Shown piece after piece: positions 1 to 41,056 of a DNA stretch of 41,056 nt. Positions within the stretch are counted from its first letter, which is position 1; each line of letters opens with the position of its first letter. Below the pieces are notes generated by a model. It did no database searches and was not told the origin of the DNA. It saw only the letters and a list, made by a program, of their open reading frames with translations. The position numbers and the translations under genes are program-made. This DNA is from a virus: positions 1-41,056 of IMG/VR virus record IMGVR_UViG_3300022939_000047; one strand, 5' to 3'.

Positions 1-348
1 AGTCCAACACTGAAATAGATAACACTTCCAAGTGTTAAATTCAGGTAACTCTGCGAGGCGTTGTGGTATATTCAAAAACGACACTTTAGGATGATTGAAC
101 CAGTTATATACGGTGTGTTGTTTAGTTAACCCTTCGTAAGGTTTCTGGCTATCGTTGGGTATATTCAGAATGCGTTCTTCTTCCTCTATGATAATACGTG
201 CAAGTGTGTTGCATTCTTCGAGAGTGAGAAAGTTCTTATATTCTTTATAGTAAAAGGGGTCTAGTGTTAGACCCCCATTATCGTGGAAAATTAATGTCTT
301 GTTATCGTTATTCCACAGTGAGTGTATGTTTTGTTTTACAATACCCAC
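1..348 (-). CDS. Partial N-terminus of a probable 2OG-Fe(II) oxygenase-like protein
   Basis: An open frame of 116 codons runs off the left window edge. It starts at a GTG (346-348) that overlaps the last codons of the preceding gene, and there is no in-frame ATG before the conserved-looking part. The translation begins GIVKQNIHSLW and continues without a stop through FYYKEYKNFLT and NWFNHPKV to KCYLFQCWT. A helix-rich N-terminus followed by a beta strand ending in CW is typical of phage 2-oxoglutarate/iron oxygenases, but the HxD...H core would lie outside the window. The family call is therefore an inference. A GC-rich hairpin followed by four Ts lies inside this frame at 252-275. Confidence 0.5.
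   Translation of the reverse strand, partial: MGIVKQNIHSLWNNDNKTLIFHDNGGLTLDPFYYKEYKNFLTLEECNTLARIIIEEEERILNIPNDSQKPYEGLTKQHTVYNWFNHPKVSFLNIPQRLAELPEFNTWKCYLFQCWT
252..275 (-). terminator. Terminator-like hairpin inside the coding frame
   Basis: On the minus strand GGGGTCTA, loop ACAC and TAGACCCC form a perfect 8-bp stem followed by TTTT. It has the form of an intrinsic terminator, yet it lies about 25 codons inside an open frame. It could attenuate transcription entering the downstream gene, or be a chance result of coding sequence. Confidence 0.3.
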
Positions 349-1217
349 AGGTGGAGATACCTATCTGCAAATGGGTCGATGTTGTCTTCCCCTCTGTCTA
401 GGTATAGAATAGACGTTTGTTTGGTGATATCACGATATTCATGATCGAATTCGATATATTTTGCTTCAGGTTCACCACCCATTCCTCTCCATAGGTTTTG
501 GTCTTCTTCATAGAGAGGTCTGATCTTTTCTTCAAAATGGGCGTTGACTGCACGATTCTTAGTCTCATCATTGACGTAATAACCACCGACAGCACCCAAT
601 GGTACTGGTAAGACGTACCCTTCGAATTCGTTCTCATAGAACTCACCCAGTGTTTGGTATTTCTCTTGATACCCTGCAGGGTCTGTCATGAATTTACGAT
701 AGAGGTCACGTGTGTCACCTGCGACAAAACCAAAGTAACAATCTGAATACTTAGGTGCATTCTCTTCTACGGCCCACCAGTTAGGTGCAAGGTGTAGGAA
801 TGCAAGGTTCTCATCTTCGATACGATCACGGTCTTCACGTGAGAATTTAACATTTGTCTCACTGGTAGTCCCTCTATCAGGAATACCATCGAAACAGAAC
901 CCTTGAGTTAAGTCTCTTGCAATACAGTTTGCATCAAAATACATAGTCTTGGTACCTGTACCAAAGTAGTCATCGTAATTGTGCAATTCAATTGCATGAA
1001 AGTTGGGATTGGTAATCTCTTCATTACCTAGATACGGAACCACACGAATACCTTCGTCGAGTCCAGTCTTATCATCAGTGAGTACGTTCAATCGACAGAA
1101 TTGAAATCCATCAGAACGTGTCACTCGCATTCTATCTAATGATAGTTTAAAACGATTGATATCTTCAGAGGTCACTCCATTATCTTTCGTCTTTACACAT
1201 ACTAATTCAATAGCCAT
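336..1217 (-). CDS. Glycosyltransferase-like protein
   Basis: The 293-aa protein begins MAIELVCVKTKDNG. An N-terminal alpha/beta part contains FCRLNVLTDD, then VVPYL, a spacer, and KTMYFDANC near residue 95. This order (early beta strand, 'LTDD' turn, later 'YFDxxC' strand) resembles GT-A-fold phage glycosyltransferases, where the second motif is usually DxD; here it reads DAN, so metal binding is uncertain. The C-terminal half is rich in Trp, Tyr and acidic residues and I do not recognise it. The start is supported by GGAG 8 bases upstream. It could also be an unrelated hypothetical protein. Confidence 0.5.
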   Translation of the reverse strand: MAIELVCVKTKDNGVTSEDINRFKLSLDRMRVTRSDGFQFCRLNVLTDDKTGLDEGIRVVPYLGNEEITNPNFHAIELHNYDDYFGTGTKTMYFDANCIARDLTQGFCFDGIPDRGTTSETNVKFSREDRDRIEDENLAFLHLAPNWWAVEENAPKYSDCYFGFVAGDTRDLYRKFMTDPAGYQEKYQTLGEFYENEFEGYVLPVPLGAVGGYYVNDETKNRAVNAHFEEKIRPLYEEDQNLWRGMGGEPEAKYIEFDHEYRDITKQTSILYLDRGEDNIDPFADRYLHLWVL

Positions 1218-1231
1218 TTATTAATTCTCCA

Positions 1232-1318
1232 TTATGAATATTTGTTATTATCATCGTTGTAATACTTATATATGACAACCATGACACCTATTAATAATAA
1301 ACCTTCAACCACATTCAC
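1232..1318 (-). CDS. 28-aa single-span membrane micropeptide
   Basis: A 28-codon frame starts at GTG 1316-1318, overlapping the stop of the upstream gene by four bases (GTGA), and ends with TAA just before the ribosome site of the next gene. The translation is a hydrophobic stretch (VVEGLLLIGVMVVIY) followed by a polar Asn/Asp-rich tail (KYYNDDNNKYS), so it would be a one-pass membrane peptide. Position and overlap with both neighbours support translation. Function unknown. Confidence 0.45.
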   Translation of the reverse strand: MNVVEGLLLIGVMVVIYKYYNDDNNKYS

Positions 1319-1659
1319 CGTCTCATCCTCGCAAGGTCTTTTGCATATTGTGAACCACCATTCTCTTCTGCAAAGACTGGAACAAGATTAGACTTATGCA
1401 TTGTTGCAATACCCAGTAACTTACGTTCACCTGTATATTGCATGGGTTCCACACGTGGTGTGAGACACCCTGTTGCATTAGTTTTGAGTGAAGGAATCTC
1501 TTCTTTCACCTCTCGCATCACTTGATCATAAATCTTTTGTTGAGTTGCGATTAGTTCATTATATTTAGTACGTTTTGACTTCTTAGTAAATGCACGTGTT
1601 TTACGTCTTTTACCATGAGGCCCATAACGAATACTATTACTTAGATTTAAATAACCCAT
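1315..1659 (-). CDS. Conserved-looking small basic protein of unknown function
   Basis: The 114-aa protein begins MGYLNLSNSIRYGPHGKRRK. The N-terminal 30 residues are strongly basic (GKRRKTRAFTKKSKRTK), followed by a predicted helix and a Gly/Pro-containing segment ending YAKDLARMRR. The basic stretch suggests nucleic-acid or virion contact, but no known domain is evident. Similar small proteins occur in marine T4-like phages as far as I recall; function not known. Confidence 0.7.
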   Translation of the reverse strand: MGYLNLSNSIRYGPHGKRRKTRAFTKKSKRTKYNELIATQQKIYDQVMREVKEEIPSLKTNATGCLTPRVEPMQYTGERKLLGIATMHKSNLVPVFAEENGGSQYAKDLARMRR

Positions 1660-1666
1660 AAGGTTA

Positions 1667-1873
1667 TTATACTAAATCTAGGTCAGTTTGTAAAGGGTTT
1701 TTCTTACGCAATTTAACACACCCATCGACCAATTCAACTTGTAGGTCTTGGTGGTTCTCTAGTCCTAACTCATTTAGAGACAGGTCAGACTCAAACGTAA
1801 TACCATCATCTGATACCGTGAATGTCCAATTTTGAAATACAACGTCTCTAACGTTTCCTTTAAATACAGACAC
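1667..1873 (-). CDS. Small unknown protein, GTG start
   Basis: The 68-aa frame starts at GTG (1871-1873), which overlaps the TAG stop of the mazG-like gene by one base. The protein is predicted to be mostly beta (VVFQNWTFTVSDDGITFESDLS) with an amphipathic end (LQVELVDGCVKLRKKN). No family recognised. Tight coupling to mazG suggests co-translation. Confidence 0.6.
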   Translation of the reverse strand: MSVFKGNVRDVVFQNWTFTVSDDGITFESDLSLNELGLENHQDLQVELVDGCVKLRKKNPLQTDLDLV

Positions 1874-2214
1874 TAGAAGTGTTCCTCCGCTTCAGTCCAT
1901 GGTAGAATAGGTTTATGATACCCATCCTTTACAAAGATACCATCGATCATGGTTCCAGTACGATCTTTGATATCATCGTATGCAGTTTGCATACATTCCT
2001 GTAGTGTCAGATTATTACGTTCCATAATGTTGGTTAACACTACAATACAATCACCGATATCATCCCTGATATCGTTACCTTTGCATACATTATCACTGAG
2101 TTCACCAACCTCCTGAATCAGTTTGCATACTTGGTCTTTATCGTTTGCACCTTCGATAAGATTTCTGTCGTGGTGCCATTGTCGAATCTTTACATCTAGT
2201 TCTCGTACATTCAT
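1873..2214 (-). CDS. mazG: MazG-like nucleotide pyrophosphohydrolase
   Basis: This 113-aa protein has the all-alpha NTP-pyrophosphatase pattern: KLIQEVGELSD near residue 32 (an ExxE metal-binding motif) and DDIGDCIVVL near residue 51 (the second acidic motif). The family hydrolyses nucleoside triphosphates to monophosphates; phage versions have been proposed to alter (p)ppGpp or clean the dNTP pool. The length suits a single MazG domain. The start has AGGAG eight bases upstream. It lies just downstream of tRNA-Ser and overlaps the next gene by one base, implying one transcript. Confidence 0.85.
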   Translation of the reverse strand: MNVRELDVKIRQWHHDRNLIEGANDKDQVCKLIQEVGELSDNVCKGNDIRDDIGDCIVVLTNIMERNNLTLQECMQTAYDDIKDRTGTMIDGIFVKDGYHKPILPWTEAEEHF

Positions 2215-2238
2215 GACTTTCTCCTGTTAGTTAGTCAC

Positions 2239-2328
2239 TGGCGGAGAGGGAGGGATTCGAACCCTCGATACGTTCTCACGTATGCTGGTTTTCAAGACCA
2301 GTGCATTCAACCGCTCTGCCACCTCTCC
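2239..2328 (-). tRNA. tRNA-Ser (UGA)
   Basis: A cloverleaf with acceptor GGAGAGG/CCTCTCC, anticodon loop CTTGAAA (anticodon TGA), a long class II variable arm (CATACGTGAGAACGTATG region), a T arm with GGTTCGAATCC and an encoded CCA (2239-2241). The long variable arm fits serine. It sits between the acetyltransferase gene and mazG. Confidence 0.95.
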
Positions 2329-2332
2329 GAAA

Positions 2333-2797
2333 TTATTGTTCATGTATAATGGTATATGCATCCCCACTATCAAAATAGTTTTTGACAAGACCGATCTTCT
2401 GCCACCCATTACGTATGGCTGCCTTCCATACACCTATGTTTTCTTCTTGTATATGTGCGTAATTCAATGGGTACCTGTCATTGACAAATGACACTATGGT
2501 GTCAGTTCCCTCATGTCTATGTGGTTTTTCTACGCACAAGTCCATATAGTACCAACCTATCTCTCCTTGTAAGTCAAGTGGAAAATAGTCTTGTTCAGTG
2601 ATAGTACGTATCAATCCGACTGCATATCCTACAACCTTTTCATCGTGTATCAACACCCATGAGTCATGTAGATTGTTAAGTACAAATGCCCACTTGTATT
2701 CATCCCACAAGTATTCGTCTGATTGTATGCCATTCTGATGTTGTATTCTTAGACAATCATCCTTGTCTTCTATCTTTGCGTTTCTTATACTATACAT
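2333..2797 (-). CDS. GNAT-family N-acetyltransferase-like protein
   Basis: The 154-aa protein starts MYSIRNAKIEDKDDCLRI, the usual beta1-alpha1 opening of GNAT proteins. It then shows WVLIHDEKVVGYAVG (beta2-beta3), YYMDLCVEKPHRHEGTDTIVSFV (beta4 and the helix normally carrying the acetyl-CoA loop) and ENIGVWKAAIRNGWQKIG near the C-terminus (the typical late motif). The Q/RxxGxG/A loop is degenerate (EKPHRHEG), so activity is uncertain. The start has AGGTGAT directly upstream. It lies between tRNA-Ala and tRNA-Ser; the acetyl acceptor is unknown. Confidence 0.7.
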   Translation of the reverse strand: MYSIRNAKIEDKDDCLRIQHQNGIQSDEYLWDEYKWAFVLNNLHDSWVLIHDEKVVGYAVGLIRTITEQDYFPLDLQGEIGWYYMDLCVEKPHRHEGTDTIVSFVNDRYPLNYAHIQEENIGVWKAAIRNGWQKIGLVKNYFDSGDAYTIIHEQ

Positions 2798-2806
2798 ATC
2801 ACCTCA

Positions 2807-2882
2807 TGGTGGAGCTGGAGGGAATCGAACCCACGACCTCCTGAATGCAAATCAGGCGCTCTCCCAACTGAGCTACAGCCCC
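2807..2882 (-). tRNA. tRNA-Ala (UGC)
   Basis: The cloverleaf has acceptor GGGGCTG/CAGCTCC, D arm AGCTCAGTTGGGAGAGCG, anticodon loop TTTGCAT (TGC), T arm with GGTTCGATTCC, discriminator A and encoded CCA (2807-2809). Its 5' end overlaps the last codons and the stop of the sulfotransferase gene: TAG is bases 8-10 of the tRNA. Confidence 0.96.
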
Positions 2883-3586
2883 AAATCAAAGTCATCTTTC
2901 CATAACCATTCCACAAATTTACGTGTCTCTATATCTAGGTCAAACTTAGGTATATTGAAATCAAGTTGTAATGCTTTACTCGCATCTTCATTAGTCCACC
3001 ATCTGTCTCGAAAGTCAACTTTAAGATCACCAGTGAGAGACACTATAGTGTCAGTGACATCCTCTAACTTGATAATACGAGATATCTGTTCACCCTCATG
3101 CATAATCCATTCTGCTTGGGGTAATGTTAAGAGATTGGTATATAATGCATGAAACTCATGTGGTTTCAATTGTCCTCTAAACTTAGGGACTCCTTTTATA
3201 TCCATATCTAAGTTCATCATCACTGGTATGAACCTCATAACAGACACAAATCTATCGTATGGATTACGTGTAACAGTGAATACGTCTATATCGTGATCTG
3301 CAATCCACTCCTTGAGTGTAGGGAACACTTTAAATGCCTGTTCAAGTGTTAGATGTGCATAGTCATCGATAGGTAAATTCGGATGATCAAGTATGGATTG
3401 ATAATAAGGATTCTGTTTTATCCTTTCATCTGCATACGTTGGTAAAAAGTGATGTGGATTCCGTATTTCTACCTTACCACTATATGCTTCACGAATATAT
3501 GATCGAATGAAGGTACCTGCAGTCTTTGGTATATGCATGAATAATCCAAAGAACTTACGTGACTCGACATCTTGTAATGCATACAT
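2873..3586 (-). CDS. Sulfotransferase family protein
   Basis: The 237-aa protein has both PAPS-binding signatures of sulfotransferases: FMHIPKTAGT at residues 16-25 (5'-phosphosulfate loop) and VTRNPYDRFVS near residue 104 (3'-phosphate motif). HIPKTAGT is typical of the carbohydrate-type family (Sulfotransfer_2). The expected reaction moves sulfate from PAPS to a hydroxyl, probably on a glycan; the target is unknown. Its start overlaps the stop of the zinc-binding gene (TAATG). Its last four codons and stop lie in the tRNA-Ala gene. A role in host surface modification is inference. Confidence 0.85.
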   Translation of the reverse strand: MYALQDVESRKFFGLFMHIPKTAGTFIRSYIREAYSGKVEIRNPHHFLPTYADERIKQNPYYQSILDHPNLPIDDYAHLTLEQAFKVFPTLKEWIADHDIDVFTVTRNPYDRFVSVMRFIPVMMNLDMDIKGVPKFRGQLKPHEFHALYTNLLTLPQAEWIMHEGEQISRIIKLEDVTDTIVSLTGDLKVDFRDRWWTNEDASKALQLDFNIPKFDLDIETRKFVEWLWKDDFDLGL

Positions 3587-3759
3587 TATTTTACCTTCTT
3601 CTTGAACTTCCTTTTCTTATCTCTTTCTATGTGCCAGTCGTGACTACAATATGCATCGCAAAATACGTGTAGTCCACTATCATCATTCCAATATTTAACT
3701 TTCGTCAGATCGATTAATGTCTGACACTGACTGCATTTCTGCGTATTGTTCTGATTCAT
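3586..3759 (-). CDS. Small zinc-binding protein
   Basis: The roughly 57-aa protein has two cysteine pairs, KCSQCQTL and FCDAYCSHDWH, consistent with one treble-clef or zinc-ribbon site, then a lysine-rich tail (KKRKFKKKVK). I chose the third of three clustered ATGs (3759) because GGAG lies six bases upstream; starts at 3762 and 3771 are possible. The first 65 bases overlap the C-terminus of the upstream oxygenase gene in another frame. It may bind nucleic acid; function not known. Confidence 0.65.
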   Translation of the reverse strand: MNQNNTQKCSQCQTLIDLTKVKYWNDDSGLHVFCDAYCSHDWHIERDKKRKFKKKVK

Positions 3760-4384
3760 CATCAGCTCCATCTATTGATTCGATTGTTGTTTCGTGATAT
3801 CTACCAAACCATATTGCTAACACCCATCTTTCTCCTTTGTATATGGGTTCAACACTATGCCATCTTTCAGTAGAATTATTAAATGTCACCATAGTACCTA
3901 GTCTAGGTTGTATAAGATGTCCTTCGACATTTAATCTACCTCCTTCATATTCATCGTTAAGGAAAAATATTGCAGTTGCAGTATCATTACCATCTGCAAC
4001 GTCTTTATGCCACTGGAACATTGCATCTTCTTTGTATCTAATGATCTGTGCATAGTTGACACCATCGTAATCTTCGTTCTTAGGTAAGTATGGTGTTACA
4101 ATCTCCATACATTCATCAAATGGTTGTTCATCAGGATGCAACACTGTGAACTCTTTAAAGTCAGATTCGTATTTCCATGTAGAGTCCATTGCACGTTCAT
4201 TCTTAGCAGCGACTTTACCACCAATACCATCTACATTCTCCCATATATCTTCAAAGGGTAATGCAAGGTGGTGACCAATAATTTTGTCACAGTCTCTTCG
4301 ATCTAATAGTTGATCACCAACCATCAAAAAGTTTGGTGACCTATCAAAGTTATTCTGTTTCTTGAGTATGTGTAAGTTAGCCAT
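3695..4384 (-). CDS. 2OG-Fe(II) oxygenase, prolyl-4-hydroxylase type
   Basis: This 229-aa protein carries an iron/2-oxoglutarate site: FQWHKDV gives HxD, ERWHSV gives the distal His, and GERWVLAIWFG holds the Arg expected to bind 2-oxoglutarate. FLNDEYEGGRLNV between them is typical of P4Hc domains. The frame is open to 4426, but the ATG at 4382-4384 (MANLHIL) is preferred because it overlaps the upstream stop as TAATG. The C-terminal tail is acidic and Ser-rich and overlaps the zinc-protein gene. It is one of three or four oxygenase-like genes in tandem; the substrate is unknown. Confidence 0.85.
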   Translation of the reverse strand: MANLHILKKQNNFDRSPNFLMVGDQLLDRRDCDKIIGHHLALPFEDIWENVDGIGGKVAAKNERAMDSTWKYESDFKEFTVLHPDEQPFDECMEIVTPYLPKNEDYDGVNYAQIIRYKEDAMFQWHKDVADGNDTATAIFFLNDEYEGGRLNVEGHLIQPRLGTMVTFNNSTERWHSVEPIYKGERWVLAIWFGRYHETTIESIDGADDESEQYAEMQSVSDINRSDES

Positions 4385-5067
4385 TATAGTGTTGGATGAA
4401 AGAATCGCACATAAGAGTATCTCCATGTGTCTTTGTATTTACTGTAGTCGTTTATGTATGCACCATGCAATCTATTGCCTGGGAATATAACACATCGATT
4501 GAACTTTGCAGGTATGATGTGGTCAATGGTAAACAGTTCTTCTACTGGATACAATAGATTCTGATGTTCTGCATTCCATATCCACTCCCCACCATATACT
4601 GCAGTACCACCATCTTCGATCTTATCTAGATACACTATCAGATTAAGTGTCGACATATCGTCTGCAGTCGCTAACTCACTATCTGTATGTGGGTAGTGTT
4701 GATACTTGTTATCAGTTACTGCAAGTGGTTGAAAACAATTTATCTCTATGTTATCATTACAATGATAGTTCGCTTTGTTCCAGTATCGTCTACAGATTTG
4801 TTTCATAGTTTCAATACTGTTTTCATATAAACGTGTAGGATGACCTACAAAATCTACAACACGACAATCATTATAATCAATACCATTACGACTATCACGT
4901 TCACTGTTATATTTCCACATGGGTACAGGACGTGTCGATAAGTGTTCATGTATGTCCTCTGCATTTGCAAAGAAGTTATCGATGGTTACAACCTGAGTCT
5001 TCTCATCAAATGTTGGTTCTAAGTGTGGACTTAATTTCCACAGTTCTTCTGTAATATATGGTTTCAT
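4384..5067 (-). CDS. 2OG-oxygenase-like protein (DUF6445-like)
   Basis: The 227-aa protein contains YPHTDSE (HxD), a double-stranded beta-helix stretch LNLIVYLDKIEDGGTAVYGG, RLHGAYIND (distal His) and WRYSYVRFFH at the end. It looks like the 2-oxoglutarate-oxygenase relatives classed as DUF6445, for which I know of no proven reaction. The ATG at 5065-5067 (MKPYITE) overlaps the upstream stop as ATGA and is preferred to the longer frame reaching 5112. It lies in a run of related oxygenase genes. Confidence 0.7.
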   Translation of the reverse strand: MKPYITEELWKLSPHLEPTFDEKTQVVTIDNFFANAEDIHEHLSTRPVPMWKYNSERDSRNGIDYNDCRVVDFVGHPTRLYENSIETMKQICRRYWNKANYHCNDNIEINCFQPLAVTDNKYQHYPHTDSELATADDMSTLNLIVYLDKIEDGGTAVYGGEWIWNAEHQNLLYPVEELFTIDHIIPAKFNRCVIFPGNRLHGAYINDYSKYKDTWRYSYVRFFHPTL

Positions 5068-5825
5068 TTGGGTAAAAAGTCGTATGAGAGTGGTGTACCA
5101 TTCTCTCTGCACTCGTTTAAGTCTTGTGCATTTCTATGATCTAAATTAAATGATATTGATATTCGTTCATAATCATCAGGTGCATCATCATCTGCCAGAC
5201 CAACACCATGTAGTAAGTGTGAAGGCCACAACAGGAATTCTCCATCACGTGGGAACAGTCTCATTTCTGATTGTACACCTGTAGTACCCCAAAACTCACA
5301 ATCTTCATATCCATCTAGTGTAATGTTTCCTTGTTCTGCACGTGTACCAAAGTCTGCACTAATTGATGGACTAAAGAATTTAATTGGTTGTTTACCCTCT
5401 GCAAGAGGATAGTAGGTACCTGACACTAATGCATTGACATGGTTATGTGTATCATGCCAGTGTTTCTTAGTGTATCTATTGACCCATGCAAACAGATGTA
5501 TGTCTTGTCTGTTTAAGTCTCTAACTGTCATGTTATATTGAGTGGTAATGAACTCAATGTATGAGTCCTTTAAGACATTAGAGAAGTCATTCCACCATGA
5601 CCACTGTTTTTGTTTGTCTCTAATATCTTGTATGAAATAGGTAGTGTAATTGTTACATGTGTTCTCTTCTCGTTCCTCTACCTCTTTGACAATATCACGT
5701 ACATCGTCACAAACTTGTTTAGTGTCCAAAGGCATGAATCCTCTGAACATGGTAGTAGGGAACAATCTGAGTATCTCACCCCTTGCAGGTGAGTACTGTT
5801 GTTCTTTAGTCTGATTTGGTCTCAT
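5064..5825 (-). CDS. Putative 2OG-Fe(II) oxygenase (2OG-FeII_Oxy_5 type)
   Basis: The 253-aa protein has the phage-type oxygenase layout: ILRLFPTTMFRG at the N-terminus, HWHDTHNHVNALVSGTYY (iron-binding HxxxHxH region) mid-protein, PIKFFSP, then LLWPSHLLHGVG (distal His) and ERISISFNLDHR (Arg for 2-oxoglutarate). This matches the TIGR02466/PF13759 family common in marine myoviruses. The substrate is unknown. The start overlaps the spanin-like lipoprotein gene by 20 bases, and the stop overlaps the next gene as ATGA. Confidence 0.85.
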   Translation of the reverse strand: MRPNQTKEQQYSPARGEILRLFPTTMFRGFMPLDTKQVCDDVRDIVKEVEEREENTCNNYTTYFIQDIRDKQKQWSWWNDFSNVLKDSYIEFITTQYNMTVRDLNRQDIHLFAWVNRYTKKHWHDTHNHVNALVSGTYYPLAEGKQPIKFFSPSISADFGTRAEQGNITLDGYEDCEFWGTTGVQSEMRLFPRDGEFLLWPSHLLHGVGLADDDAPDDYERISISFNLDHRNAQDLNECRENGTPLSYDFLPK

Positions 5826-6321
5826 TCTTTTTCACTTCCACACCAATACCTTCTTGTCCATCAGGTAGTGTTACATTACGATAATATACGATGACTTCTC
5901 CTAGTTCTCTGATGTATCTGCGAATCTCTTGCATGTTTGCAGACATCATTTCGTAGTCACCTATTGTGGTTGCAACAAATACTACGTCACCACCATTTAG
6001 TTTCTTCATGTCATCTAAGAACCTGTCTAAGTATGTATAACCCTCAGGCCACTCAGGATATTCTCTGTCTTCAGGTAGACATGTCTTAGGTCTCTTCATA
6101 GACCCATCATCCTGTAATCTCTTGATACATGGATTAGCAATAATTGCTTCTGATACCACATACCATTTTGGAGTTTGTAGATTAATGTCTCTTGGTAGTG
6201 TAGGTTGAATTATATCAATCTGTACAGGTTTTGTTACTATTTCAACTTGTTTAGTTCCAAGTAGTGAACACCCACTAATCGCTATTAGTAGTGTCGAGAG
6301 CGCTAATGTTTTTGCTATCAT
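5806..6321 (-). CDS. Lipoprotein, candidate outer-membrane spanin (Rz1-like)
   Basis: The 171-aa protein has a type II signal peptide: MIAKTLALSTLLIAISGC, with lipobox AISGC placing the lipid-modified Cys at residue 18. The mature part is Pro-rich early (VTKPVQIDIIQPTLPRD), as in o-spanins, then extends through a periplasmic domain. It begins inside the 3' end of a gene for a membrane-anchored coiled-coil protein (47-base overlap in another frame), the arrangement of Rz/Rz1 pairs that fuse the membranes at lysis. It is longer than most Rz1 proteins. The lysozyme lies 31 kb away, so the link is inferred from form and overlap. Confidence 0.6.
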   Translation of the reverse strand: MIAKTLALSTLLIAISGCSLLGTKQVEIVTKPVQIDIIQPTLPRDINLQTPKWYVVSEAIIANPCIKRLQDDGSMKRPKTCLPEDREYPEWPEGYTYLDRFLDDMKKLNGGDVVFVATTIGDYEMMSANMQEIRRYIRELGEVIVYYRNVTLPDGQEGIGVEVKKNETKSD

Positions 6322-6655
6322 TCTCTATATCCTCAAATACTGCCTTGGTACCATTATTTACTCTTGTTTCAATCAGGCCTGGTTTTACCAATGCAAGTTT
6401 ATCTAAATTATGTTTTCGAAAGATTTCCAAATACTGGTCTTTCTCTGCCTCGATTCGTGCATTTGCACGTTGTAAGTTCTGTAGGGATACTCCTTGTTTC
6501 TCATACGATTCTTTCATCGCATTAAAGGCTGCCTTTTGTTCTTCTACTGCGAATTCCAACTTGACGTTGTTTGCTGTTAACGTTTGATTTTCATTCCATA
6601 GGTACCAAGACCCCAGTCCTAGTACAAGAATGATTCCAATGAATAATTGGTTCAT
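6275..6655 (-). CDS. Membrane-anchored coiled-coil protein, candidate inner-membrane spanin (Rz-like)
   Basis: The 126-aa protein has one N-terminal membrane segment (FIGIILVLGLGSWYLW) and then a long coiled coil (ENQTLTANNVKLEFAVEEQ onward), with an acidic Asn/Thr-rich end. This is the shape of i-spanins, and its 3' end overlaps the o-spanin-like lipoprotein gene. In known systems the two proteins span the periplasm and join the membranes in the last step of lysis. The start overlaps the upstream stop (ATGA). No catalytic motif is expected. Confidence 0.6.
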   Translation of the reverse strand: MNQLFIGIILVLGLGSWYLWNENQTLTANNVKLEFAVEEQKAAFNAMKESYEKQGVSLQNLQRANARIEAEKDQYLEIFRKHNLDKLALVKPGLIETRVNNGTKAVFEDIENDSKNISALDTTNSD

Positions 6656-6894
6656 AACTCTTCTCCATATTCATAGTCTTCTATGATATAATTCAGTCCT
6701 GCAGAACTTCTATACTCTACGATCTTACCTTCCTCAGTTCTGAACTTTAGATGTTTTTCTTTCTGCACTAATACCTTTTTAGTGACGTATGTACGATCAT
6801 CAGAATCACCCCACTCTTTATTGAATGATACTGTGACCTTATATCGTGTGGTAAATAGGGACTTCACCCATAACCAAAATTTTTTCATATTCAC
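6652..6894 (-). CDS. Small unknown protein
   Basis: The 80-aa protein begins MNMKKFWLWVKSLFTTRYKV. It has an amphipathic N-terminal helix followed by beta-rich sequence with alternating charge (KVLVQKEKHLKFRTEEGKIVEY). GAGGTGA lies just before the first ATG; an ATG two codons later is possible. A terminator hairpin sits immediately upstream, so this gene and the spanin pair may be a separate unit. No family recognised. Confidence 0.65.
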   Translation of the reverse strand: MNMKKFWLWVKSLFTTRYKVTVSFNKEWGDSDDRTYVTKKVLVQKEKHLKFRTEEGKIVEYRSSAGLNYIIEDYEYGEEL

Positions 6895-6906
6895 CTCATG
6901 TGCGAA

Positions 6907-6929
6907 AAGACAGGATTAAGTCCTGTCTT
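6907..6929 (-). terminator. Intrinsic terminator, possibly bidirectional
   Basis: AAGACAGGA and TCCTGTCTT form a perfect 9-bp stem around a 5-base loop. On the minus strand it continues into TTCGC, so the stem end and tail give TTTT. It lies after the HAD phosphatase gene and just before the ribosome site of the next gene. Confidence 0.65.
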
Positions 6930-6948
6930 ATTATATATGGTTCTAAAA

Positions 6949-7015
6949 TGAGAAACGGTAATGCAGGGGGCTACTCTTCCTGCTCGTTCCTAGGTACCAC
7001 TCTTACCGTTTCTCA
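6949..7015 (-). repeat. 13-bp inverted repeat spanning the 3' end of the HAD gene
   Basis: TGAGAAACGGTAA (6949-6961) is exactly complementary to TTACCGTTTCTCA (7003-7015). The 41-base loop has a second small stem (GCAGG/CCTGC) and the palindromes GGTACC and CCTAGG. One arm encodes the last codons of the HAD phosphatase; the other is intergenic. It may fold at the 3' end of the mRNA and protect it, or be a recombination scar. Confidence 0.6.
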
Positions 7016-7502
7016 AACCTTTTAGTATATTTATAGTCTTTTCTGCACTCTCATGGATGATTCCGATACCACCTGCATCTTCCCATGCTTTGATGTTCTT
7101 TGGTCTATCATCAATAAGGACACTACCTTTCTCTGCAAATGCAGCTTTTTGACTACCACTGTAAGTACAAGTCACAACCACTGTAGGGTCGATATACTTT
7201 CTTACCCACTTGTTCTTATCATACACTACTAACTCTCTGTTCACTTTACCAGCAGCAGTTAGTATCTCCCAAGGAACACCAGTGTGTTTGATGTATCCTA
7301 TGAGGTCTGCATAATCGACCATTGGAGGTAATAGTCCAAATAGTCTTTTGTTAGTTAATTCTTCTTTCCTGAGGTCATACTCAGAATGACCAGCGTCATC
7401 ACTGGTTAATGGTTTACCCAACATTTCACTGCATCCTGCAAGGAAATCGGCAACCACTCCGTCCATATCGACGAAGATTCTTTTCACTACTTTATTTTCC
7501 AT
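6990..7502 (-). CDS. 5'(3')-deoxyribonucleotidase-like HAD phosphatase
   Basis: The roughly 170-aa protein has HAD motifs in order: FVDMDGVVADF (nucleophile and acid/base Asp), WEILTAAG (motif II, Thr), KAAFAEKG (motif III Lys) and VLIDDRPKNIKAWEDAGG (motif IV acids). DMDGVVADF and the short cap are typical of the 5'(3')-deoxyribonucleotidase family, which removes phosphate from dNMPs. The frame is open to 7538, but a strong promoter overlaps that part and its -10 box ends six bases before the ATG at 7500-7502, which I take as the start. It would shape the nucleotide pool with MazG and ribonucleotide reductase. Confidence 0.8.
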   Translation of the reverse strand: MENKVVKRIFVDMDGVVADFLAGCSEMLGKPLTSDDAGHSEYDLRKEELTNKRLFGLLPPMVDYADLIGYIKHTGVPWEILTAAGKVNRELVVYDKNKWVRKYIDPTVVVTCTYSGSQKAAFAEKGSVLIDDRPKNIKAWEDAGGIGIIHESAEKTINILKGLRNGKSGT

Positions 7503-7538
7503 ACTGTTAGTATAGTGCATTTTGGGTAGCTTTGTCAA
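7503..7538 (-). promoter_or_regulatory. Sigma70-type promoter for a leaderless mRNA
   Basis: On the minus strand TTGACA (7533-7538), 18 bases, TATACT (7509-7514), six bases, then ATG. The expected first base of the RNA is the A of the start codon. A short inverted repeat (ATACT/AGTAT) covers the -10 end and the start codon. Confidence 0.75.
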
Positions 7539-7551
7539 GCTTTTTTAACAC

Positions 7552-7977
7552 TTATTTTACCCAAAACATGTCGTGAATTAACTCCTCTTTTTTGTATGCT
7601 TCCAGTTCCCATGGTTGTCGTGAGTATGGTTTATGCACCACATTGTGGGCTTTCCAGTTACGACATGTAGGTGATAATTCACCCTTCAGAAACTGTTTTG
7701 CATGAATTAATTCATGTGCAAGTGTCAACATCATCTGATCAAGTGTCAAATTACCCTTGAATATCTCAATCTCTACGTTGTGTTTATCACCTAAACAGTA
7801 ACCATAGACATCACCATCTAATCCTTTCTTAAATGAGATATCAATGACTACATTTCGACGTAATCGTGGCATAAAATAATGCAACACGTTACGTACATAC
7901 TTCGTTATACGTTTCTTGTCTCGGATTTGTCCGTGGAAATCAACATGGATATTGTCAAAGTATATCTTCTTCGTCAT
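7552..7977 (-). CDS. SprT-like zinc metalloprotease
   Basis: The 141-aa protein carries LAHELIHAKQFLKGEL, an HExxH zinc site at residues 88-92, and PWELEA near the end, which may supply the third ligand. This is the SprT/Spartan-like peptidase pattern, whose cellular members cut DNA-bound proteins. VIDISFKKGLDGDVYGYC before the site is the usual beta region of the fold. Phage homologues are common but their targets are unknown. Its start overlaps the upstream zinc-ribbon gene by 23 bases. Confidence 0.8.
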   Translation of the reverse strand: MTKKIYFDNIHVDFHGQIRDKKRITKYVRNVLHYFMPRLRRNVVIDISFKKGLDGDVYGYCLGDKHNVEIEIFKGNLTLDQMMLTLAHELIHAKQFLKGELSPTCRNWKAHNVVHKPYSRQPWELEAYKKEELIHDMFWVK

Positions 7978-8149
7978 GTTCTAATTCACTTTCCTCTTCG
8001 TCATCGTAAATAACTTCACCACATAATGGACAGAATTCAACAGGAGGTAACTCCTCCTCATATTCATGATTTGTAGTGTCTAATTTAATTTTCAGTTCCA
8101 TATCTAGATCACAATGATCGCAATACAGTTGTATGTTCTTAGTCGTCAT
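7955..8149 (-). CDS. Small zinc-ribbon protein
   Basis: The 64-aa protein has two CxxC pairs (YCDHCD at residues 9-12 and FCPLCG near residue 39), giving a likely single zinc ribbon, followed by a very acidic tail (YDDEEESELEHDEEDIL). It overlaps the SprT-like gene by 23 bases and the upstream gene by 11. Zinc ribbons next to SprT domains often belong to the same functional unit, so a partner role is possible; this is inference. Confidence 0.7.
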   Translation of the reverse strand: MTTKNIQLYCDHCDLDMELKIKLDTTNHEYEEELPPVEFCPLCGEVIYDDEEESELEHDEEDIL

Positions 8150-8408
8150 AATTGGGTACGTAATCGTCTCTCGCTAGTCCAGTCTTGACAATGATTTTAT
8201 CCCATAGAGATTCAAATGATTTCTTTTGACCATCTAATACTGCATAGGGAAGTGGATGTTTTGCATCTGACTCAGAGAAGTCTAATCCTGCAGTATATAC
8301 CCTTACCTCTTGAAACTCCCTATCGATCATTCGAAATAGATGCACCCATCTAGCACAGATCACGTCTTGTTTGTCTTTAGAGGGTAAGTATAACTTATAT
8401 GTACGCAC
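8139..8408 (-). CDS. Unknown 89-aa protein, start uncertain
   Basis: The frame opens with GTG at 8406-8408 and encodes RTYKLYLPSKDK..., ending DDYVPNYDD. LPYAVLDGQKKSFESLWDKI resembles the end of a thioredoxin-like fold, but no cysteine pair is present. A promoter-like TTGACA-18-TATACT overlaps the first ten codons, so either the true start is further in or the promoter serves genes downstream. It lies between glutaredoxin and the zinc-ribbon gene. Function unknown. Confidence 0.55.
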   Translation of the reverse strand: MRTYKLYLPSKDKQDVICARWVHLFRMIDREFQEVRVYTAGLDFSESDAKHPLPYAVLDGQKKSFESLWDKIIVKTGLARDDYVPNYDD

Positions 8409-8416
8409 AATGTCAA
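8387..8416 (-). promoter_or_regulatory. Candidate sigma70-type promoter overlapping a gene start
   Basis: TTGACA (8411-8416), 18 bases, TATACT (8387-8392) on the minus strand. Both boxes equal those of the HAD phosphatase promoter. The predicted start is inside the 89-aa frame and no ATG follows at the usual six bases, so its target is unclear. Confidence 0.45.
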
Positions 8417-8438
8417 GCTCTTTTATTTTCGTTTAAAA

Positions 8439-8681
8439 TCAGATGGTTATGTCACCAATCTGACTGTCTGACCACTCTTTGAGCTCAGTATAACCCCCAA
8501 TATTGACCTCATCTACCCTAATTTGGGGAAATGTACGTGCAGTTGGGAAGGTTTCAAACAACTCTTCAGTGGTAAAATCTGTACCTAAGGACAGGTACGA
8601 ATATGCATATCCTTTCTGTTCGCATAATGCTTTTGCTTTGTCACAAAAAGGACACTGTGGTTTTCCGTATATTTCTATCAT
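8439..8681 (-). CDS. Glutaredoxin
   Basis: The 80-aa protein has the CPFC active site (residues 10-13) in MIEIYGKPQCPFCDKAK. A TFPQIRVDEVNIGG segment supplies the cis-Pro and the GG turn that holds glutathione. Length and motifs fit a class I glutaredoxin like T4 NrdC. It should reduce the C-terminal cysteines of the phage ribonucleotide reductase, whose beta-subunit gene lies 200 bases upstream. The start overlaps the preceding stop (ATGA). Confidence 0.92.
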   Translation of the reverse strand: MIEIYGKPQCPFCDKAKALCEQKGYAYSYLSLGTDFTTEELFETFPTARTFPQIRVDEVNIGGYTELKEWSDSQIGDITI

Positions 8682-8890
8682 AGTTTTATTGCCAGTAATA
8701 TGAAAATACCCATCAAGATTAGATTAGTTGTTGCAATCAGAATACCTAAAATGGTGTGATACCAAATCCATCTAGTCTTGTAAGCATTTTCGATTGTTAA
8801 TTCATCAGGGTCAGGAGATTTCTCTGCAACCTTTCGTATTGCATCATCCTCTTCCTTAGACCCCCATAATATTTCGTGCCATTTTCTCAT
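8678..8890 (-). CDS. Small membrane protein between nrdB and glutaredoxin
   Basis: The 70-aa protein has a soluble charged N-terminus (MRKWHEILWGSKEEDDAIRK) and a C-terminal membrane segment (TILGILIATTNLILMGIFILLAIKL), probably one long or two short spans. ATGA overlaps join it to nrdB and to the glutaredoxin gene, so all three are translated together. Function unknown. Confidence 0.7.
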   Translation of the reverse strand: MRKWHEILWGSKEEDDAIRKVAEKSPDPDELTIENAYKTRWIWYHTILGILIATTNLILMGIFILLAIKL

Positions 8891-9984
8891 AATTTAAAGT
8901 CTGCAAAAGTGTCATCTGACACATCTTGTTTAATACCACCAATCACATAAGATTCAATCTCTGTCTCTTGTGGTGCATTCTGTAGTCCTCTACTGTTGAA
9001 CCAGTGTTTAGTCCATGGTAAAGGGTTATTTGTTGAAGAGATATCATAGATAGGATTTAGTCCTATTGCACGTAATCTCTTATTACAAATATATTCTATA
9101 TATTGATTCAACAAAGGCACACTTAGTCCAATCATAGAACCATTCTTAAATAAGAACTCAGCCCATTCCTTTTCTTGACTGACTGCATTCTCATATAATT
9201 CGTAAACTTCTTTCTCACAATCCTTCATGACCTTGTTCATGAGTTTATCGTTCTCATGGTTCTTGTAACACTTCAGAATGTGTTGTGACACTGCAAGGTG
9301 TTGTGATTCGTCTCTTGCAATGAAAGATATAATCTTTGCACTACCTTCCATCAGTTTCAGTTCTCCGAATCCAAATGAACATGCAAAAGAGACGAAGAAT
9401 CGTATACCTTCTAGGATATTAACTGAGATAAGTGCAAGGTATAATGCCTTATATAAGTCATAGTCATCGACCTTGAGTCCTAGTAACCTTCTTCGTCCCA
9501 ATGCAATAAACTCGTCGTACTTTTCTGTTACCATTTCTGCACGTTTTACAATTGCAGGTTCATCTAAGATAGTGTCAAAGATGTCACTAGGGTCTGCATA
9601 TACATTCTTAATAATATGTGTATATGATCTACTATGGATTGTCTCCATGAAGTCCCATGTGATAATGCAAGACTCTAGTTCAGGTAAGGACACAAAGGGT
9701 AAAAATGCTATGGAGGGCGCCCTTCCCTGAACAGAATCAAGAAGTGTTTGATATCTCAGGTTTGATGTAAAAATATGTTTTTGTGCATCATTCAGAGTTG
9801 CGTAATCAGACCTGTCTTTTTGTAATGACACTTCTTCAGGTCTCCAAAAGAAACCTAATTGTGTTTGTGTTAGTTTATCAAATATAGGGTATTTGAACTC
9901 ATCAAATCTTTGAGTGTTCAAAGGTTCACCAAAGAATATCTTTTGTTTGGTGAAGTCTACATTCTTTTTGTTAAAAACTGTCAT
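8887..9984 (-). CDS. nrdB: Class Ia ribonucleotide reductase, beta subunit
   Basis: This 365-aa protein has the di-iron ligands and radical tyrosine of NrdB: ITWDFMETIHSRSYTHI supplies Glu, His and the Tyr of the ETIHSRSY motif, LEGIRFFVSFACSF the next Glu, and FIARDESQHLA the last Glu and His. It makes the tyrosyl radical used by NrdA to turn ribonucleotides into deoxyribonucleotides. The length is near that of T4 NrdB. It overlaps a 57-aa gene by 14 bases. A 2OG oxygenase gene and the 57-aa gene separate it from nrdA. Confidence 0.96.
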   Translation of the reverse strand: MTVFNKKNVDFTKQKIFFGEPLNTQRFDEFKYPIFDKLTQTQLGFFWRPEEVSLQKDRSDYATLNDAQKHIFTSNLRYQTLLDSVQGRAPSIAFLPFVSLPELESCIITWDFMETIHSRSYTHIIKNVYADPSDIFDTILDEPAIVKRAEMVTEKYDEFIALGRRRLLGLKVDDYDLYKALYLALISVNILEGIRFFVSFACSFGFGELKLMEGSAKIISFIARDESQHLAVSQHILKCYKNHENDKLMNKVMKDCEKEVYELYENAVSQEKEWAEFLFKNGSMIGLSVPLLNQYIEYICNKRLRAIGLNPIYDISSTNNPLPWTKHWFNSRGLQNAPQETEIESYVIGGIKQDVSDDTFADFKL

Positions 9985-10144
9985 ATCCTAAGTCCTTGTA
10001 CTTCTTCGCAAGTTTTTCTGCTCTTTCTTTTGTTTCTCTTCTAAAACTTACTTCTTGTCCGTTATAAAATTCAGTGATAGTGTAACGTCTAGAATTCTCA
10101 TTTGGAATAATAGACACTTGATGGCCTTCGCATTCAAAAATCAT
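9971..10144 (-). CDS. 57-aa basic protein between nrdB and a 2OG oxygenase gene
   Basis: The frame starts at ATG 10142-10144, overlapping the oxygenase stop as ATGA, and ends in TAA inside the first codons of nrdB. The translation begins MIFECEGHQVSIIPNENSRR and has a basic helix (RRETKERAEKLAKKYKDLG). The overlaps on both sides argue for real translation, and its end supplies an AGGAT before the nrdB start. No family recognised. Confidence 0.7.
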   Translation of the reverse strand: MIFECEGHQVSIIPNENSRRYTITEFYNGQEVSFRRETKERAEKLAKKYKDLGYDSF

Positions 10145-11124
10145 TTCTTCTCCTTCGGTTCAAATTGCACAAGATGGTCATAGTTATTACAGTAATCACC
10201 TTTCTTTCCTTTGGTATCTCTATATAATCCATTATCCCACCATTTAATAAAATCTATGAATTTCTTTCTTCTATCTGCAGACTCATCGATGTTTGTCTCA
10301 TATCTGTTCTTTCTACCATCGTATTCTAACACGATGTGCTCACCAGCAATCTTGTCTTCAGGCATATACGTTGCACCATCTATCATTCCTATTTTAGAAT
10401 GTTGATGAAAGAAATGCACAAAGATGTGATAACTATAATCACCTAGTAATCTATCTCTCCAGTGTGGTATGTTAGGGCCTTGATATAATAATATATCACC
10501 AACTTCTAGTTCAACACACTTTGCACCGTTTTCAATTCTCTTACGTGGACTGACACCCTGTGTTATTTCAACTAATTTTTTGTTATCTTCGAAGTCAATA
10601 TAGTCCTGATCATTCTGTACCCATATCTTCCATGGTTTACCATCATCAGTATGATAGTCTAAACAAAGTGTCGCACTGATTTCACATGAAGGTCTATCAG
10701 TATGTGAAGTTAATATTGCACCTCTGTCATACTTACGTGTGTAAGAGTAAGTTTCTTTTAGGTTCATGTCTATAACATCAGTCAACCTATCTCTGATATA
10801 TCTGTGTAATGCAACTGCCCATGGTGTGCAGTAACCACCCTTAGATTTGTTTATCGCATCATCAGGTGTCATGTGAGTGATATCTTTTTCTTCACGATAC
10901 ATGATTGCACTGTCCCAATTCTCATTCTGTTCGACAGTTTTCCATGCATCAAGTGTCATGTTGATAATTTCTTTAGGGATAAAATTACGTAAAACTACGT
11001 ATCTGTCTTTCCACAATGCCCATGTCTCAGGAGTTGTTTTACCTGATACTTTTTTACCACCCTTTTCATTTCCATAGGGATGATGTATATAATTTACTGT
11101 TCGCTTTTCAAATGGTATAGTCAT
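10141..11124 (-). CDS. 2OG-Fe(II) oxygenase between nrdA and nrdB
   Basis: This 327-aa protein contains ILTSHTDRPSCEISATLCLDYH (HxD near residue 141), VGDILLYQGPNIPHWRD (distal His) and GDYSYHIFVHFF; the residue binding 2-oxoglutarate is less clear. YVVLRNFIPKEI near the N-terminus is typical of P4H-like proteins. It lies between the two ribonucleotide reductase genes, ten bases after nrdA, and overlaps the next gene as ATGA. Whether it acts on nucleotides, proteins or another target cannot be told from sequence. Confidence 0.82.
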   Translation of the reverse strand: MTIPFEKRTVNYIHHPYGNEKGGKKVSGKTTPETWALWKDRYVVLRNFIPKEIINMTLDAWKTVEQNENWDSAIMYREEKDITHMTPDDAINKSKGGYCTPWAVALHRYIRDRLTDVIDMNLKETYSYTRKYDRGAILTSHTDRPSCEISATLCLDYHTDDGKPWKIWVQNDQDYIDFEDNKKLVEITQGVSPRKRIENGAKCVELEVGDILLYQGPNIPHWRDRLLGDYSYHIFVHFFHQHSKIGMIDGATYMPEDKIAGEHIVLEYDGRKNRYETNIDESADRRKKFIDFIKWWDNGLYRDTKGKKGDYCNNYDHLVQFEPKEKK

Positions 11125-11133
11125 TACTTTATC

Positions 11134-13446
11134 CTATATTGCACATGCCTCGCAGTCTTCCTCATCTTCTTGGTAATTACTCATTACGTTAGCTGCATCA
11201 TCTACTGCACTTGGTAGTTCTTCTAATACATCTTCTTTCTTACCATCCATAGTATTCTGATAGTAAGAAGTTTTCCATCCGTACTTATATGTAGTCAATA
11301 AGTCACGTGCCATAACTGAAATAGGTACTTCACCGTTCTCATAGTTCTCAGGATTGTATGACCAATTACCTGAGATTGCTTGATCAAAGAACTTCTGCAT
11401 CACTGCAACCACATTGATATATCCTGTATTGTCTTTCATATCCCATAGTAGTGTATATGCAGACTTCAGGTGTGAGTACTGAGGTACGATTTGTTTCAGT
11501 GTACCCTTCTTACTCTTCTTGACACTTAGATAGTCTCTAGGTGGTTCAATACCGTTTGTTGCGTTACAAACAACACTAGAACTCTCTGAAGGCATCTGTG
11601 CAGTCAGTGTAGAGTGTCTTAATCCAAACTCTTTGATATCTTTTCTGAGTCCTTTCCAGTCCATGTATAAGTTGTTAGGTGTAATCTCATCAACATCTTT
11701 CTTATATGTGTCGATAGGTAAAACACCATCTGCATATTTTGTTCTGTCAAAATACTCACATGCACCTTTTTCTTTTGCAACCGTGTTGGACGATTTTAAC
11801 AGATAATACTGGAACTTCTCTGTAAGTTCATGCACCAAAGACCATGCACCTTCATCACTGTACTTGAGTTTGTTCTTTGCAAGATAGTGTGCAAGACCAA
11901 TGTATCCAATACCTAATGATCTACGTGCAAGTGTTGACCTCTTTGCGGCTTCGACTGGATAGTTCTGATAGTCGATTAACTCCTCCAGTCCTCTTACTGC
12001 AAGGTCACATAGGTTTTCAAGTTCATCCTCCTTGATAAGTCCTACATTAACTGCAGACAATATACACAGTGCGATCTCCCCCTCACCATCGATATGTTCG
12101 ATTGGGTCTGTGGGGAGTGTAATTTCTTGACATAGGTTACTCATGTTTACTTTGTCTTTAAAACTACTGTGAGAATTACTGTGATCTATGTTCATGATAT
12201 AGATTCTGCCAGTCTCTGCACGTTCTTTTAATAAATCAGTAATTAATTCTCTCGCACTAATCTTAGTTTTAGGTATGGACGTTGCACGTTCATACTTCTC
12301 ATAGAGTTCATCGAACTCAGGTGTACCAAATGCATCATATAAGCCAGGCACATCATGTGGAGAGAATAGTGTTATTTCTCCATTTGAAAGGAAACGTTTA
12401 TAGAAGAGTTCGGATAACTGTATCGAGTAGTCCAACTTCCTAACTCTGTTGTCTTCAGTACCTTTGTTATTTTTAAGGACAATAATGTCTTCGATTTCTT
12501 GGTGCCAGATTGGGAAATGGACTGTTGCACTTCCACCTCTGACTCCGTTTTGGGTACAACATCTAACTGTTGATTCGAATTTTTTGAGAAAGGGAATAAC
12601 TCCAGTATGTTGGACTTCACCACCTCTGATTCTTGCACCCAATCCTCTGATTCTTCCTGCGTTGATTCCGATACCTGCACGTTGAGCAACGTATCTTCCG
12701 ATAGCCATGTCTGAACTGAAGATTGACCCCAAGGTATCATCGGAGTCAACGAGGACACAACTTGCAAACTGTCTGAGTGGAGTTCTAACTCCTGACATGA
12801 TTGGTGTTGGTATGTTAATTTTGAAAGTTGATATGGCATCATAGTATCGTTTAATGTATTCAAGTCTATTCTCCTTGTATTCTTTGAATAGTGTCATTGC
12901 AATTAAAATGTACATGAACTGTGGTGTTTCATATACAGTACTTGTTGATCTGTCCTGAACCAAATACTTATCAACTACCTGTTGCAATCCTGCATAAGTG
13001 TAATCTAAGTCTCTACCATGTTTGATGTATTTGTTCAGTGTTTCAAATTCTTCATCTGAATAATGGTTTAGTATGTCATCATCATACACACCATGTTCTA
13101 TATTTCTTTCTACAATCTCTTTGAGTGATGGATAGATTTCTGAGTCTTTCCATTTAGTATTGAACACCTGTTTCTGAACTGCAAACAATAGTAGTCTAGA
13201 TGCAACAAATTGATAGTTTGGTGATTCTAACGAAATCAGATCACTTGCACTCTTGACAAGTATCTTTTGGATTTCTTTAGTGGTGATGCCATCATAAAAC
13301 TGTAACCCACTATTCATTTCAACCAATGACTCTGATACACCTGTAATACCTCTACAGGCCTTCTCTACCATTTTGTGGATTTTATCTAAATTGATTTCTA
13401 CTTTTGAACCGTCAGACTTGACTACCTTGATGTCCGTGTTACTCAT
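11134..13446 (-). CDS. nrdA: Class Ia ribonucleotide reductase, alpha subunit
   Basis: The 770-aa protein begins MSNTDIKVVKSDG with an ATP-cone-like segment (VEINLDKIHKMVEKACRG). It holds the catalytic parts of NrdA: RQFASCVLVD (reductive Cys), MSNLCQEITLPT (NxCxE radical site) and GYIGLAHYL. A C-terminal CEAC gives the cysteine pair re-reduced by glutaredoxin. It reduces NDPs to dNDPs with NrdB. The frame is open to 13500, but the ATG at 13444-13446 overlaps the primase stop as ATGA and matches the family start. Confidence 0.97.
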   Translation of the reverse strand: MSNTDIKVVKSDGSKVEINLDKIHKMVEKACRGITGVSESLVEMNSGLQFYDGITTKEIQKILVKSASDLISLESPNYQFVASRLLLFAVQKQVFNTKWKDSEIYPSLKEIVERNIEHGVYDDDILNHYSDEEFETLNKYIKHGRDLDYTYAGLQQVVDKYLVQDRSTSTVYETPQFMYILIAMTLFKEYKENRLEYIKRYYDAISTFKINIPTPIMSGVRTPLRQFASCVLVDSDDTLGSIFSSDMAIGRYVAQRAGIGINAGRIRGLGARIRGGEVQHTGVIPFLKKFESTVRCCTQNGVRGGSATVHFPIWHQEIEDIIVLKNNKGTEDNRVRKLDYSIQLSELFYKRFLSNGEITLFSPHDVPGLYDAFGTPEFDELYEKYERATSIPKTKISARELITDLLKERAETGRIYIMNIDHSNSHSSFKDKVNMSNLCQEITLPTDPIEHIDGEGEIALCILSAVNVGLIKEDELENLCDLAVRGLEELIDYQNYPVEAAKRSTLARRSLGIGYIGLAHYLAKNKLKYSDEGAWSLVHELTEKFQYYLLKSSNTVAKEKGACEYFDRTKYADGVLPIDTYKKDVDEITPNNLYMDWKGLRKDIKEFGLRHSTLTAQMPSESSSVVCNATNGIEPPRDYLSVKKSKKGTLKQIVPQYSHLKSAYTLLWDMKDNTGYINVVAVMQKFFDQAISGNWSYNPENYENGEVPISVMARDLLTTYKYGWKTSYYQNTMDGKKEDVLEELPSAVDDAANVMSNYQEDEEDCEACAI

Positions 13447-14480
13447 ATTTTCTTGTACTCCGTTAGTTTTAATTTTGCAGAGAGACCATTGTATGTACAA
13501 GAGTTAATAATGTCTACTACTTTATCTACTGTTAGTCCACTCATAATCATATCATTTATATCTTTTAATTCTCCTACTCGTTTATCATCCCAAATGCACA
13601 CGTTCCATCCGTCATCGATTACACCATCTATTTTCTTGATGATTTCTTCGTTTCTAGGTTCGTTGTCGTAGATAAGTATTGCATTCTCTTTTAAATTCTT
13701 ATCAATCTTTTTAAAATCACTACCACCTACTGCAATACTGTTTGGTAGGAATAAACTATCTATTGGCCCCTCTGTGACATAGATAGTATTTGATTTGTCC
13801 ACATTATTCAGGTTATAGATGAGTGGAACGTCATCTATGAATCGCATGGTAAGGTAACGTAATGGTGAGTCATTTATTGCACGTCCACTTACACCTAACA
13901 ATTCCCCATCATCATTGATGAATGGGATGACAACTCTAGGGTCATTACCCAAGACTCTGTCTTTATATTTGAGAGACAGATGTGAGAGTGATTGTGCATT
14001 TTGGACGAACCATAATGATCTTATCGCATCATCAGGAATTAGACGTTGTTGAAGATACTCTCTTGCAACAATTTTATCCCATGCACCGTGACACACTGCT
14101 TTCAATGTCTCTTCAGTTTTATATAGTGATTCTTGACGGTCAACCTTGGGTTTGAATTTGAATGCACTTGAGGGAGGCATACGTTGAGGTTGTCGTCTCC
14201 CCTTACCACTTTCTTTCAACCATTCCTTCACATATTCTTTGTGAATCACAGGAAAGTTTTCCTTTATAAAATTAACTGATGATGTGGATTTACCACAATT
14301 GTGACATTTATAGATGTACGACTGGTCTACAGCAAAGTGATAACCACGTGCCTTGAATGTGTTTTTAGATGAATCACCACAGTATGGACATCTGTGGTTT
14401 AATGTGTTCTCATTTACCCATTTAGCCCTGTCCAGTGAGGACATGACCATATTGAGATATTTTCTCTCTAACCATAGCAT
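13443..14480 (-). CDS. 61: DNA primase (T4 gp61-like)
   Basis: The 345-aa protein has an N-terminal zinc site (HRCPYCGDSSK, then YKCHNCGKST) and a Toprim-type core: IYVTEGPIDSLFLPNS (catalytic Glu), AVGGSDF and ILIYDNEPRN (DxD-like). Length equals that of T4 gp61, which makes RNA primers with the gp41 helicase. The ATG at 14478-14480 lies six bases after a TATAAT box, so the mRNA would be leaderless. The start region sits in a large inverted repeat (14460-14511). Confidence 0.93.
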   Translation of the reverse strand: MLWLERKYLNMVMSSLDRAKWVNENTLNHRCPYCGDSSKNTFKARGYHFAVDQSYIYKCHNCGKSTSSVNFIKENFPVIHKEYVKEWLKESGKGRRQPQRMPPSSAFKFKPKVDRQESLYKTEETLKAVCHGAWDKIVAREYLQQRLIPDDAIRSLWFVQNAQSLSHLSLKYKDRVLGNDPRVVIPFINDDGELLGVSGRAINDSPLRYLTMRFIDDVPLIYNLNNVDKSNTIYVTEGPIDSLFLPNSIAVGGSDFKKIDKNLKENAILIYDNEPRNEEIIKKIDGVIDDGWNVCIWDDKRVGELKDINDMIMSGLTVDKVVDIINSCTYNGLSAKLKLTEYKKI

Positions 14481-14511
14481 GTATCTATTATACTATGGTT
14501 TTGAGAGAAAA
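14460..14511 (-). promoter_or_regulatory. Palindrome enclosing the primase -10 box and start codon
   Basis: Plus-strand arms TTTTCTCTCTAACCATAG (14460-14477) and CTATGGTTTTGAGAGAAAA (14493-14511) pair over 17 bases, with one 1x2 mismatch. The 15-base loop holds exactly the minus-strand TATAAT (14487-14492), six bases and ATG. The -35 region is poor (TAGATT at 17 bases), suggesting an activator or modified polymerase. No T tract follows, so it is not a terminator; an operator is the likeliest reading. Confidence 0.75.
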
Positions 14512-14527
14512 TCTAGTGGGTTTTTAA

Positions 14528-14743
14528 CTATTCTGCATCGATCAATGCTTGGATTTCTGCAACCTGTTCGCCATGTGTGACCATTGAAGCATCATATGCA
14601 ACCTTTTGAGGGTCATCTGCTTCCATGTCTGCATAACCAGTAGGTTGAGGTGGTAATCCTGCGCCATTGAACCATGCAAGTCTTCCTGCCAAGTCATCCA
14701 TGCCTGGAATTGTTGGGGTATCGTATCCTTCAGGTGCTGCCAT
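14528..14743 (-). CDS. 71-aa acidic late protein, unknown
   Basis: The protein begins MAAPEGYDTPTIPGMDD and is rich in Ala, Pro, Gly and Asp (PQPTGYADMEADDPQKVAYD). It has AGGAG before the ATG and a TATAAATA late promoter 33 bases upstream, so it is probably made late and may be a virion or assembly component. No domain recognised. Confidence 0.7.
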   Translation of the reverse strand: MAAPEGYDTPTIPGMDDLAGRLAWFNGAGLPPQPTGYADMEADDPQKVAYDASMVTHGEQVAEIQALIDAE

Positions 14744-14776
14744 GATTGTGTTCTCCTAGTTTGAATTGTACTACAT

Positions 14777-14784
14777 TATTTATA
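14777..14784 (-). promoter_or_regulatory. T4-type late promoter
   Basis: The minus strand reads TATAAATA, the exact T4 late -10 element. It is followed by a short leader with AGGAG and the ATG at 14743. No -35 box is needed for gp55-type late transcription. Confidence 0.8.
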
Positions 14785-14799
14785 AAATTACAACCTTGT

Positions 14800-15264
14800 T
14801 TAGACAATAATTGCTACTGTTCCTGCAATGATTACTGCACAAACAATTGCACCTATAAAGATTGCAATACCATCTAGTACGTTTTTTCTAAATTCTGCCT
14901 TTGCACGTGCTCGAATGAGTCTTTGTTCTCTTATCTTTCTTCTTTCTATCATCATGTCTTCATAGAAATCAGACTGACCAGTGTAGATAAGATACTCTCT
15001 AAGTTCTTTCTCCATTTGTGCAATTTTGTATTTTGCAGATGTAACTTGAAGTGCCTGTGCTTCGACACTTTTACCTGAAAACATCTTTCCAAATACTGAT
15101 GGATTTTTTGCGTATTGATTTGCCTCTGCTATATTTTCTTTTGCATCAAACCATCGACCAAAGAACTCCGCCACGTCTTGAGCCTCTCGACCCATCTCCA
15201 TACCTTTTTTGATTGCATTATAAGCAGAGGATGCCATACTCATCGCAACTGCGACTTCGACCAT
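14800..15264 (-). CDS. Late protein with C-terminal membrane segments, unknown
   Basis: The 154-aa protein has an Ala/Met-rich N-terminus (VAVAMSMASSAYNAIKKG), a charged helical middle with many Arg/Lys/Glu (MMIERRKIREQRLIRARAKAEFRK) and a C-terminal hydrophobic hairpin (IAIFIGAIVCAVIIAGTVAIIV). GAGGAA precedes the ATG and a GATAAATA late-like element lies upstream. It sits beside a larger membrane/coiled-coil protein and may work with it. Function unknown. Confidence 0.7.
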   Translation of the reverse strand: MVEVAVAMSMASSAYNAIKKGMEMGREAQDVAEFFGRWFDAKENIAEANQYAKNPSVFGKMFSGKSVEAQALQVTSAKYKIAQMEKELREYLIYTGQSDFYEDMMIERRKIREQRLIRARAKAEFRKNVLDGIAIFIGAIVCAVIIAGTVAIIV

Positions 15265-15287
15265 GGTTAAGTTCCTCTTCTGATACT

Positions 15288-16460
15288 TTATTTATCTTTA
15301 GAGAGGTCTTTAACCCTGTTTTTTGGTACCTGTATTACGTATCTATTTTCGACTACTTTAGGTTTCTCATCTTCGATTTTACGTGCAATGAGTCCTGCAG
15401 AAGTAATCAATAGTAACACTGCAAGTGGGTCAAACACAAAGATAAGTGCAAAAATGACCCATCTAATAGCGTTGTCAAGATACTTGACAGAGTCATCTTG
15501 ACCGTAAATAACCTCTGCAATGTACTTTATAGGGCCTACTTCACGTTCAAAACCGAGTATTTCCTGTTCAAATACAAATCTTTCGTTCTTATACTCCTGT
15601 ATAGTGTCAAGAAGTGTATCTATATCTGCATTGTATTCATTGGTCTTAACTATCTTCTCATCTAGATCACCAGTGGATAGGTTCTGCAGTCTGTTGATTT
15701 CTGCATTCGCAGAATTAATGGTGGATTGTGCCTGTTCTCTATATTTGTCTATATTTCCTTGTTGAACGGTTATATCTGCTCTTATACGGTCTCTCTGCTC
15801 CTTCTGAGATGCATATAACTCTTCTGCTTGTGCAACATAATCGATTACCTGAACCTCATCATTGAATAACCCTTCATTCAAAGTAATCGTTTCGGTTCCT
15901 TTACTTCTTAAATCATTGACACTATCATCTAATGATTTAAGTTCTGCACGTAGACTATCTATTTGTCCTTGTGCATAATCAATATCACCTTGAACTCTAT
16001 CCCACGCACCATCTCGTATTTCTATCTGTGCGTTTACAGAATCTGTTACATCGACACTATTAGTGTCAAGTGCAGTAATTCTTTGTTCTACTAAATCTAT
16101 CTGATTTTCTGTTCTTTCAATCAGTCCGTCGATACGTTGTATCTCTGAGTTTGCAGTTGCAGTTGCATAAGATGTGTCTGATGATGCCTTTGCAAGATAT
16201 CCAAAGATTCCAAGTGATGTGATTAACATGAGTACTACTACACTAAGTGTCAAATAGTACTTCATATAGTTTAGTTTTTCCCAAAAGAGATGGAGATAAG
16301 TTGCAGTAACTATCTTACCAAACTCTAATGCACCTGCCATTATAACAACTCCCATGTACGCACCTGCAAATATAGTTGCAAGTCCCAACACTGAGAAGTA
16401 GGCTGCAATACCAGCAATGCCCAACGATGTAAATAATGCAAGATAATTCAAAAATTTCAT
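15288..16460 (-). CDS. Large membrane and coiled-coil protein, unknown
   Basis: This 390-aa protein has about three N-terminal membrane spans (FTSLGIAGIAAYFSVLGLA, AGAYMGVVIMAGALEFGKI, LSVVVLMLITSLGIFGYLA). A long coiled coil follows from about residue 100 to 300, then one or two C-terminal spans (WVIFALIFVFDPLAVLLLITSA) and a Lys-rich tail. This layout is recurrent in marine T4-like phages without known function, to my recollection. A host-membrane or lysis-timing role is possible but not shown. The N-terminal 'ALEFGKIVTATYLH' patch is notable for polar residues inside a span. Confidence 0.75.
   Translation of the reverse strand: MKFLNYLALFTSLGIAGIAAYFSVLGLATIFAGAYMGVVIMAGALEFGKIVTATYLHLFWEKLNYMKYYLTLSVVVLMLITSLGIFGYLAKASSDTSYATATANSEIQRIDGLIERTENQIDLVEQRITALDTNSVDVTDSVNAQIEIRDGAWDRVQGDIDYAQGQIDSLRAELKSLDDSVNDLRSKGTETITLNEGLFNDEVQVIDYVAQAEELYASQKEQRDRIRADITVQQGNIDKYREQAQSTINSANAEINRLQNLSTGDLDEKIVKTNEYNADIDTLLDTIQEYKNERFVFEQEILGFEREVGPIKYIAEVIYGQDDSVKYLDNAIRWVIFALIFVFDPLAVLLLITSAGLIARKIEDEKPKVVENRYVIQVPKNRVKDLSKDK
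15289..15296 (-). promoter_or_regulatory. Late-promoter-like element
   Basis: GATAAATA on the minus strand overlaps the stop of the upstream gene (GAT AAA TAA). It lies 24 bases before the ATG at 15264, with GAGGAA between. It differs from the T4 late consensus by one base, and its overlap with a Lys-stop pair lowers confidence. Confidence 0.4.
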
Positions 16461-16463
16461 AAT

Positions 16464-17222
16464 TTATCTAAGTCTTGTCAACACATCATATAATTTTTTT
16501 CTTTTCTTAGGTTTCCAATGTGCAACGTCACTACCTGTTCCTGCGACTGCACTTCCTGTTGCGTTGACTGGTGCATCCTCCATCATATCAAACTTCAGAT
16601 ACTTCATCAGTTTGTTTGCGAGGTCATGTCCTGCTTCTATATCAGATGGGAAGTGTACTCCCATTCTAACTCTACCCATTGCAGACTTGATTGCACCTTC
16701 AAATAATCCATTCTTATGTTCAGGGTAGATTGTTGCATAATAGTTTGCAACTAATTTTGGTTGCACTGTATGTCCTGATGGATACGATGGAGTCTTTGCA
16801 GTCTCCGTTTTATATCTATCGAAAGGGATATTAAGTGCTTCTGCGATTTGATATGGTCTTGGTCTATTAAACATGTTCTTGTAGTGTTTAATGATTGGTT
16901 TTGCCTGTTGACCAAGATATACCAGTCGTTCTTCATCATAATACAGTTCGTTCTCCTCCATATATTCTTGTATGTAATAGTATGGATTTTCATCTGTGTT
17001 GACGTATTCTAATTCATGTTCTTTAGTCATGGAATCTCTCATCTTTTTGACTTCTTCGAGTTCCATACGTGTTTGTTTAGAATCGTTCTTATCAGGTGTC
17101 GGAAGTGTAATGTCTTTCCAGTCACCTGAGAATGCTTCAATCTTTTTATATTTGGGTTTCTTTAATTCGTCTTTTGGTGCGAATCCCATCAGATTGATGG
17201 TTTGAATTGTCTCAATATACAT
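16464..17222 (-). CDS. PAP2-family phosphatase
   Basis: The roughly 252-aa protein has the three acid-phosphatase motifs in order: KNMFNRPRP (motif 1, KxxxxxxRP-like), YPSGHT (motif 2) and GRVRMGVHFPSDIEAGHDLA (motif 3 with His and Asp). The family removes phosphate from lipids or small molecules through a His-phosphate intermediate. No membrane spans are seen, so it resembles soluble bacterial acid phosphatases. Two adjacent ATGs (17225, 17222) are possible starts and overlap the upstream stop. In the late region; substrate unknown. Confidence 0.82.
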   Translation of the reverse strand: MYIETIQTINLMGFAPKDELKKPKYKKIEAFSGDWKDITLPTPDKNDSKQTRMELEEVKKMRDSMTKEHELEYVNTDENPYYYIQEYMEENELYYDEERLVYLGQQAKPIIKHYKNMFNRPRPYQIAEALNIPFDRYKTETAKTPSYPSGHTVQPKLVANYYATIYPEHKNGLFEGAIKSAMGRVRMGVHFPSDIEAGHDLANKLMKYLKFDMMEDAPVNATGSAVAGTGSDVAHWKPKKRKKLYDVLTRLR

Positions 17223-17814
17223 CATCTGCAGTTACCAGTATTCTTTTACCTTCACATACAGCTGCGTATACTTTTATACCGTAAAACTGTGAGTGTAGGT
17301 TGTTTACAAATAGTTCCGATTTTGCTTCGAAGACATTTTCAAAAGGGTAATTCACTTGTGTTGTATGTCTTCTTAATCTATACTTACCACGTTCAAGATC
17401 ATCAATGTTTGCAAGTTCTTCTGCAATCATTTCTGCATTGATGATACCTTCTTCCTTCAACCATTTGTAGTATTCTTCTTCTAGTCTCTCTAATTGATCA
17501 TCATCTAACTCTTGGTTCTCTTTCAACAATGCAAGTGCAACAGCGTATGATGCAAATTGTGTTTTACCAAACGGAACCTTTTCGATAATTTTCTTTAGAT
17601 TAAAGACGAGTCTATGTAGAGGTGTAAGTGATGCCTTTTCCTCTGCAGTTTTAGGGTTATTCTCGACTTTTTGATTTGACCCTTCAACAGATTTTAGTTT
17701 AATTCTGTTACCCTTATCATCAATAAACCCAAATTTATATGCGGCTTGTTTGGTAAAAGGTGTAGTCAACATCTTTAAAATACGAAAGACTATTAATGTA
17801 TCTACTACTCTCAT
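17212..17814 (-). CDS. Conserved late protein of unknown function
   Basis: The 200-aa protein begins MRVVDTLIVFRILKMLTTPF, followed by KFGFIDDKGNRIKLKSVEG, a helical core (TPLHRLVFNLKKIIEKVPFGKTQFASYAVALALLKEN), an acidic coiled segment and a beta-rich end. I recall this arrangement in other T4-like marine phages but no assigned role. The ATG sits five bases after CCTAAATA, so a late transcript would start at the start codon. The C-terminus overlaps the PAP2 gene by about 11-14 bases. Confidence 0.75.
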   Translation of the reverse strand: MRVVDTLIVFRILKMLTTPFTKQAAYKFGFIDDKGNRIKLKSVEGSNQKVENNPKTAEEKASLTPLHRLVFNLKKIIEKVPFGKTQFASYAVALALLKENQELDDDQLERLEEEYYKWLKEEGIINAEMIAEELANIDDLERGKYRLRRHTTQVNYPFENVFEAKSELFVNNLHSQFYGIKVYAAVCEGKRILVTADDVY

Positions 17815-17827
17815 ACTACTATTTAGG
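17815..17827 (-). promoter_or_regulatory. Late-type promoter abutting an ATG
   Basis: CCTAAATA (17820-17827), GTAGT, then ATG on the minus strand. With the T4 late spacing the first transcribed base is the A of ATG. The -10 differs from TATAAATA at its first two bases. Confidence 0.6.
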
Positions 17828-17839
17828 TGTTTTGAACGG

Positions 17840-17915
<76 letters not shown>

Positions 17916-17916
<1 letters not shown>

Positions 17917-18287
17917 TAAAGTTCCCTTAACCTACTAATTAATTTCTGATCTAGTGGGATATTGCTTTTGAAATCTTCATCGACTAGTTCTAGATATATC
18001 AACATAGTCTTAATGGATGACCAGTATGTGTCTTCTTTTATTTTGAATTCTAACATTCTCATGCATGGTTCAAAACCAAACACATTGAAAAGTGTTATAA
18101 TGTGGTTCAACATCAAACGTTCACGAACCTCACCATACTCATGATGACGATACAGAAGTCTTTTGAGGTATCGGAAACGTCTCAGGTCTTCTTGAAAATC
18201 TTCAATGTCCTCACATTGAGGGTCATCGTAGTATTTTAATGCGAATGCCTGAAAGTTTTTAGATGTGAGTTTATCAAATAATCCCAT
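17916..18287 (-). CDS. Conserved late protein of unknown function
   Basis: The 123-aa protein begins MGLFDKLTSKNFQAFALKYYD and is predicted to be all helical, with a basic patch (RRFRYLKRLLYRHHEYGEVRERL) and LFNVFGFEPCMRMLEFK in the middle. A TCTAAATA late-like element lies nine bases before the ATG. Its TAG stop uses the first base of the tRNA-Thr gene. It resembles small uncharacterised proteins near structural genes of T4-like phages; no domain recognised. Confidence 0.72.
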
Positions 18288-18296
18288 AATATAAAG

Positions 18297-18304
18297 TATT
18301 TAGA
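18297..18304 (-). promoter_or_regulatory. Late-promoter-like element
   Basis: TCTAAATA on the minus strand, nine bases upstream of the ATG at 18287. It directly follows a terminator for the gene upstream, a sensible place for a new start. It departs from TATAAATA at two bases. Confidence 0.5.
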
Positions 18305-18308
18305 ATGT

Positions 18309-18330
18309 AAAAAGGGGACTCAAAGTCCCC
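18309..18330 (-). terminator. Intrinsic terminator
   Basis: On the minus strand GGGGACT, loop TTG and AGTCCCC form a 7-bp stem followed by TTTTT. It lies six bases after the stop of the gene at 18336-18776 and ends the operon running down from about 22 kb. Confidence 0.88.
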
Positions 18331-18335
18331 AAATG

Positions 18336-18776
18336 TTACACTAATGAACCGTAGACTTTGAAAGAACCGTTGTCTAGTTGTTCATATTTGAATTTTACAT
18401 CGATGACTTTTTCTTCTTTTTCAATTTCATCGATGGGCGTATCGACTGACTTACCGACGATCTCACCAAATTGTGAGAATGATACTACCATCTCACCTGA
18501 CCCTGCGAAGTCTTCTTCTGCGACTTCATTTCTTGGGTCGTCTGAAGGATGTACAACTCTGTTGATACCAACTTGTGCAAGTTTAGATTCCACTTGACCT
18601 ACAGCGGCCTTTGGGTTTAGGAATTCTGATACTGCAGTGTGTCCTAAAATTGCGTTGATTCTTTGTTTGACATCTTCGTCTGTTACTTCGTAAGGAACTT
18701 TCTCAGATGAAAGTCCTGAACCAAAGAAAGTTGATGGTCTGTAAAGTTCTGTTACAAATTCTCTAAAATTTTTCAT
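18336..18776 (-). CDS. Late protein with capsid-targeting-like N-terminus
   Basis: The 146-aa protein begins MKNFREFVTEL, resembling the T4 internal-protein capsid-targeting sequence (MKTYQEFIAE). The rest is acidic with a beta-rich end (DVKFKYEQLDNGSFKVYGSLV). It is the last gene before a strong terminator. It may be an internal head protein; no catalytic motif is seen. The targeting call is inference from the first ten residues. Confidence 0.65.
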   Translation of the reverse strand: MKNFREFVTELYRPSTFFGSGLSSEKVPYEVTDEDVKQRINAILGHTAVSEFLNPKAAVGQVESKLAQVGINRVVHPSDDPRNEVAEEDFAGSGEMVVSFSQFGEIVGKSVDTPIDEIEKEEKVIDVKFKYEQLDNGSFKVYGSLV

Positions 18777-18784
18777 AATACGTC

Positions 18785-19048
18785 CTATGCGTTTGTTGCT
18801 ACTGGAGTTCCAAAAACAGTTGCACTATCTGAAAAAACTTCATCAGTTGGGTCTTTGTGTAAGTCGATTGATTGACCTGCACCTATATGAATATCCCCAA
18901 TTAATACGTTTGCAGATGTCTCTACTGACACTATGTGAAATGCAGTGTCACTATTGTATAATCTAACAACTGTTGATGAACCGAAGTTACTACCGTTAGT
19001 TGAACCAACTTGTAGTGCTTCATGTCCTGCCAATAACTTATATTTCAT
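18785..19048 (-). CDS. Small beta-rich late protein, probable virion component
   Basis: The 87-aa protein begins MKYKLLAGHEALQVG. It is Gly/Ser/Thr-rich with alternating beta strands (STVVRLYNSDTAFHIVSVET, ANVLIGDIHIGAGQSIDLHK), the make-up of small head- or tail-decorating proteins. It lies in the late operon next to a similar-sized acidic protein. No family named. Confidence 0.65.
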   Translation of the reverse strand: MKYKLLAGHEALQVGSTNGSNFGSSTVVRLYNSDTAFHIVSVETSANVLIGDIHIGAGQSIDLHKDPTDEVFSDSATVFGTPVATNA

Positions 19049-19058
19049 AATTTATCTC

Positions 19059-19343
19059 TTAACTGTCAGCGAGTACTGTATCGTCGTCAACGTCAGGTGT
19101 GTTTACATCTGAATCGTCATCGAAATCAGCAACGTCTGCTCCCATTGAACCTGATGACATTGCAACCAATGTCTCCCATTGAGTTCTAGAACCTACTACT
19201 TTTCTTAACTGCCAACCTTCTGACTTAACACCAGCGTTTGCACCAACTTCAGCGTTGTCTGCACCGTATGTGTTAGCCTTATCTGCAGTATTAAGATACT
19301 TAGGTTTTGATGCCTCGTCGTCTAATAATCCCCAAAGTGCCAT
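19059..19343 (-). CDS. Small acidic late protein, probable virion component
   Basis: The 94-aa protein begins MALWGLLDDEASKPKYLNTAD, has a middle KSEGWQLRKVVGSRTQWETLVAMS, and ends in an Asp-rich tail (DVADFDDDSDVNTPDVDDDTV). The MALWG start and 'GW...RTQWETLVAM' core recur in structural proteins of marine myoviruses as I recall them. GGAG precedes the ATG. Function unknown. Confidence 0.65.
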   Translation of the reverse strand: MALWGLLDDEASKPKYLNTADKANTYGADNAEVGANAGVKSEGWQLRKVVGSRTQWETLVAMSSGSMGADVADFDDDSDVNTPDVDDDTVLADS

Positions 19344-19356
19344 ATCTTTCTCCTAA

Positions 19357-19938
19357 TTAAATTTTGTTTGCGACCTTCAAAATTGCGTTGAAAGTCTTTT
19401 TGAAAGAATTTTTATCTTTCTGTAATAACTGTATATATTTAGTACGAATGGGAGCCTTAACCTTCATTAATGTGTCATAAACTTTGACTGCATCATCTCT
19501 TTTGACCTTGTTTTTCTTATTGTCATTTGTAGAGATTTCACCATCTTTTGTAAGGTCTTTAAAGTTACCCAATTGTACCATTACGTTTTTGTCTGCCCAT
19601 GCTTGTGACCCACTTGCGTTGTCATCTAGTGCTTGGATAGCTCTTTGGACGACATCGTCATCCTGTGCTTCGGAGTATTTACCCCCTGCCATATTTGCGA
19701 TTTTGTCTAGTCTCTTTCTAAGGTCTGCTTCGTTCTTAGATTGTGAAACTGCACGTGCAACTTTCTTGTTACCTGCATCAGACATCATTCCAAAATCACC
19801 GATCTTCTCCATGATCTTGTTGACTTTCTTCGCTTCTACTTTTGCATAACCTAACTTCTTCAATTTCTCTTTGAAGAGTTTAGTCCTTGCATCTGTGGTA
19901 AGTACTTTCTCTAATTGTTTTTCAACACTCTCAGACAT
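19357..19938 (-). CDS. Lysine-rich helical late protein
   Basis: The 193-aa protein is mostly charged helix, beginning MSESVEKQLEKVLTTDARTK, with many Lys and Asp (GEISTNDNKKNKVKRDDAVK). Such composition is common in prohead core or scaffold proteins, but no signature is visible. It shares one base with the next upstream gene, indicating coupled translation. Confidence 0.65.
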   Translation of the reverse strand: MSESVEKQLEKVLTTDARTKLFKEKLKKLGYAKVEAKKVNKIMEKIGDFGMMSDAGNKKVARAVSQSKNEADLRKRLDKIANMAGGKYSEAQDDDVVQRAIQALDDNASGSQAWADKNVMVQLGNFKDLTKDGEISTNDNKKNKVKRDDAVKVYDTLMKVKAPIRTKYIQLLQKDKNSFKKTFNAILKVANKI

Positions 19939-21188
19939 TACCTACTTACCTTGTATTTTGTTAACACTGTTGCCATATCACCCCATGCAAGTGTAGCGTC
20001 TTTACCACCACGACTATAGAATGTAAACTTAGTCTTGTTTCTAGGGTCATCCTTTGCAACCATGTTGATTTTATCAACATTGTATTTGTTACTGCGAGTA
20101 ATACTCTTTACGAGTAAATCCATTTTGTGTCCCTTCTTCATTGAAGAATCGAACTCTACTGAAACGGTATTACCCTTTTTAATCTTTTCGAATTCCTTTC
20201 TAGGGACTGCAATCTCTTGTAAGTCCTGTTCAGGTAATTCCTGTTTAGGTGCATACTTTTGTCCTTGTTCCCACATCTTTCTGTATGAGTCCATGACTGA
20301 TTCGTTTTTAGGTTTTTCACCTTTCTCTTTCTTTGCAATTGCTATAGCAGCCTGTTGTGCAGGTGATACTGCTTCTTCGACTTCTTCAAACTGAATACCT
20401 AATCTCTTTTCGTGTTTCTTCATTAGGTCTTTGACAGTCATGTTTTTGTTTTTTGGATATGCAAAATCATCAGCAAGTTCATCATCTGATAGATATTTTA
20501 AATCTAACTGTTTGAAAAACTTTTTACCCTCAGGTGAACCTACTTTAGTGCTTGGTTTTATACTCTTGACAAGTTTTCGCATTCCTGCAATTGCTTTCTT
20601 TTGAACTGAAGGATTGTCATCAAAGATACCAATTGCCATTGTTCCTTCTTCTAGTTCTTCTCTTTTCATAGATTTCTCTATGGTCTGTTTAGTTTGAAGT
20701 TTACCAATCATTGACAAGATTGTATCTCTTGCTTTAAGAACCTGTTCGTAATCGTAATTGTGTTTTGTGTTTTTGAGTTCTTTGTCACCCATGTTTGCAA
20801 TCTTCTGATAAGACACTAAGACCTTTTGCATGTCTTTAGAGACTTTTCTCATTGCATTGATTTCTTTATCAGTGACTTCATCAAGTTGTGTTTCTTCTAC
20901 TTGATTTCTTAGGGATACTGATTTACCCTTTAACAGTGATTGTGCTTTCTTTCTGTCGTGGAACAAGAAACTGTATGTCTTACCTTTGTCATCTTTTACT
21001 TGATAACCTTTTGAAGACATCTTAGTAATCTTTCCGAATCTTTTGTCACCGTTTTTTGGTTCATAGAAGTCTAACTCTAGACCAACTCTTGCAGAGTTTT
21101 TAGTTTCTGTACCCATTCCTTTACGGGCAAGAGTTCTATAGTTCTCTTCTAATCTAGCGGATTCTTTTAAGGATTGAAAGAGGTTCAT
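19938..21188 (-). CDS. Large late protein, candidate prohead core/internal protein
   Basis: The 416-aa protein begins MNLFQSLKESARLEENYRTL. A small barrel-like part follows (DFYEPKNGDKRFGKITKMSSKGYQV), then long charged helices, EEAVSPAQQAAIAIAKKEKGEKP, and a C-terminal beta region (FTFYSRGGKDATLAWGDMA). It contains ELEEG near residue 177, which fits the T4 prohead-protease rule (L/I-x-E before A/G). The pieces recur in different combinations in marine phage late proteins, suggesting a modular family. Function not established. Confidence 0.65.
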   Translation of the reverse strand: MNLFQSLKESARLEENYRTLARKGMGTETKNSARVGLELDFYEPKNGDKRFGKITKMSSKGYQVKDDKGKTYSFLFHDRKKAQSLLKGKSVSLRNQVEETQLDEVTDKEINAMRKVSKDMQKVLVSYQKIANMGDKELKNTKHNYDYEQVLKARDTILSMIGKLQTKQTIEKSMKREELEEGTMAIGIFDDNPSVQKKAIAGMRKLVKSIKPSTKVGSPEGKKFFKQLDLKYLSDDELADDFAYPKNKNMTVKDLMKKHEKRLGIQFEEVEEAVSPAQQAAIAIAKKEKGEKPKNESVMDSYRKMWEQGQKYAPKQELPEQDLQEIAVPRKEFEKIKKGNTVSVEFDSSMKKGHKMDLLVKSITRSNKYNVDKINMVAKDDPRNKTKFTFYSRGGKDATLAWGDMATVLTKYKVSR

Positions 21189-21544
21189 TACTTATCCTCT
21201 GATTCTTTCTCGTCTTCGTCCTCTTTCTCGTCTTCATCGTGATGAGCTTCAGACATTTCTTTGACCATCTCTTCTACTTCTTGCACTTGGTATTTTTTAC
21301 CTGCACATGTGAATTCTTTATCCCCATTGTCTTTTGCGGCCTGAAGTGCTTTAGTAAATGCATTACCTTCGTCCTTCATTGCCTTCTTGATTGCATCACG
21401 TCTTTTTCCTAGATATTCGTCTGAAGAATCTACGTCTCCATCATTATCTACGTCTGCATCTCTTTTACCAACAGGGTCTAATTTTTTACCCTCTAAGATT
21501 GCACGTGCATCTTGAAGTAGTGACTTAGTTAGTTCGTCGATCAT
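21188..21544 (-). CDS. Acidic late protein with a calcium-loop-like motif
   Basis: The 118-aa protein has DADVDNDGDVDSSDEYLGKR at residues 29-48, a DxDxDG loop like that of dockerins and EF-hands that could bind calcium. Before it lies ARAILEGKK, a possible prohead-protease site (I-L-E/G). The tail is extremely acidic (HHDEDEKEDEDEKESEDK). It overlaps both neighbours. It is a candidate core or internal protein. Confidence 0.68.
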   Translation of the reverse strand: MIDELTKSLLQDARAILEGKKLDPVGKRDADVDNDGDVDSSDEYLGKRRDAIKKAMKDEGNAFTKALQAAKDNGDKEFTCAGKKYQVQEVEEMVKEMSEAHHDEDEKEDEDEKESEDK

Positions 21545-22062
21545 TGTTTTAACTCCCCTTTCTCAAAGTAATTGAATAACTGTTCTTTACCAGTTTCGTT
21601 CAGTTGGAGTTGCTTAGCAAGACGACCCAACATATTTTTTTCTGTGAGTTTTTCTACAGTCTTCTCTACTGAAAGTTTTTCTTCTTGGACTTCTACTTCT
21701 TCCATAGAAGGTAGTTCACCCATTTTAGCGGCCATTCTTTTAAATCCTTTAGGATTTTGTTTCTGCATTGATTGGAGAACTTTTAGACTTGTCATATTCA
21801 TAAGATTTGCAATACCATCAATTTCTTTCTTATCTTTAGTTTTAAAGAGTTTACTGATTGCATCACCAGTTCCTACAATTTTCTCATCTAATTCTAAATT
21901 GTCTTCAACAATCTCGTCTTCTCCAAAGAATGTTGCAAGTTCCTCATCGATTTGATCACTAAGAATCTCGTCTGCGCTCTTCTCCACTGAACCTTCTTTC
22001 AGTTGTACGTGGTTACGAACTTGCTCAAGTTTTTCTTTCCAGTTTTCTGACTTATAACTCAT
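21541..22062 (-). CDS. Acidic helical late protein
   Basis: The 173-aa protein begins MSYKSENWKEKLEQVRNH and then has VQLKEGSVE, a possible prohead-protease site at residues 20-24. It continues as charged helices with repeated Glu/Lys (EEVEVQEEKLSVEKTVEKLTEK). Its TATAAATA promoter is eight bases before the ATG, so it heads the late operon running to the terminator at 18.3 kb. Candidate scaffold or core protein. Confidence 0.65.
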   Translation of the reverse strand: MSYKSENWKEKLEQVRNHVQLKEGSVEKSADEILSDQIDEELATFFGEDEIVEDNLELDEKIVGTGDAISKLFKTKDKKEIDGIANLMNMTSLKVLQSMQKQNPKGFKRMAAKMGELPSMEEVEVQEEKLSVEKTVEKLTEKNMLGRLAKQLQLNETGKEQLFNYFEKGELKQ

Positions 22063-22070
22063 AGTAGTAT

Positions 22071-22078
22071 TATTTATA
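22071..22078 (-). promoter_or_regulatory. T4-type late promoter
   Basis: The minus strand carries TATAAATA, eight bases before the ATG at 22062. The predicted RNA would have only about three bases before the start codon, with no room for a ribosome site. The element overlaps the end of the cupin-like gene. Confidence 0.8.
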
Positions 22079-22358
22079 TATTCTCTATTCTTATTACGAG
22101 GTTTCCCTCACCTTTTATCAACCTATGGTACTGCATCTTGGGAATGTAGTACTCTTTACCCATCTCTAAATCGATGGGTAATGCATCATCGTGTTGTATC
22201 TTCCATTCTGACCCACTTAACACGTGGACTTTCCTAGACGTAGTGTCACGATGCCACACCAAATCATCTAGTTCAACAGACTCGTCGAATGTACGCAAGA
22301 CATATCTACGTCCTGTACCCTGTTGTTCTTGGATTTCTTCTTTGTAGGGGTTAGTCAT
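22074..22358 (-). CDS. Cupin-like protein
   Basis: The 94-aa protein is beta-rich: LDDLVWHRDTTSRKVHVLSG, then DDALPIDLEMGKEYYIPKMQYHRLIKGEG. A strand with WHRD, a 'G..W' turn, the 'P..L..G..YYIP' strand and a YHR strand match a small cupin barrel with possible His ligands. Enzymatic activity is not certain. The start overlaps the upstream gene by eight bases. Confidence 0.68.
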   Translation of the reverse strand: MTNPYKEEIQEQQGTGRRYVLRTFDESVELDDLVWHRDTTSRKVHVLSGSEWKIQHDDALPIDLEMGKEYYIPKMQYHRLIKGEGNLVIRIENI

Positions 22359-22614
22359 CTATTTCAGGATAAAAGTTATCTGTTTTTTGATTATATCCGT
22401 AATATCCCACTGCGTTTGGATTGGGAACTGCATCGAAAATTCCATCGACATAGTTCTCTGCACATGATTCTGCATAACTTTCAGAATGATCATGAACTTC
22501 TCTGATCTCTTGGATTTCTCCTTTCAGAAATAGATCAACTTCAAATCCTTTCTCAGTGTATCTTACGACAGCCTTTCTATCGTCTCTCCAATATTCATGT
22601 ATCACTTGACTCAT
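22351..22614 (-). CDS. Small acidic protein, unknown
   Basis: The 87-aa protein begins MSQVIHEYWRDDRKAVVRYTEKGFEVDLF, predicted beta hairpins, then a helix (HSESYAESCAENYVDGIFD) and a Tyr/Asn-rich end (NAVGYYGYNQKTDNF). No family recognised. It is coupled to the cupin-like gene by overlap. Confidence 0.65.
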   Translation of the reverse strand: MSQVIHEYWRDDRKAVVRYTEKGFEVDLFLKGEIQEIREVHDHSESYAESCAENYVDGIFDAVPNPNAVGYYGYNQKTDNFYPEIDD

Positions 22615-22641
22615 ATTAACTCCGTTTCTAATATATATGGT

Positions 22642-23181
22642 TTACCAAAAAAAGTTTCCACCACCACTCAAACCTAACTGTTTTGCATAGTATGGAAGTC
22701 TACATGCCCAATAGGATGCTGTTGTTTTGTCGTTTGCAGTTGAACATTGATGACGAGCTGCAAATGATTTACGTGCCTTTGGGTCATCTATCTTAACTTT
22801 TAATCCTGTAGTGTCACCCCATGACACTTTCTTGATGTTTTTTGTTTTGGGGTCTCTGACATAAACATAGTATTTCTTAGAACCACCTTTCTTAGGTTTG
22901 TTTAATTCAGGTTCTTCCTCTTCTACTATGTTCATCATAGGACAGTCTAGGGGTACCAACTCACCCTCATAGACTTCGTAATCACCTAGATCAGTTTCTA
23001 GGATGTGTTTGTCGACTTCTGTAAGTCTGTATTTTTGTTCATGAACAAGTCTTTTCACTTCCTTTATAGTTTCAAAATACATCAATGACCCCAGTCTAAA
23101 TGGGTTGTCAATGAAGTTAGTTTTAGATTCCTGAAGGTCATTGATGACTTGATCAAGAGCTTGTTCTTTTAGTGTTTTCAT
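22642..23181 (-). CDS. Late protein with C-terminal DUF5872-like domain
   Basis: The 179-aa protein has an N-terminal helix (MKTLKEQALDQVINDLQESK) and a C-terminal domain: YYVYVRDPKTKNIKKVSWGD, then KSFAARHQCS..DKTTASYWACRLPYY and a final GGGNFFW. This Arg/Cys/Trp-rich domain recurs at the C-termini of marine phage proteins; I believe it is catalogued as DUF5872. The two conserved Cys suggest metal binding or a structural role. The start overlaps the upstream stop as TAATG. Confidence 0.7.
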   Translation of the reverse strand: MKTLKEQALDQVINDLQESKTNFIDNPFRLGSLMYFETIKEVKRLVHEQKYRLTEVDKHILETDLGDYEVYEGELVPLDCPMMNIVEEEEPELNKPKKGGSKKYYVYVRDPKTKNIKKVSWGDTTGLKVKIDDPKARKSFAARHQCSTANDKTTASYWACRLPYYAKQLGLSGGGNFFW

Positions 23182-23813
23182 TATGCTAAATCTTGGTCGT
23201 GGTTTAGATTACCTTTTTTCTTTTTGACAATAAATGCGTTGACCCTTGCATGTCCCCACTGCTGTGGTGTAGTGCCTGGTCTATGACCACCTTTCCAAGC
23301 TGCGACACCTCTATCATACACTTTCTTTAGTGTTGCAACTGAGATACCACTTTTCTTTGACTTGTCTGCAAATGAATCTTCTTCAAGTGTCTCTTCGTTT
23401 GCAAGTCTGAGTGCATGTTGAACTTTTGGATGATCTCCAAGACCTTTCTTCATCTTTTCAATCTTCTTATATGCACCAGTCATGTTACCACTCATTTTCT
23501 TTGCGATGTCTTGTGCCTTTTTGATAAGATTAGAGGGGAATGATGCCTCCAAAAGTTCTTCATCAATAAGACCTTCGATATCATCTAAGTCTTCTTTGAT
23601 CTCTGTGACTTGGAATTCTTCGTTATAAGGGAAACCTTTGAGAGGATTTTGGAACACTTGACTGAAGTGTTTCTTTTTATTATTCTTCAGTTCTTTTTGT
23701 GCCTCTTCGATATACTCTTCAATAGTTTGCCCAGGCGTATCGTCTTGATATGCATTTCTTATTTCGTCTGTACCCACTTCGTGTACACCGTTGTCTGTTT
23801 TATTACCTGACAT
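23181..23813 (-). CDS. Late protein with C-terminal DUF5824-like domain
   Basis: The 210-aa protein starts MSGNKTDNGVHEVGTDEIRN, has a charged helical middle containing DEELLEASF (possible prohead-protease site L-L-E/A), and ends in a domain with KVYDRGVAAWKGGHRPGTT and WGHARVNAFIVK. That DRGxAAWxxGHRPG signature matches the phage domain I know as DUF5824. The ATG at 23811-23813 overlaps the upstream stop (TAATG) and is preferred to the longer frame to 23849. Function unknown. Confidence 0.72.
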   Translation of the reverse strand: MSGNKTDNGVHEVGTDEIRNAYQDDTPGQTIEEYIEEAQKELKNNKKKHFSQVFQNPLKGFPYNEEFQVTEIKEDLDDIEGLIDEELLEASFPSNLIKKAQDIAKKMSGNMTGAYKKIEKMKKGLGDHPKVQHALRLANEETLEEDSFADKSKKSGISVATLKKVYDRGVAAWKGGHRPGTTPQQWGHARVNAFIVKKKKGNLNHDQDLA

Positions 23814-24220
23814 TATAATTCTCCTACTCTTGATTGAAAGTCTTCCCATGAAGTTGACTCTGCAACTATAGACTTTAAATGTGATTCTAAGATGACTGGT
23901 TCTCCGTTGTATGATAAAACATTATTCTCTGTTGAGATAGAACCTGATGCAGTGTGAATGGTAGTATCTGACAAATACATGTCTCGAAATTTATATTCAG
24001 CACTACCTAAGTCATATGCATCGTTTGTATCAGGTATCAAATGACCTGTTACTGTTCCTGATAATGTTACAGGTAGACCATTTCCACCTGCAGTAGTACC
24101 ATCAGACACTTTAAGTGTACCTGTTGAAGGGTCATAGAATATTTCACCTTCTTTGGGGTTAAAAGTTGCAGGGTCTGTTCCACCTAGTTTTTCTGCGACT
24201 ATTTTATACGTTGTTGCCAT
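23813..24220 (-). CDS. Fiber- or baseplate-like structural protein
   Basis: The 135-aa protein has KEGEIFYDPSTGTLKVSDGTT near the start and LIPDTNDAYDLGSAEYKFRDMYLSDTTIH in the middle. The 'DLGS...Y.FRDMYLS.TTI' repeat is a well-known motif of phage tail fibers and short tail-associated beta proteins. It ends with an SWEDFQSRVGEL helix. It is probably a virion protein; being short, it may add to a larger fiber. Confidence 0.72.
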   Translation of the reverse strand: MATTYKIVAEKLGGTDPATFNPKEGEIFYDPSTGTLKVSDGTTAGGNGLPVTLSGTVTGHLIPDTNDAYDLGSAEYKFRDMYLSDTTIHTASGSISTENNVLSYNGEPVILESHLKSIVAESTSWEDFQSRVGEL

Positions 24221-24222
24221 CT

Positions 24223-25143
24223 TTATTTACCGTCCTTCTTATCCAAATATGCTGCAATCGCCATTTGTCTTATTTTTTTATCAGACTTTCCCTTAAATTG
24301 TGGTGCATCTGATTTCCTAAAATCTTTTACGTAGTCTCCTGCATCTGCATCAGGCCCTAATTCCATCTTCAAAAAGAGTTTACCTTTCTGTTGCATCTTA
24401 CTTGATGCTTTTGCACCAATCATTGAACCCAAACGATTCAACATTGCAAGACCCTTTTCGTTATTCTTTCTATAGAGACTACCGAATTGTTTCTTAAATT
24501 CACTAACCATTGCATTTAGAATTGCATCTACATCTGCAACTAGTTTACCTTCCTGTACTTCTTCACTCATAACCAGTGTAGATAATTGGTTAACTACTGT
24601 CGTTAACATTGGTGAAGGTATTGTGGATAAAACTCTAAGTTGGTCTTTTGTTAGACCTTTAATCTTTTTTAATTTTTTGAGAACTTTTTCATTTGCCTCT
24701 AACTGCACTTCTTTTCTTTGTTTTTCTCTTTCCTTCTCTGCATCTACACTTGCCTTTGCAGTGTCACTTTGTCTGTCTTGTCTACTCTTGAGTGCTTCAA
24801 GTTCTCTTTCGTGTCTTGCTTTGAGTTTTTCCATGTCATCTGCATGTTTCGCTTTTAAATCAGACACTGCATCTTCACCAAACATCTTCTTATATTGTTT
24901 AGTGTATTGTGATGGTTTAGTCTTTGCAGTCTTATCGCCTGGCGCAGGTTTGTACGCAGATGCATCATCGTCATCTTTTTTACTATTCTTTGCAAAATGA
25001 GCTGCACGATCATCTTTAGTTGACTTTGACATTTCGTCACCGTCAGCATCTTTTGCATAGTATCTTTTAGGTTGAGAACCTTCTTTGTCCTCAATGTCTT
25101 TGTCCTGTGCAGTCTTAATCTTTTCTCTTAATTGATTTAACAT
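24223..25143 (-). CDS. Charged coiled-coil late protein, candidate internal head protein
   Basis: The 306-aa protein has an N-terminal segment with RYYAKDADGDEMSKSTKDDR and SAYKPAPGDKTAKTKPS, recurrent in marine phage late proteins. A long coiled coil follows (LKAKHADDMEKLKARHEREL), then a helical C-terminal half. EEVQEGKLV is a possible processing site. The protein is rich in Lys, Asp and Glu, as in prohead core or packaged proteins. Function not established. Confidence 0.68.
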   Translation of the reverse strand: MLNQLREKIKTAQDKDIEDKEGSQPKRYYAKDADGDEMSKSTKDDRAAHFAKNSKKDDDDASAYKPAPGDKTAKTKPSQYTKQYKKMFGEDAVSDLKAKHADDMEKLKARHERELEALKSRQDRQSDTAKASVDAEKEREKQRKEVQLEANEKVLKKLKKIKGLTKDQLRVLSTIPSPMLTTVVNQLSTLVMSEEVQEGKLVADVDAILNAMVSEFKKQFGSLYRKNNEKGLAMLNRLGSMIGAKASSKMQQKGKLFLKMELGPDADAGDYVKDFRKSDAPQFKGKSDKKIRQMAIAAYLDKKDGK

Positions 25144-25149
25144 ACTAAC

Positions 25150-26451
25150 CTACTTCTTTTTTGCATCTAACTCTGCCTGTTTCCATTCAAGTGCTTTCTT
25201 GTTTGCAGGGAATGAACTTGACCATCCCATCATCTTACCATACAATGCATTAACCTTTTTCTTTAAAGCTGCATGATCATCATCATTTACAATCTCTATA
25301 AAGTTTTTACCAAATAACTTTTTAAACCCATTAACGTTCTTTTGTGATGCATTCCAATCTTTCTCTACAACTTCCTTTGGAAGTTTTCTTGCACGTTCAT
25401 CATTTCTTGCCTGTGCAAACTCTAATGAAGTGTTAACGAATACCATTTTGTATTCGTAACCTGCATTGTCTAATAACTTCTTATAGTTTTTAATCTTGGA
25501 TGCCTTTGCACCTGTAGTGTCAAATATCATTCCGAGTCTACCTCTGATATACGCACTCATGTTTTTTGCAGTAATCTCTTTTGCACGTGCTCTGATTGGG
25601 TCTCTAAGTTCTGCATCCATGTTTCTCAAGTCAAGACCAAGTCCTGCCTTTTTCAGACCAGTCTCAAATGCCTTGTCAGTGTTTACAATCTTCAATCCTA
25701 ATGCAGTCAATCCTAGTTCACTAACAACTGTTGATTTACCTGAACCAGGCCCACCCATCAAGAACACTGCCTTGAAGATGCCTGGGTCATACACACCCTC
25801 TTGTATTAAGTCTTCTACCATGTATTTTGGTGCAGAGTATAAGTCTTCTGTTAGACCCATTCCCTTACGTATTGCTTTATATAATTTCTGTGCATGACGT
25901 TTACCAGTAGAAGGAACCCCATCTTTGAATGAGTCGAAGTCACCCTTCTCTGCGAATGCTCTCATTTTAGATGCACTCATTCCTGATACATCGTCGGCGT
26001 CAGGGTCACGATCACCTGCAGATATAACTTGAATCTCATCAAATTTATAGAAACCGTGACGACCTTTCACCGAATTATACTTGTTAATGATAGTGTCAAA
26101 CTCTCTAATTCTATCTGAACCTACGACCATTCTAATCTTAGTGTAACCTTTATCGTGTAAGAATGTTAGGATTTGAAAAATCTGTTTTACATCTGCATCG
26201 ACAACATTTACCTTCTTACCAAAGAATGCACGTAAAAATTTAATTTTATCTTTGTGCGATAAAGGATTCTTAATCTTATCGTTTGAATGTGATGAAAACA
26301 ATAATGCATCACCATATCCTTTTGCAACTTTGTTTAACTTATCAACTAATTTTTCGTGACCGTTTGTAGGAGGATTAAATCGACCAAAGGTGAACACTGC
26401 ACCTTTTCCTTTTGCCTCTGATAACCACGATGTAAATGTTTTATTTGGCAT
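25150..26451 (-). CDS. Nucleotidylyltransferase fused to P-loop kinase
   Basis: The 433-aa protein has two enzyme domains. Residues 18-170: VFTFGRFNPPTNGHEKL (nucleotide-binding, HxGH-like), MVVGSDR and SGMSASKMR (the ISxxxxR-like motif) of the NMN adenylyl-/cytidylyl-transferase superfamily. Residues 228-400: FLMGGPGSGKSTVV (Walker A) and a zeta-toxin/polynucleotide-kinase-like core. The two-domain order is like NadR (NMN adenylyltransferase plus ribosylnicotinamide kinase), but the kinase looks closer to AAA_33. The first residues (KTFTSWLSEAKG) resemble a T4 capsid-targeting sequence with an LSE/A cleavage site, so it may be packaged. Substrates unproven. Confidence 0.8.
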   Translation of the reverse strand: MPNKTFTSWLSEAKGKGAVFTFGRFNPPTNGHEKLVDKLNKVAKGYGDALLFSSHSNDKIKNPLSHKDKIKFLRAFFGKKVNVVDADVKQIFQILTFLHDKGYTKIRMVVGSDRIREFDTIINKYNSVKGRHGFYKFDEIQVISAGDRDPDADDVSGMSASKMRAFAEKGDFDSFKDGVPSTGKRHAQKLYKAIRKGMGLTEDLYSAPKYMVEDLIQEGVYDPGIFKAVFLMGGPGSGKSTVVSELGLTALGLKIVNTDKAFETGLKKAGLGLDLRNMDAELRDPIRARAKEITAKNMSAYIRGRLGMIFDTTGAKASKIKNYKKLLDNAGYEYKMVFVNTSLEFAQARNDERARKLPKEVVEKDWNASQKNVNGFKKLFGKNFIEIVNDDDHAALKKKVNALYGKMMGWSSSFPANKKALEWKQAELDAKKK

Positions 26452-26809
26452 TTTTCTTAGTCTTCTCCTGTTCCTTCTTTCTAATCATTGGTAAGAGTTT
26501 CTTTGCAAGTTTCTTAATTGCACCTTTTTTCTTGTCTAATTTTTTCTCTAATGCAGCCTTTCCACTCATACCCAAATCATTCTTATCTTTATCTTGTAAG
26601 AGTTTCTTTGCGACCATTCCACGTGCCTGTTTCTCTGCACGTTTCATAAGTTTCTTAGGGTCAAGAACCTTTTTCTTCATCGCCTTTTTACGTTTTGCGA
26701 GAATCTTATGTTTGTTCTTTTGGAATGCTTTCTTTTTCTTCAGACGAGTTGCCATTGAGTCTGCTTCTTGCATCTCATCTAAGTAATTTTTGAAACTTTT
26801 TAATTCCAT
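26441..26809 (-). CDS. Very basic late protein with capsid-targeting-like start
   Basis: The 122-aa protein begins MELKSFKNYLDEMQEADSM and then is extremely Lys-rich (RLKKKKAFQKNKHKILAKRKKAMKKK onward). The N-terminal ten residues resemble T4 capsid-targeting sequences, and the basic body suits binding packaged DNA. The frame is open to 26839, but a GATAAATA late element places the RNA start at the ATG 26807-26809, chosen as the start. The C-terminus overlaps the kinase-fusion gene by 11 bases. Confidence 0.7.
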   Translation of the reverse strand: MELKSFKNYLDEMQEADSMATRLKKKKAFQKNKHKILAKRKKAMKKKVLDPKKLMKRAEKQARGMVAKKLLQDKDKNDLGMSGKAALEKKLDKKKGAIKKLAKKLLPMIRKKEQEKTKKNAK

Positions 26810-26822
26810 TATACTATTTATC
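26810..26822 (-). promoter_or_regulatory. Late-type promoter abutting an ATG
   Basis: GATAAATA (26815-26822), GTATA, then ATG on the minus strand. With T4 late spacing the RNA starts at the A of ATG. It overlaps the last codons of the gene upstream. Confidence 0.62.
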
Positions 26823-28022
26823 CCAATTTTTAGCAGCATTAAAATTATTCTGACTGAATTCCATTCGGTCTACTAACTTAACTGCCTTACCTTCATGGTC
26901 AATTGCAACATATCCTTCAGGATTAACTGCTTTGAATCCTGTTGAGGTCTTAACAAATGTACCTATACTTTTAACTTTATTCAAACCATCTACGATTAAT
27001 TGTTTTGCAACAACCATCAATTCTTGAAACTTGGTTAGTGCTTCGATCATTTTCTTTAATGCACGTAACTCATTGTAGAGTTGTTCACCAATCTCTCTCT
27101 TAATTGCCTTAGTCTTTTCTTGTTTTACTTTACCAACTACCTTCACTCTCCAATAATTTTCGAAGTGTTTTAAATAACCGTTGTAGTTTGGTTTGAATTT
27201 ACCTTGACGTATCTGTGCGTTACAATAGGTTTTATAGGTTGCACCTGGCCCCTTCTTTTCTATTGTTTGTTGTATTTCTTTGAACTTCTTTAAGTCCTTT
27301 CTTTTGATATTGTGGAATTGTTTACCCACTGCAGTCAAATAGTTTGATAGTTTAAGTGTCTCAGTTGCAGTAAGTGTCGCATTGCCTGATACATCTTTAT
27401 AGGATGCATCATCCATCCATACGTCTTTAGATGCACCCAGTTTTGATATGTTTGCACCGAATGATGCAGATAAGTCCTCGATAGTTCCACCTGTATAGGT
27501 AGTGTGAAATACAATACCAAGTTTTGCATTAGCGATTTGTTTACCTAGTTCTGATTTTGTTTGAACACGATACACTATAGTGTTAGGCCCAAACTGAATA
27601 TAGGATTCGAAGTCGTCCTTGACCATCTGTTTGTCTTCGTCAGTGAACATTAGATCACCCTGAAGTATCTCGTTACCCCATGACAGTCCTGAAAGATACT
27701 TAAAACATGTAAGGAACTTCTTTTCTAAGTCTCCTGATATCTCAGATGCATCTTTGATTTCTTGTTCTGAAGTGTAAAATAAGGGGGTTTGATTGAATAA
27801 TGATTTCTTTGCAACAAAGAAACGACCATCTTCAGGATGTTTCCCACAAAAGATTGCAGGAGCACCATCCCATTTGACTGTCATATTGACACCCTTTTTG
27901 GTGTTTCCCTTCATCATGTCACGAAGACCACGAAGGAAGTTTATAGATGCACGCCCACCATCAATACCATTGTTGATGATCTCGTCTTCTATGTGTTCTA
28001 AATGTAGATTCTTGACTGCCAT
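26814..28022 (-). CDS. Ligase-like covalent nucleotidyltransferase (DUF6267-like)
   Basis: The 402-aa protein has TVKWDGAPAIFCG at residues 48-60, matching the KxDG active-site motif of ATP-dependent ligases with Lys50 as the expected AMP acceptor. Later GNEILQGDLMF fits motif III. Near the end NPEGYVAIDHEGKAVKLVD fits motifs IV-V. I believe the family is catalogued as DUF6267 in marine phages. The length suits an RNA-ligase-like enzyme, but no target is known. It precedes the basic protein and the nucleotidylyltransferase-kinase gene in a late cassette. Confidence 0.7.
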   Translation of the reverse strand: MAVKNLHLEHIEDEIINNGIDGGRASINFLRGLRDMMKGNTKKGVNMTVKWDGAPAIFCGKHPEDGRFFVAKKSLFNQTPLFYTSEQEIKDASEISGDLEKKFLTCFKYLSGLSWGNEILQGDLMFTDEDKQMVKDDFESYIQFGPNTIVYRVQTKSELGKQIANAKLGIVFHTTYTGGTIEDLSASFGANISKLGASKDVWMDDASYKDVSGNATLTATETLKLSNYLTAVGKQFHNIKRKDLKKFKEIQQTIEKKGPGATYKTYCNAQIRQGKFKPNYNGYLKHFENYWRVKVVGKVKQEKTKAIKREIGEQLYNELRALKKMIEALTKFQELMVVAKQLIVDGLNKVKSIGTFVKTSTGFKAVNPEGYVAIDHEGKAVKLVDRMEFSQNNFNAAKNWDK

Positions 28023-28066
28023 AATAGTAGTATATCACAATTTCCTGTGTAATACTACTATTTATG
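28023..28066 (-). promoter_or_regulatory. Late promoter with 11-bp palindrome before the ATG
   Basis: CATAAATA (28059-28066) on the minus strand starts a leader to the ATG at 28022. AATAGTAGTAT (28023-28033) and ATACTACTATT (28052-28062) are perfect complements, with AGGA in the 18-base loop. The second arm also reads TATACT six bases before the ATG, a possible alternative -10 box. Confidence 0.6.
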
Positions 28067-28081
28067 GTTATTTATTTTTTG

Positions 28082-28450
28082 TTAAGCGCCAGCGTCAACT
28101 ACACCAGTGTCAATATTGTTCTGAAGATTATCTCTATCAGAAATATATTCGTCTCTTTGTGTGGTCATTGCAGTGATTTTTTCAGCAGTAACAGCAGACC
28201 AATCAGCACCTTGATTTGCATCATTCCATTCATTCCATGCATTAAAGTTTGCAAGTTCGTCTCCTGTTGACGATGATGATGCAGAAGGATTTGCAGTTCT
28301 CCATGCAGCCCAAAAACCATCACGACCATTTACTGTTGCAGTGTAACCTCTAACTGTGTACTCTTGATTTGTACCACTCAACCAAGCGATAACTGTATTA
28401 GTGTCATCTATTCTTGTTTGCAGTGATGCGATTTCGTCTACCCATGCCAT
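28082..28450 (-). CDS. Late protein of unknown function
   Basis: The 122-aa protein begins MAWVDEIASLQTRIDDTNTV with a coiled helix. It has a Trp/Asn/Ala/Ser-rich middle (GFWAAWRTANPSASSSSTGDE, NAWNEWNDANQGADW) and ends in another coiled helix (MTTQRDEYISDRDNLQNN). The composition suggests a virion protein. GGAG and a CCTAAATA late element lie upstream. Confidence 0.65.
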   Translation of the reverse strand: MAWVDEIASLQTRIDDTNTVIAWLSGTNQEYTVRGYTATVNGRDGFWAAWRTANPSASSSSTGDELANFNAWNEWNDANQGADWSAVTAEKITAMTTQRDEYISDRDNLQNNIDTGVVDAGA

Positions 28451-28483
28451 GGTTTATTCTCCGTGAAAGTGTTATAACACTAC

Positions 28484-28491
28484 TATTTAGG
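28484..28491 (-). promoter_or_regulatory. Late-promoter-like element with palindromic leader
   Basis: CCTAAATA on the minus strand precedes the gene starting at 28450. The early leader contains AGTGTTATAACACT (28468-28481), a perfect 14-base palindrome, then GGAG and ATG. The element overlaps the stop of the 57-aa gene. Confidence 0.5.
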
Positions 28492-28660
28492 ATTTCTGCA
28501 GGTGCGATTGGGATAGTTTATCTTCGATTCGAACAATCTTATTGGATGTTTTGTTAATAAGAACCTTATCTCCGTCCTTTTTCGCTTGACGAAGTGCCTT
28601 TTTTAACTCAATCTTCTGTTGCAGAAGACCAATAACGTCCTGTGATTTCAATGTTTTCAT
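28487..28660 (-). CDS. 57-aa basic late protein
   Basis: The frame starts at ATG 28658-28660 and ends in TAA. It encodes MKTLKSQDVIGLLQQKIELK, then KKALRQAKKDGDKVLINKTSNKI..., a basic helical protein. The perfect TATAAATA element lies 11 bases upstream with a weak AGG between. It is the first gene of the late block after the tRNA island. Function unknown. Confidence 0.68.
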   Translation of the reverse strand: MKTLKSQDVIGLLQQKIELKKALRQAKKDGDKVLINKTSNKIVRIEDKLSQSHLQKS

Positions 28661-28671
28661 ACCTATTATAT

Positions 28672-28679
28672 TATTTATA
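28672..28679 (-). promoter_or_regulatory. T4-type late promoter
   Basis: The minus strand reads TATAAATA, matching the T4 late consensus, 11 bases before the ATG of the 57-aa gene. Confidence 0.82.
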
Positions 28680-28796
28680 TAAAATAATATGGCTTATCAA
28701 TCTTGGTAGGCTATTCTTTTAACTGACTAACTTAGCTTCTCCCTTATTCGTGTGATCAAGACAACCTTTGAGAAGTACCATCTTTTATTATACTAT
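28680..28796 (-). other. Gap between late promoter and terminator; possible 20-codon frame
   Basis: No gene is well supported. A TATAAT box (28787-28792) lies five bases before ATG 28779-28781, which opens a 20-codon frame (MVLLKGCLDHTNKGEAKLVS). CTTCTC/GAGAAG arms flank about 30 bases inside it, so a small structured RNA is an equal possibility. Confidence 0.3.
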
Positions 28797-28819
28797 AAAA
28801 AACCCCTCAGGACAAGGGG
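28797..28819 (-). terminator. Intrinsic terminator after the tRNA island
   Basis: On the minus strand CCCCT, a 7-base loop and AGGGG form a short GC stem followed by TTTTTT. It ends the transcript that carries tRNA-Glu, the micropeptide and tRNA-Asp. Confidence 0.85.
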
Positions 28820-28832
28820 ATTTTGAAAAAAG

Positions 28833-28906
28833 GAGGGTAGGGCAGTAGGGTTTACATACTCCGAGCATCCGATTGAGACCCCATATTACTACAGGGTCAT
28901 ACCCTC
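28833..28906 (-). ncRNA. Candidate structured RNA, tRNA-sized
   Basis: A 74-base stretch between tRNA-Asp and the terminator begins and ends with complementary 7-mers (GAGGGTA/TACCCTC on the minus strand). After two bases comes a GACCC/GGGTC stem with a 12-base loop, then a weak AGTA/TACT stem. The outer 7-bp stem and spacing recall a cloverleaf, but there is no T-loop TTCRA and no sound anticodon stem. It may be a decayed tRNA or a separate small RNA. Confidence 0.4.
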
Positions 28907-28911
28907 AAAAT

Positions 28912-28987
28912 TGGCGATTCCAAGGGGACTCGAACCCCTAATACTACCGTGACAGGGTAGCGTGTTAACCAATTACACCATGGAACC
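28912..28987 (-). tRNA. tRNA-Asp (GUC)
   Basis: Acceptor GGTTCCA/TGGAATC, D arm GGTGTAATTGGTTAACAC, anticodon stem CTACC/GGTAG with loop CTGTCAC (GTC), T arm AGGGG/CCCCT with TTCGAGT, discriminator G and encoded CCA (28912-28914). Confidence 0.96.
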
Positions 28988-28993
28988 GTGTAC

Positions 28994-29074
28994 TTAAACT
29001 TTTTTAAGAGATAGTAAACACCAAACTAACAGTGCAACTGTCAATGATAGAAAATACATTGATAGTAAACCCAT
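28994..29074 (-). CDS. 26-aa membrane micropeptide between two tRNAs
   Basis: ATG 29072-29074 opens a 26-codon frame with a strong ribosome site (GAGGAGG) eight bases upstream. The translation is a hydrophobic span (LLSMYFLSLTVALLVWCLLS) ending in KKV. The strong ribosome site argues that it is translated. Such peptides can act as small membrane regulators, but no role is known here. Confidence 0.6.
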   Translation of the reverse strand: MGLLSMYFLSLTVALLVWCLLSLKKV

Positions 29075-29098
29075 TCTATGTTCCTCCTCTATTTAAAG

Positions 29099-29173
29099 TG
29101 GTACCCTGTAGGAGAATCGAACTCCTGTTGCATGGATGAAAACCATGTGTCCTAACCACTAGACGAACAGGGC
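29099..29173 (-). tRNA. tRNA-Glu (UUC)
   Basis: Acceptor GCCCTGT/ACAGGGT (first pair G-U), D arm GTCTAGTGGTTAGGAC, anticodon stem CATGG/CCATG with loop TTTTCAT (TTC), T arm AGGAG/CTCCT with TTCGATT, encoded CCA (29099-29101). Confidence 0.95.
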
Positions 29174-29416
29174 TTAAAAAAAGCGAGGGGGGATTCGCAC
29201 ACATCAATCATGTATAAACTTGTGGATTTTGTGATACTTGAATCCTTGTCCCTTCGCCGAGTCTTTCGACCCTAAAAAAGTCGAATCCTCTCGTCATTCA
29301 ATACTCTTCAGCAGTGTTGAGAGGATTCTAGACCGTAACCTTCGTACTTCACCATCGTCATTAGTTCTTGTACCCAGTTTACTGGAGAGGTTGACGATTC
29401 CTCGGTGTTACTGGTC
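29174..29416 (-). other. 243-base spacer with terminator and no supported gene
   Basis: Between the 3'-phosphatase gene and tRNA-Glu I see no convincing gene. A 17-codon frame (MTMVKYEGYGLESSQHC) lies in a longer open stretch but has no ribosome site. The stretch holds the long hairpin terminator at 29274-29328 and a weak GCGA/TCGC hairpin with seven Ts next to the tRNA. Confidence 0.5.
29274..29328 (-). terminator. Long-hairpin intrinsic terminator
   Basis: On the minus strand GAATCCTCTC pairs with GAGAGGATTC (10 bp), with an inner near-perfect 7-bp stem (CAACACT/AGTATTG). Three bases later comes a run of six Ts. It should end transcription of the replication genes before the tRNA island. 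Confidence 0.75.
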
Positions 29417-29863
29417 TTAAAAATCTCCTTCTGCAACTTGCACTACAGTGGTTCCTCTTTTTCTCCACATGTCGACAACTTTATTTCTGTCATCAAACAC
29501 TAAGTCAATAGTACCACCCATTTCTTCAAATGTGTCTGCAAGGTCAGACTTAAACTCTTCATCAGGTCTGTAGTCACCATCAGGTCTTAAAAATAATCCT
29601 TTGTGACCATCCCCAACCCATTCTGAAATCTGTTTTTCAGTAATCTCTCTTTCAGACTCATTTCTTGCAGAGAAGAATGCAACATGATCTCCCTGTGCAA
29701 TGAATCTCTTTGCGACATCAACAACCCACTGCATAGGTGTGTCGTTTACAGTTTCTGCTCTGAAAGACTTCCAATCTGCAGGTTTCTGTTCCACAAAATG
29801 TCTTCTGTGTTCAACGTCAGCGATTGTTCCGTCAATGTCAAAGATTACATTCCTAATTTTCAT
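29417..29863 (-). CDS. PseT-type polynucleotide 3'-phosphatase domain protein
   Basis: The 148-aa protein has NVIFDIDGTIADVEHRR (HAD motif I), AFFSARNESER (motif II) and LVFDDRNKVVDMWRKRG..QVAEGDF at the end. The last motif matches the C-terminus of T4 polynucleotide kinase/phosphatase (VVEMWRR...QVASGDF). Only the phosphatase half is present; there is no P-loop kinase. It should remove 3'-phosphates from RNA or DNA ends. The ATG at 29861-29863 lies six bases after TATAAT, so I reject the longer frame to 29899. Confidence 0.85.
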   Translation of the reverse strand: MKIRNVIFDIDGTIADVEHRRHFVEQKPADWKSFRAETVNDTPMQWVVDVAKRFIAQGDHVAFFSARNESEREITEKQISEWVGDGHKGLFLRPDGDYRPDEEFKSDLADTFEEMGGTIDLVFDDRNKVVDMWRKRGTTVVQVAEGDF

Positions 29864-29899
29864 ACTACTATTATATGAAAAAGTGACCCCCATTGTCAA
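29864..29899 (-). promoter_or_regulatory. Consensus sigma70 promoter for a leaderless mRNA
   Basis: TTGACA (29894-29899), 18 bases, TATAAT (29870-29875), AGTAGT, then ATG on the minus strand. Both boxes are perfect. An 8-bp inverted repeat, TTTTCATA (29857-29864) and TATGAAAA (29874-29881), encloses the -10 box and the start codon. Confidence 0.88.
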
Positions 29900-30024
29900 G
29901 CAATATTTACTCTTTTTTGGAGAACTTCTATCTCCTTTTTTTGACGATCATTGGGTTCCTTTACCTTTAGAAGTCTTTCCAAGGCACCCTTTCTTCTGTT
30001 TTGTACGTTCTTTTTTCTAATCAT
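29896..30024 (-). CDS. 42-aa basic protein after the gp41 helicase
   Basis: ATG 30022-30024 overlaps the helicase stop as ATGA and the frame ends in TGA at 29896. The translation is basic and helical ([35 protein letters not shown]). The overlap implies coupled translation with the helicase, and small basic genes at this place occur in related phages as I recall. Its stop is part of the next promoter's TTGACA. Confidence 0.7.
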   Translation of the reverse strand: MIRKKNVQNRRKGALERLLKVKEPNDRQKKEIEVLQKRVNIA

Positions 30025-31403
30025 ATTTTAAAGTCCGAAAATTTATCTTTACCCCTATCGAACACTGGAGTGTCATCATTCTCCACTGCAGATTCAATAA
30101 GTTCCTCTTGTGCTTCCTGTTCACAATCATACAACTTCATTCTACTTCTATCAATACCGATTACAAATCTCTTGAAAATTGTAGGGTCGTTGTATCTGTT
30201 CTTCAATTGTTTCACTACTAACTGATCTAGTTCTTCTAGTTCATCACTGGTAATCAATGCGAACATCAAATCTGCAGTTGCAGGTAGACCAAATGATTCT
30301 GAAGTGTCTTCAAGTCCAATATCAGTTGAACCATAACCACTACGTGTAGTCTGTGTTGCACTCACTATTGGTACATCATACTCCACTGCAAGTCCTCTGA
30401 GTTCCTCTGCAATACTCTTGACCAAAGTGTAAGAGTTTGCACCTGAACCAGGCCTGATTCTATGTGATGCACAAATGTTTAGATAATCAATAAAGATGAT
30501 ATCAGGTTGAAAGTCTTTCTTGATATCTAACTCCTGCATCAAATGTCTGAAGTGACCTACGTGTGCAGATGCAGTTGGATATTCTTTGACAATCAGTTTA
30601 CCTTTAGTCTTCTCTCTGAGTTTCTCAATCTTCTTATCATACAACTTCTTGTTCATGTCAGGAAGTTCTTTCATAGGAACGTTCATGATGTTTGCATCAA
30701 TACGTTCTGCGATTCTCTCTTCTGACATTTCAAGTGTAATGTATAATACATTCTTGTTCATCATTAAACAGGATGCAGCCTGATGACACATGAACAATGA
30801 TTTACCAACACCAGTACCTGCAAGAACAATGTTAAGTGTCTTGTTTGGTAGACCACCTTTGGTTATCTTGTTGAAGTATTCCAAGTCAAATGGAATCTTT
30901 TCTTCTTCTGTGTTATAGAATTCAAATCTTGCATCTGCATCTTCTAAGACATCGTGTCCAATGTGAGTATCAAAAGACACGGAAAGTGCATCCTTCAATA
31001 GTTCAGGTATTTCACCAGTAGACCGTTGTGATGTTTTATCAAGGACGTTGATACTATCCATCACTGCAATGTATATTGCACGATCTTTACACCATGATTC
31101 AGTTTCAGTTACTAACCAATCCTGTGGTGTTTCTTCTTTGTTCCTTCCGATTTTCTCTACAATAGATTTTGTGTTCTTGACAACGGAATCGTTCAGATTC
31201 GTATTGTTGTCAAGATTAATGAGAAGTGCTTCTGTTGTAGGATTTTTAGTATACTTGTCAAAGTAACTTCTTACTTCTTCAAATATTACCTTCTCTTCAG
31301 GGTCTGTGAAATAGTCTGATCTAATGAAAGGAATACACTTCCGTGCAAACTCTTCACTCTGAATCAGATTCTTCAGTATTGTCTGTTCTAGTCGTGTTTC
31401 CAT
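30021..31403 (-). CDS. 41: Replicative DNA helicase (T4 gp41/DnaB-like)
   Basis: The 460-aa protein has the DnaB-family core: [16 protein letters not shown] (Walker A, around residue 195), [29 protein letters not shown] (Walker B) and [11 protein letters not shown] (motif H3/4). An N-terminal helical domain comes first. Length is near T4 gp41 (475 aa). It unwinds the fork and works with the gp61 primase encoded 16 kb away. Its first 50 bases overlap the uvsX 3' end in another frame. Confidence 0.94.
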
Positions 31404-32406
31404 ATTTAAAGTAATCTTGTACCACTGTTTCTATTTGTTCCATCACCTCATCAGTGAAGTATTTTTCAGGGTTGTTATTAATTGTCTTACCAAATTCTGT
31501 TTTACCATTTGGTAGTTCAACTCTTGTTGAAGACTTTTTGAAGATACCACTTGCAAGTGCAAGGTCTAGTAGACCATAGTATCTATCAAGTCCTTTGTCG
31601 TATGTCAATCTAACATCTACGACTCTGTTCTCAACAGTCAACCTACTCTTTGCATTCTTACAATGAATGATATTACCAATGACTTCCGTTCCTTCTTTCT
31701 CTTTCTTCTTTGAAAGATAGACAATGGAAGAGGCTGCATATTTGAGACCTGAACCACCACCCATTTCTTTCTGAGGGAACATAGAACCAATCACATCATA
31801 AGTGTGGTTAGTTACAATCATTGGAACTCCTGCTCGTCCTAGTTTAAGAGTTAAGACTCTGAATGCACCTTTTACAATCTGTGCTCTCGTCATGTCTCTT
31901 GTCTCTTTACCATCTGCAGTGTCTTCGATTTCTTTGGTTGTTGATAACATACCAAGTGAATCAAGAACGAACATCATAGGTGGACGTTTGTCTTCAGGGG
32001 TTTCGATATACTTATCAAGAATATTAATGGACTGTGTCCTAAATTCTTGTACGGTTACGACTGGAACAATCACCACTCTATTTGCATCAATACCTCTGTC
32101 TTCAATCATTTCTTTACTGATTGCAGATTCTGATTCAAAGTAGATTACGGCCGCCTCAGGATGGTCTTCCAAGAATTGTTTTACCATTCCTAGTGCGAAA
32201 AAAGTTTTACCAGTTGCAGATTCACCTGCGATTGCAGTGATCTTGTTCTTGGGTAGTCCACCATAAAGTGAACCACTGAGTAATGCATTAAAGATGTATG
32301 ACCCACTATCTATGAATGAATCAACATCACCAGCGGAAACACCATCTGCGACGATGGATGCATATTCGTTCCCACTCGATTTAACTAAGTCTTTAATAAA
32401 CGACAT
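31354..32406 (-). CDS. uvsX: RecA-like recombinase UvsX
   Basis: The 350-aa protein shows [16 protein letters not shown] (Walker A at residues 61-68), [22 protein letters not shown] (Walker B) and [10 protein letters not shown], the RecA-core order, with an acidic tail. UvsX makes filaments on single-stranded DNA for recombination-dependent replication. It is slightly shorter than T4 UvsX. A sigma70-like promoter and a GGAG site precede the start. The last 17 codons also encode the start of gp41. Confidence 0.95.
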
Positions 32407-32417
32407 AACACTTCTCC

Positions 32418-32461
32418 ATAATGTTTAATAACATTATACGTTAGTTTATGTGTTTTGTGAA
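32418..32461 (-). promoter_or_regulatory. Sigma70-type promoter of uvsX with palindrome
   Basis: TTCACA (32456-32461), 17 bases, TATAAT (32433-32438) on the minus strand. The -10 box runs into ATAATGTT-ATTA-AACATTAT (32418-32437), a perfect 8-bp inverted repeat over the start of the RNA. A leader with GGAG follows. Confidence 0.78.
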
Positions 32462-32628
32462 GGGGTTTTTTTTAATTCTTTTGAAATTTCTGATAATTTA
32501 ACTTCGCACTTGACGTGTTCTTCCATCATAGTACGTAACACTCTTATTTGCATTTCCATGTGGGCGACAAAACCCATAATCACTAGGATAGAACCTAAGT
32601 AAAAACAATCTAAGAGATCAAGTGTCAT
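32446..32628 (-). CDS. 60-aa membrane-anchored protein
   Basis: An N-terminal membrane segment (LLDCFYLGSILVIMGFVAHM) is followed by a charged coiled helix (MEMQIRVLRTMMEEHVKCEVKLSEISKEL). It overlaps the thermonuclease stop as ATGA. Its end reaches into the uvsX promoter. Function unknown. Confidence 0.65.
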   Translation of the reverse strand: MTLDLLDCFYLGSILVIMGFVAHMEMQIRVLRTMMEEHVKCEVKLSEISKELKKTPSQNT

Positions 32629-33065
32629 AGTTCTACTTCACCTGATTCAGTTAATATATCCCTATTTTTTAGATGTTCTGCTTCGATCTCTTCTTTGTTT
32701 CCACCACCATAATCGACTGCATGATGATCATCAATCATTTGTTGATTGACATTTATTTCTGTTTCGAATTGAGGATGACCCTCATTGTTATGAATGTAAA
32801 TCTCTCCAAGGATTCTACCAAACTTACCTTTATCGTGTGAGATAAGAGAAATTCTTTCACCACTTTCTAGAAGTTTCTTTAAGTGTTTCTTTGATGCTTT
32901 TCCAAATTTCTTTTCAACCAAGTCTCTTGTTCTAGATTCAGGCGTGTCGATACCCATGAGCCTAACTCTTTGTTTGCGATAGGTCATGCCGAATCCTAGA
33001 TCGATGTCCACGTCTATAGTGTCACCATCCACTACTTTTATAACTGATACATTATACTGATACAT
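32625..33065 (-). CDS. Thermonuclease-like (SNase) nuclease
   Basis: The 146-aa protein has the staphylococcal-nuclease order: VIKVVDGDTIDVDIDLG (first metal Asp), QRVRLMGIDTPESR (catalytic Arg and Asp) and KGKFGRILGEIY (FGR motif with the second Arg). No signal peptide is seen, so it acts in the host cell, probably on host DNA or RNA. A hairpin lies in the leader before the start. Confidence 0.88.
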   Translation of the reverse strand: MYQYNVSVIKVVDGDTIDVDIDLGFGMTYRKQRVRLMGIDTPESRTRDLVEKKFGKASKKHLKKLLESGERISLISHDKGKFGRILGEIYIHNNEGHPQFETEINVNQQMIDDHHAVDYGGGNKEEIEAEHLKNRDILTESGEVEL

Positions 33066-33085
33066 TTTTTATTTCTCTCATAAAG

Positions 33086-33110
33086 TTAAGGGGAACTCAG
33101 TCCCCCTTAA
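33086..33110 (-). terminator. Hairpin before the thermonuclease gene
   Basis: TTAAGGGG and CCCCTTAA form a perfect 8-bp stem around nine bases. On the minus strand only CTTTATG follows, so termination would be weak. It may instead shape the leader of the nuclease mRNA. Confidence 0.45.
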
Positions 33111-33168
33111 CAGTTCTACATTTCTGTGGGAACTCTGAACAGTAGAGCATCATTGCCTCTAGCAACAT
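33097..33168 (-). CDS. Possible 23-aa micropeptide
   Basis: ATG 33166-33168 opens a 23-codon frame (MLLEAMMLYCSEFPQKCRTV...), ending in TGA inside the hairpin before the thermonuclease gene. GAGG precedes the inner ATGATG pair, so the peptide may start there. Two Cys and hydrophobic residues are present. Evidence for translation is weak. Confidence 0.3.
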   Translation of the reverse strand: MLLEAMMLYCSEFPQKCRTVKGD

Positions 33169-33188
33169 TGCTGTTGGAATGACTTCTT

Positions 33189-33461
33189 CTACTTTTTTTC
33201 AGGCGTCTCCTGTAGTTCATCGGTTTGTCTGTCAACCTCATCTGCAACAGTGTCTACTACACCTATTACAGTTTCAGTTGCGAGAGTACCGACTGATACT
33301 ACATCGTCTGCTACTGCTGTTGCAACGGTTCTTGTTCCTTTTACTGCACCGTCAACAACACCAGTTGTAAATTCTTTACCACCTTCAATTACACTACCAA
33401 CTGTAGCGCATGATGGAAGTAATACCACAGAAAATAGTAACATATACATTACTATTTTCAT
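33189..33461 (-). CDS. Small lipoprotein
   Basis: The 90-aa protein begins MKIVMYMLLFSVVLLPSC, a lipoprotein signal peptide with lipobox LLPSC (Cys18). The mature part is Val/Thr/Ala-rich with repeating amphipathic strands or helices (GVVDGAVKGTRTVATAVADD) and a charged end. It would lie on the outer or inner membrane. The ATG has TTGGAG eight bases upstream; the frame's longer TTG start is rejected. A CATAAATA element and a hairpin lie upstream. It may alter the host envelope; no family named. Confidence 0.72.
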   Translation of the reverse strand: MKIVMYMLLFSVVLLPSCATVGSVIEGGKEFTTGVVDGAVKGTRTVATAVADDVVSVGTLATETVIGVVDTVADEVDRQTDELQETPEKK

Positions 33462-33521
33462 AATTATCTCCAAATTTGGATAAATCTGTTACACCTCCAA
33501 CTGAGAGTGTAACCCCACATT

Positions 33522-33529
33522 TATTTATG
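33522..33529 (-). promoter_or_regulatory. Late-promoter-like element with downstream hairpin
   Basis: CATAAATA on the minus strand, about 60 bases before the lipoprotein start. The leader holds a GTTACAC/GTGTAAC stem extended by CTC/GAG. It overlaps the stop of the upstream gene. Confidence 0.5.
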
Positions 33530-33800
33530 TAAGATAACAACCTGAAGACTTTAGTTTGAGGTCAATCTCGTTATGCACCTCGTATGGGTATGGTACTGGT
33601 TCTATAGATAGATTTTCTGCAGCTATCATTAGGTCTTCTAATCTGAGTCTTTCTTTGACGTATGTAATAATAATCACTATTGCACCTATAAATGCGAATA
33701 TGTGTAACATTTCATTTGGAAACATAATCGTAAGTCCAATAATATGTGCAACCAGCACACTATACACATAAAACTTTATACTAATCAGTAGGTGCCACAT
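33525..33800 (-). CDS. Small membrane protein
   Basis: The 91-aa protein has two hydrophobic spans (ISIKFYVYSVLVAHIIGLTIMF and LHIFAFIGAIVIIITYV) followed by a soluble acidic part ending LKSSGCYLT. It overlaps the preceding 55-aa gene by 20 bases. Function unknown. Confidence 0.62.
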   Translation of the reverse strand: MWHLLISIKFYVYSVLVAHIIGLTIMFPNEMLHIFAFIGAIVIIITYVKERLRLEDLMIAAENLSIEPVPYPYEVHNEIDLKLKSSGCYLT

Positions 33801-33948
33801 TCAACAACAAATCCTTAAACTCATTCGTGTGCCAATAACTATCTAATGTGATATCAACTACTAGTGCAATCAATACCATTGTTAAGATAATCCCCAAATA
33901 TAAATTGACGAATGCATTAATTTTCATCCATCGTATCAAGTGTTTCAT
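33781..33948 (-). CDS. 55-aa single-span membrane protein
   Basis: ATG 33946-33948 overlaps the upstream stop as ATGA; TAG ends the frame at 33781. A basic start (MKHLIRWMKINAF) leads to one membrane span (VNLYLGIILTMVLIALVVDI) and a short polar tail. Overlaps on both sides support translation. It pairs with the next small membrane gene. Confidence 0.66.
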   Translation of the reverse strand: MKHLIRWMKINAFVNLYLGIILTMVLIALVVDITLDSYWHTNEFKDLLLNVAPTD

Positions 33949-34175
33949 TTTCTATTCCTAATAAATTCTAATTCTTTTTCCCAATTCCTTTTGTTAGTTT
34001 CTGCCTCACCACTACCGTGTTGTGCAAGAATTACTCGTCCACCGTCCATGTCAATACGAATAGAATCTGTACTGACTATCTCACCATATCTTCCAATAAA
34101 AACACCTGTCAATTCACCCTTAGTATCTTCAGGATGAAGACCATTTATTAATTCAACTAACTCTTCTTTTCTCAT
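33945..34175 (-). CDS. 76-aa protein downstream of DNA polymerase, unknown
   Basis: The protein begins MRKEELVELINGLHPED, then has beta-rich GELTGVFIGRYGEIVSTDSI and DMDGGRVILAQHG, ending in a Lys/Arg-rich helix. It is joined to the polymerase gene by an ATGA overlap. No family recognised. Confidence 0.65.
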   Translation of the reverse strand: MRKEELVELINGLHPEDTKGELTGVFIGRYGEIVSTDSIRIDMDGGRVILAQHGSGEAETNKRNWEKELEFIRNRK

Positions 34176-36688
34176 CCAAAAAATGAATCTAATGATGCAA
34201 CTGGTTCTACGTTCCAGTTGATCAGGTTAACAACTGCCTTCAGTGGTTCCACAAAGGCCTTATCAAATTGTAAATCGTGATCAACGAATCTGTGTAAATC
34301 AAACTCACGTGGAAGTGTTCCAGTGAATGAGATTACATTTTCATTGATGGGATTCGGTAGTGTCAGATATGTAAACATAATCTTCTCACCATTCTTAATC
34401 ATTTCATATCGCATGTTTAACTCCTTCTTCTTGAGAAGGTGGTTGTATAACAAAGAACCTCTAACGTGAATCGGTGTACCCTTAGAATAGATGTTAGTAC
34501 TGTCTGCATACTGAATCAGGTTTTTACATCCACGTGGGAATGCAACGTCCTCTACAGGTAGGTTCCTGAAGTCCTTACGTGCAGTCTCTACGAATTCCCA
34601 TAGTTCTTGTTCGTTACCCTGCATGACAACCTTGAATGCATCTTCAAGTTTCTTACGAATCCACATTGGTGTTGAAGACTTTGCAGTTTCAATACCCATC
34701 ATTTTAAGTTTGGGTTCTGCGAGTCTGACACCTTCGTTATCATGTACGTTTAGTATGTACCGTTTCTTTGCAGTCCAAATACCTCTGTCTGCAATTACCT
34801 CACGTCCCATCTGCATCTTTTGTTGGAATGCATTAGTGTAATCTGCGAGGTCTTGGTAACCATTTGCAATGACATCTTCTAGTTGACTTTCTGCCTTAGT
34901 GAGGAAGTCAATGATCTTTTCTTTAGGTGTATCTTCAGGGAAGATTTGTTTAACCATGTCATCCATGGTGATGTATACTGAGTCAGTGTCAATTGCAATC
35001 ACATAGTCTTTGTTGTCAGTCTTTAACACTTCGTTGAGATACTTGTTGATTGTTTTCTCAGCCCACTGGATGGACAACTGACCACTAAGTGTAATCGCCT
35101 CTGCGAGATCAATAGAGAAGAATGCGAAGTATTGATTTGCGAGAGCACCATAAGCAGAGTTCAGTGCAATCTTACGAACCTGTTGATTGTTGTATGCACG
35201 TTTGATAAGAACATCAAGTTCCTTTCTGCGTTTAGTATCTTTGCAAACTTCACGTTCCTTCTGATACTCAATCATTCTCTTCTTCCACATCCTACGTTCA
35301 TCGTAAAACTTTTCCATGAGTTCAGGAAGGAATCCTTGTTTGTCACGTTTGAACATGACTCCGTTAGGTGTGACACTTAAATCTTGTTGTTTGGTGTAGG
35401 ATAGATCACACTCTTTGTCCAACATTCGTTTGACATTAACATCTTGTCGATTACCAGTCACCATCTTCTCAGGTGAAATGTTGTATTGCATAATCAAGTG
35501 TGGATACAATGAGTTCAAGTCAAAAGACATAACCCAGTTGTGACCACCAACTAGTGGTTCCTTGACGTATGCACCTTGAATCGCATGTGTCTTATCATTA
35601 CCACTCTTCAGTCTTTGAGGTGGTGTCTGAATGTTTTGATCTTTAAGGAAGTTGTAGATGATGGTTTCCCAATACTTCACCATACCAAAGACATCAATGT
35701 AGTTACACTTCGCATTGTAGGCCATGGTTTGTGTTAGTTCTAGGAATCCTAGTTTGTCATCTAGGTCTTCAACAAGTGTAACGTCTTTGAGATTATACTC
35801 TAGGAACTTTGCATAGTCCTGTCGGTAAAGTGTATGAAGTGAACCATACTCTGAGTAATCAATCTTACCTGTACCCAATTCAACCTGTGCGATTGCTTCT
35901 AGTTTGTAGGATGGTTGGTTGACGAATGTATGTTTACGATAGAGTTCAAGATAGTCAAGAACATTAACACCATATAAAGTGTAGACCATGTTCTTCTGAT
36001 AACCTTGCGAGGTGAACTCTCTGACATCAGACATGTTCCATGGAGAAAGTTTCTTGTGTTCTCCCTCACCAAAGAGTCTGTCGATACGATTACAAAGATA
36101 TGTGATATCGAAACTGTTTACGTTCCATCCTGTAACAACGTCGAACCATTCACTTCTCCAATACTTGAGGAATTCAGTAAGTAGGAATGCTTCGTTTTTA
36201 CAGTTGTGATAAACGATGTCTGTTCTATTGTGTTCCCAAGGCCCGATACCAAAGACGTGTGCATCTTTACCGAATGGTTTGATGGTGATTGCATTGACTT
36301 TCTCAGTTGCAAGTGTTGGGTCAGGGAATCCATCTTCACACTCACACTCAATATCAAGTGTTGCAGTTTTAATTAGTTTAGGATTGTATTCAATGTCACC
36401 CTGAAACTTATCTGCGATGTAAGTGTAAACGTATCTGTCGTATCCATGGATTTGGAATCCTTCGACACCTGAATACTTTTCTCTGAACTTTCTTGCACCA
36501 CCCATAGAGTTGAGTTCAACAACTTCAAGTGGTCGACCATCTAATGCACGATAAGGTGTCTCACCTTTCTTGGATGGAATGAAATGTTTTGGACGATAGT
36601 TAATGGTAACCTTTTTCTTTTGGTTACCCTGATAACCTATGACAAGAATCTTGTCACGTGTTCGTGTTACATTTGTGTAGAAATCCAT
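34172..36688 (-). CDS. 43: Family B DNA polymerase (T4 gp43-like)
   Basis: The 838-aa protein has a 3'-5' exonuclease domain (TATLDIECECED, VTGWNVNSFDITYL) and the polymerase motifs in order: MSFDLNSLYPHLI (A), RKIALNSAYGALANQ (B) and IAIDTDSVYI (C). It is slightly shorter than T4 gp43 (898 aa) but keeps every catalytic acid I can check. It replicates the phage genome with gp41 and gp61. A perfect TTGACA promoter lies directly upstream with no room for a leader. Confidence 0.97.
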   Translation of the reverse strand: MDFYTNVTRTRDKILVIGYQGNQKKKVTINYRPKHFIPSKKGETPYRALDGRPLEVVELNSMGGARKFREKYSGVEGFQIHGYDRYVYTYIADKFQGDIEYNPKLIKTATLDIECECEDGFPDPTLATEKVNAITIKPFGKDAHVFGIGPWEHNRTDIVYHNCKNEAFLLTEFLKYWRSEWFDVVTGWNVNSFDITYLCNRIDRLFGEGEHKKLSPWNMSDVREFTSQGYQKNMVYTLYGVNVLDYLELYRKHTFVNQPSYKLEAIAQVELGTGKIDYSEYGSLHTLYRQDYAKFLEYNLKDVTLVEDLDDKLGFLELTQTMAYNAKCNYIDVFGMVKYWETIIYNFLKDQNIQTPPQRLKSGNDKTHAIQGAYVKEPLVGGHNWVMSFDLNSLYPHLIMQYNISPEKMVTGNRQDVNVKRMLDKECDLSYTKQQDLSVTPNGVMFKRDKQGFLPELMEKFYDERRMWKKRMIEYQKEREVCKDTKRRKELDVLIKRAYNNQQVRKIALNSAYGALANQYFAFFSIDLAEAITLSGQLSIQWAEKTINKYLNEVLKTDNKDYVIAIDTDSVYITMDDMVKQIFPEDTPKEKIIDFLTKAESQLEDVIANGYQDLADYTNAFQQKMQMGREVIADRGIWTAKKRYILNVHDNEGVRLAEPKLKMMGIETAKSSTPMWIRKKLEDAFKVVMQGNEQELWEFVETARKDFRNLPVEDVAFPRGCKNLIQYADSTNIYSKGTPIHVRGSLLYNHLLKKKELNMRYEMIKNGEKIMFTYLTLPNPINENVISFTGTLPREFDLHRFVDHDLQFDKAFVEPLKAVVNLINWNVEPVASLDSFFG

Positions 36689-36723
36689 ACTGTAATGATA
36701 CTACAGTAGGTCTATTCTGTCAA
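36688..36723 (-). promoter_or_regulatory. Sigma70 promoter of DNA polymerase, leaderless, palindromic
   Basis: TTGACA (36718-36723), 17 bases, TATCAT (36695-36700), TACAGT, then ATG on the minus strand. TACTGTA/TACAGTA (36688-36694 and 36702-36708) form a 7-bp inverted repeat around the -10 box. TTGACA is read as codons in the end of the upstream gene. Confidence 0.82.
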
Positions 36724-36951
36724 GGTAGTTCTGTCTGTATAATCGGAAAAATGTTTCTTCACCACATCTTTGATGTCTTCATAATGTGCGATAGATTCCA
36801 TTTCTTTTTGGACGGTTTCAATGTGGTCACCGTGTTCTGCGACACCCACTGAATTTTTACAATGAACTAAAACATTAGTTCTGTGTTTTGCGATTTGGCC
36901 ATCTGCATGTGCGATGACACTTGCGAGAATTTCACTTGTCATATCTTTCAT
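36712..36951 (-). CDS. 79-aa protein upstream of DNA polymerase, unknown
   Basis: The protein begins MKDMTSEILASVIAHADGQI and is helical with several His residues (HADGQIAKHRTNVLVHCKN, VAEHGDHIETVQKEM). The ATG at 36949-36951 follows AGAGGAAAATAAT, a good ribosome site, so the longer frame to 37035 is rejected. Its end contains the -35 box of the polymerase promoter. No known family. Confidence 0.68.
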   Translation of the reverse strand: MKDMTSEILASVIAHADGQIAKHRTNVLVHCKNSVGVAEHGDHIETVQKEMESIAHYEDIKDVVKKHFSDYTDRTTLTE

Positions 36952-36952
36952 A

Positions 36953-37240
36953 TTATTTTCCTCTTTGTCCCCTGATATTATTTCCAGTGGAGATTTTATA
37001 GTTTTGTTCAAGTTGGGGTTTCGCATCGAATACATTCAATATTTGATTTTTTGAAAATACAAATGTGTATTCTTTTGCAAATGGTAAGTAATCACCTAAA
37101 TCTACTTCCATTTTACCTTCTGCGACTTGGACAAGACATTGTTTAACATCTGTTAACTGTACGTCTCCATTCCATAACTTTTTATAGAATCCGATTACAA
37201 CTTCACCTGTTGCGAGTCTTAAACATTTTACTTTAGACAT
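36953..37240 (-). CDS. Small beta-rich protein, LSm-like
   Basis: The 95-aa protein begins MSKVKCLRLATGEVVIGFY, with strands DVQLTDVKQCLVQVAEG and FVFSKNQILNVFDA. 'CLRLATGEVVIG' and a later 'hydrophobic strand at the acidic turn' resemble the small phage proteins with an LSm-type barrel often found near gp43. RNA binding is possible but not shown. It overlaps the lysozyme gene by eight bases. Confidence 0.55.
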   Translation of the reverse strand: MSKVKCLRLATGEVVIGFYKKLWNGDVQLTDVKQCLVQVAEGKMEVDLGDYLPFAKEYTFVFSKNQILNVFDAKPQLEQNYKISTGNNIRGQRGK

Positions 37241-37679
37241 TCTCTAACCTTGACATTAATCTCTCTGCACGATTGGTTACTTGTTGATACCACTTTGAAT
37301 CTCTTCCTTCAACTGCGGCTGTTTTCCAATCACCCTCAAGAATTGCACCATGCATTTTCTTGAATTTGGATAGTCTAGTTCTACCCATATTGAACATCAT
37401 ATTAACCAAGATTTGCTGGACTTCGTCAGGTAGGTTGTCAAATGTCCCATCTTCGTATAGAGCGTCACACTCTCTGATGGCAATATTAAGGTCGTTCTCG
37501 AAACACTCTTTAACTCTTTCTTCTGAGACTGGTGTTCCAACTGGTTGACCATGTTCCTCGTCAGATTCGAGGACAAGATGACCGACTCCAAAGGTGGGAT
37601 AGCCGAGGTGGTCATGATAGATTTCATATACGACTCCTTCGTCAATTTTTAGTTGTTCAAATACTGCTTCTCTATTCAC
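37233..37679 (-). CDS. T4-type lysozyme (endolysin), GH24
   Basis: The 148-aa protein has LKIDEG, IYHDHLG and YPTFGVGH, giving catalytic Glu14, Asp23 and Thr29, with the same spacing as T4 lysozyme (11, 20, 26). Later QILVNMMFNMG and SKWYQQVTNRAERLM match the C-terminal lobe. It cuts peptidoglycan glycan strands for lysis. There is no signal peptide, so a holin is expected. The start is GTG (37677-37679) with AGGAG 6 bases upstream; the longer frame to 37778 covers another gene. Confidence 0.93.
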   Translation of the reverse strand: MNREAVFEQLKIDEGVVYEIYHDHLGYPTFGVGHLVLESDEEHGQPVGTPVSEERVKECFENDLNIAIRECDALYEDGTFDNLPDEVQQILVNMMFNMGRTRLSKFKKMHGAILEGDWKTAAVEGRDSKWYQQVTNRAERLMSRLENV

Positions 37680-37869
37680 CTTCTTCTCCTGTATTAAGTT
37701 CTTCACCTTGACGAATCTCTTCATTAAGGAGTGCAACCAACTCAGCATCTTTTGTATTCTGCTCAGTTTCGTTGTCATATTCTTTTACGTCACGAAAGAT
37801 GACATGCGTAGTCCCATCAGGATACGTCAGTGTCAGTGCTTTCAGTATCATTCTTCCTGTTTCTGCCAT
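37672..37869 (-). CDS. 65-aa protein upstream of lysozyme, unknown
   Basis: The protein begins MAETGRMILKALTLTYPDGTTHVIFRDVKEYD, beta-rich, with an acidic C-terminus (LLNEEIRQGEELNTGEEGE). AGGA lies before the ATG at 37867-37869; a start at 37851 is possible. Its end overlaps the lysozyme start by eight bases. No family recognised. Confidence 0.6.
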   Translation of the reverse strand: MAETGRMILKALTLTYPDGTTHVIFRDVKEYDNETEQNTKDAELVALLNEEIRQGEELNTGEEGE

Positions 37870-38152
37870 TTTTTTCCTTCTCAAATCCTTCTTGTTCATC
37901 AATTAAGTGTACAAGAATATTACCCATTACTGTTTGTAAATCTGTATCAGTATTTAGTTCTTCTAAAGACCTACCCTTTGGGTCATTTTCAGGTAATCTT
38001 CGAATGAATCTTTCGAAACTTAATTTAACTTCATCTTCAAAGAATTGTATTTTACCATACTGATATACACAACCTTTGAACTCACCCTCCATGATTTCAA
38101 TAGCTGCCATTTCTTCGTTTTCGTTTTCAACTATTCTAAATGTTTCACTCAT
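37817..38152 (-). CDS. 111-aa acidic protein, unknown
   Basis: The protein begins MSETFRIVENENEEMAAIEI, has GEFKGCVYQYGKIQFFEDEVKLSFERF in the middle and a Glu/Asp/Asn-rich tail. It overlaps the next gene by 53 bases at its 3' end. It looks like a small globular phage protein; no domain named. Confidence 0.62.
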   Translation of the reverse strand: MSETFRIVENENEEMAAIEIMEGEFKGCVYQYGKIQFFEDEVKLSFERFIRRLPENDPKGRSLEELNTDTDLQTVMGNILVHLIDEQEGFEKEKNGRNRKNDTESTDTDVS

Positions 38153-38153
38153 A

Positions 38154-39542
38154 TTAAAAAAAGTTTTCTAGTGTACTAACTTTTACACTTTCAAATAAAT
38201 CTACTGATGGTGACTTACTGAAACACCATACATTTTCCATGTAAAGTTTATCCATAAACTCTTCCATCTGTTCTTTATCAAAGTTTCCATCTTCGTCTTT
38301 GAATACTGCTTTACCTTGTGGTCTTTGCATGATTCTCATTCCCAGTTGTCCTAAGAAATTTGGTAATAACATTTGTACGAGTTCATCACCTGACCTGTAT
38401 CTTTTACCTTTGACTTTGGGGTCAAGAATGTTTACAAGTAGAACACCTGTATCACTCAATGCATCAAAAGATTTTTGTGACACTGGTAGATAAAAGTCGT
38501 CTCTCCACTTGTCATATTCATTAAACTTTGACCATGATTGATCTTCTTCATGTTCTCCACCCTTGTTGTACTCTTCCGTTGAAAAGTATGGTGGTGATGT
38601 GAATGCACAATCAATAGGTGGTAGTGTATGATATGGTAAGTCTTCTGCACCACATCGATATATCTCTACTTTCTTAGAACCAATACATGAGAAATAATTA
38701 TCCTGTTCTATGATGTCAGGTTCTTTACCTGTAAGTATCTTTTCATATTCGATACACTGTATTTTATATCTAGTGAATGTATATGGGTTAGGGTCACAAC
38801 CAATGTAGTGTGATGCATTCGATGTATAGAACCCACATAATCTATCACCCCATCCACATGAAGTGTCAAGAACTGTTTGTGCATTAGTCATTGCATAGAT
38901 AGTTCTTGCAACGTTTGGTTTAAATTGTGTTGCGATGTATGTTCCTAATCTAAATGCAGAGATATAACTCTTCTCATCTAGTTTACCACCAATAAGTTTT
39001 TCTTCTTCAGTACCATCAACACTTTTAACTATGGTCTTCTTAACCTCATTGATACCTCTCCATATAGGGCCTAGACACCTCCATATTTCTTTTGCAGTAC
39101 CATTTGTCCATACATCTATTGGTGCTTTGAAACCATAACTTCCACAGTTAAGTCTCAAGTCTTGGTGAAAATAATTTGATGCATCATTGTATTGTGATGG
39201 TGCATCGATAAAACCCAATCCATACTCTTGGAAGTTGTAAGAGTAATCATCATATTTCTCTAACACTTCTTTCTGCAAATCTTTAAATGCAGTCATTATG
39301 GAAAATGGGTCTGAGTCACGAAGTTTCAGAAAAGTAGTTCTCATCTTTTCTTCAGAGATTTTCTTTAATGGAAACTCAGGACGTTCTTTCGCAATAAACT
39401 CTGCGAGAGTTTCACGAAATAAATCTTTTCCGTATTCCTCAGTTACACGTTCAAAAGTGGGGTTATCCAAGATAGGTAACCCCACTGAATTTGAATGTTC
39501 CCTAAGAACTTGGTATAAGTTATCTGATGTTTGCAAGGACAT
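38154..39542 (-). CDS. DNA methyltransferase-like protein
   Basis: The 462-aa protein has LDTSCGWGDRLCGFYT (S-adenosylmethionine-binding region) and DCAFTSPPYFSTEEY, the SPPY motif of amino-methyltransferases, followed by GVLLVNILDPKV. The N-terminal 200 residues are an extra helical part. It should methylate N4 of cytosine or N6 of adenine; the target site is unknown and no matching nuclease is seen, so protection from host restriction is likely. The start is taken at ATG 39540-39542 (MSLQTSDN); ATGs at 39563 and further up are possible. Confidence 0.82.
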   Translation of the reverse strand: MSLQTSDNLYQVLREHSNSVGLPILDNPTFERVTEEYGKDLFRETLAEFIAKERPEFPLKKISEEKMRTTFLKLRDSDPFSIMTAFKDLQKEVLEKYDDYSYNFQEYGLGFIDAPSQYNDASNYFHQDLRLNCGSYGFKAPIDVWTNGTAKEIWRCLGPIWRGINEVKKTIVKSVDGTEEEKLIGGKLDEKSYISAFRLGTYIATQFKPNVARTIYAMTNAQTVLDTSCGWGDRLCGFYTSNASHYIGCDPNPYTFTRYKIQCIEYEKILTGKEPDIIEQDNYFSCIGSKKVEIYRCGAEDLPYHTLPPIDCAFTSPPYFSTEEYNKGGEHEEDQSWSKFNEYDKWRDDFYLPVSQKSFDALSDTGVLLVNILDPKVKGKRYRSGDELVQMLLPNFLGQLGMRIMQRPQGKAVFKDEDGNFDKEQMEEFMDKLYMENVWCFSKSPSVDLFESVKVSTLENFF

Positions 39543-40029
39543 TTTCAGGTGTTGAAATTTCATAAGGGTCTGTTGCACAATTATCTTCGCAACCTTCCTC
39601 AATGAAACTTTGAATAACTTTACCGTCTTCGATTACAACTGCATATCTCCATGATCTTGCACCGAATCCTAAGTTCTCCTTTTTAACAAGTGAACCAAAC
39701 AAAGATGAGAACTCTGCATTACCATCAGGTAGTGCGATGAGATTTTCAACTTGTAATTCTTTGAACCATGCATTCATAGTAAATGTATCATTTACTGATA
39801 GACAATAGATTGCATCAATCCCTTTATCAAAGAATTGATCTGCAAGTTTATCAAAGCCTGGAACTTGATTGTTTGAACAAGTAGGGGTAAATGCGCCTGG
39901 CAAACCAAACAACACTACTTTCTTACCTGCAAAAAGTTCACCTGTACTCAGGGTTGTCCAATCCCCATCAACTCTGGCAGGGAATGTAACGTCAGGTACT
40001 GGAGTACCATATTCAATATTAAAGTTCAT
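39520..40029 (-). CDS. Peroxiredoxin (Prx5/glutaredoxin-type)
   Basis: The 169-aa protein contains GLPGAFTPTCSNNQ, the PxxxTxxC site with peroxidatic Cys51, followed by YCLSVNDTFTMNAWFK and a C-terminal CEDNCATDPYEI. The Prx5 subfamily reduces peroxides with glutathione or glutaredoxin; the phage glutaredoxin could serve it. There is no signal peptide. GGAG precedes the ATG, and a palindrome with TATAAT lies upstream. It overlaps the methyltransferase start by about 23 bases. Confidence 0.92.
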   Translation of the reverse strand: MNFNIEYGTPVPDVTFPARVDGDWTTLSTGELFAGKKVVLFGLPGAFTPTCSNNQVPGFDKLADQFFDKGIDAIYCLSVNDTFTMNAWFKELQVENLIALPDGNAEFSSLFGSLVKKENLGFGARSWRYAVVIEDGKVIQSFIEEGCEDNCATDPYEISTPENVLANIR

Positions 40030-40049
40030 AATATATTTCTCCTATAGGA

Positions 40050-40081
40050 ATACAACCTCCATTATAACATAGAGGTTGTAT
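40050..40081 (-). promoter_or_regulatory. Palindrome with a -10 box in its loop, before peroxiredoxin
   Basis: ATACAACCTC (40050-40059) and GAGGTTGTAT (40072-40081) are perfect 10-bp complements. The 12-base loop contains TATAAT (40061-40066) on the minus strand. No good -35 box is seen at 17 bases and no T run follows, so a controlled promoter is favoured over a terminator. Confidence 0.65.
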
Positions 40082-40099
40082 ATATGTATAGGGGGTTTT

Positions 40100-40519
40100 T
40101 TAAGAGATTTTGATTGAAACTGGTTTCTTCTCTTCAGGAATCACCCTCTCAAGTGCAACACTCAAGATACCATTCTTTAAAGATGCACCTGACACTACAA
40201 TTTCATCTGATAGTGTAAATGTTCTTTTGAATGATCTAGATGCAAGACCTTTATGAATAAAGTCTTGTTCATCTTTTGATTCCACCTTACCTTCGATAGT
40301 AAGAATCTCTGCCTCTTTTGAGATTGAGATTTCTTTCTTATCAAATCCTGCAACTGCAAGTTCCACACGATAATGTTCATCATCGTCTTTCACAATGTTG
40401 TAAGGGGGGTAAGAAATATTAGATGGGACTGTTGAAGCCTTTTCTAAAAGTTGAAGAGTTCTGTCGAACCCAATTGCGAATGGGAATGATCTCCCATAGA
40501 TATCGTCAAAGATAGTCAT
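40100..40519 (-). CDS. hsp20: Small heat-shock protein Hsp20
   Basis: The 139-aa protein has an alpha-crystallin domain: YPPYNIVKDDDEHYRVELAVAGF, ILTIEGKV, SRSFKRTFTLSDEI and the C-terminal GILSVALERVIPEE, ending with an I-x-I-type tail (VSIKI). Hsp20 holds unfolding proteins; phage forms may help capsid or replisome folding. GGAG is seven bases before the ATG. The mRNA appears to start about 130 bases upstream. Confidence 0.93.
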   Translation of the reverse strand: MTIFDDIYGRSFPFAIGFDRTLQLLEKASTVPSNISYPPYNIVKDDDEHYRVELAVAGFDKKEISISKEAEILTIEGKVESKDEQDFIHKGLASRSFKRTFTLSDEIVVSGASLKNGILSVALERVIPEEKKPVSIKIS

Positions 40520-40586
40520 TTGTTTCTCCTTTAATAAGCAAGTTTAAATAAAATACCTAACCTCTTTTGAGCATTAGGGCGTATGT

Positions 40587-40634
40587 TCTCTTTGCAACCG
40601 AGCTTCGAAAAGCTCTTTTGAAGTCACAAAGAGA
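40587..40634 (-). repeat. Nested hairpins in the hsp20 leader
   Basis: TCTCTTTG (40587-40594) pairs with CAAAGAGA (40627-40634). Inside, GAGCTT-CGAA-AAGCTC (40600-40615) forms a tetraloop hairpin, followed on the plus strand by TTTT. It could be a plus-strand terminator or a folded leader of the hsp20 mRNA. Confidence 0.5.
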
Positions 40635-40662
40635 TCATACTAAGTTGTATGATCTCATTATA
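40631..40662 (-). promoter_or_regulatory. Candidate hsp20 promoter with operator-like palindrome
   Basis: TATAAT (40657-40662) on the minus strand is followed at once by GAGATCATAC-6-GTATGATCTC (40631-40656), a perfect 10-bp inverted repeat covering the expected start of transcription. The -35 region is weak. Confidence 0.6.
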
Positions 40663-40701
40663 TAAAATAATAAATCATACTAAAACTCTCAAATCTGTGT
40701 G

Positions 40702-40802
40702 GTAGTAGGATTGTTTATCTTACGAAGAACTCTCCCTTACCTTTCCATCAAGAGGTGACTTCCGTAGTAGGATTGTTTATCTTACGAAGAACTCTCCCTT
40801 AC
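40702..40802. repeat. Two perfect 39-base direct repeats
   Basis: Copies at 40702-40740 and 40764-40802 (period 62 bases) begin GTAGTAGGATTGTTTATCTT and end CTCTCCCTTAC, with no difference between them. They are not coding in any frame I can support. They may be protein-binding iterons or paired small RNA parts. Confidence 0.85.
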
Positions 40803-40816
40803 TTCAGTCGATGTTC

Positions 40817-40845
40817 AGAGTGGTATCCAGTAAACTGGTCACTCT
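40817..40845. repeat. Hairpin upstream of the direct repeats
   Basis: AGAGTG (40817-40822) and CACTCT (40840-40845) enclose CCAG/CTGG (40827-40838). The structure is moderate and its role is unknown. Confidence 0.4.
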
Positions 40846-40888
40846 TCTATAATGCAGTCTAAATTAATAAAAAAATAAACTGCATTTT

Positions 40889-40896
40889 TATTTATA
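40889..40896 (-). promoter_or_regulatory. T4-type late promoter without an adjacent gene
   Basis: The minus strand reads TATAAATA. The next supported gene downstream is hsp20, about 370 bases away, so its transcript would carry the repeats and hairpins as a long leader or be a non-coding RNA. Confidence 0.6.
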
Positions 40897-40936
40897 CATT
40901 ATAACACACTTTTTTGTGAAAAAAAAGGTATTTTTT

Positions 40937-41017
40937 TTAATGTAGAAATTTATTACAAATCTTATGGAACCGATTTCGTTTCATAAACTTATCAAATTTT
41001 TTGAATAACCTCTTCAT
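40937..41017 (-). CDS. 26-aa very basic micropeptide
   Basis: ATG 41015-41017 overlaps the preceding stop as ATGA and has AGAGGA four bases upstream. The 26 codons encode MKRLFKKFDKFMKRNRF..., Lys/Arg/Phe-rich and amphipathic. It ends in TAA before a poly-A/poly-T stretch. It may bind nucleic acid or membranes; no role known. Confidence 0.55.
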   Translation of the reverse strand: MKRLFKKFDKFMKRNRFHKICNKFLH

Positions 41018-41056
41018 GCTATCCTCTCAACTAAATCTGAAAATCTACAGGTTTTA
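41014..41056 (-). CDS. C-terminal fragment of an unknown gene
   Basis: The last 13 codons of a gene that starts beyond the right edge (KTCRFSDLVERIA then TGA). The frame is chosen because its stop overlaps the next ATG as ATGA; another frame ends KPVDFQI. Too short to identify. Confidence 0.5.
   Translation of the reverse strand, partial: KTCRFSDLVERIA

What the first reader, a model, noticed from the sequence alone, without database searches (positions are those of the whole stretch)
7500..36723. Sigma70 promoters that start transcription exactly on the ATG
Four genes share one layout on the minus strand: a -10 box, exactly six bases, then ATG. They are the HAD phosphatase (TTGACA-18-TATACT), primase (TATAAT, weak -35), 3'-phosphatase (TTGACA-18-TATAAT) and DNA polymerase (TTGACA-17-TATCAT). 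With normal spacing the first RNA base is the A of ATG, so these would be leaderless mRNAs, while neighbouring genes use GGAG sites. Leaderless mRNAs are known in some bacteria but would be an unusual programme for T4-like phages. It also corrects start codons: longer frames upstream of these ATGs cannot be translated from these RNAs.
Basis: partly seen in the sequence, partly recalled or inferred. Interest (0 to 1): 0.85.

Follow-up and report, generated by a model that had tools for sequence, protein, structure and literature searches.

The report
Phage genes started without mRNA leaders
A widespread group of marine T4-like viruses places its gene switches so exactly that the messenger RNA should begin on the first letter of the gene, with no landing pad for the ribosome, and it does so for both early and late genes, something not described before for this family in the papers I could search.

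Summary
All four sites are exact, and a fifth early gene (ATG 1659) has the same layout. In 148 non-redundant TTGACA-17/18-TANNNT sites from related phages, ATG lies exactly 6 nt after the -10 in 57 (other distances: mean 3.8, sd 2.6; GTG and TTG one each). The DNA polymerase gene keeps it in 44 of 44 distinct upstream sequences. An independent promoter class agrees: T4-type late boxes (TAAATA) have ATG exactly 5 nt downstream, 9-14 sites per long record in six relatives, 12 in cultured HTVC008M and 7 in Mosig, but not in Syn9, S-SM2, P-SSM4, Melnitz or T4. In HTVC008M, 12 of the 198 deposited CDS starts sit at that spacing. Two promoter classes with different spacings both put the A of ATG at +1, and the base before it is nearly always a pyrimidine. 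Best reading: leaderless early and late mRNAs beside ordinary GGAG-led genes. No 5' end has been mapped, so leaderlessness and its translation are inferred. The host is unknown, possibly a SAR11-like marine heterotroph. I found no earlier report for T4-like phages, but the key cyanophage start-site paper was not held.

The parts
7503..7538 (-). early promoter of the HAD / 5'-nucleotidase-like gene: TTGACA 7538-7533, spacer 18, TATACT 7514-7509, six bases 7508-7503
   Evidence: 23 of 33 distinct relatives keep a -10 six bases before ATG
6990..7502 (-). HAD / NT5C-like deoxyribonucleotidase CDS, ATG at predicted +1
   Evidence: Pfam NT5C 1.1e-5, phrog_2643 9e-35 for the frame that begins one codon upstream
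14481..14492 (-). -10 TATAAT (14492-14487) and six bases before the primase ATG; -35 weak
   Evidence: relatives have the -10 at 6 (21), 7 (19) or 8 (10) of 53 distinct upstreams, counts may overlap
13443..14480 (-). DNA primase (gp61-like) CDS
   Evidence: phrog_47 3e-71
29864..29899 (-). early promoter TTGACA-18-TATAAT plus six bases, 3'-phosphatase gene
   Evidence: 12 of 12 consensus bases; 25 of 48 distinct relatives at d=6 with at most 2 mismatches, several more with TAGCCT/TAAGCT-like hexamers at the same spacing
29417..29863 (-). polynucleotide 3'-phosphatase (PNKP phosphatase domain) CDS; catalytic DxDGT only 8-9 codons from ATG
   Evidence: Pfam HAD_PNKP 2.9e-27
36689..36723 (-). early promoter TTGACA-17-TATCAT plus six bases, DNA polymerase gene
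   Evidence: 44 of 44 distinct upstreams keep the -10 at exactly six
34172..36688 (-). DNA polymerase gp43 CDS
   Evidence: phrog_262, 1026 bits
1660..1694 (-). fifth early promoter, TTTACA-17-TATAAT plus six bases (not in the finding)
   Evidence: relatives at 6-8
1315..1659 (-). 114-aa gene of unknown function (MGYLNLSN...)
   Evidence: phrog_27048 1e-11
17815..17826 (-). late promoter box CTAAATA (17826-17820) exactly five bases before ATG 17814
   Evidence: G001 110044-110058
17212..17814 (-). 200-aa late-promoter gene, predicted leaderless
26810..26821 (-). late promoter box ATAAATA five bases before ATG 26809 (start corrected from 26839)
   Evidence: G001 119039-119053
26441..26809 (-). 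122-aa late-promoter gene, predicted leaderless

Best explanation
These are leaderless promoters. Host RNA polymerase with its sigma70-type factor recognises TTGACA-17/18-TATAAT-like early promoters and starts on the purine six bases after the -10, which is the A of the start codon. After replication begins, RNA polymerase carrying the phage gp55-type sigma recognises TAAATA late boxes and starts five bases after the box, again on the A of ATG. The mRNAs begin 5'-AUG and would be translated by direct ribosome binding to the 5' AUG, without a Shine-Dalgarno site. The same promoter families also drive genes with a 20-45 nt leader and a GGAG site, so the phage runs two translation modes in parallel. 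Shown: the sequence layout, its spacing, conservation, codon signal and clade distribution. Inferred: the transcription starts, absence of a leader, and translation from the 5' AUG.
For: Spacing: 57 of 148 non-redundant TTGACA promoters have ATG at d=6, others 3.8 +/- 2.6, scrambled -35 controls 0/43 and 2/122; whole-record pattern counts, 40 hits against 1 reversed-pattern hit over 14 records. Conservation: polymerase 44/44, peptidase 7/7. Second promoter class with its own spacing: TAAATA-5-ATG 9-14 per record in six relatives (background 0.6-1.4), 12 in HTVC008M, 7 in Mosig; 12 of 198 deposited HTVC008M CDS starts at exactly five, next bin 2. Start-site chemistry: base at -1 is a pyrimidine in 118/119 early sites (related sequences) and 82/87 late sites, against 39/88 for GGAG-led ATGs. 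Coding from the ATG: polymerase codon-position entropy 0.35/0.29/1.15. Only ATG: GTG and TTG once each at d=6. The T4 late TATA box lies about one helical turn upstream of the start (PMC2988020).
Against: No RNA 5' end is known for any of these phages. Primase, the 1659 gene and some others tolerate 7-8 nt, so leaders of 1-2 nt may occur. Some relatives lose the -35 (polymerase) or the whole promoter (part of the HAD and 3'-phosphatase relatives), so read-through mRNA must sometimes be translated. HTVC008M early promoters mostly sit 9-12 nt from ATG, giving a leader of about 3-6 nt. At CobS-like genes the ATG at +1 opens only a 12-16 codon frame while the real start lies further down with a GGAG site. 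Sites within one gene family are not independent.
Confidence: 0.85

Rival explanations
1. The promoters are real but RNA polymerase starts 1-5 nt upstream, so the mRNAs carry a very short leader without a Shine-Dalgarno site rather than none.
For: Primase, 1659 and some other relatives have the -10 at 7-8 nt; HTVC008M early promoters of polymerase and primase lie 11-12 nt from ATG.
Against: Polymerase and peptidase never leave six; the pyrimidine-A at -1/+1 is what RNA polymerase prefers at a start; late sites peak at five only, with four almost empty.
Confidence: 0.1
2. The box next to the ATG is not a promoter but an AT-rich translation signal that resembles a -10; RNAs come from upstream and are translated without a Shine-Dalgarno site.
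For: Some polymerase upstreams lost TTGACA but kept TATAAT; genes can sit inside operons.
Against: The match includes TTGACA 17-18 nt further up; two different promoter boxes show two different exact spacings; GGAG-led genes on the same promoter family lack the adjacent ATG.
Confidence: 0.04
3. Chance or a side effect of AT-rich sequence.
For: A plain promoter scan of the window gives no more hits than shuffled sequence.
Against: Spacing excess of about 20 standard deviations, controls flat, codon-position signal, agreement with deposited starts in HTVC008M.
Confidence: 0.01

Closest known systems
lambda cI (PRM) and P2 gene C leaderless mRNAs
   Same: phage genes whose promoter puts +1 on the A of AUG with no Shine-Dalgarno site (phage cases noted in PMC4633059; promoter detail from own knowledge)
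   Different: single repressor genes of temperate phages; here replication, nucleotide-metabolism and structural genes of a presumably lytic T4-like phage, in two promoter classes
Leaderless genes of Mycobacterium, where they are common (PMC4633059)
   Same: promoter directly upstream of the start codon, common rather than exceptional
   Different: host genomes, not phage; here only ATG is used and T4-type late promoters take part
T4 late promoters (TATAAATA, gp55/gp33/gp45)
   Same: TAAATA box and gp55, gp33, gp45 relatives are encoded
   Different: in T4 late boxes lie mostly 12-33 nt from the ATG, with a weak excess at 5 (4 sites, p 0.07, no pyrimidine at -1); here the main peak is at five
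Cyanophage early and middle promoters (Syn9, S-SM2, P-SSM4)
   Same: sigma70-like -35/-10 boxes, same virus family Kyanoviridae
   Different: ATG about 21-26 nt after the -10, i.e. leaders of about 15 nt or more
Pelagimyophages HTVC008M and Mosig EXVC030M
   Same: the same TAAATA-5-ATG late layout in both; Mosig also shows early d=6
   Different: polymerase only about 45% identical (HTVC008M); early promoters of HTVC008M are mostly 9-12 nt from ATG

Membership tests
leaderless mRNA genes | transcription starts on the first base of the start codon | not testable with these tools
   needs RNA 5' ends; geometry fits
leaderless mRNA genes | no Shine-Dalgarno site upstream | tested here: met
   no GGAG-like site before the polymerase, peptidase, HAD, 3'-phosphatase and primase ATGs shown
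leaderless mRNA genes | AUG start, not GUG or UUG | tested here: met
   57 ATG, 1 GTG, 1 TTG at d=6
leaderless mRNA genes | translated from a 5'-terminal AUG by 70S ribosomes | not testable with these tools
   needs in vitro translation or ribosome profiling
sigma70-type promoter | TTGACA-like -35, 16-18 spacer, TATAAT-like -10 | tested here: met
   primase and some polymerase relatives have a poor -35
T4-type late promoter | TAAATA box with gp55, gp33 and gp45 encoded in the genome | tested here: met
   boxes; relatives of all three proteins in G001
Kyanoviridae (T4-like) | T4-like core genes, closest to cyano-, pelagi- and methylophages | tested here: met
   capsid protein 65-67% to Melnitz and HTVC008M, polymerase 45-48% to HTVC008M and cyanophages; no tree was built

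The most novel reading that the evidence does not exclude
A whole branch of T4-like phages of marine heterotrophs (SAR11-like hosts) runs a leaderless translation programme across both early and late genes, parallel to a GGAG-led one, and carries its own ribosomal protein bS21, itself leaderless in part of the clade, to tune the ribosome between the two modes during infection.
Probability: 0.2. Interest if true: 0.9.

Novelty: new variant of a known kind. Interest (0 to 1): 0.72.

Why it matters
Leaderless mRNAs have been treated as rare in phages, known mainly from single repressor genes. Here they look like a standing programme for DNA polymerase, primase, repair and structural genes in an abundant marine phage group, using two unrelated sigma factors. 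It makes a prediction testable in cultured phages (HTVC008M, Mosig), gives a rule that corrects start codons, and asks how hosts of such phages handle 5'-AUG mRNAs and why these phages carry bS21.

Tried and rejected
Chance: rejected. 28022 as a further sigma70 leaderless gene: rejected, its TATACT is the 3' arm of a hairpin conserved below a late box. Promoter-like site 8416-8387: probably coding, since the reading frame through it is conserved in a relative (L117). Palindromes around the polymerase -10 (GTAGT..ACTAC, CTGTA..TACAG): seen in some groups, absent in others, not pursued. Host by genome-contig scan: one hit, a phage contig binned in a Sphingobacteriales MAG; unlikely as host because the promoters are TTGACA/TATAAT; host left open. 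bS21 as the cause: not supported as a simple rule, because Melnitz encodes S21 but shows no leaderless peak. Literature: five searches found no report of leaderless mRNAs in T4-like phages or pelagiphages; the Syn9 start-site paper (10.1038/ismej.2015.210) is not held. Simple d-histograms without a -35 requirement in single genomes were too noisy to use.

Full report
What the window is. The 41-kb window is part of a T4-like phage; a 151-kb record (G001) holds the same phage (polymerase 100% identical) and a 130-kb record (G002) a relative. The polymerase is 45% identical to Pelagibacter phage HTVC008M and 47-48% to cyanophages; the capsid protein is closest to Methylophilales phage Melnitz (67%) and HTVC008M (65%). 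The host is not known.

The observation. The four sites are exactly as written, and a fifth early gene at 1659 has the same layout.

Chance test in relatives. Over 2.45 Mb from the clade, near-identical sites collapsed, 148 TTGACA-17/18-TANNNT sites remain. ATG follows the -10 at six bases in 57 of them; every other distance averages 3.8 (sd 2.6). GTG and TTG occur once each at six. A reversed -35 gives 0 of 43 and a scrambled one 2 of 122. A whole-record pattern scan gave 40 forward hits and one reversed-pattern hit in 14 records. The clusters are non-redundant at about 25% difference but still share ancestry, so counts are not fully independent.

Gene by gene. Distinct upstreams with a -10 at six: polymerase 44/44, an 800-aa peptidase 7/7, HAD 23/33, 3'-phosphatase 25/48 (several others have TAGCCT or TAAGCT at the same place), primase 21/53 with further ones at 7 and 8. 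Polymerase relatives in one group lost TTGACA but kept the -10 and its spacing. In polymerase the codon-position entropy from the second codon is 0.35/0.29/1.15, so coding begins at this ATG. The 3'-phosphatase has its catalytic DxDGT 8-9 codons from the ATG, which leaves no later start.

Two modes on one promoter family. The early promoters share an extended form, TTGACAATGnnnnTCACTTTTTnn-TATACT. Of 64 such clusters, 33 have ATG at six, 14 lead to a GGAG-type site and start further down, and 17 fit neither, several of these with ATG at 4, 7 or 9. So the ATG is not simply part of the promoter consensus.

A second promoter class. T4-type late boxes (HTAAATA) show a sharp peak of ATG at five bases: 11, 13, 9, 14, 10 and 11 sites in six clade records (background 0.6-1.4), 12 in HTVC008M and 7 in Mosig; 3 in Melnitz, 4 in T4 (p 0.07), 2 in P-SSM4, 0 in Syn9 and S-SM2. 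In HTVC008M, 12 of 198 deposited CDS starts lie exactly five bases after the box, the next bin holding 2. The T4 late TATA box lies about one helical turn upstream of the start (PMC2988020), so five bases puts +1 on the A of ATG. The portal gene starts this way in G001 and G002, while the major capsid gene in G001 has a long leader with an AGAGGA site.

Start-site bases. RNA polymerase prefers a pyrimidine at -1 and a purine at +1 (own knowledge). The -1 base is a pyrimidine in 118 of 119 early leaderless sites and 82 of 87 late sites, against 39 of 88 GGAG-led ATGs.

Distribution. Early d=6 excess: clear in G001, G015 and Mosig, weaker in the other clade records by this looser count, absent in Syn9, S-SM2, T4 and Melnitz. 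P-SSM4 has 3 such sites (p 0.009) with mixed -1 bases, which I read as unproven. Cyanophages, T4 and Melnitz peak at 19-33 nt instead. HTVC008M early promoters mostly lie 9-12 nt from ATG with no Shine-Dalgarno site for polymerase and primase.

Mechanism. Shown: layout, spacing, conservation, clade distribution. Inferred: that +1 is the A of ATG and that ribosomes start on it. G001 and G002 encode ribosomal protein bS21 (Pfam); in a third or so of distinct upstreams the bS21 gene has its own TATAAT-6-ATG promoter. HTVC008M bS21 enters E. coli ribosomes (as cited in PMC9723584). A role of bS21 in choosing between leaderless and GGAG-led mRNAs is speculation; Melnitz has S21 without the leaderless peak.

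Prior art. Leaderless mRNAs are few in E. coli and mostly of mobile-element origin, including lambda and P2 (PMC4633059); they are common in mycobacteria. No paper found here describes them in T4-like phages or pelagiphages, but the Syn9 start-site study could not be read. Hence: new variant of a known kind.

Noticed in passing
window 28023-28066 (minus strand), upstream of the DUF6267 gene 26814-28022: Late box CATAAATA followed by an inverted repeat (AATAGTAGTAT ... ATACTACTATT) that ends directly at the ATG, conserved with changed arms in about 28 relatives. Its 5' arm overlaps the late promoter, so read-through RNA would mask the start and late RNA would not, as in T4 genes e, soc and 49 (analogy from own knowledge).
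   Followed up: partly
G001 147762 (L089) and L111: At CobS-like (and neighbouring small) genes the ATG at predicted +1 opens a 12-16 codon frame (MMRNK...) that ends near the GGAG site of the main gene: possible leaderless leader peptides.
   Followed up: partly
G001 68814-68713 region (bS21), relatives L426-L498: Phage-encoded ribosomal protein bS21; nine distinct relatives carry TATAAT exactly six bases before its ATG, others lack a promoter there.
   Followed up: partly
early promoters across the clade: Extended shared spacer TTGACAATGnnnnTCACTTTTT between -35 and -10, in leaderless and leadered early genes alike; could bind a phage or host factor.
   Followed up: no
window 8387-8416 (minus strand): TTGACA-18-TATACT with no ATG after it; the reading frame through it is conserved in relative L117, so it may be coding sequence or a promoter inside a gene.
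   Followed up: partly
HTVC008M 18916-18943: Two divergent genes each start exactly five bases from overlapping, opposed late boxes (TATTTATATCTAAATA).
   Followed up: no
HTVC008M CDS 89857: The deposited GTG start of CobS lies inside its own promoter (TTGACT-17-TAGGAT), so it is probably wrong.
   Followed up: no
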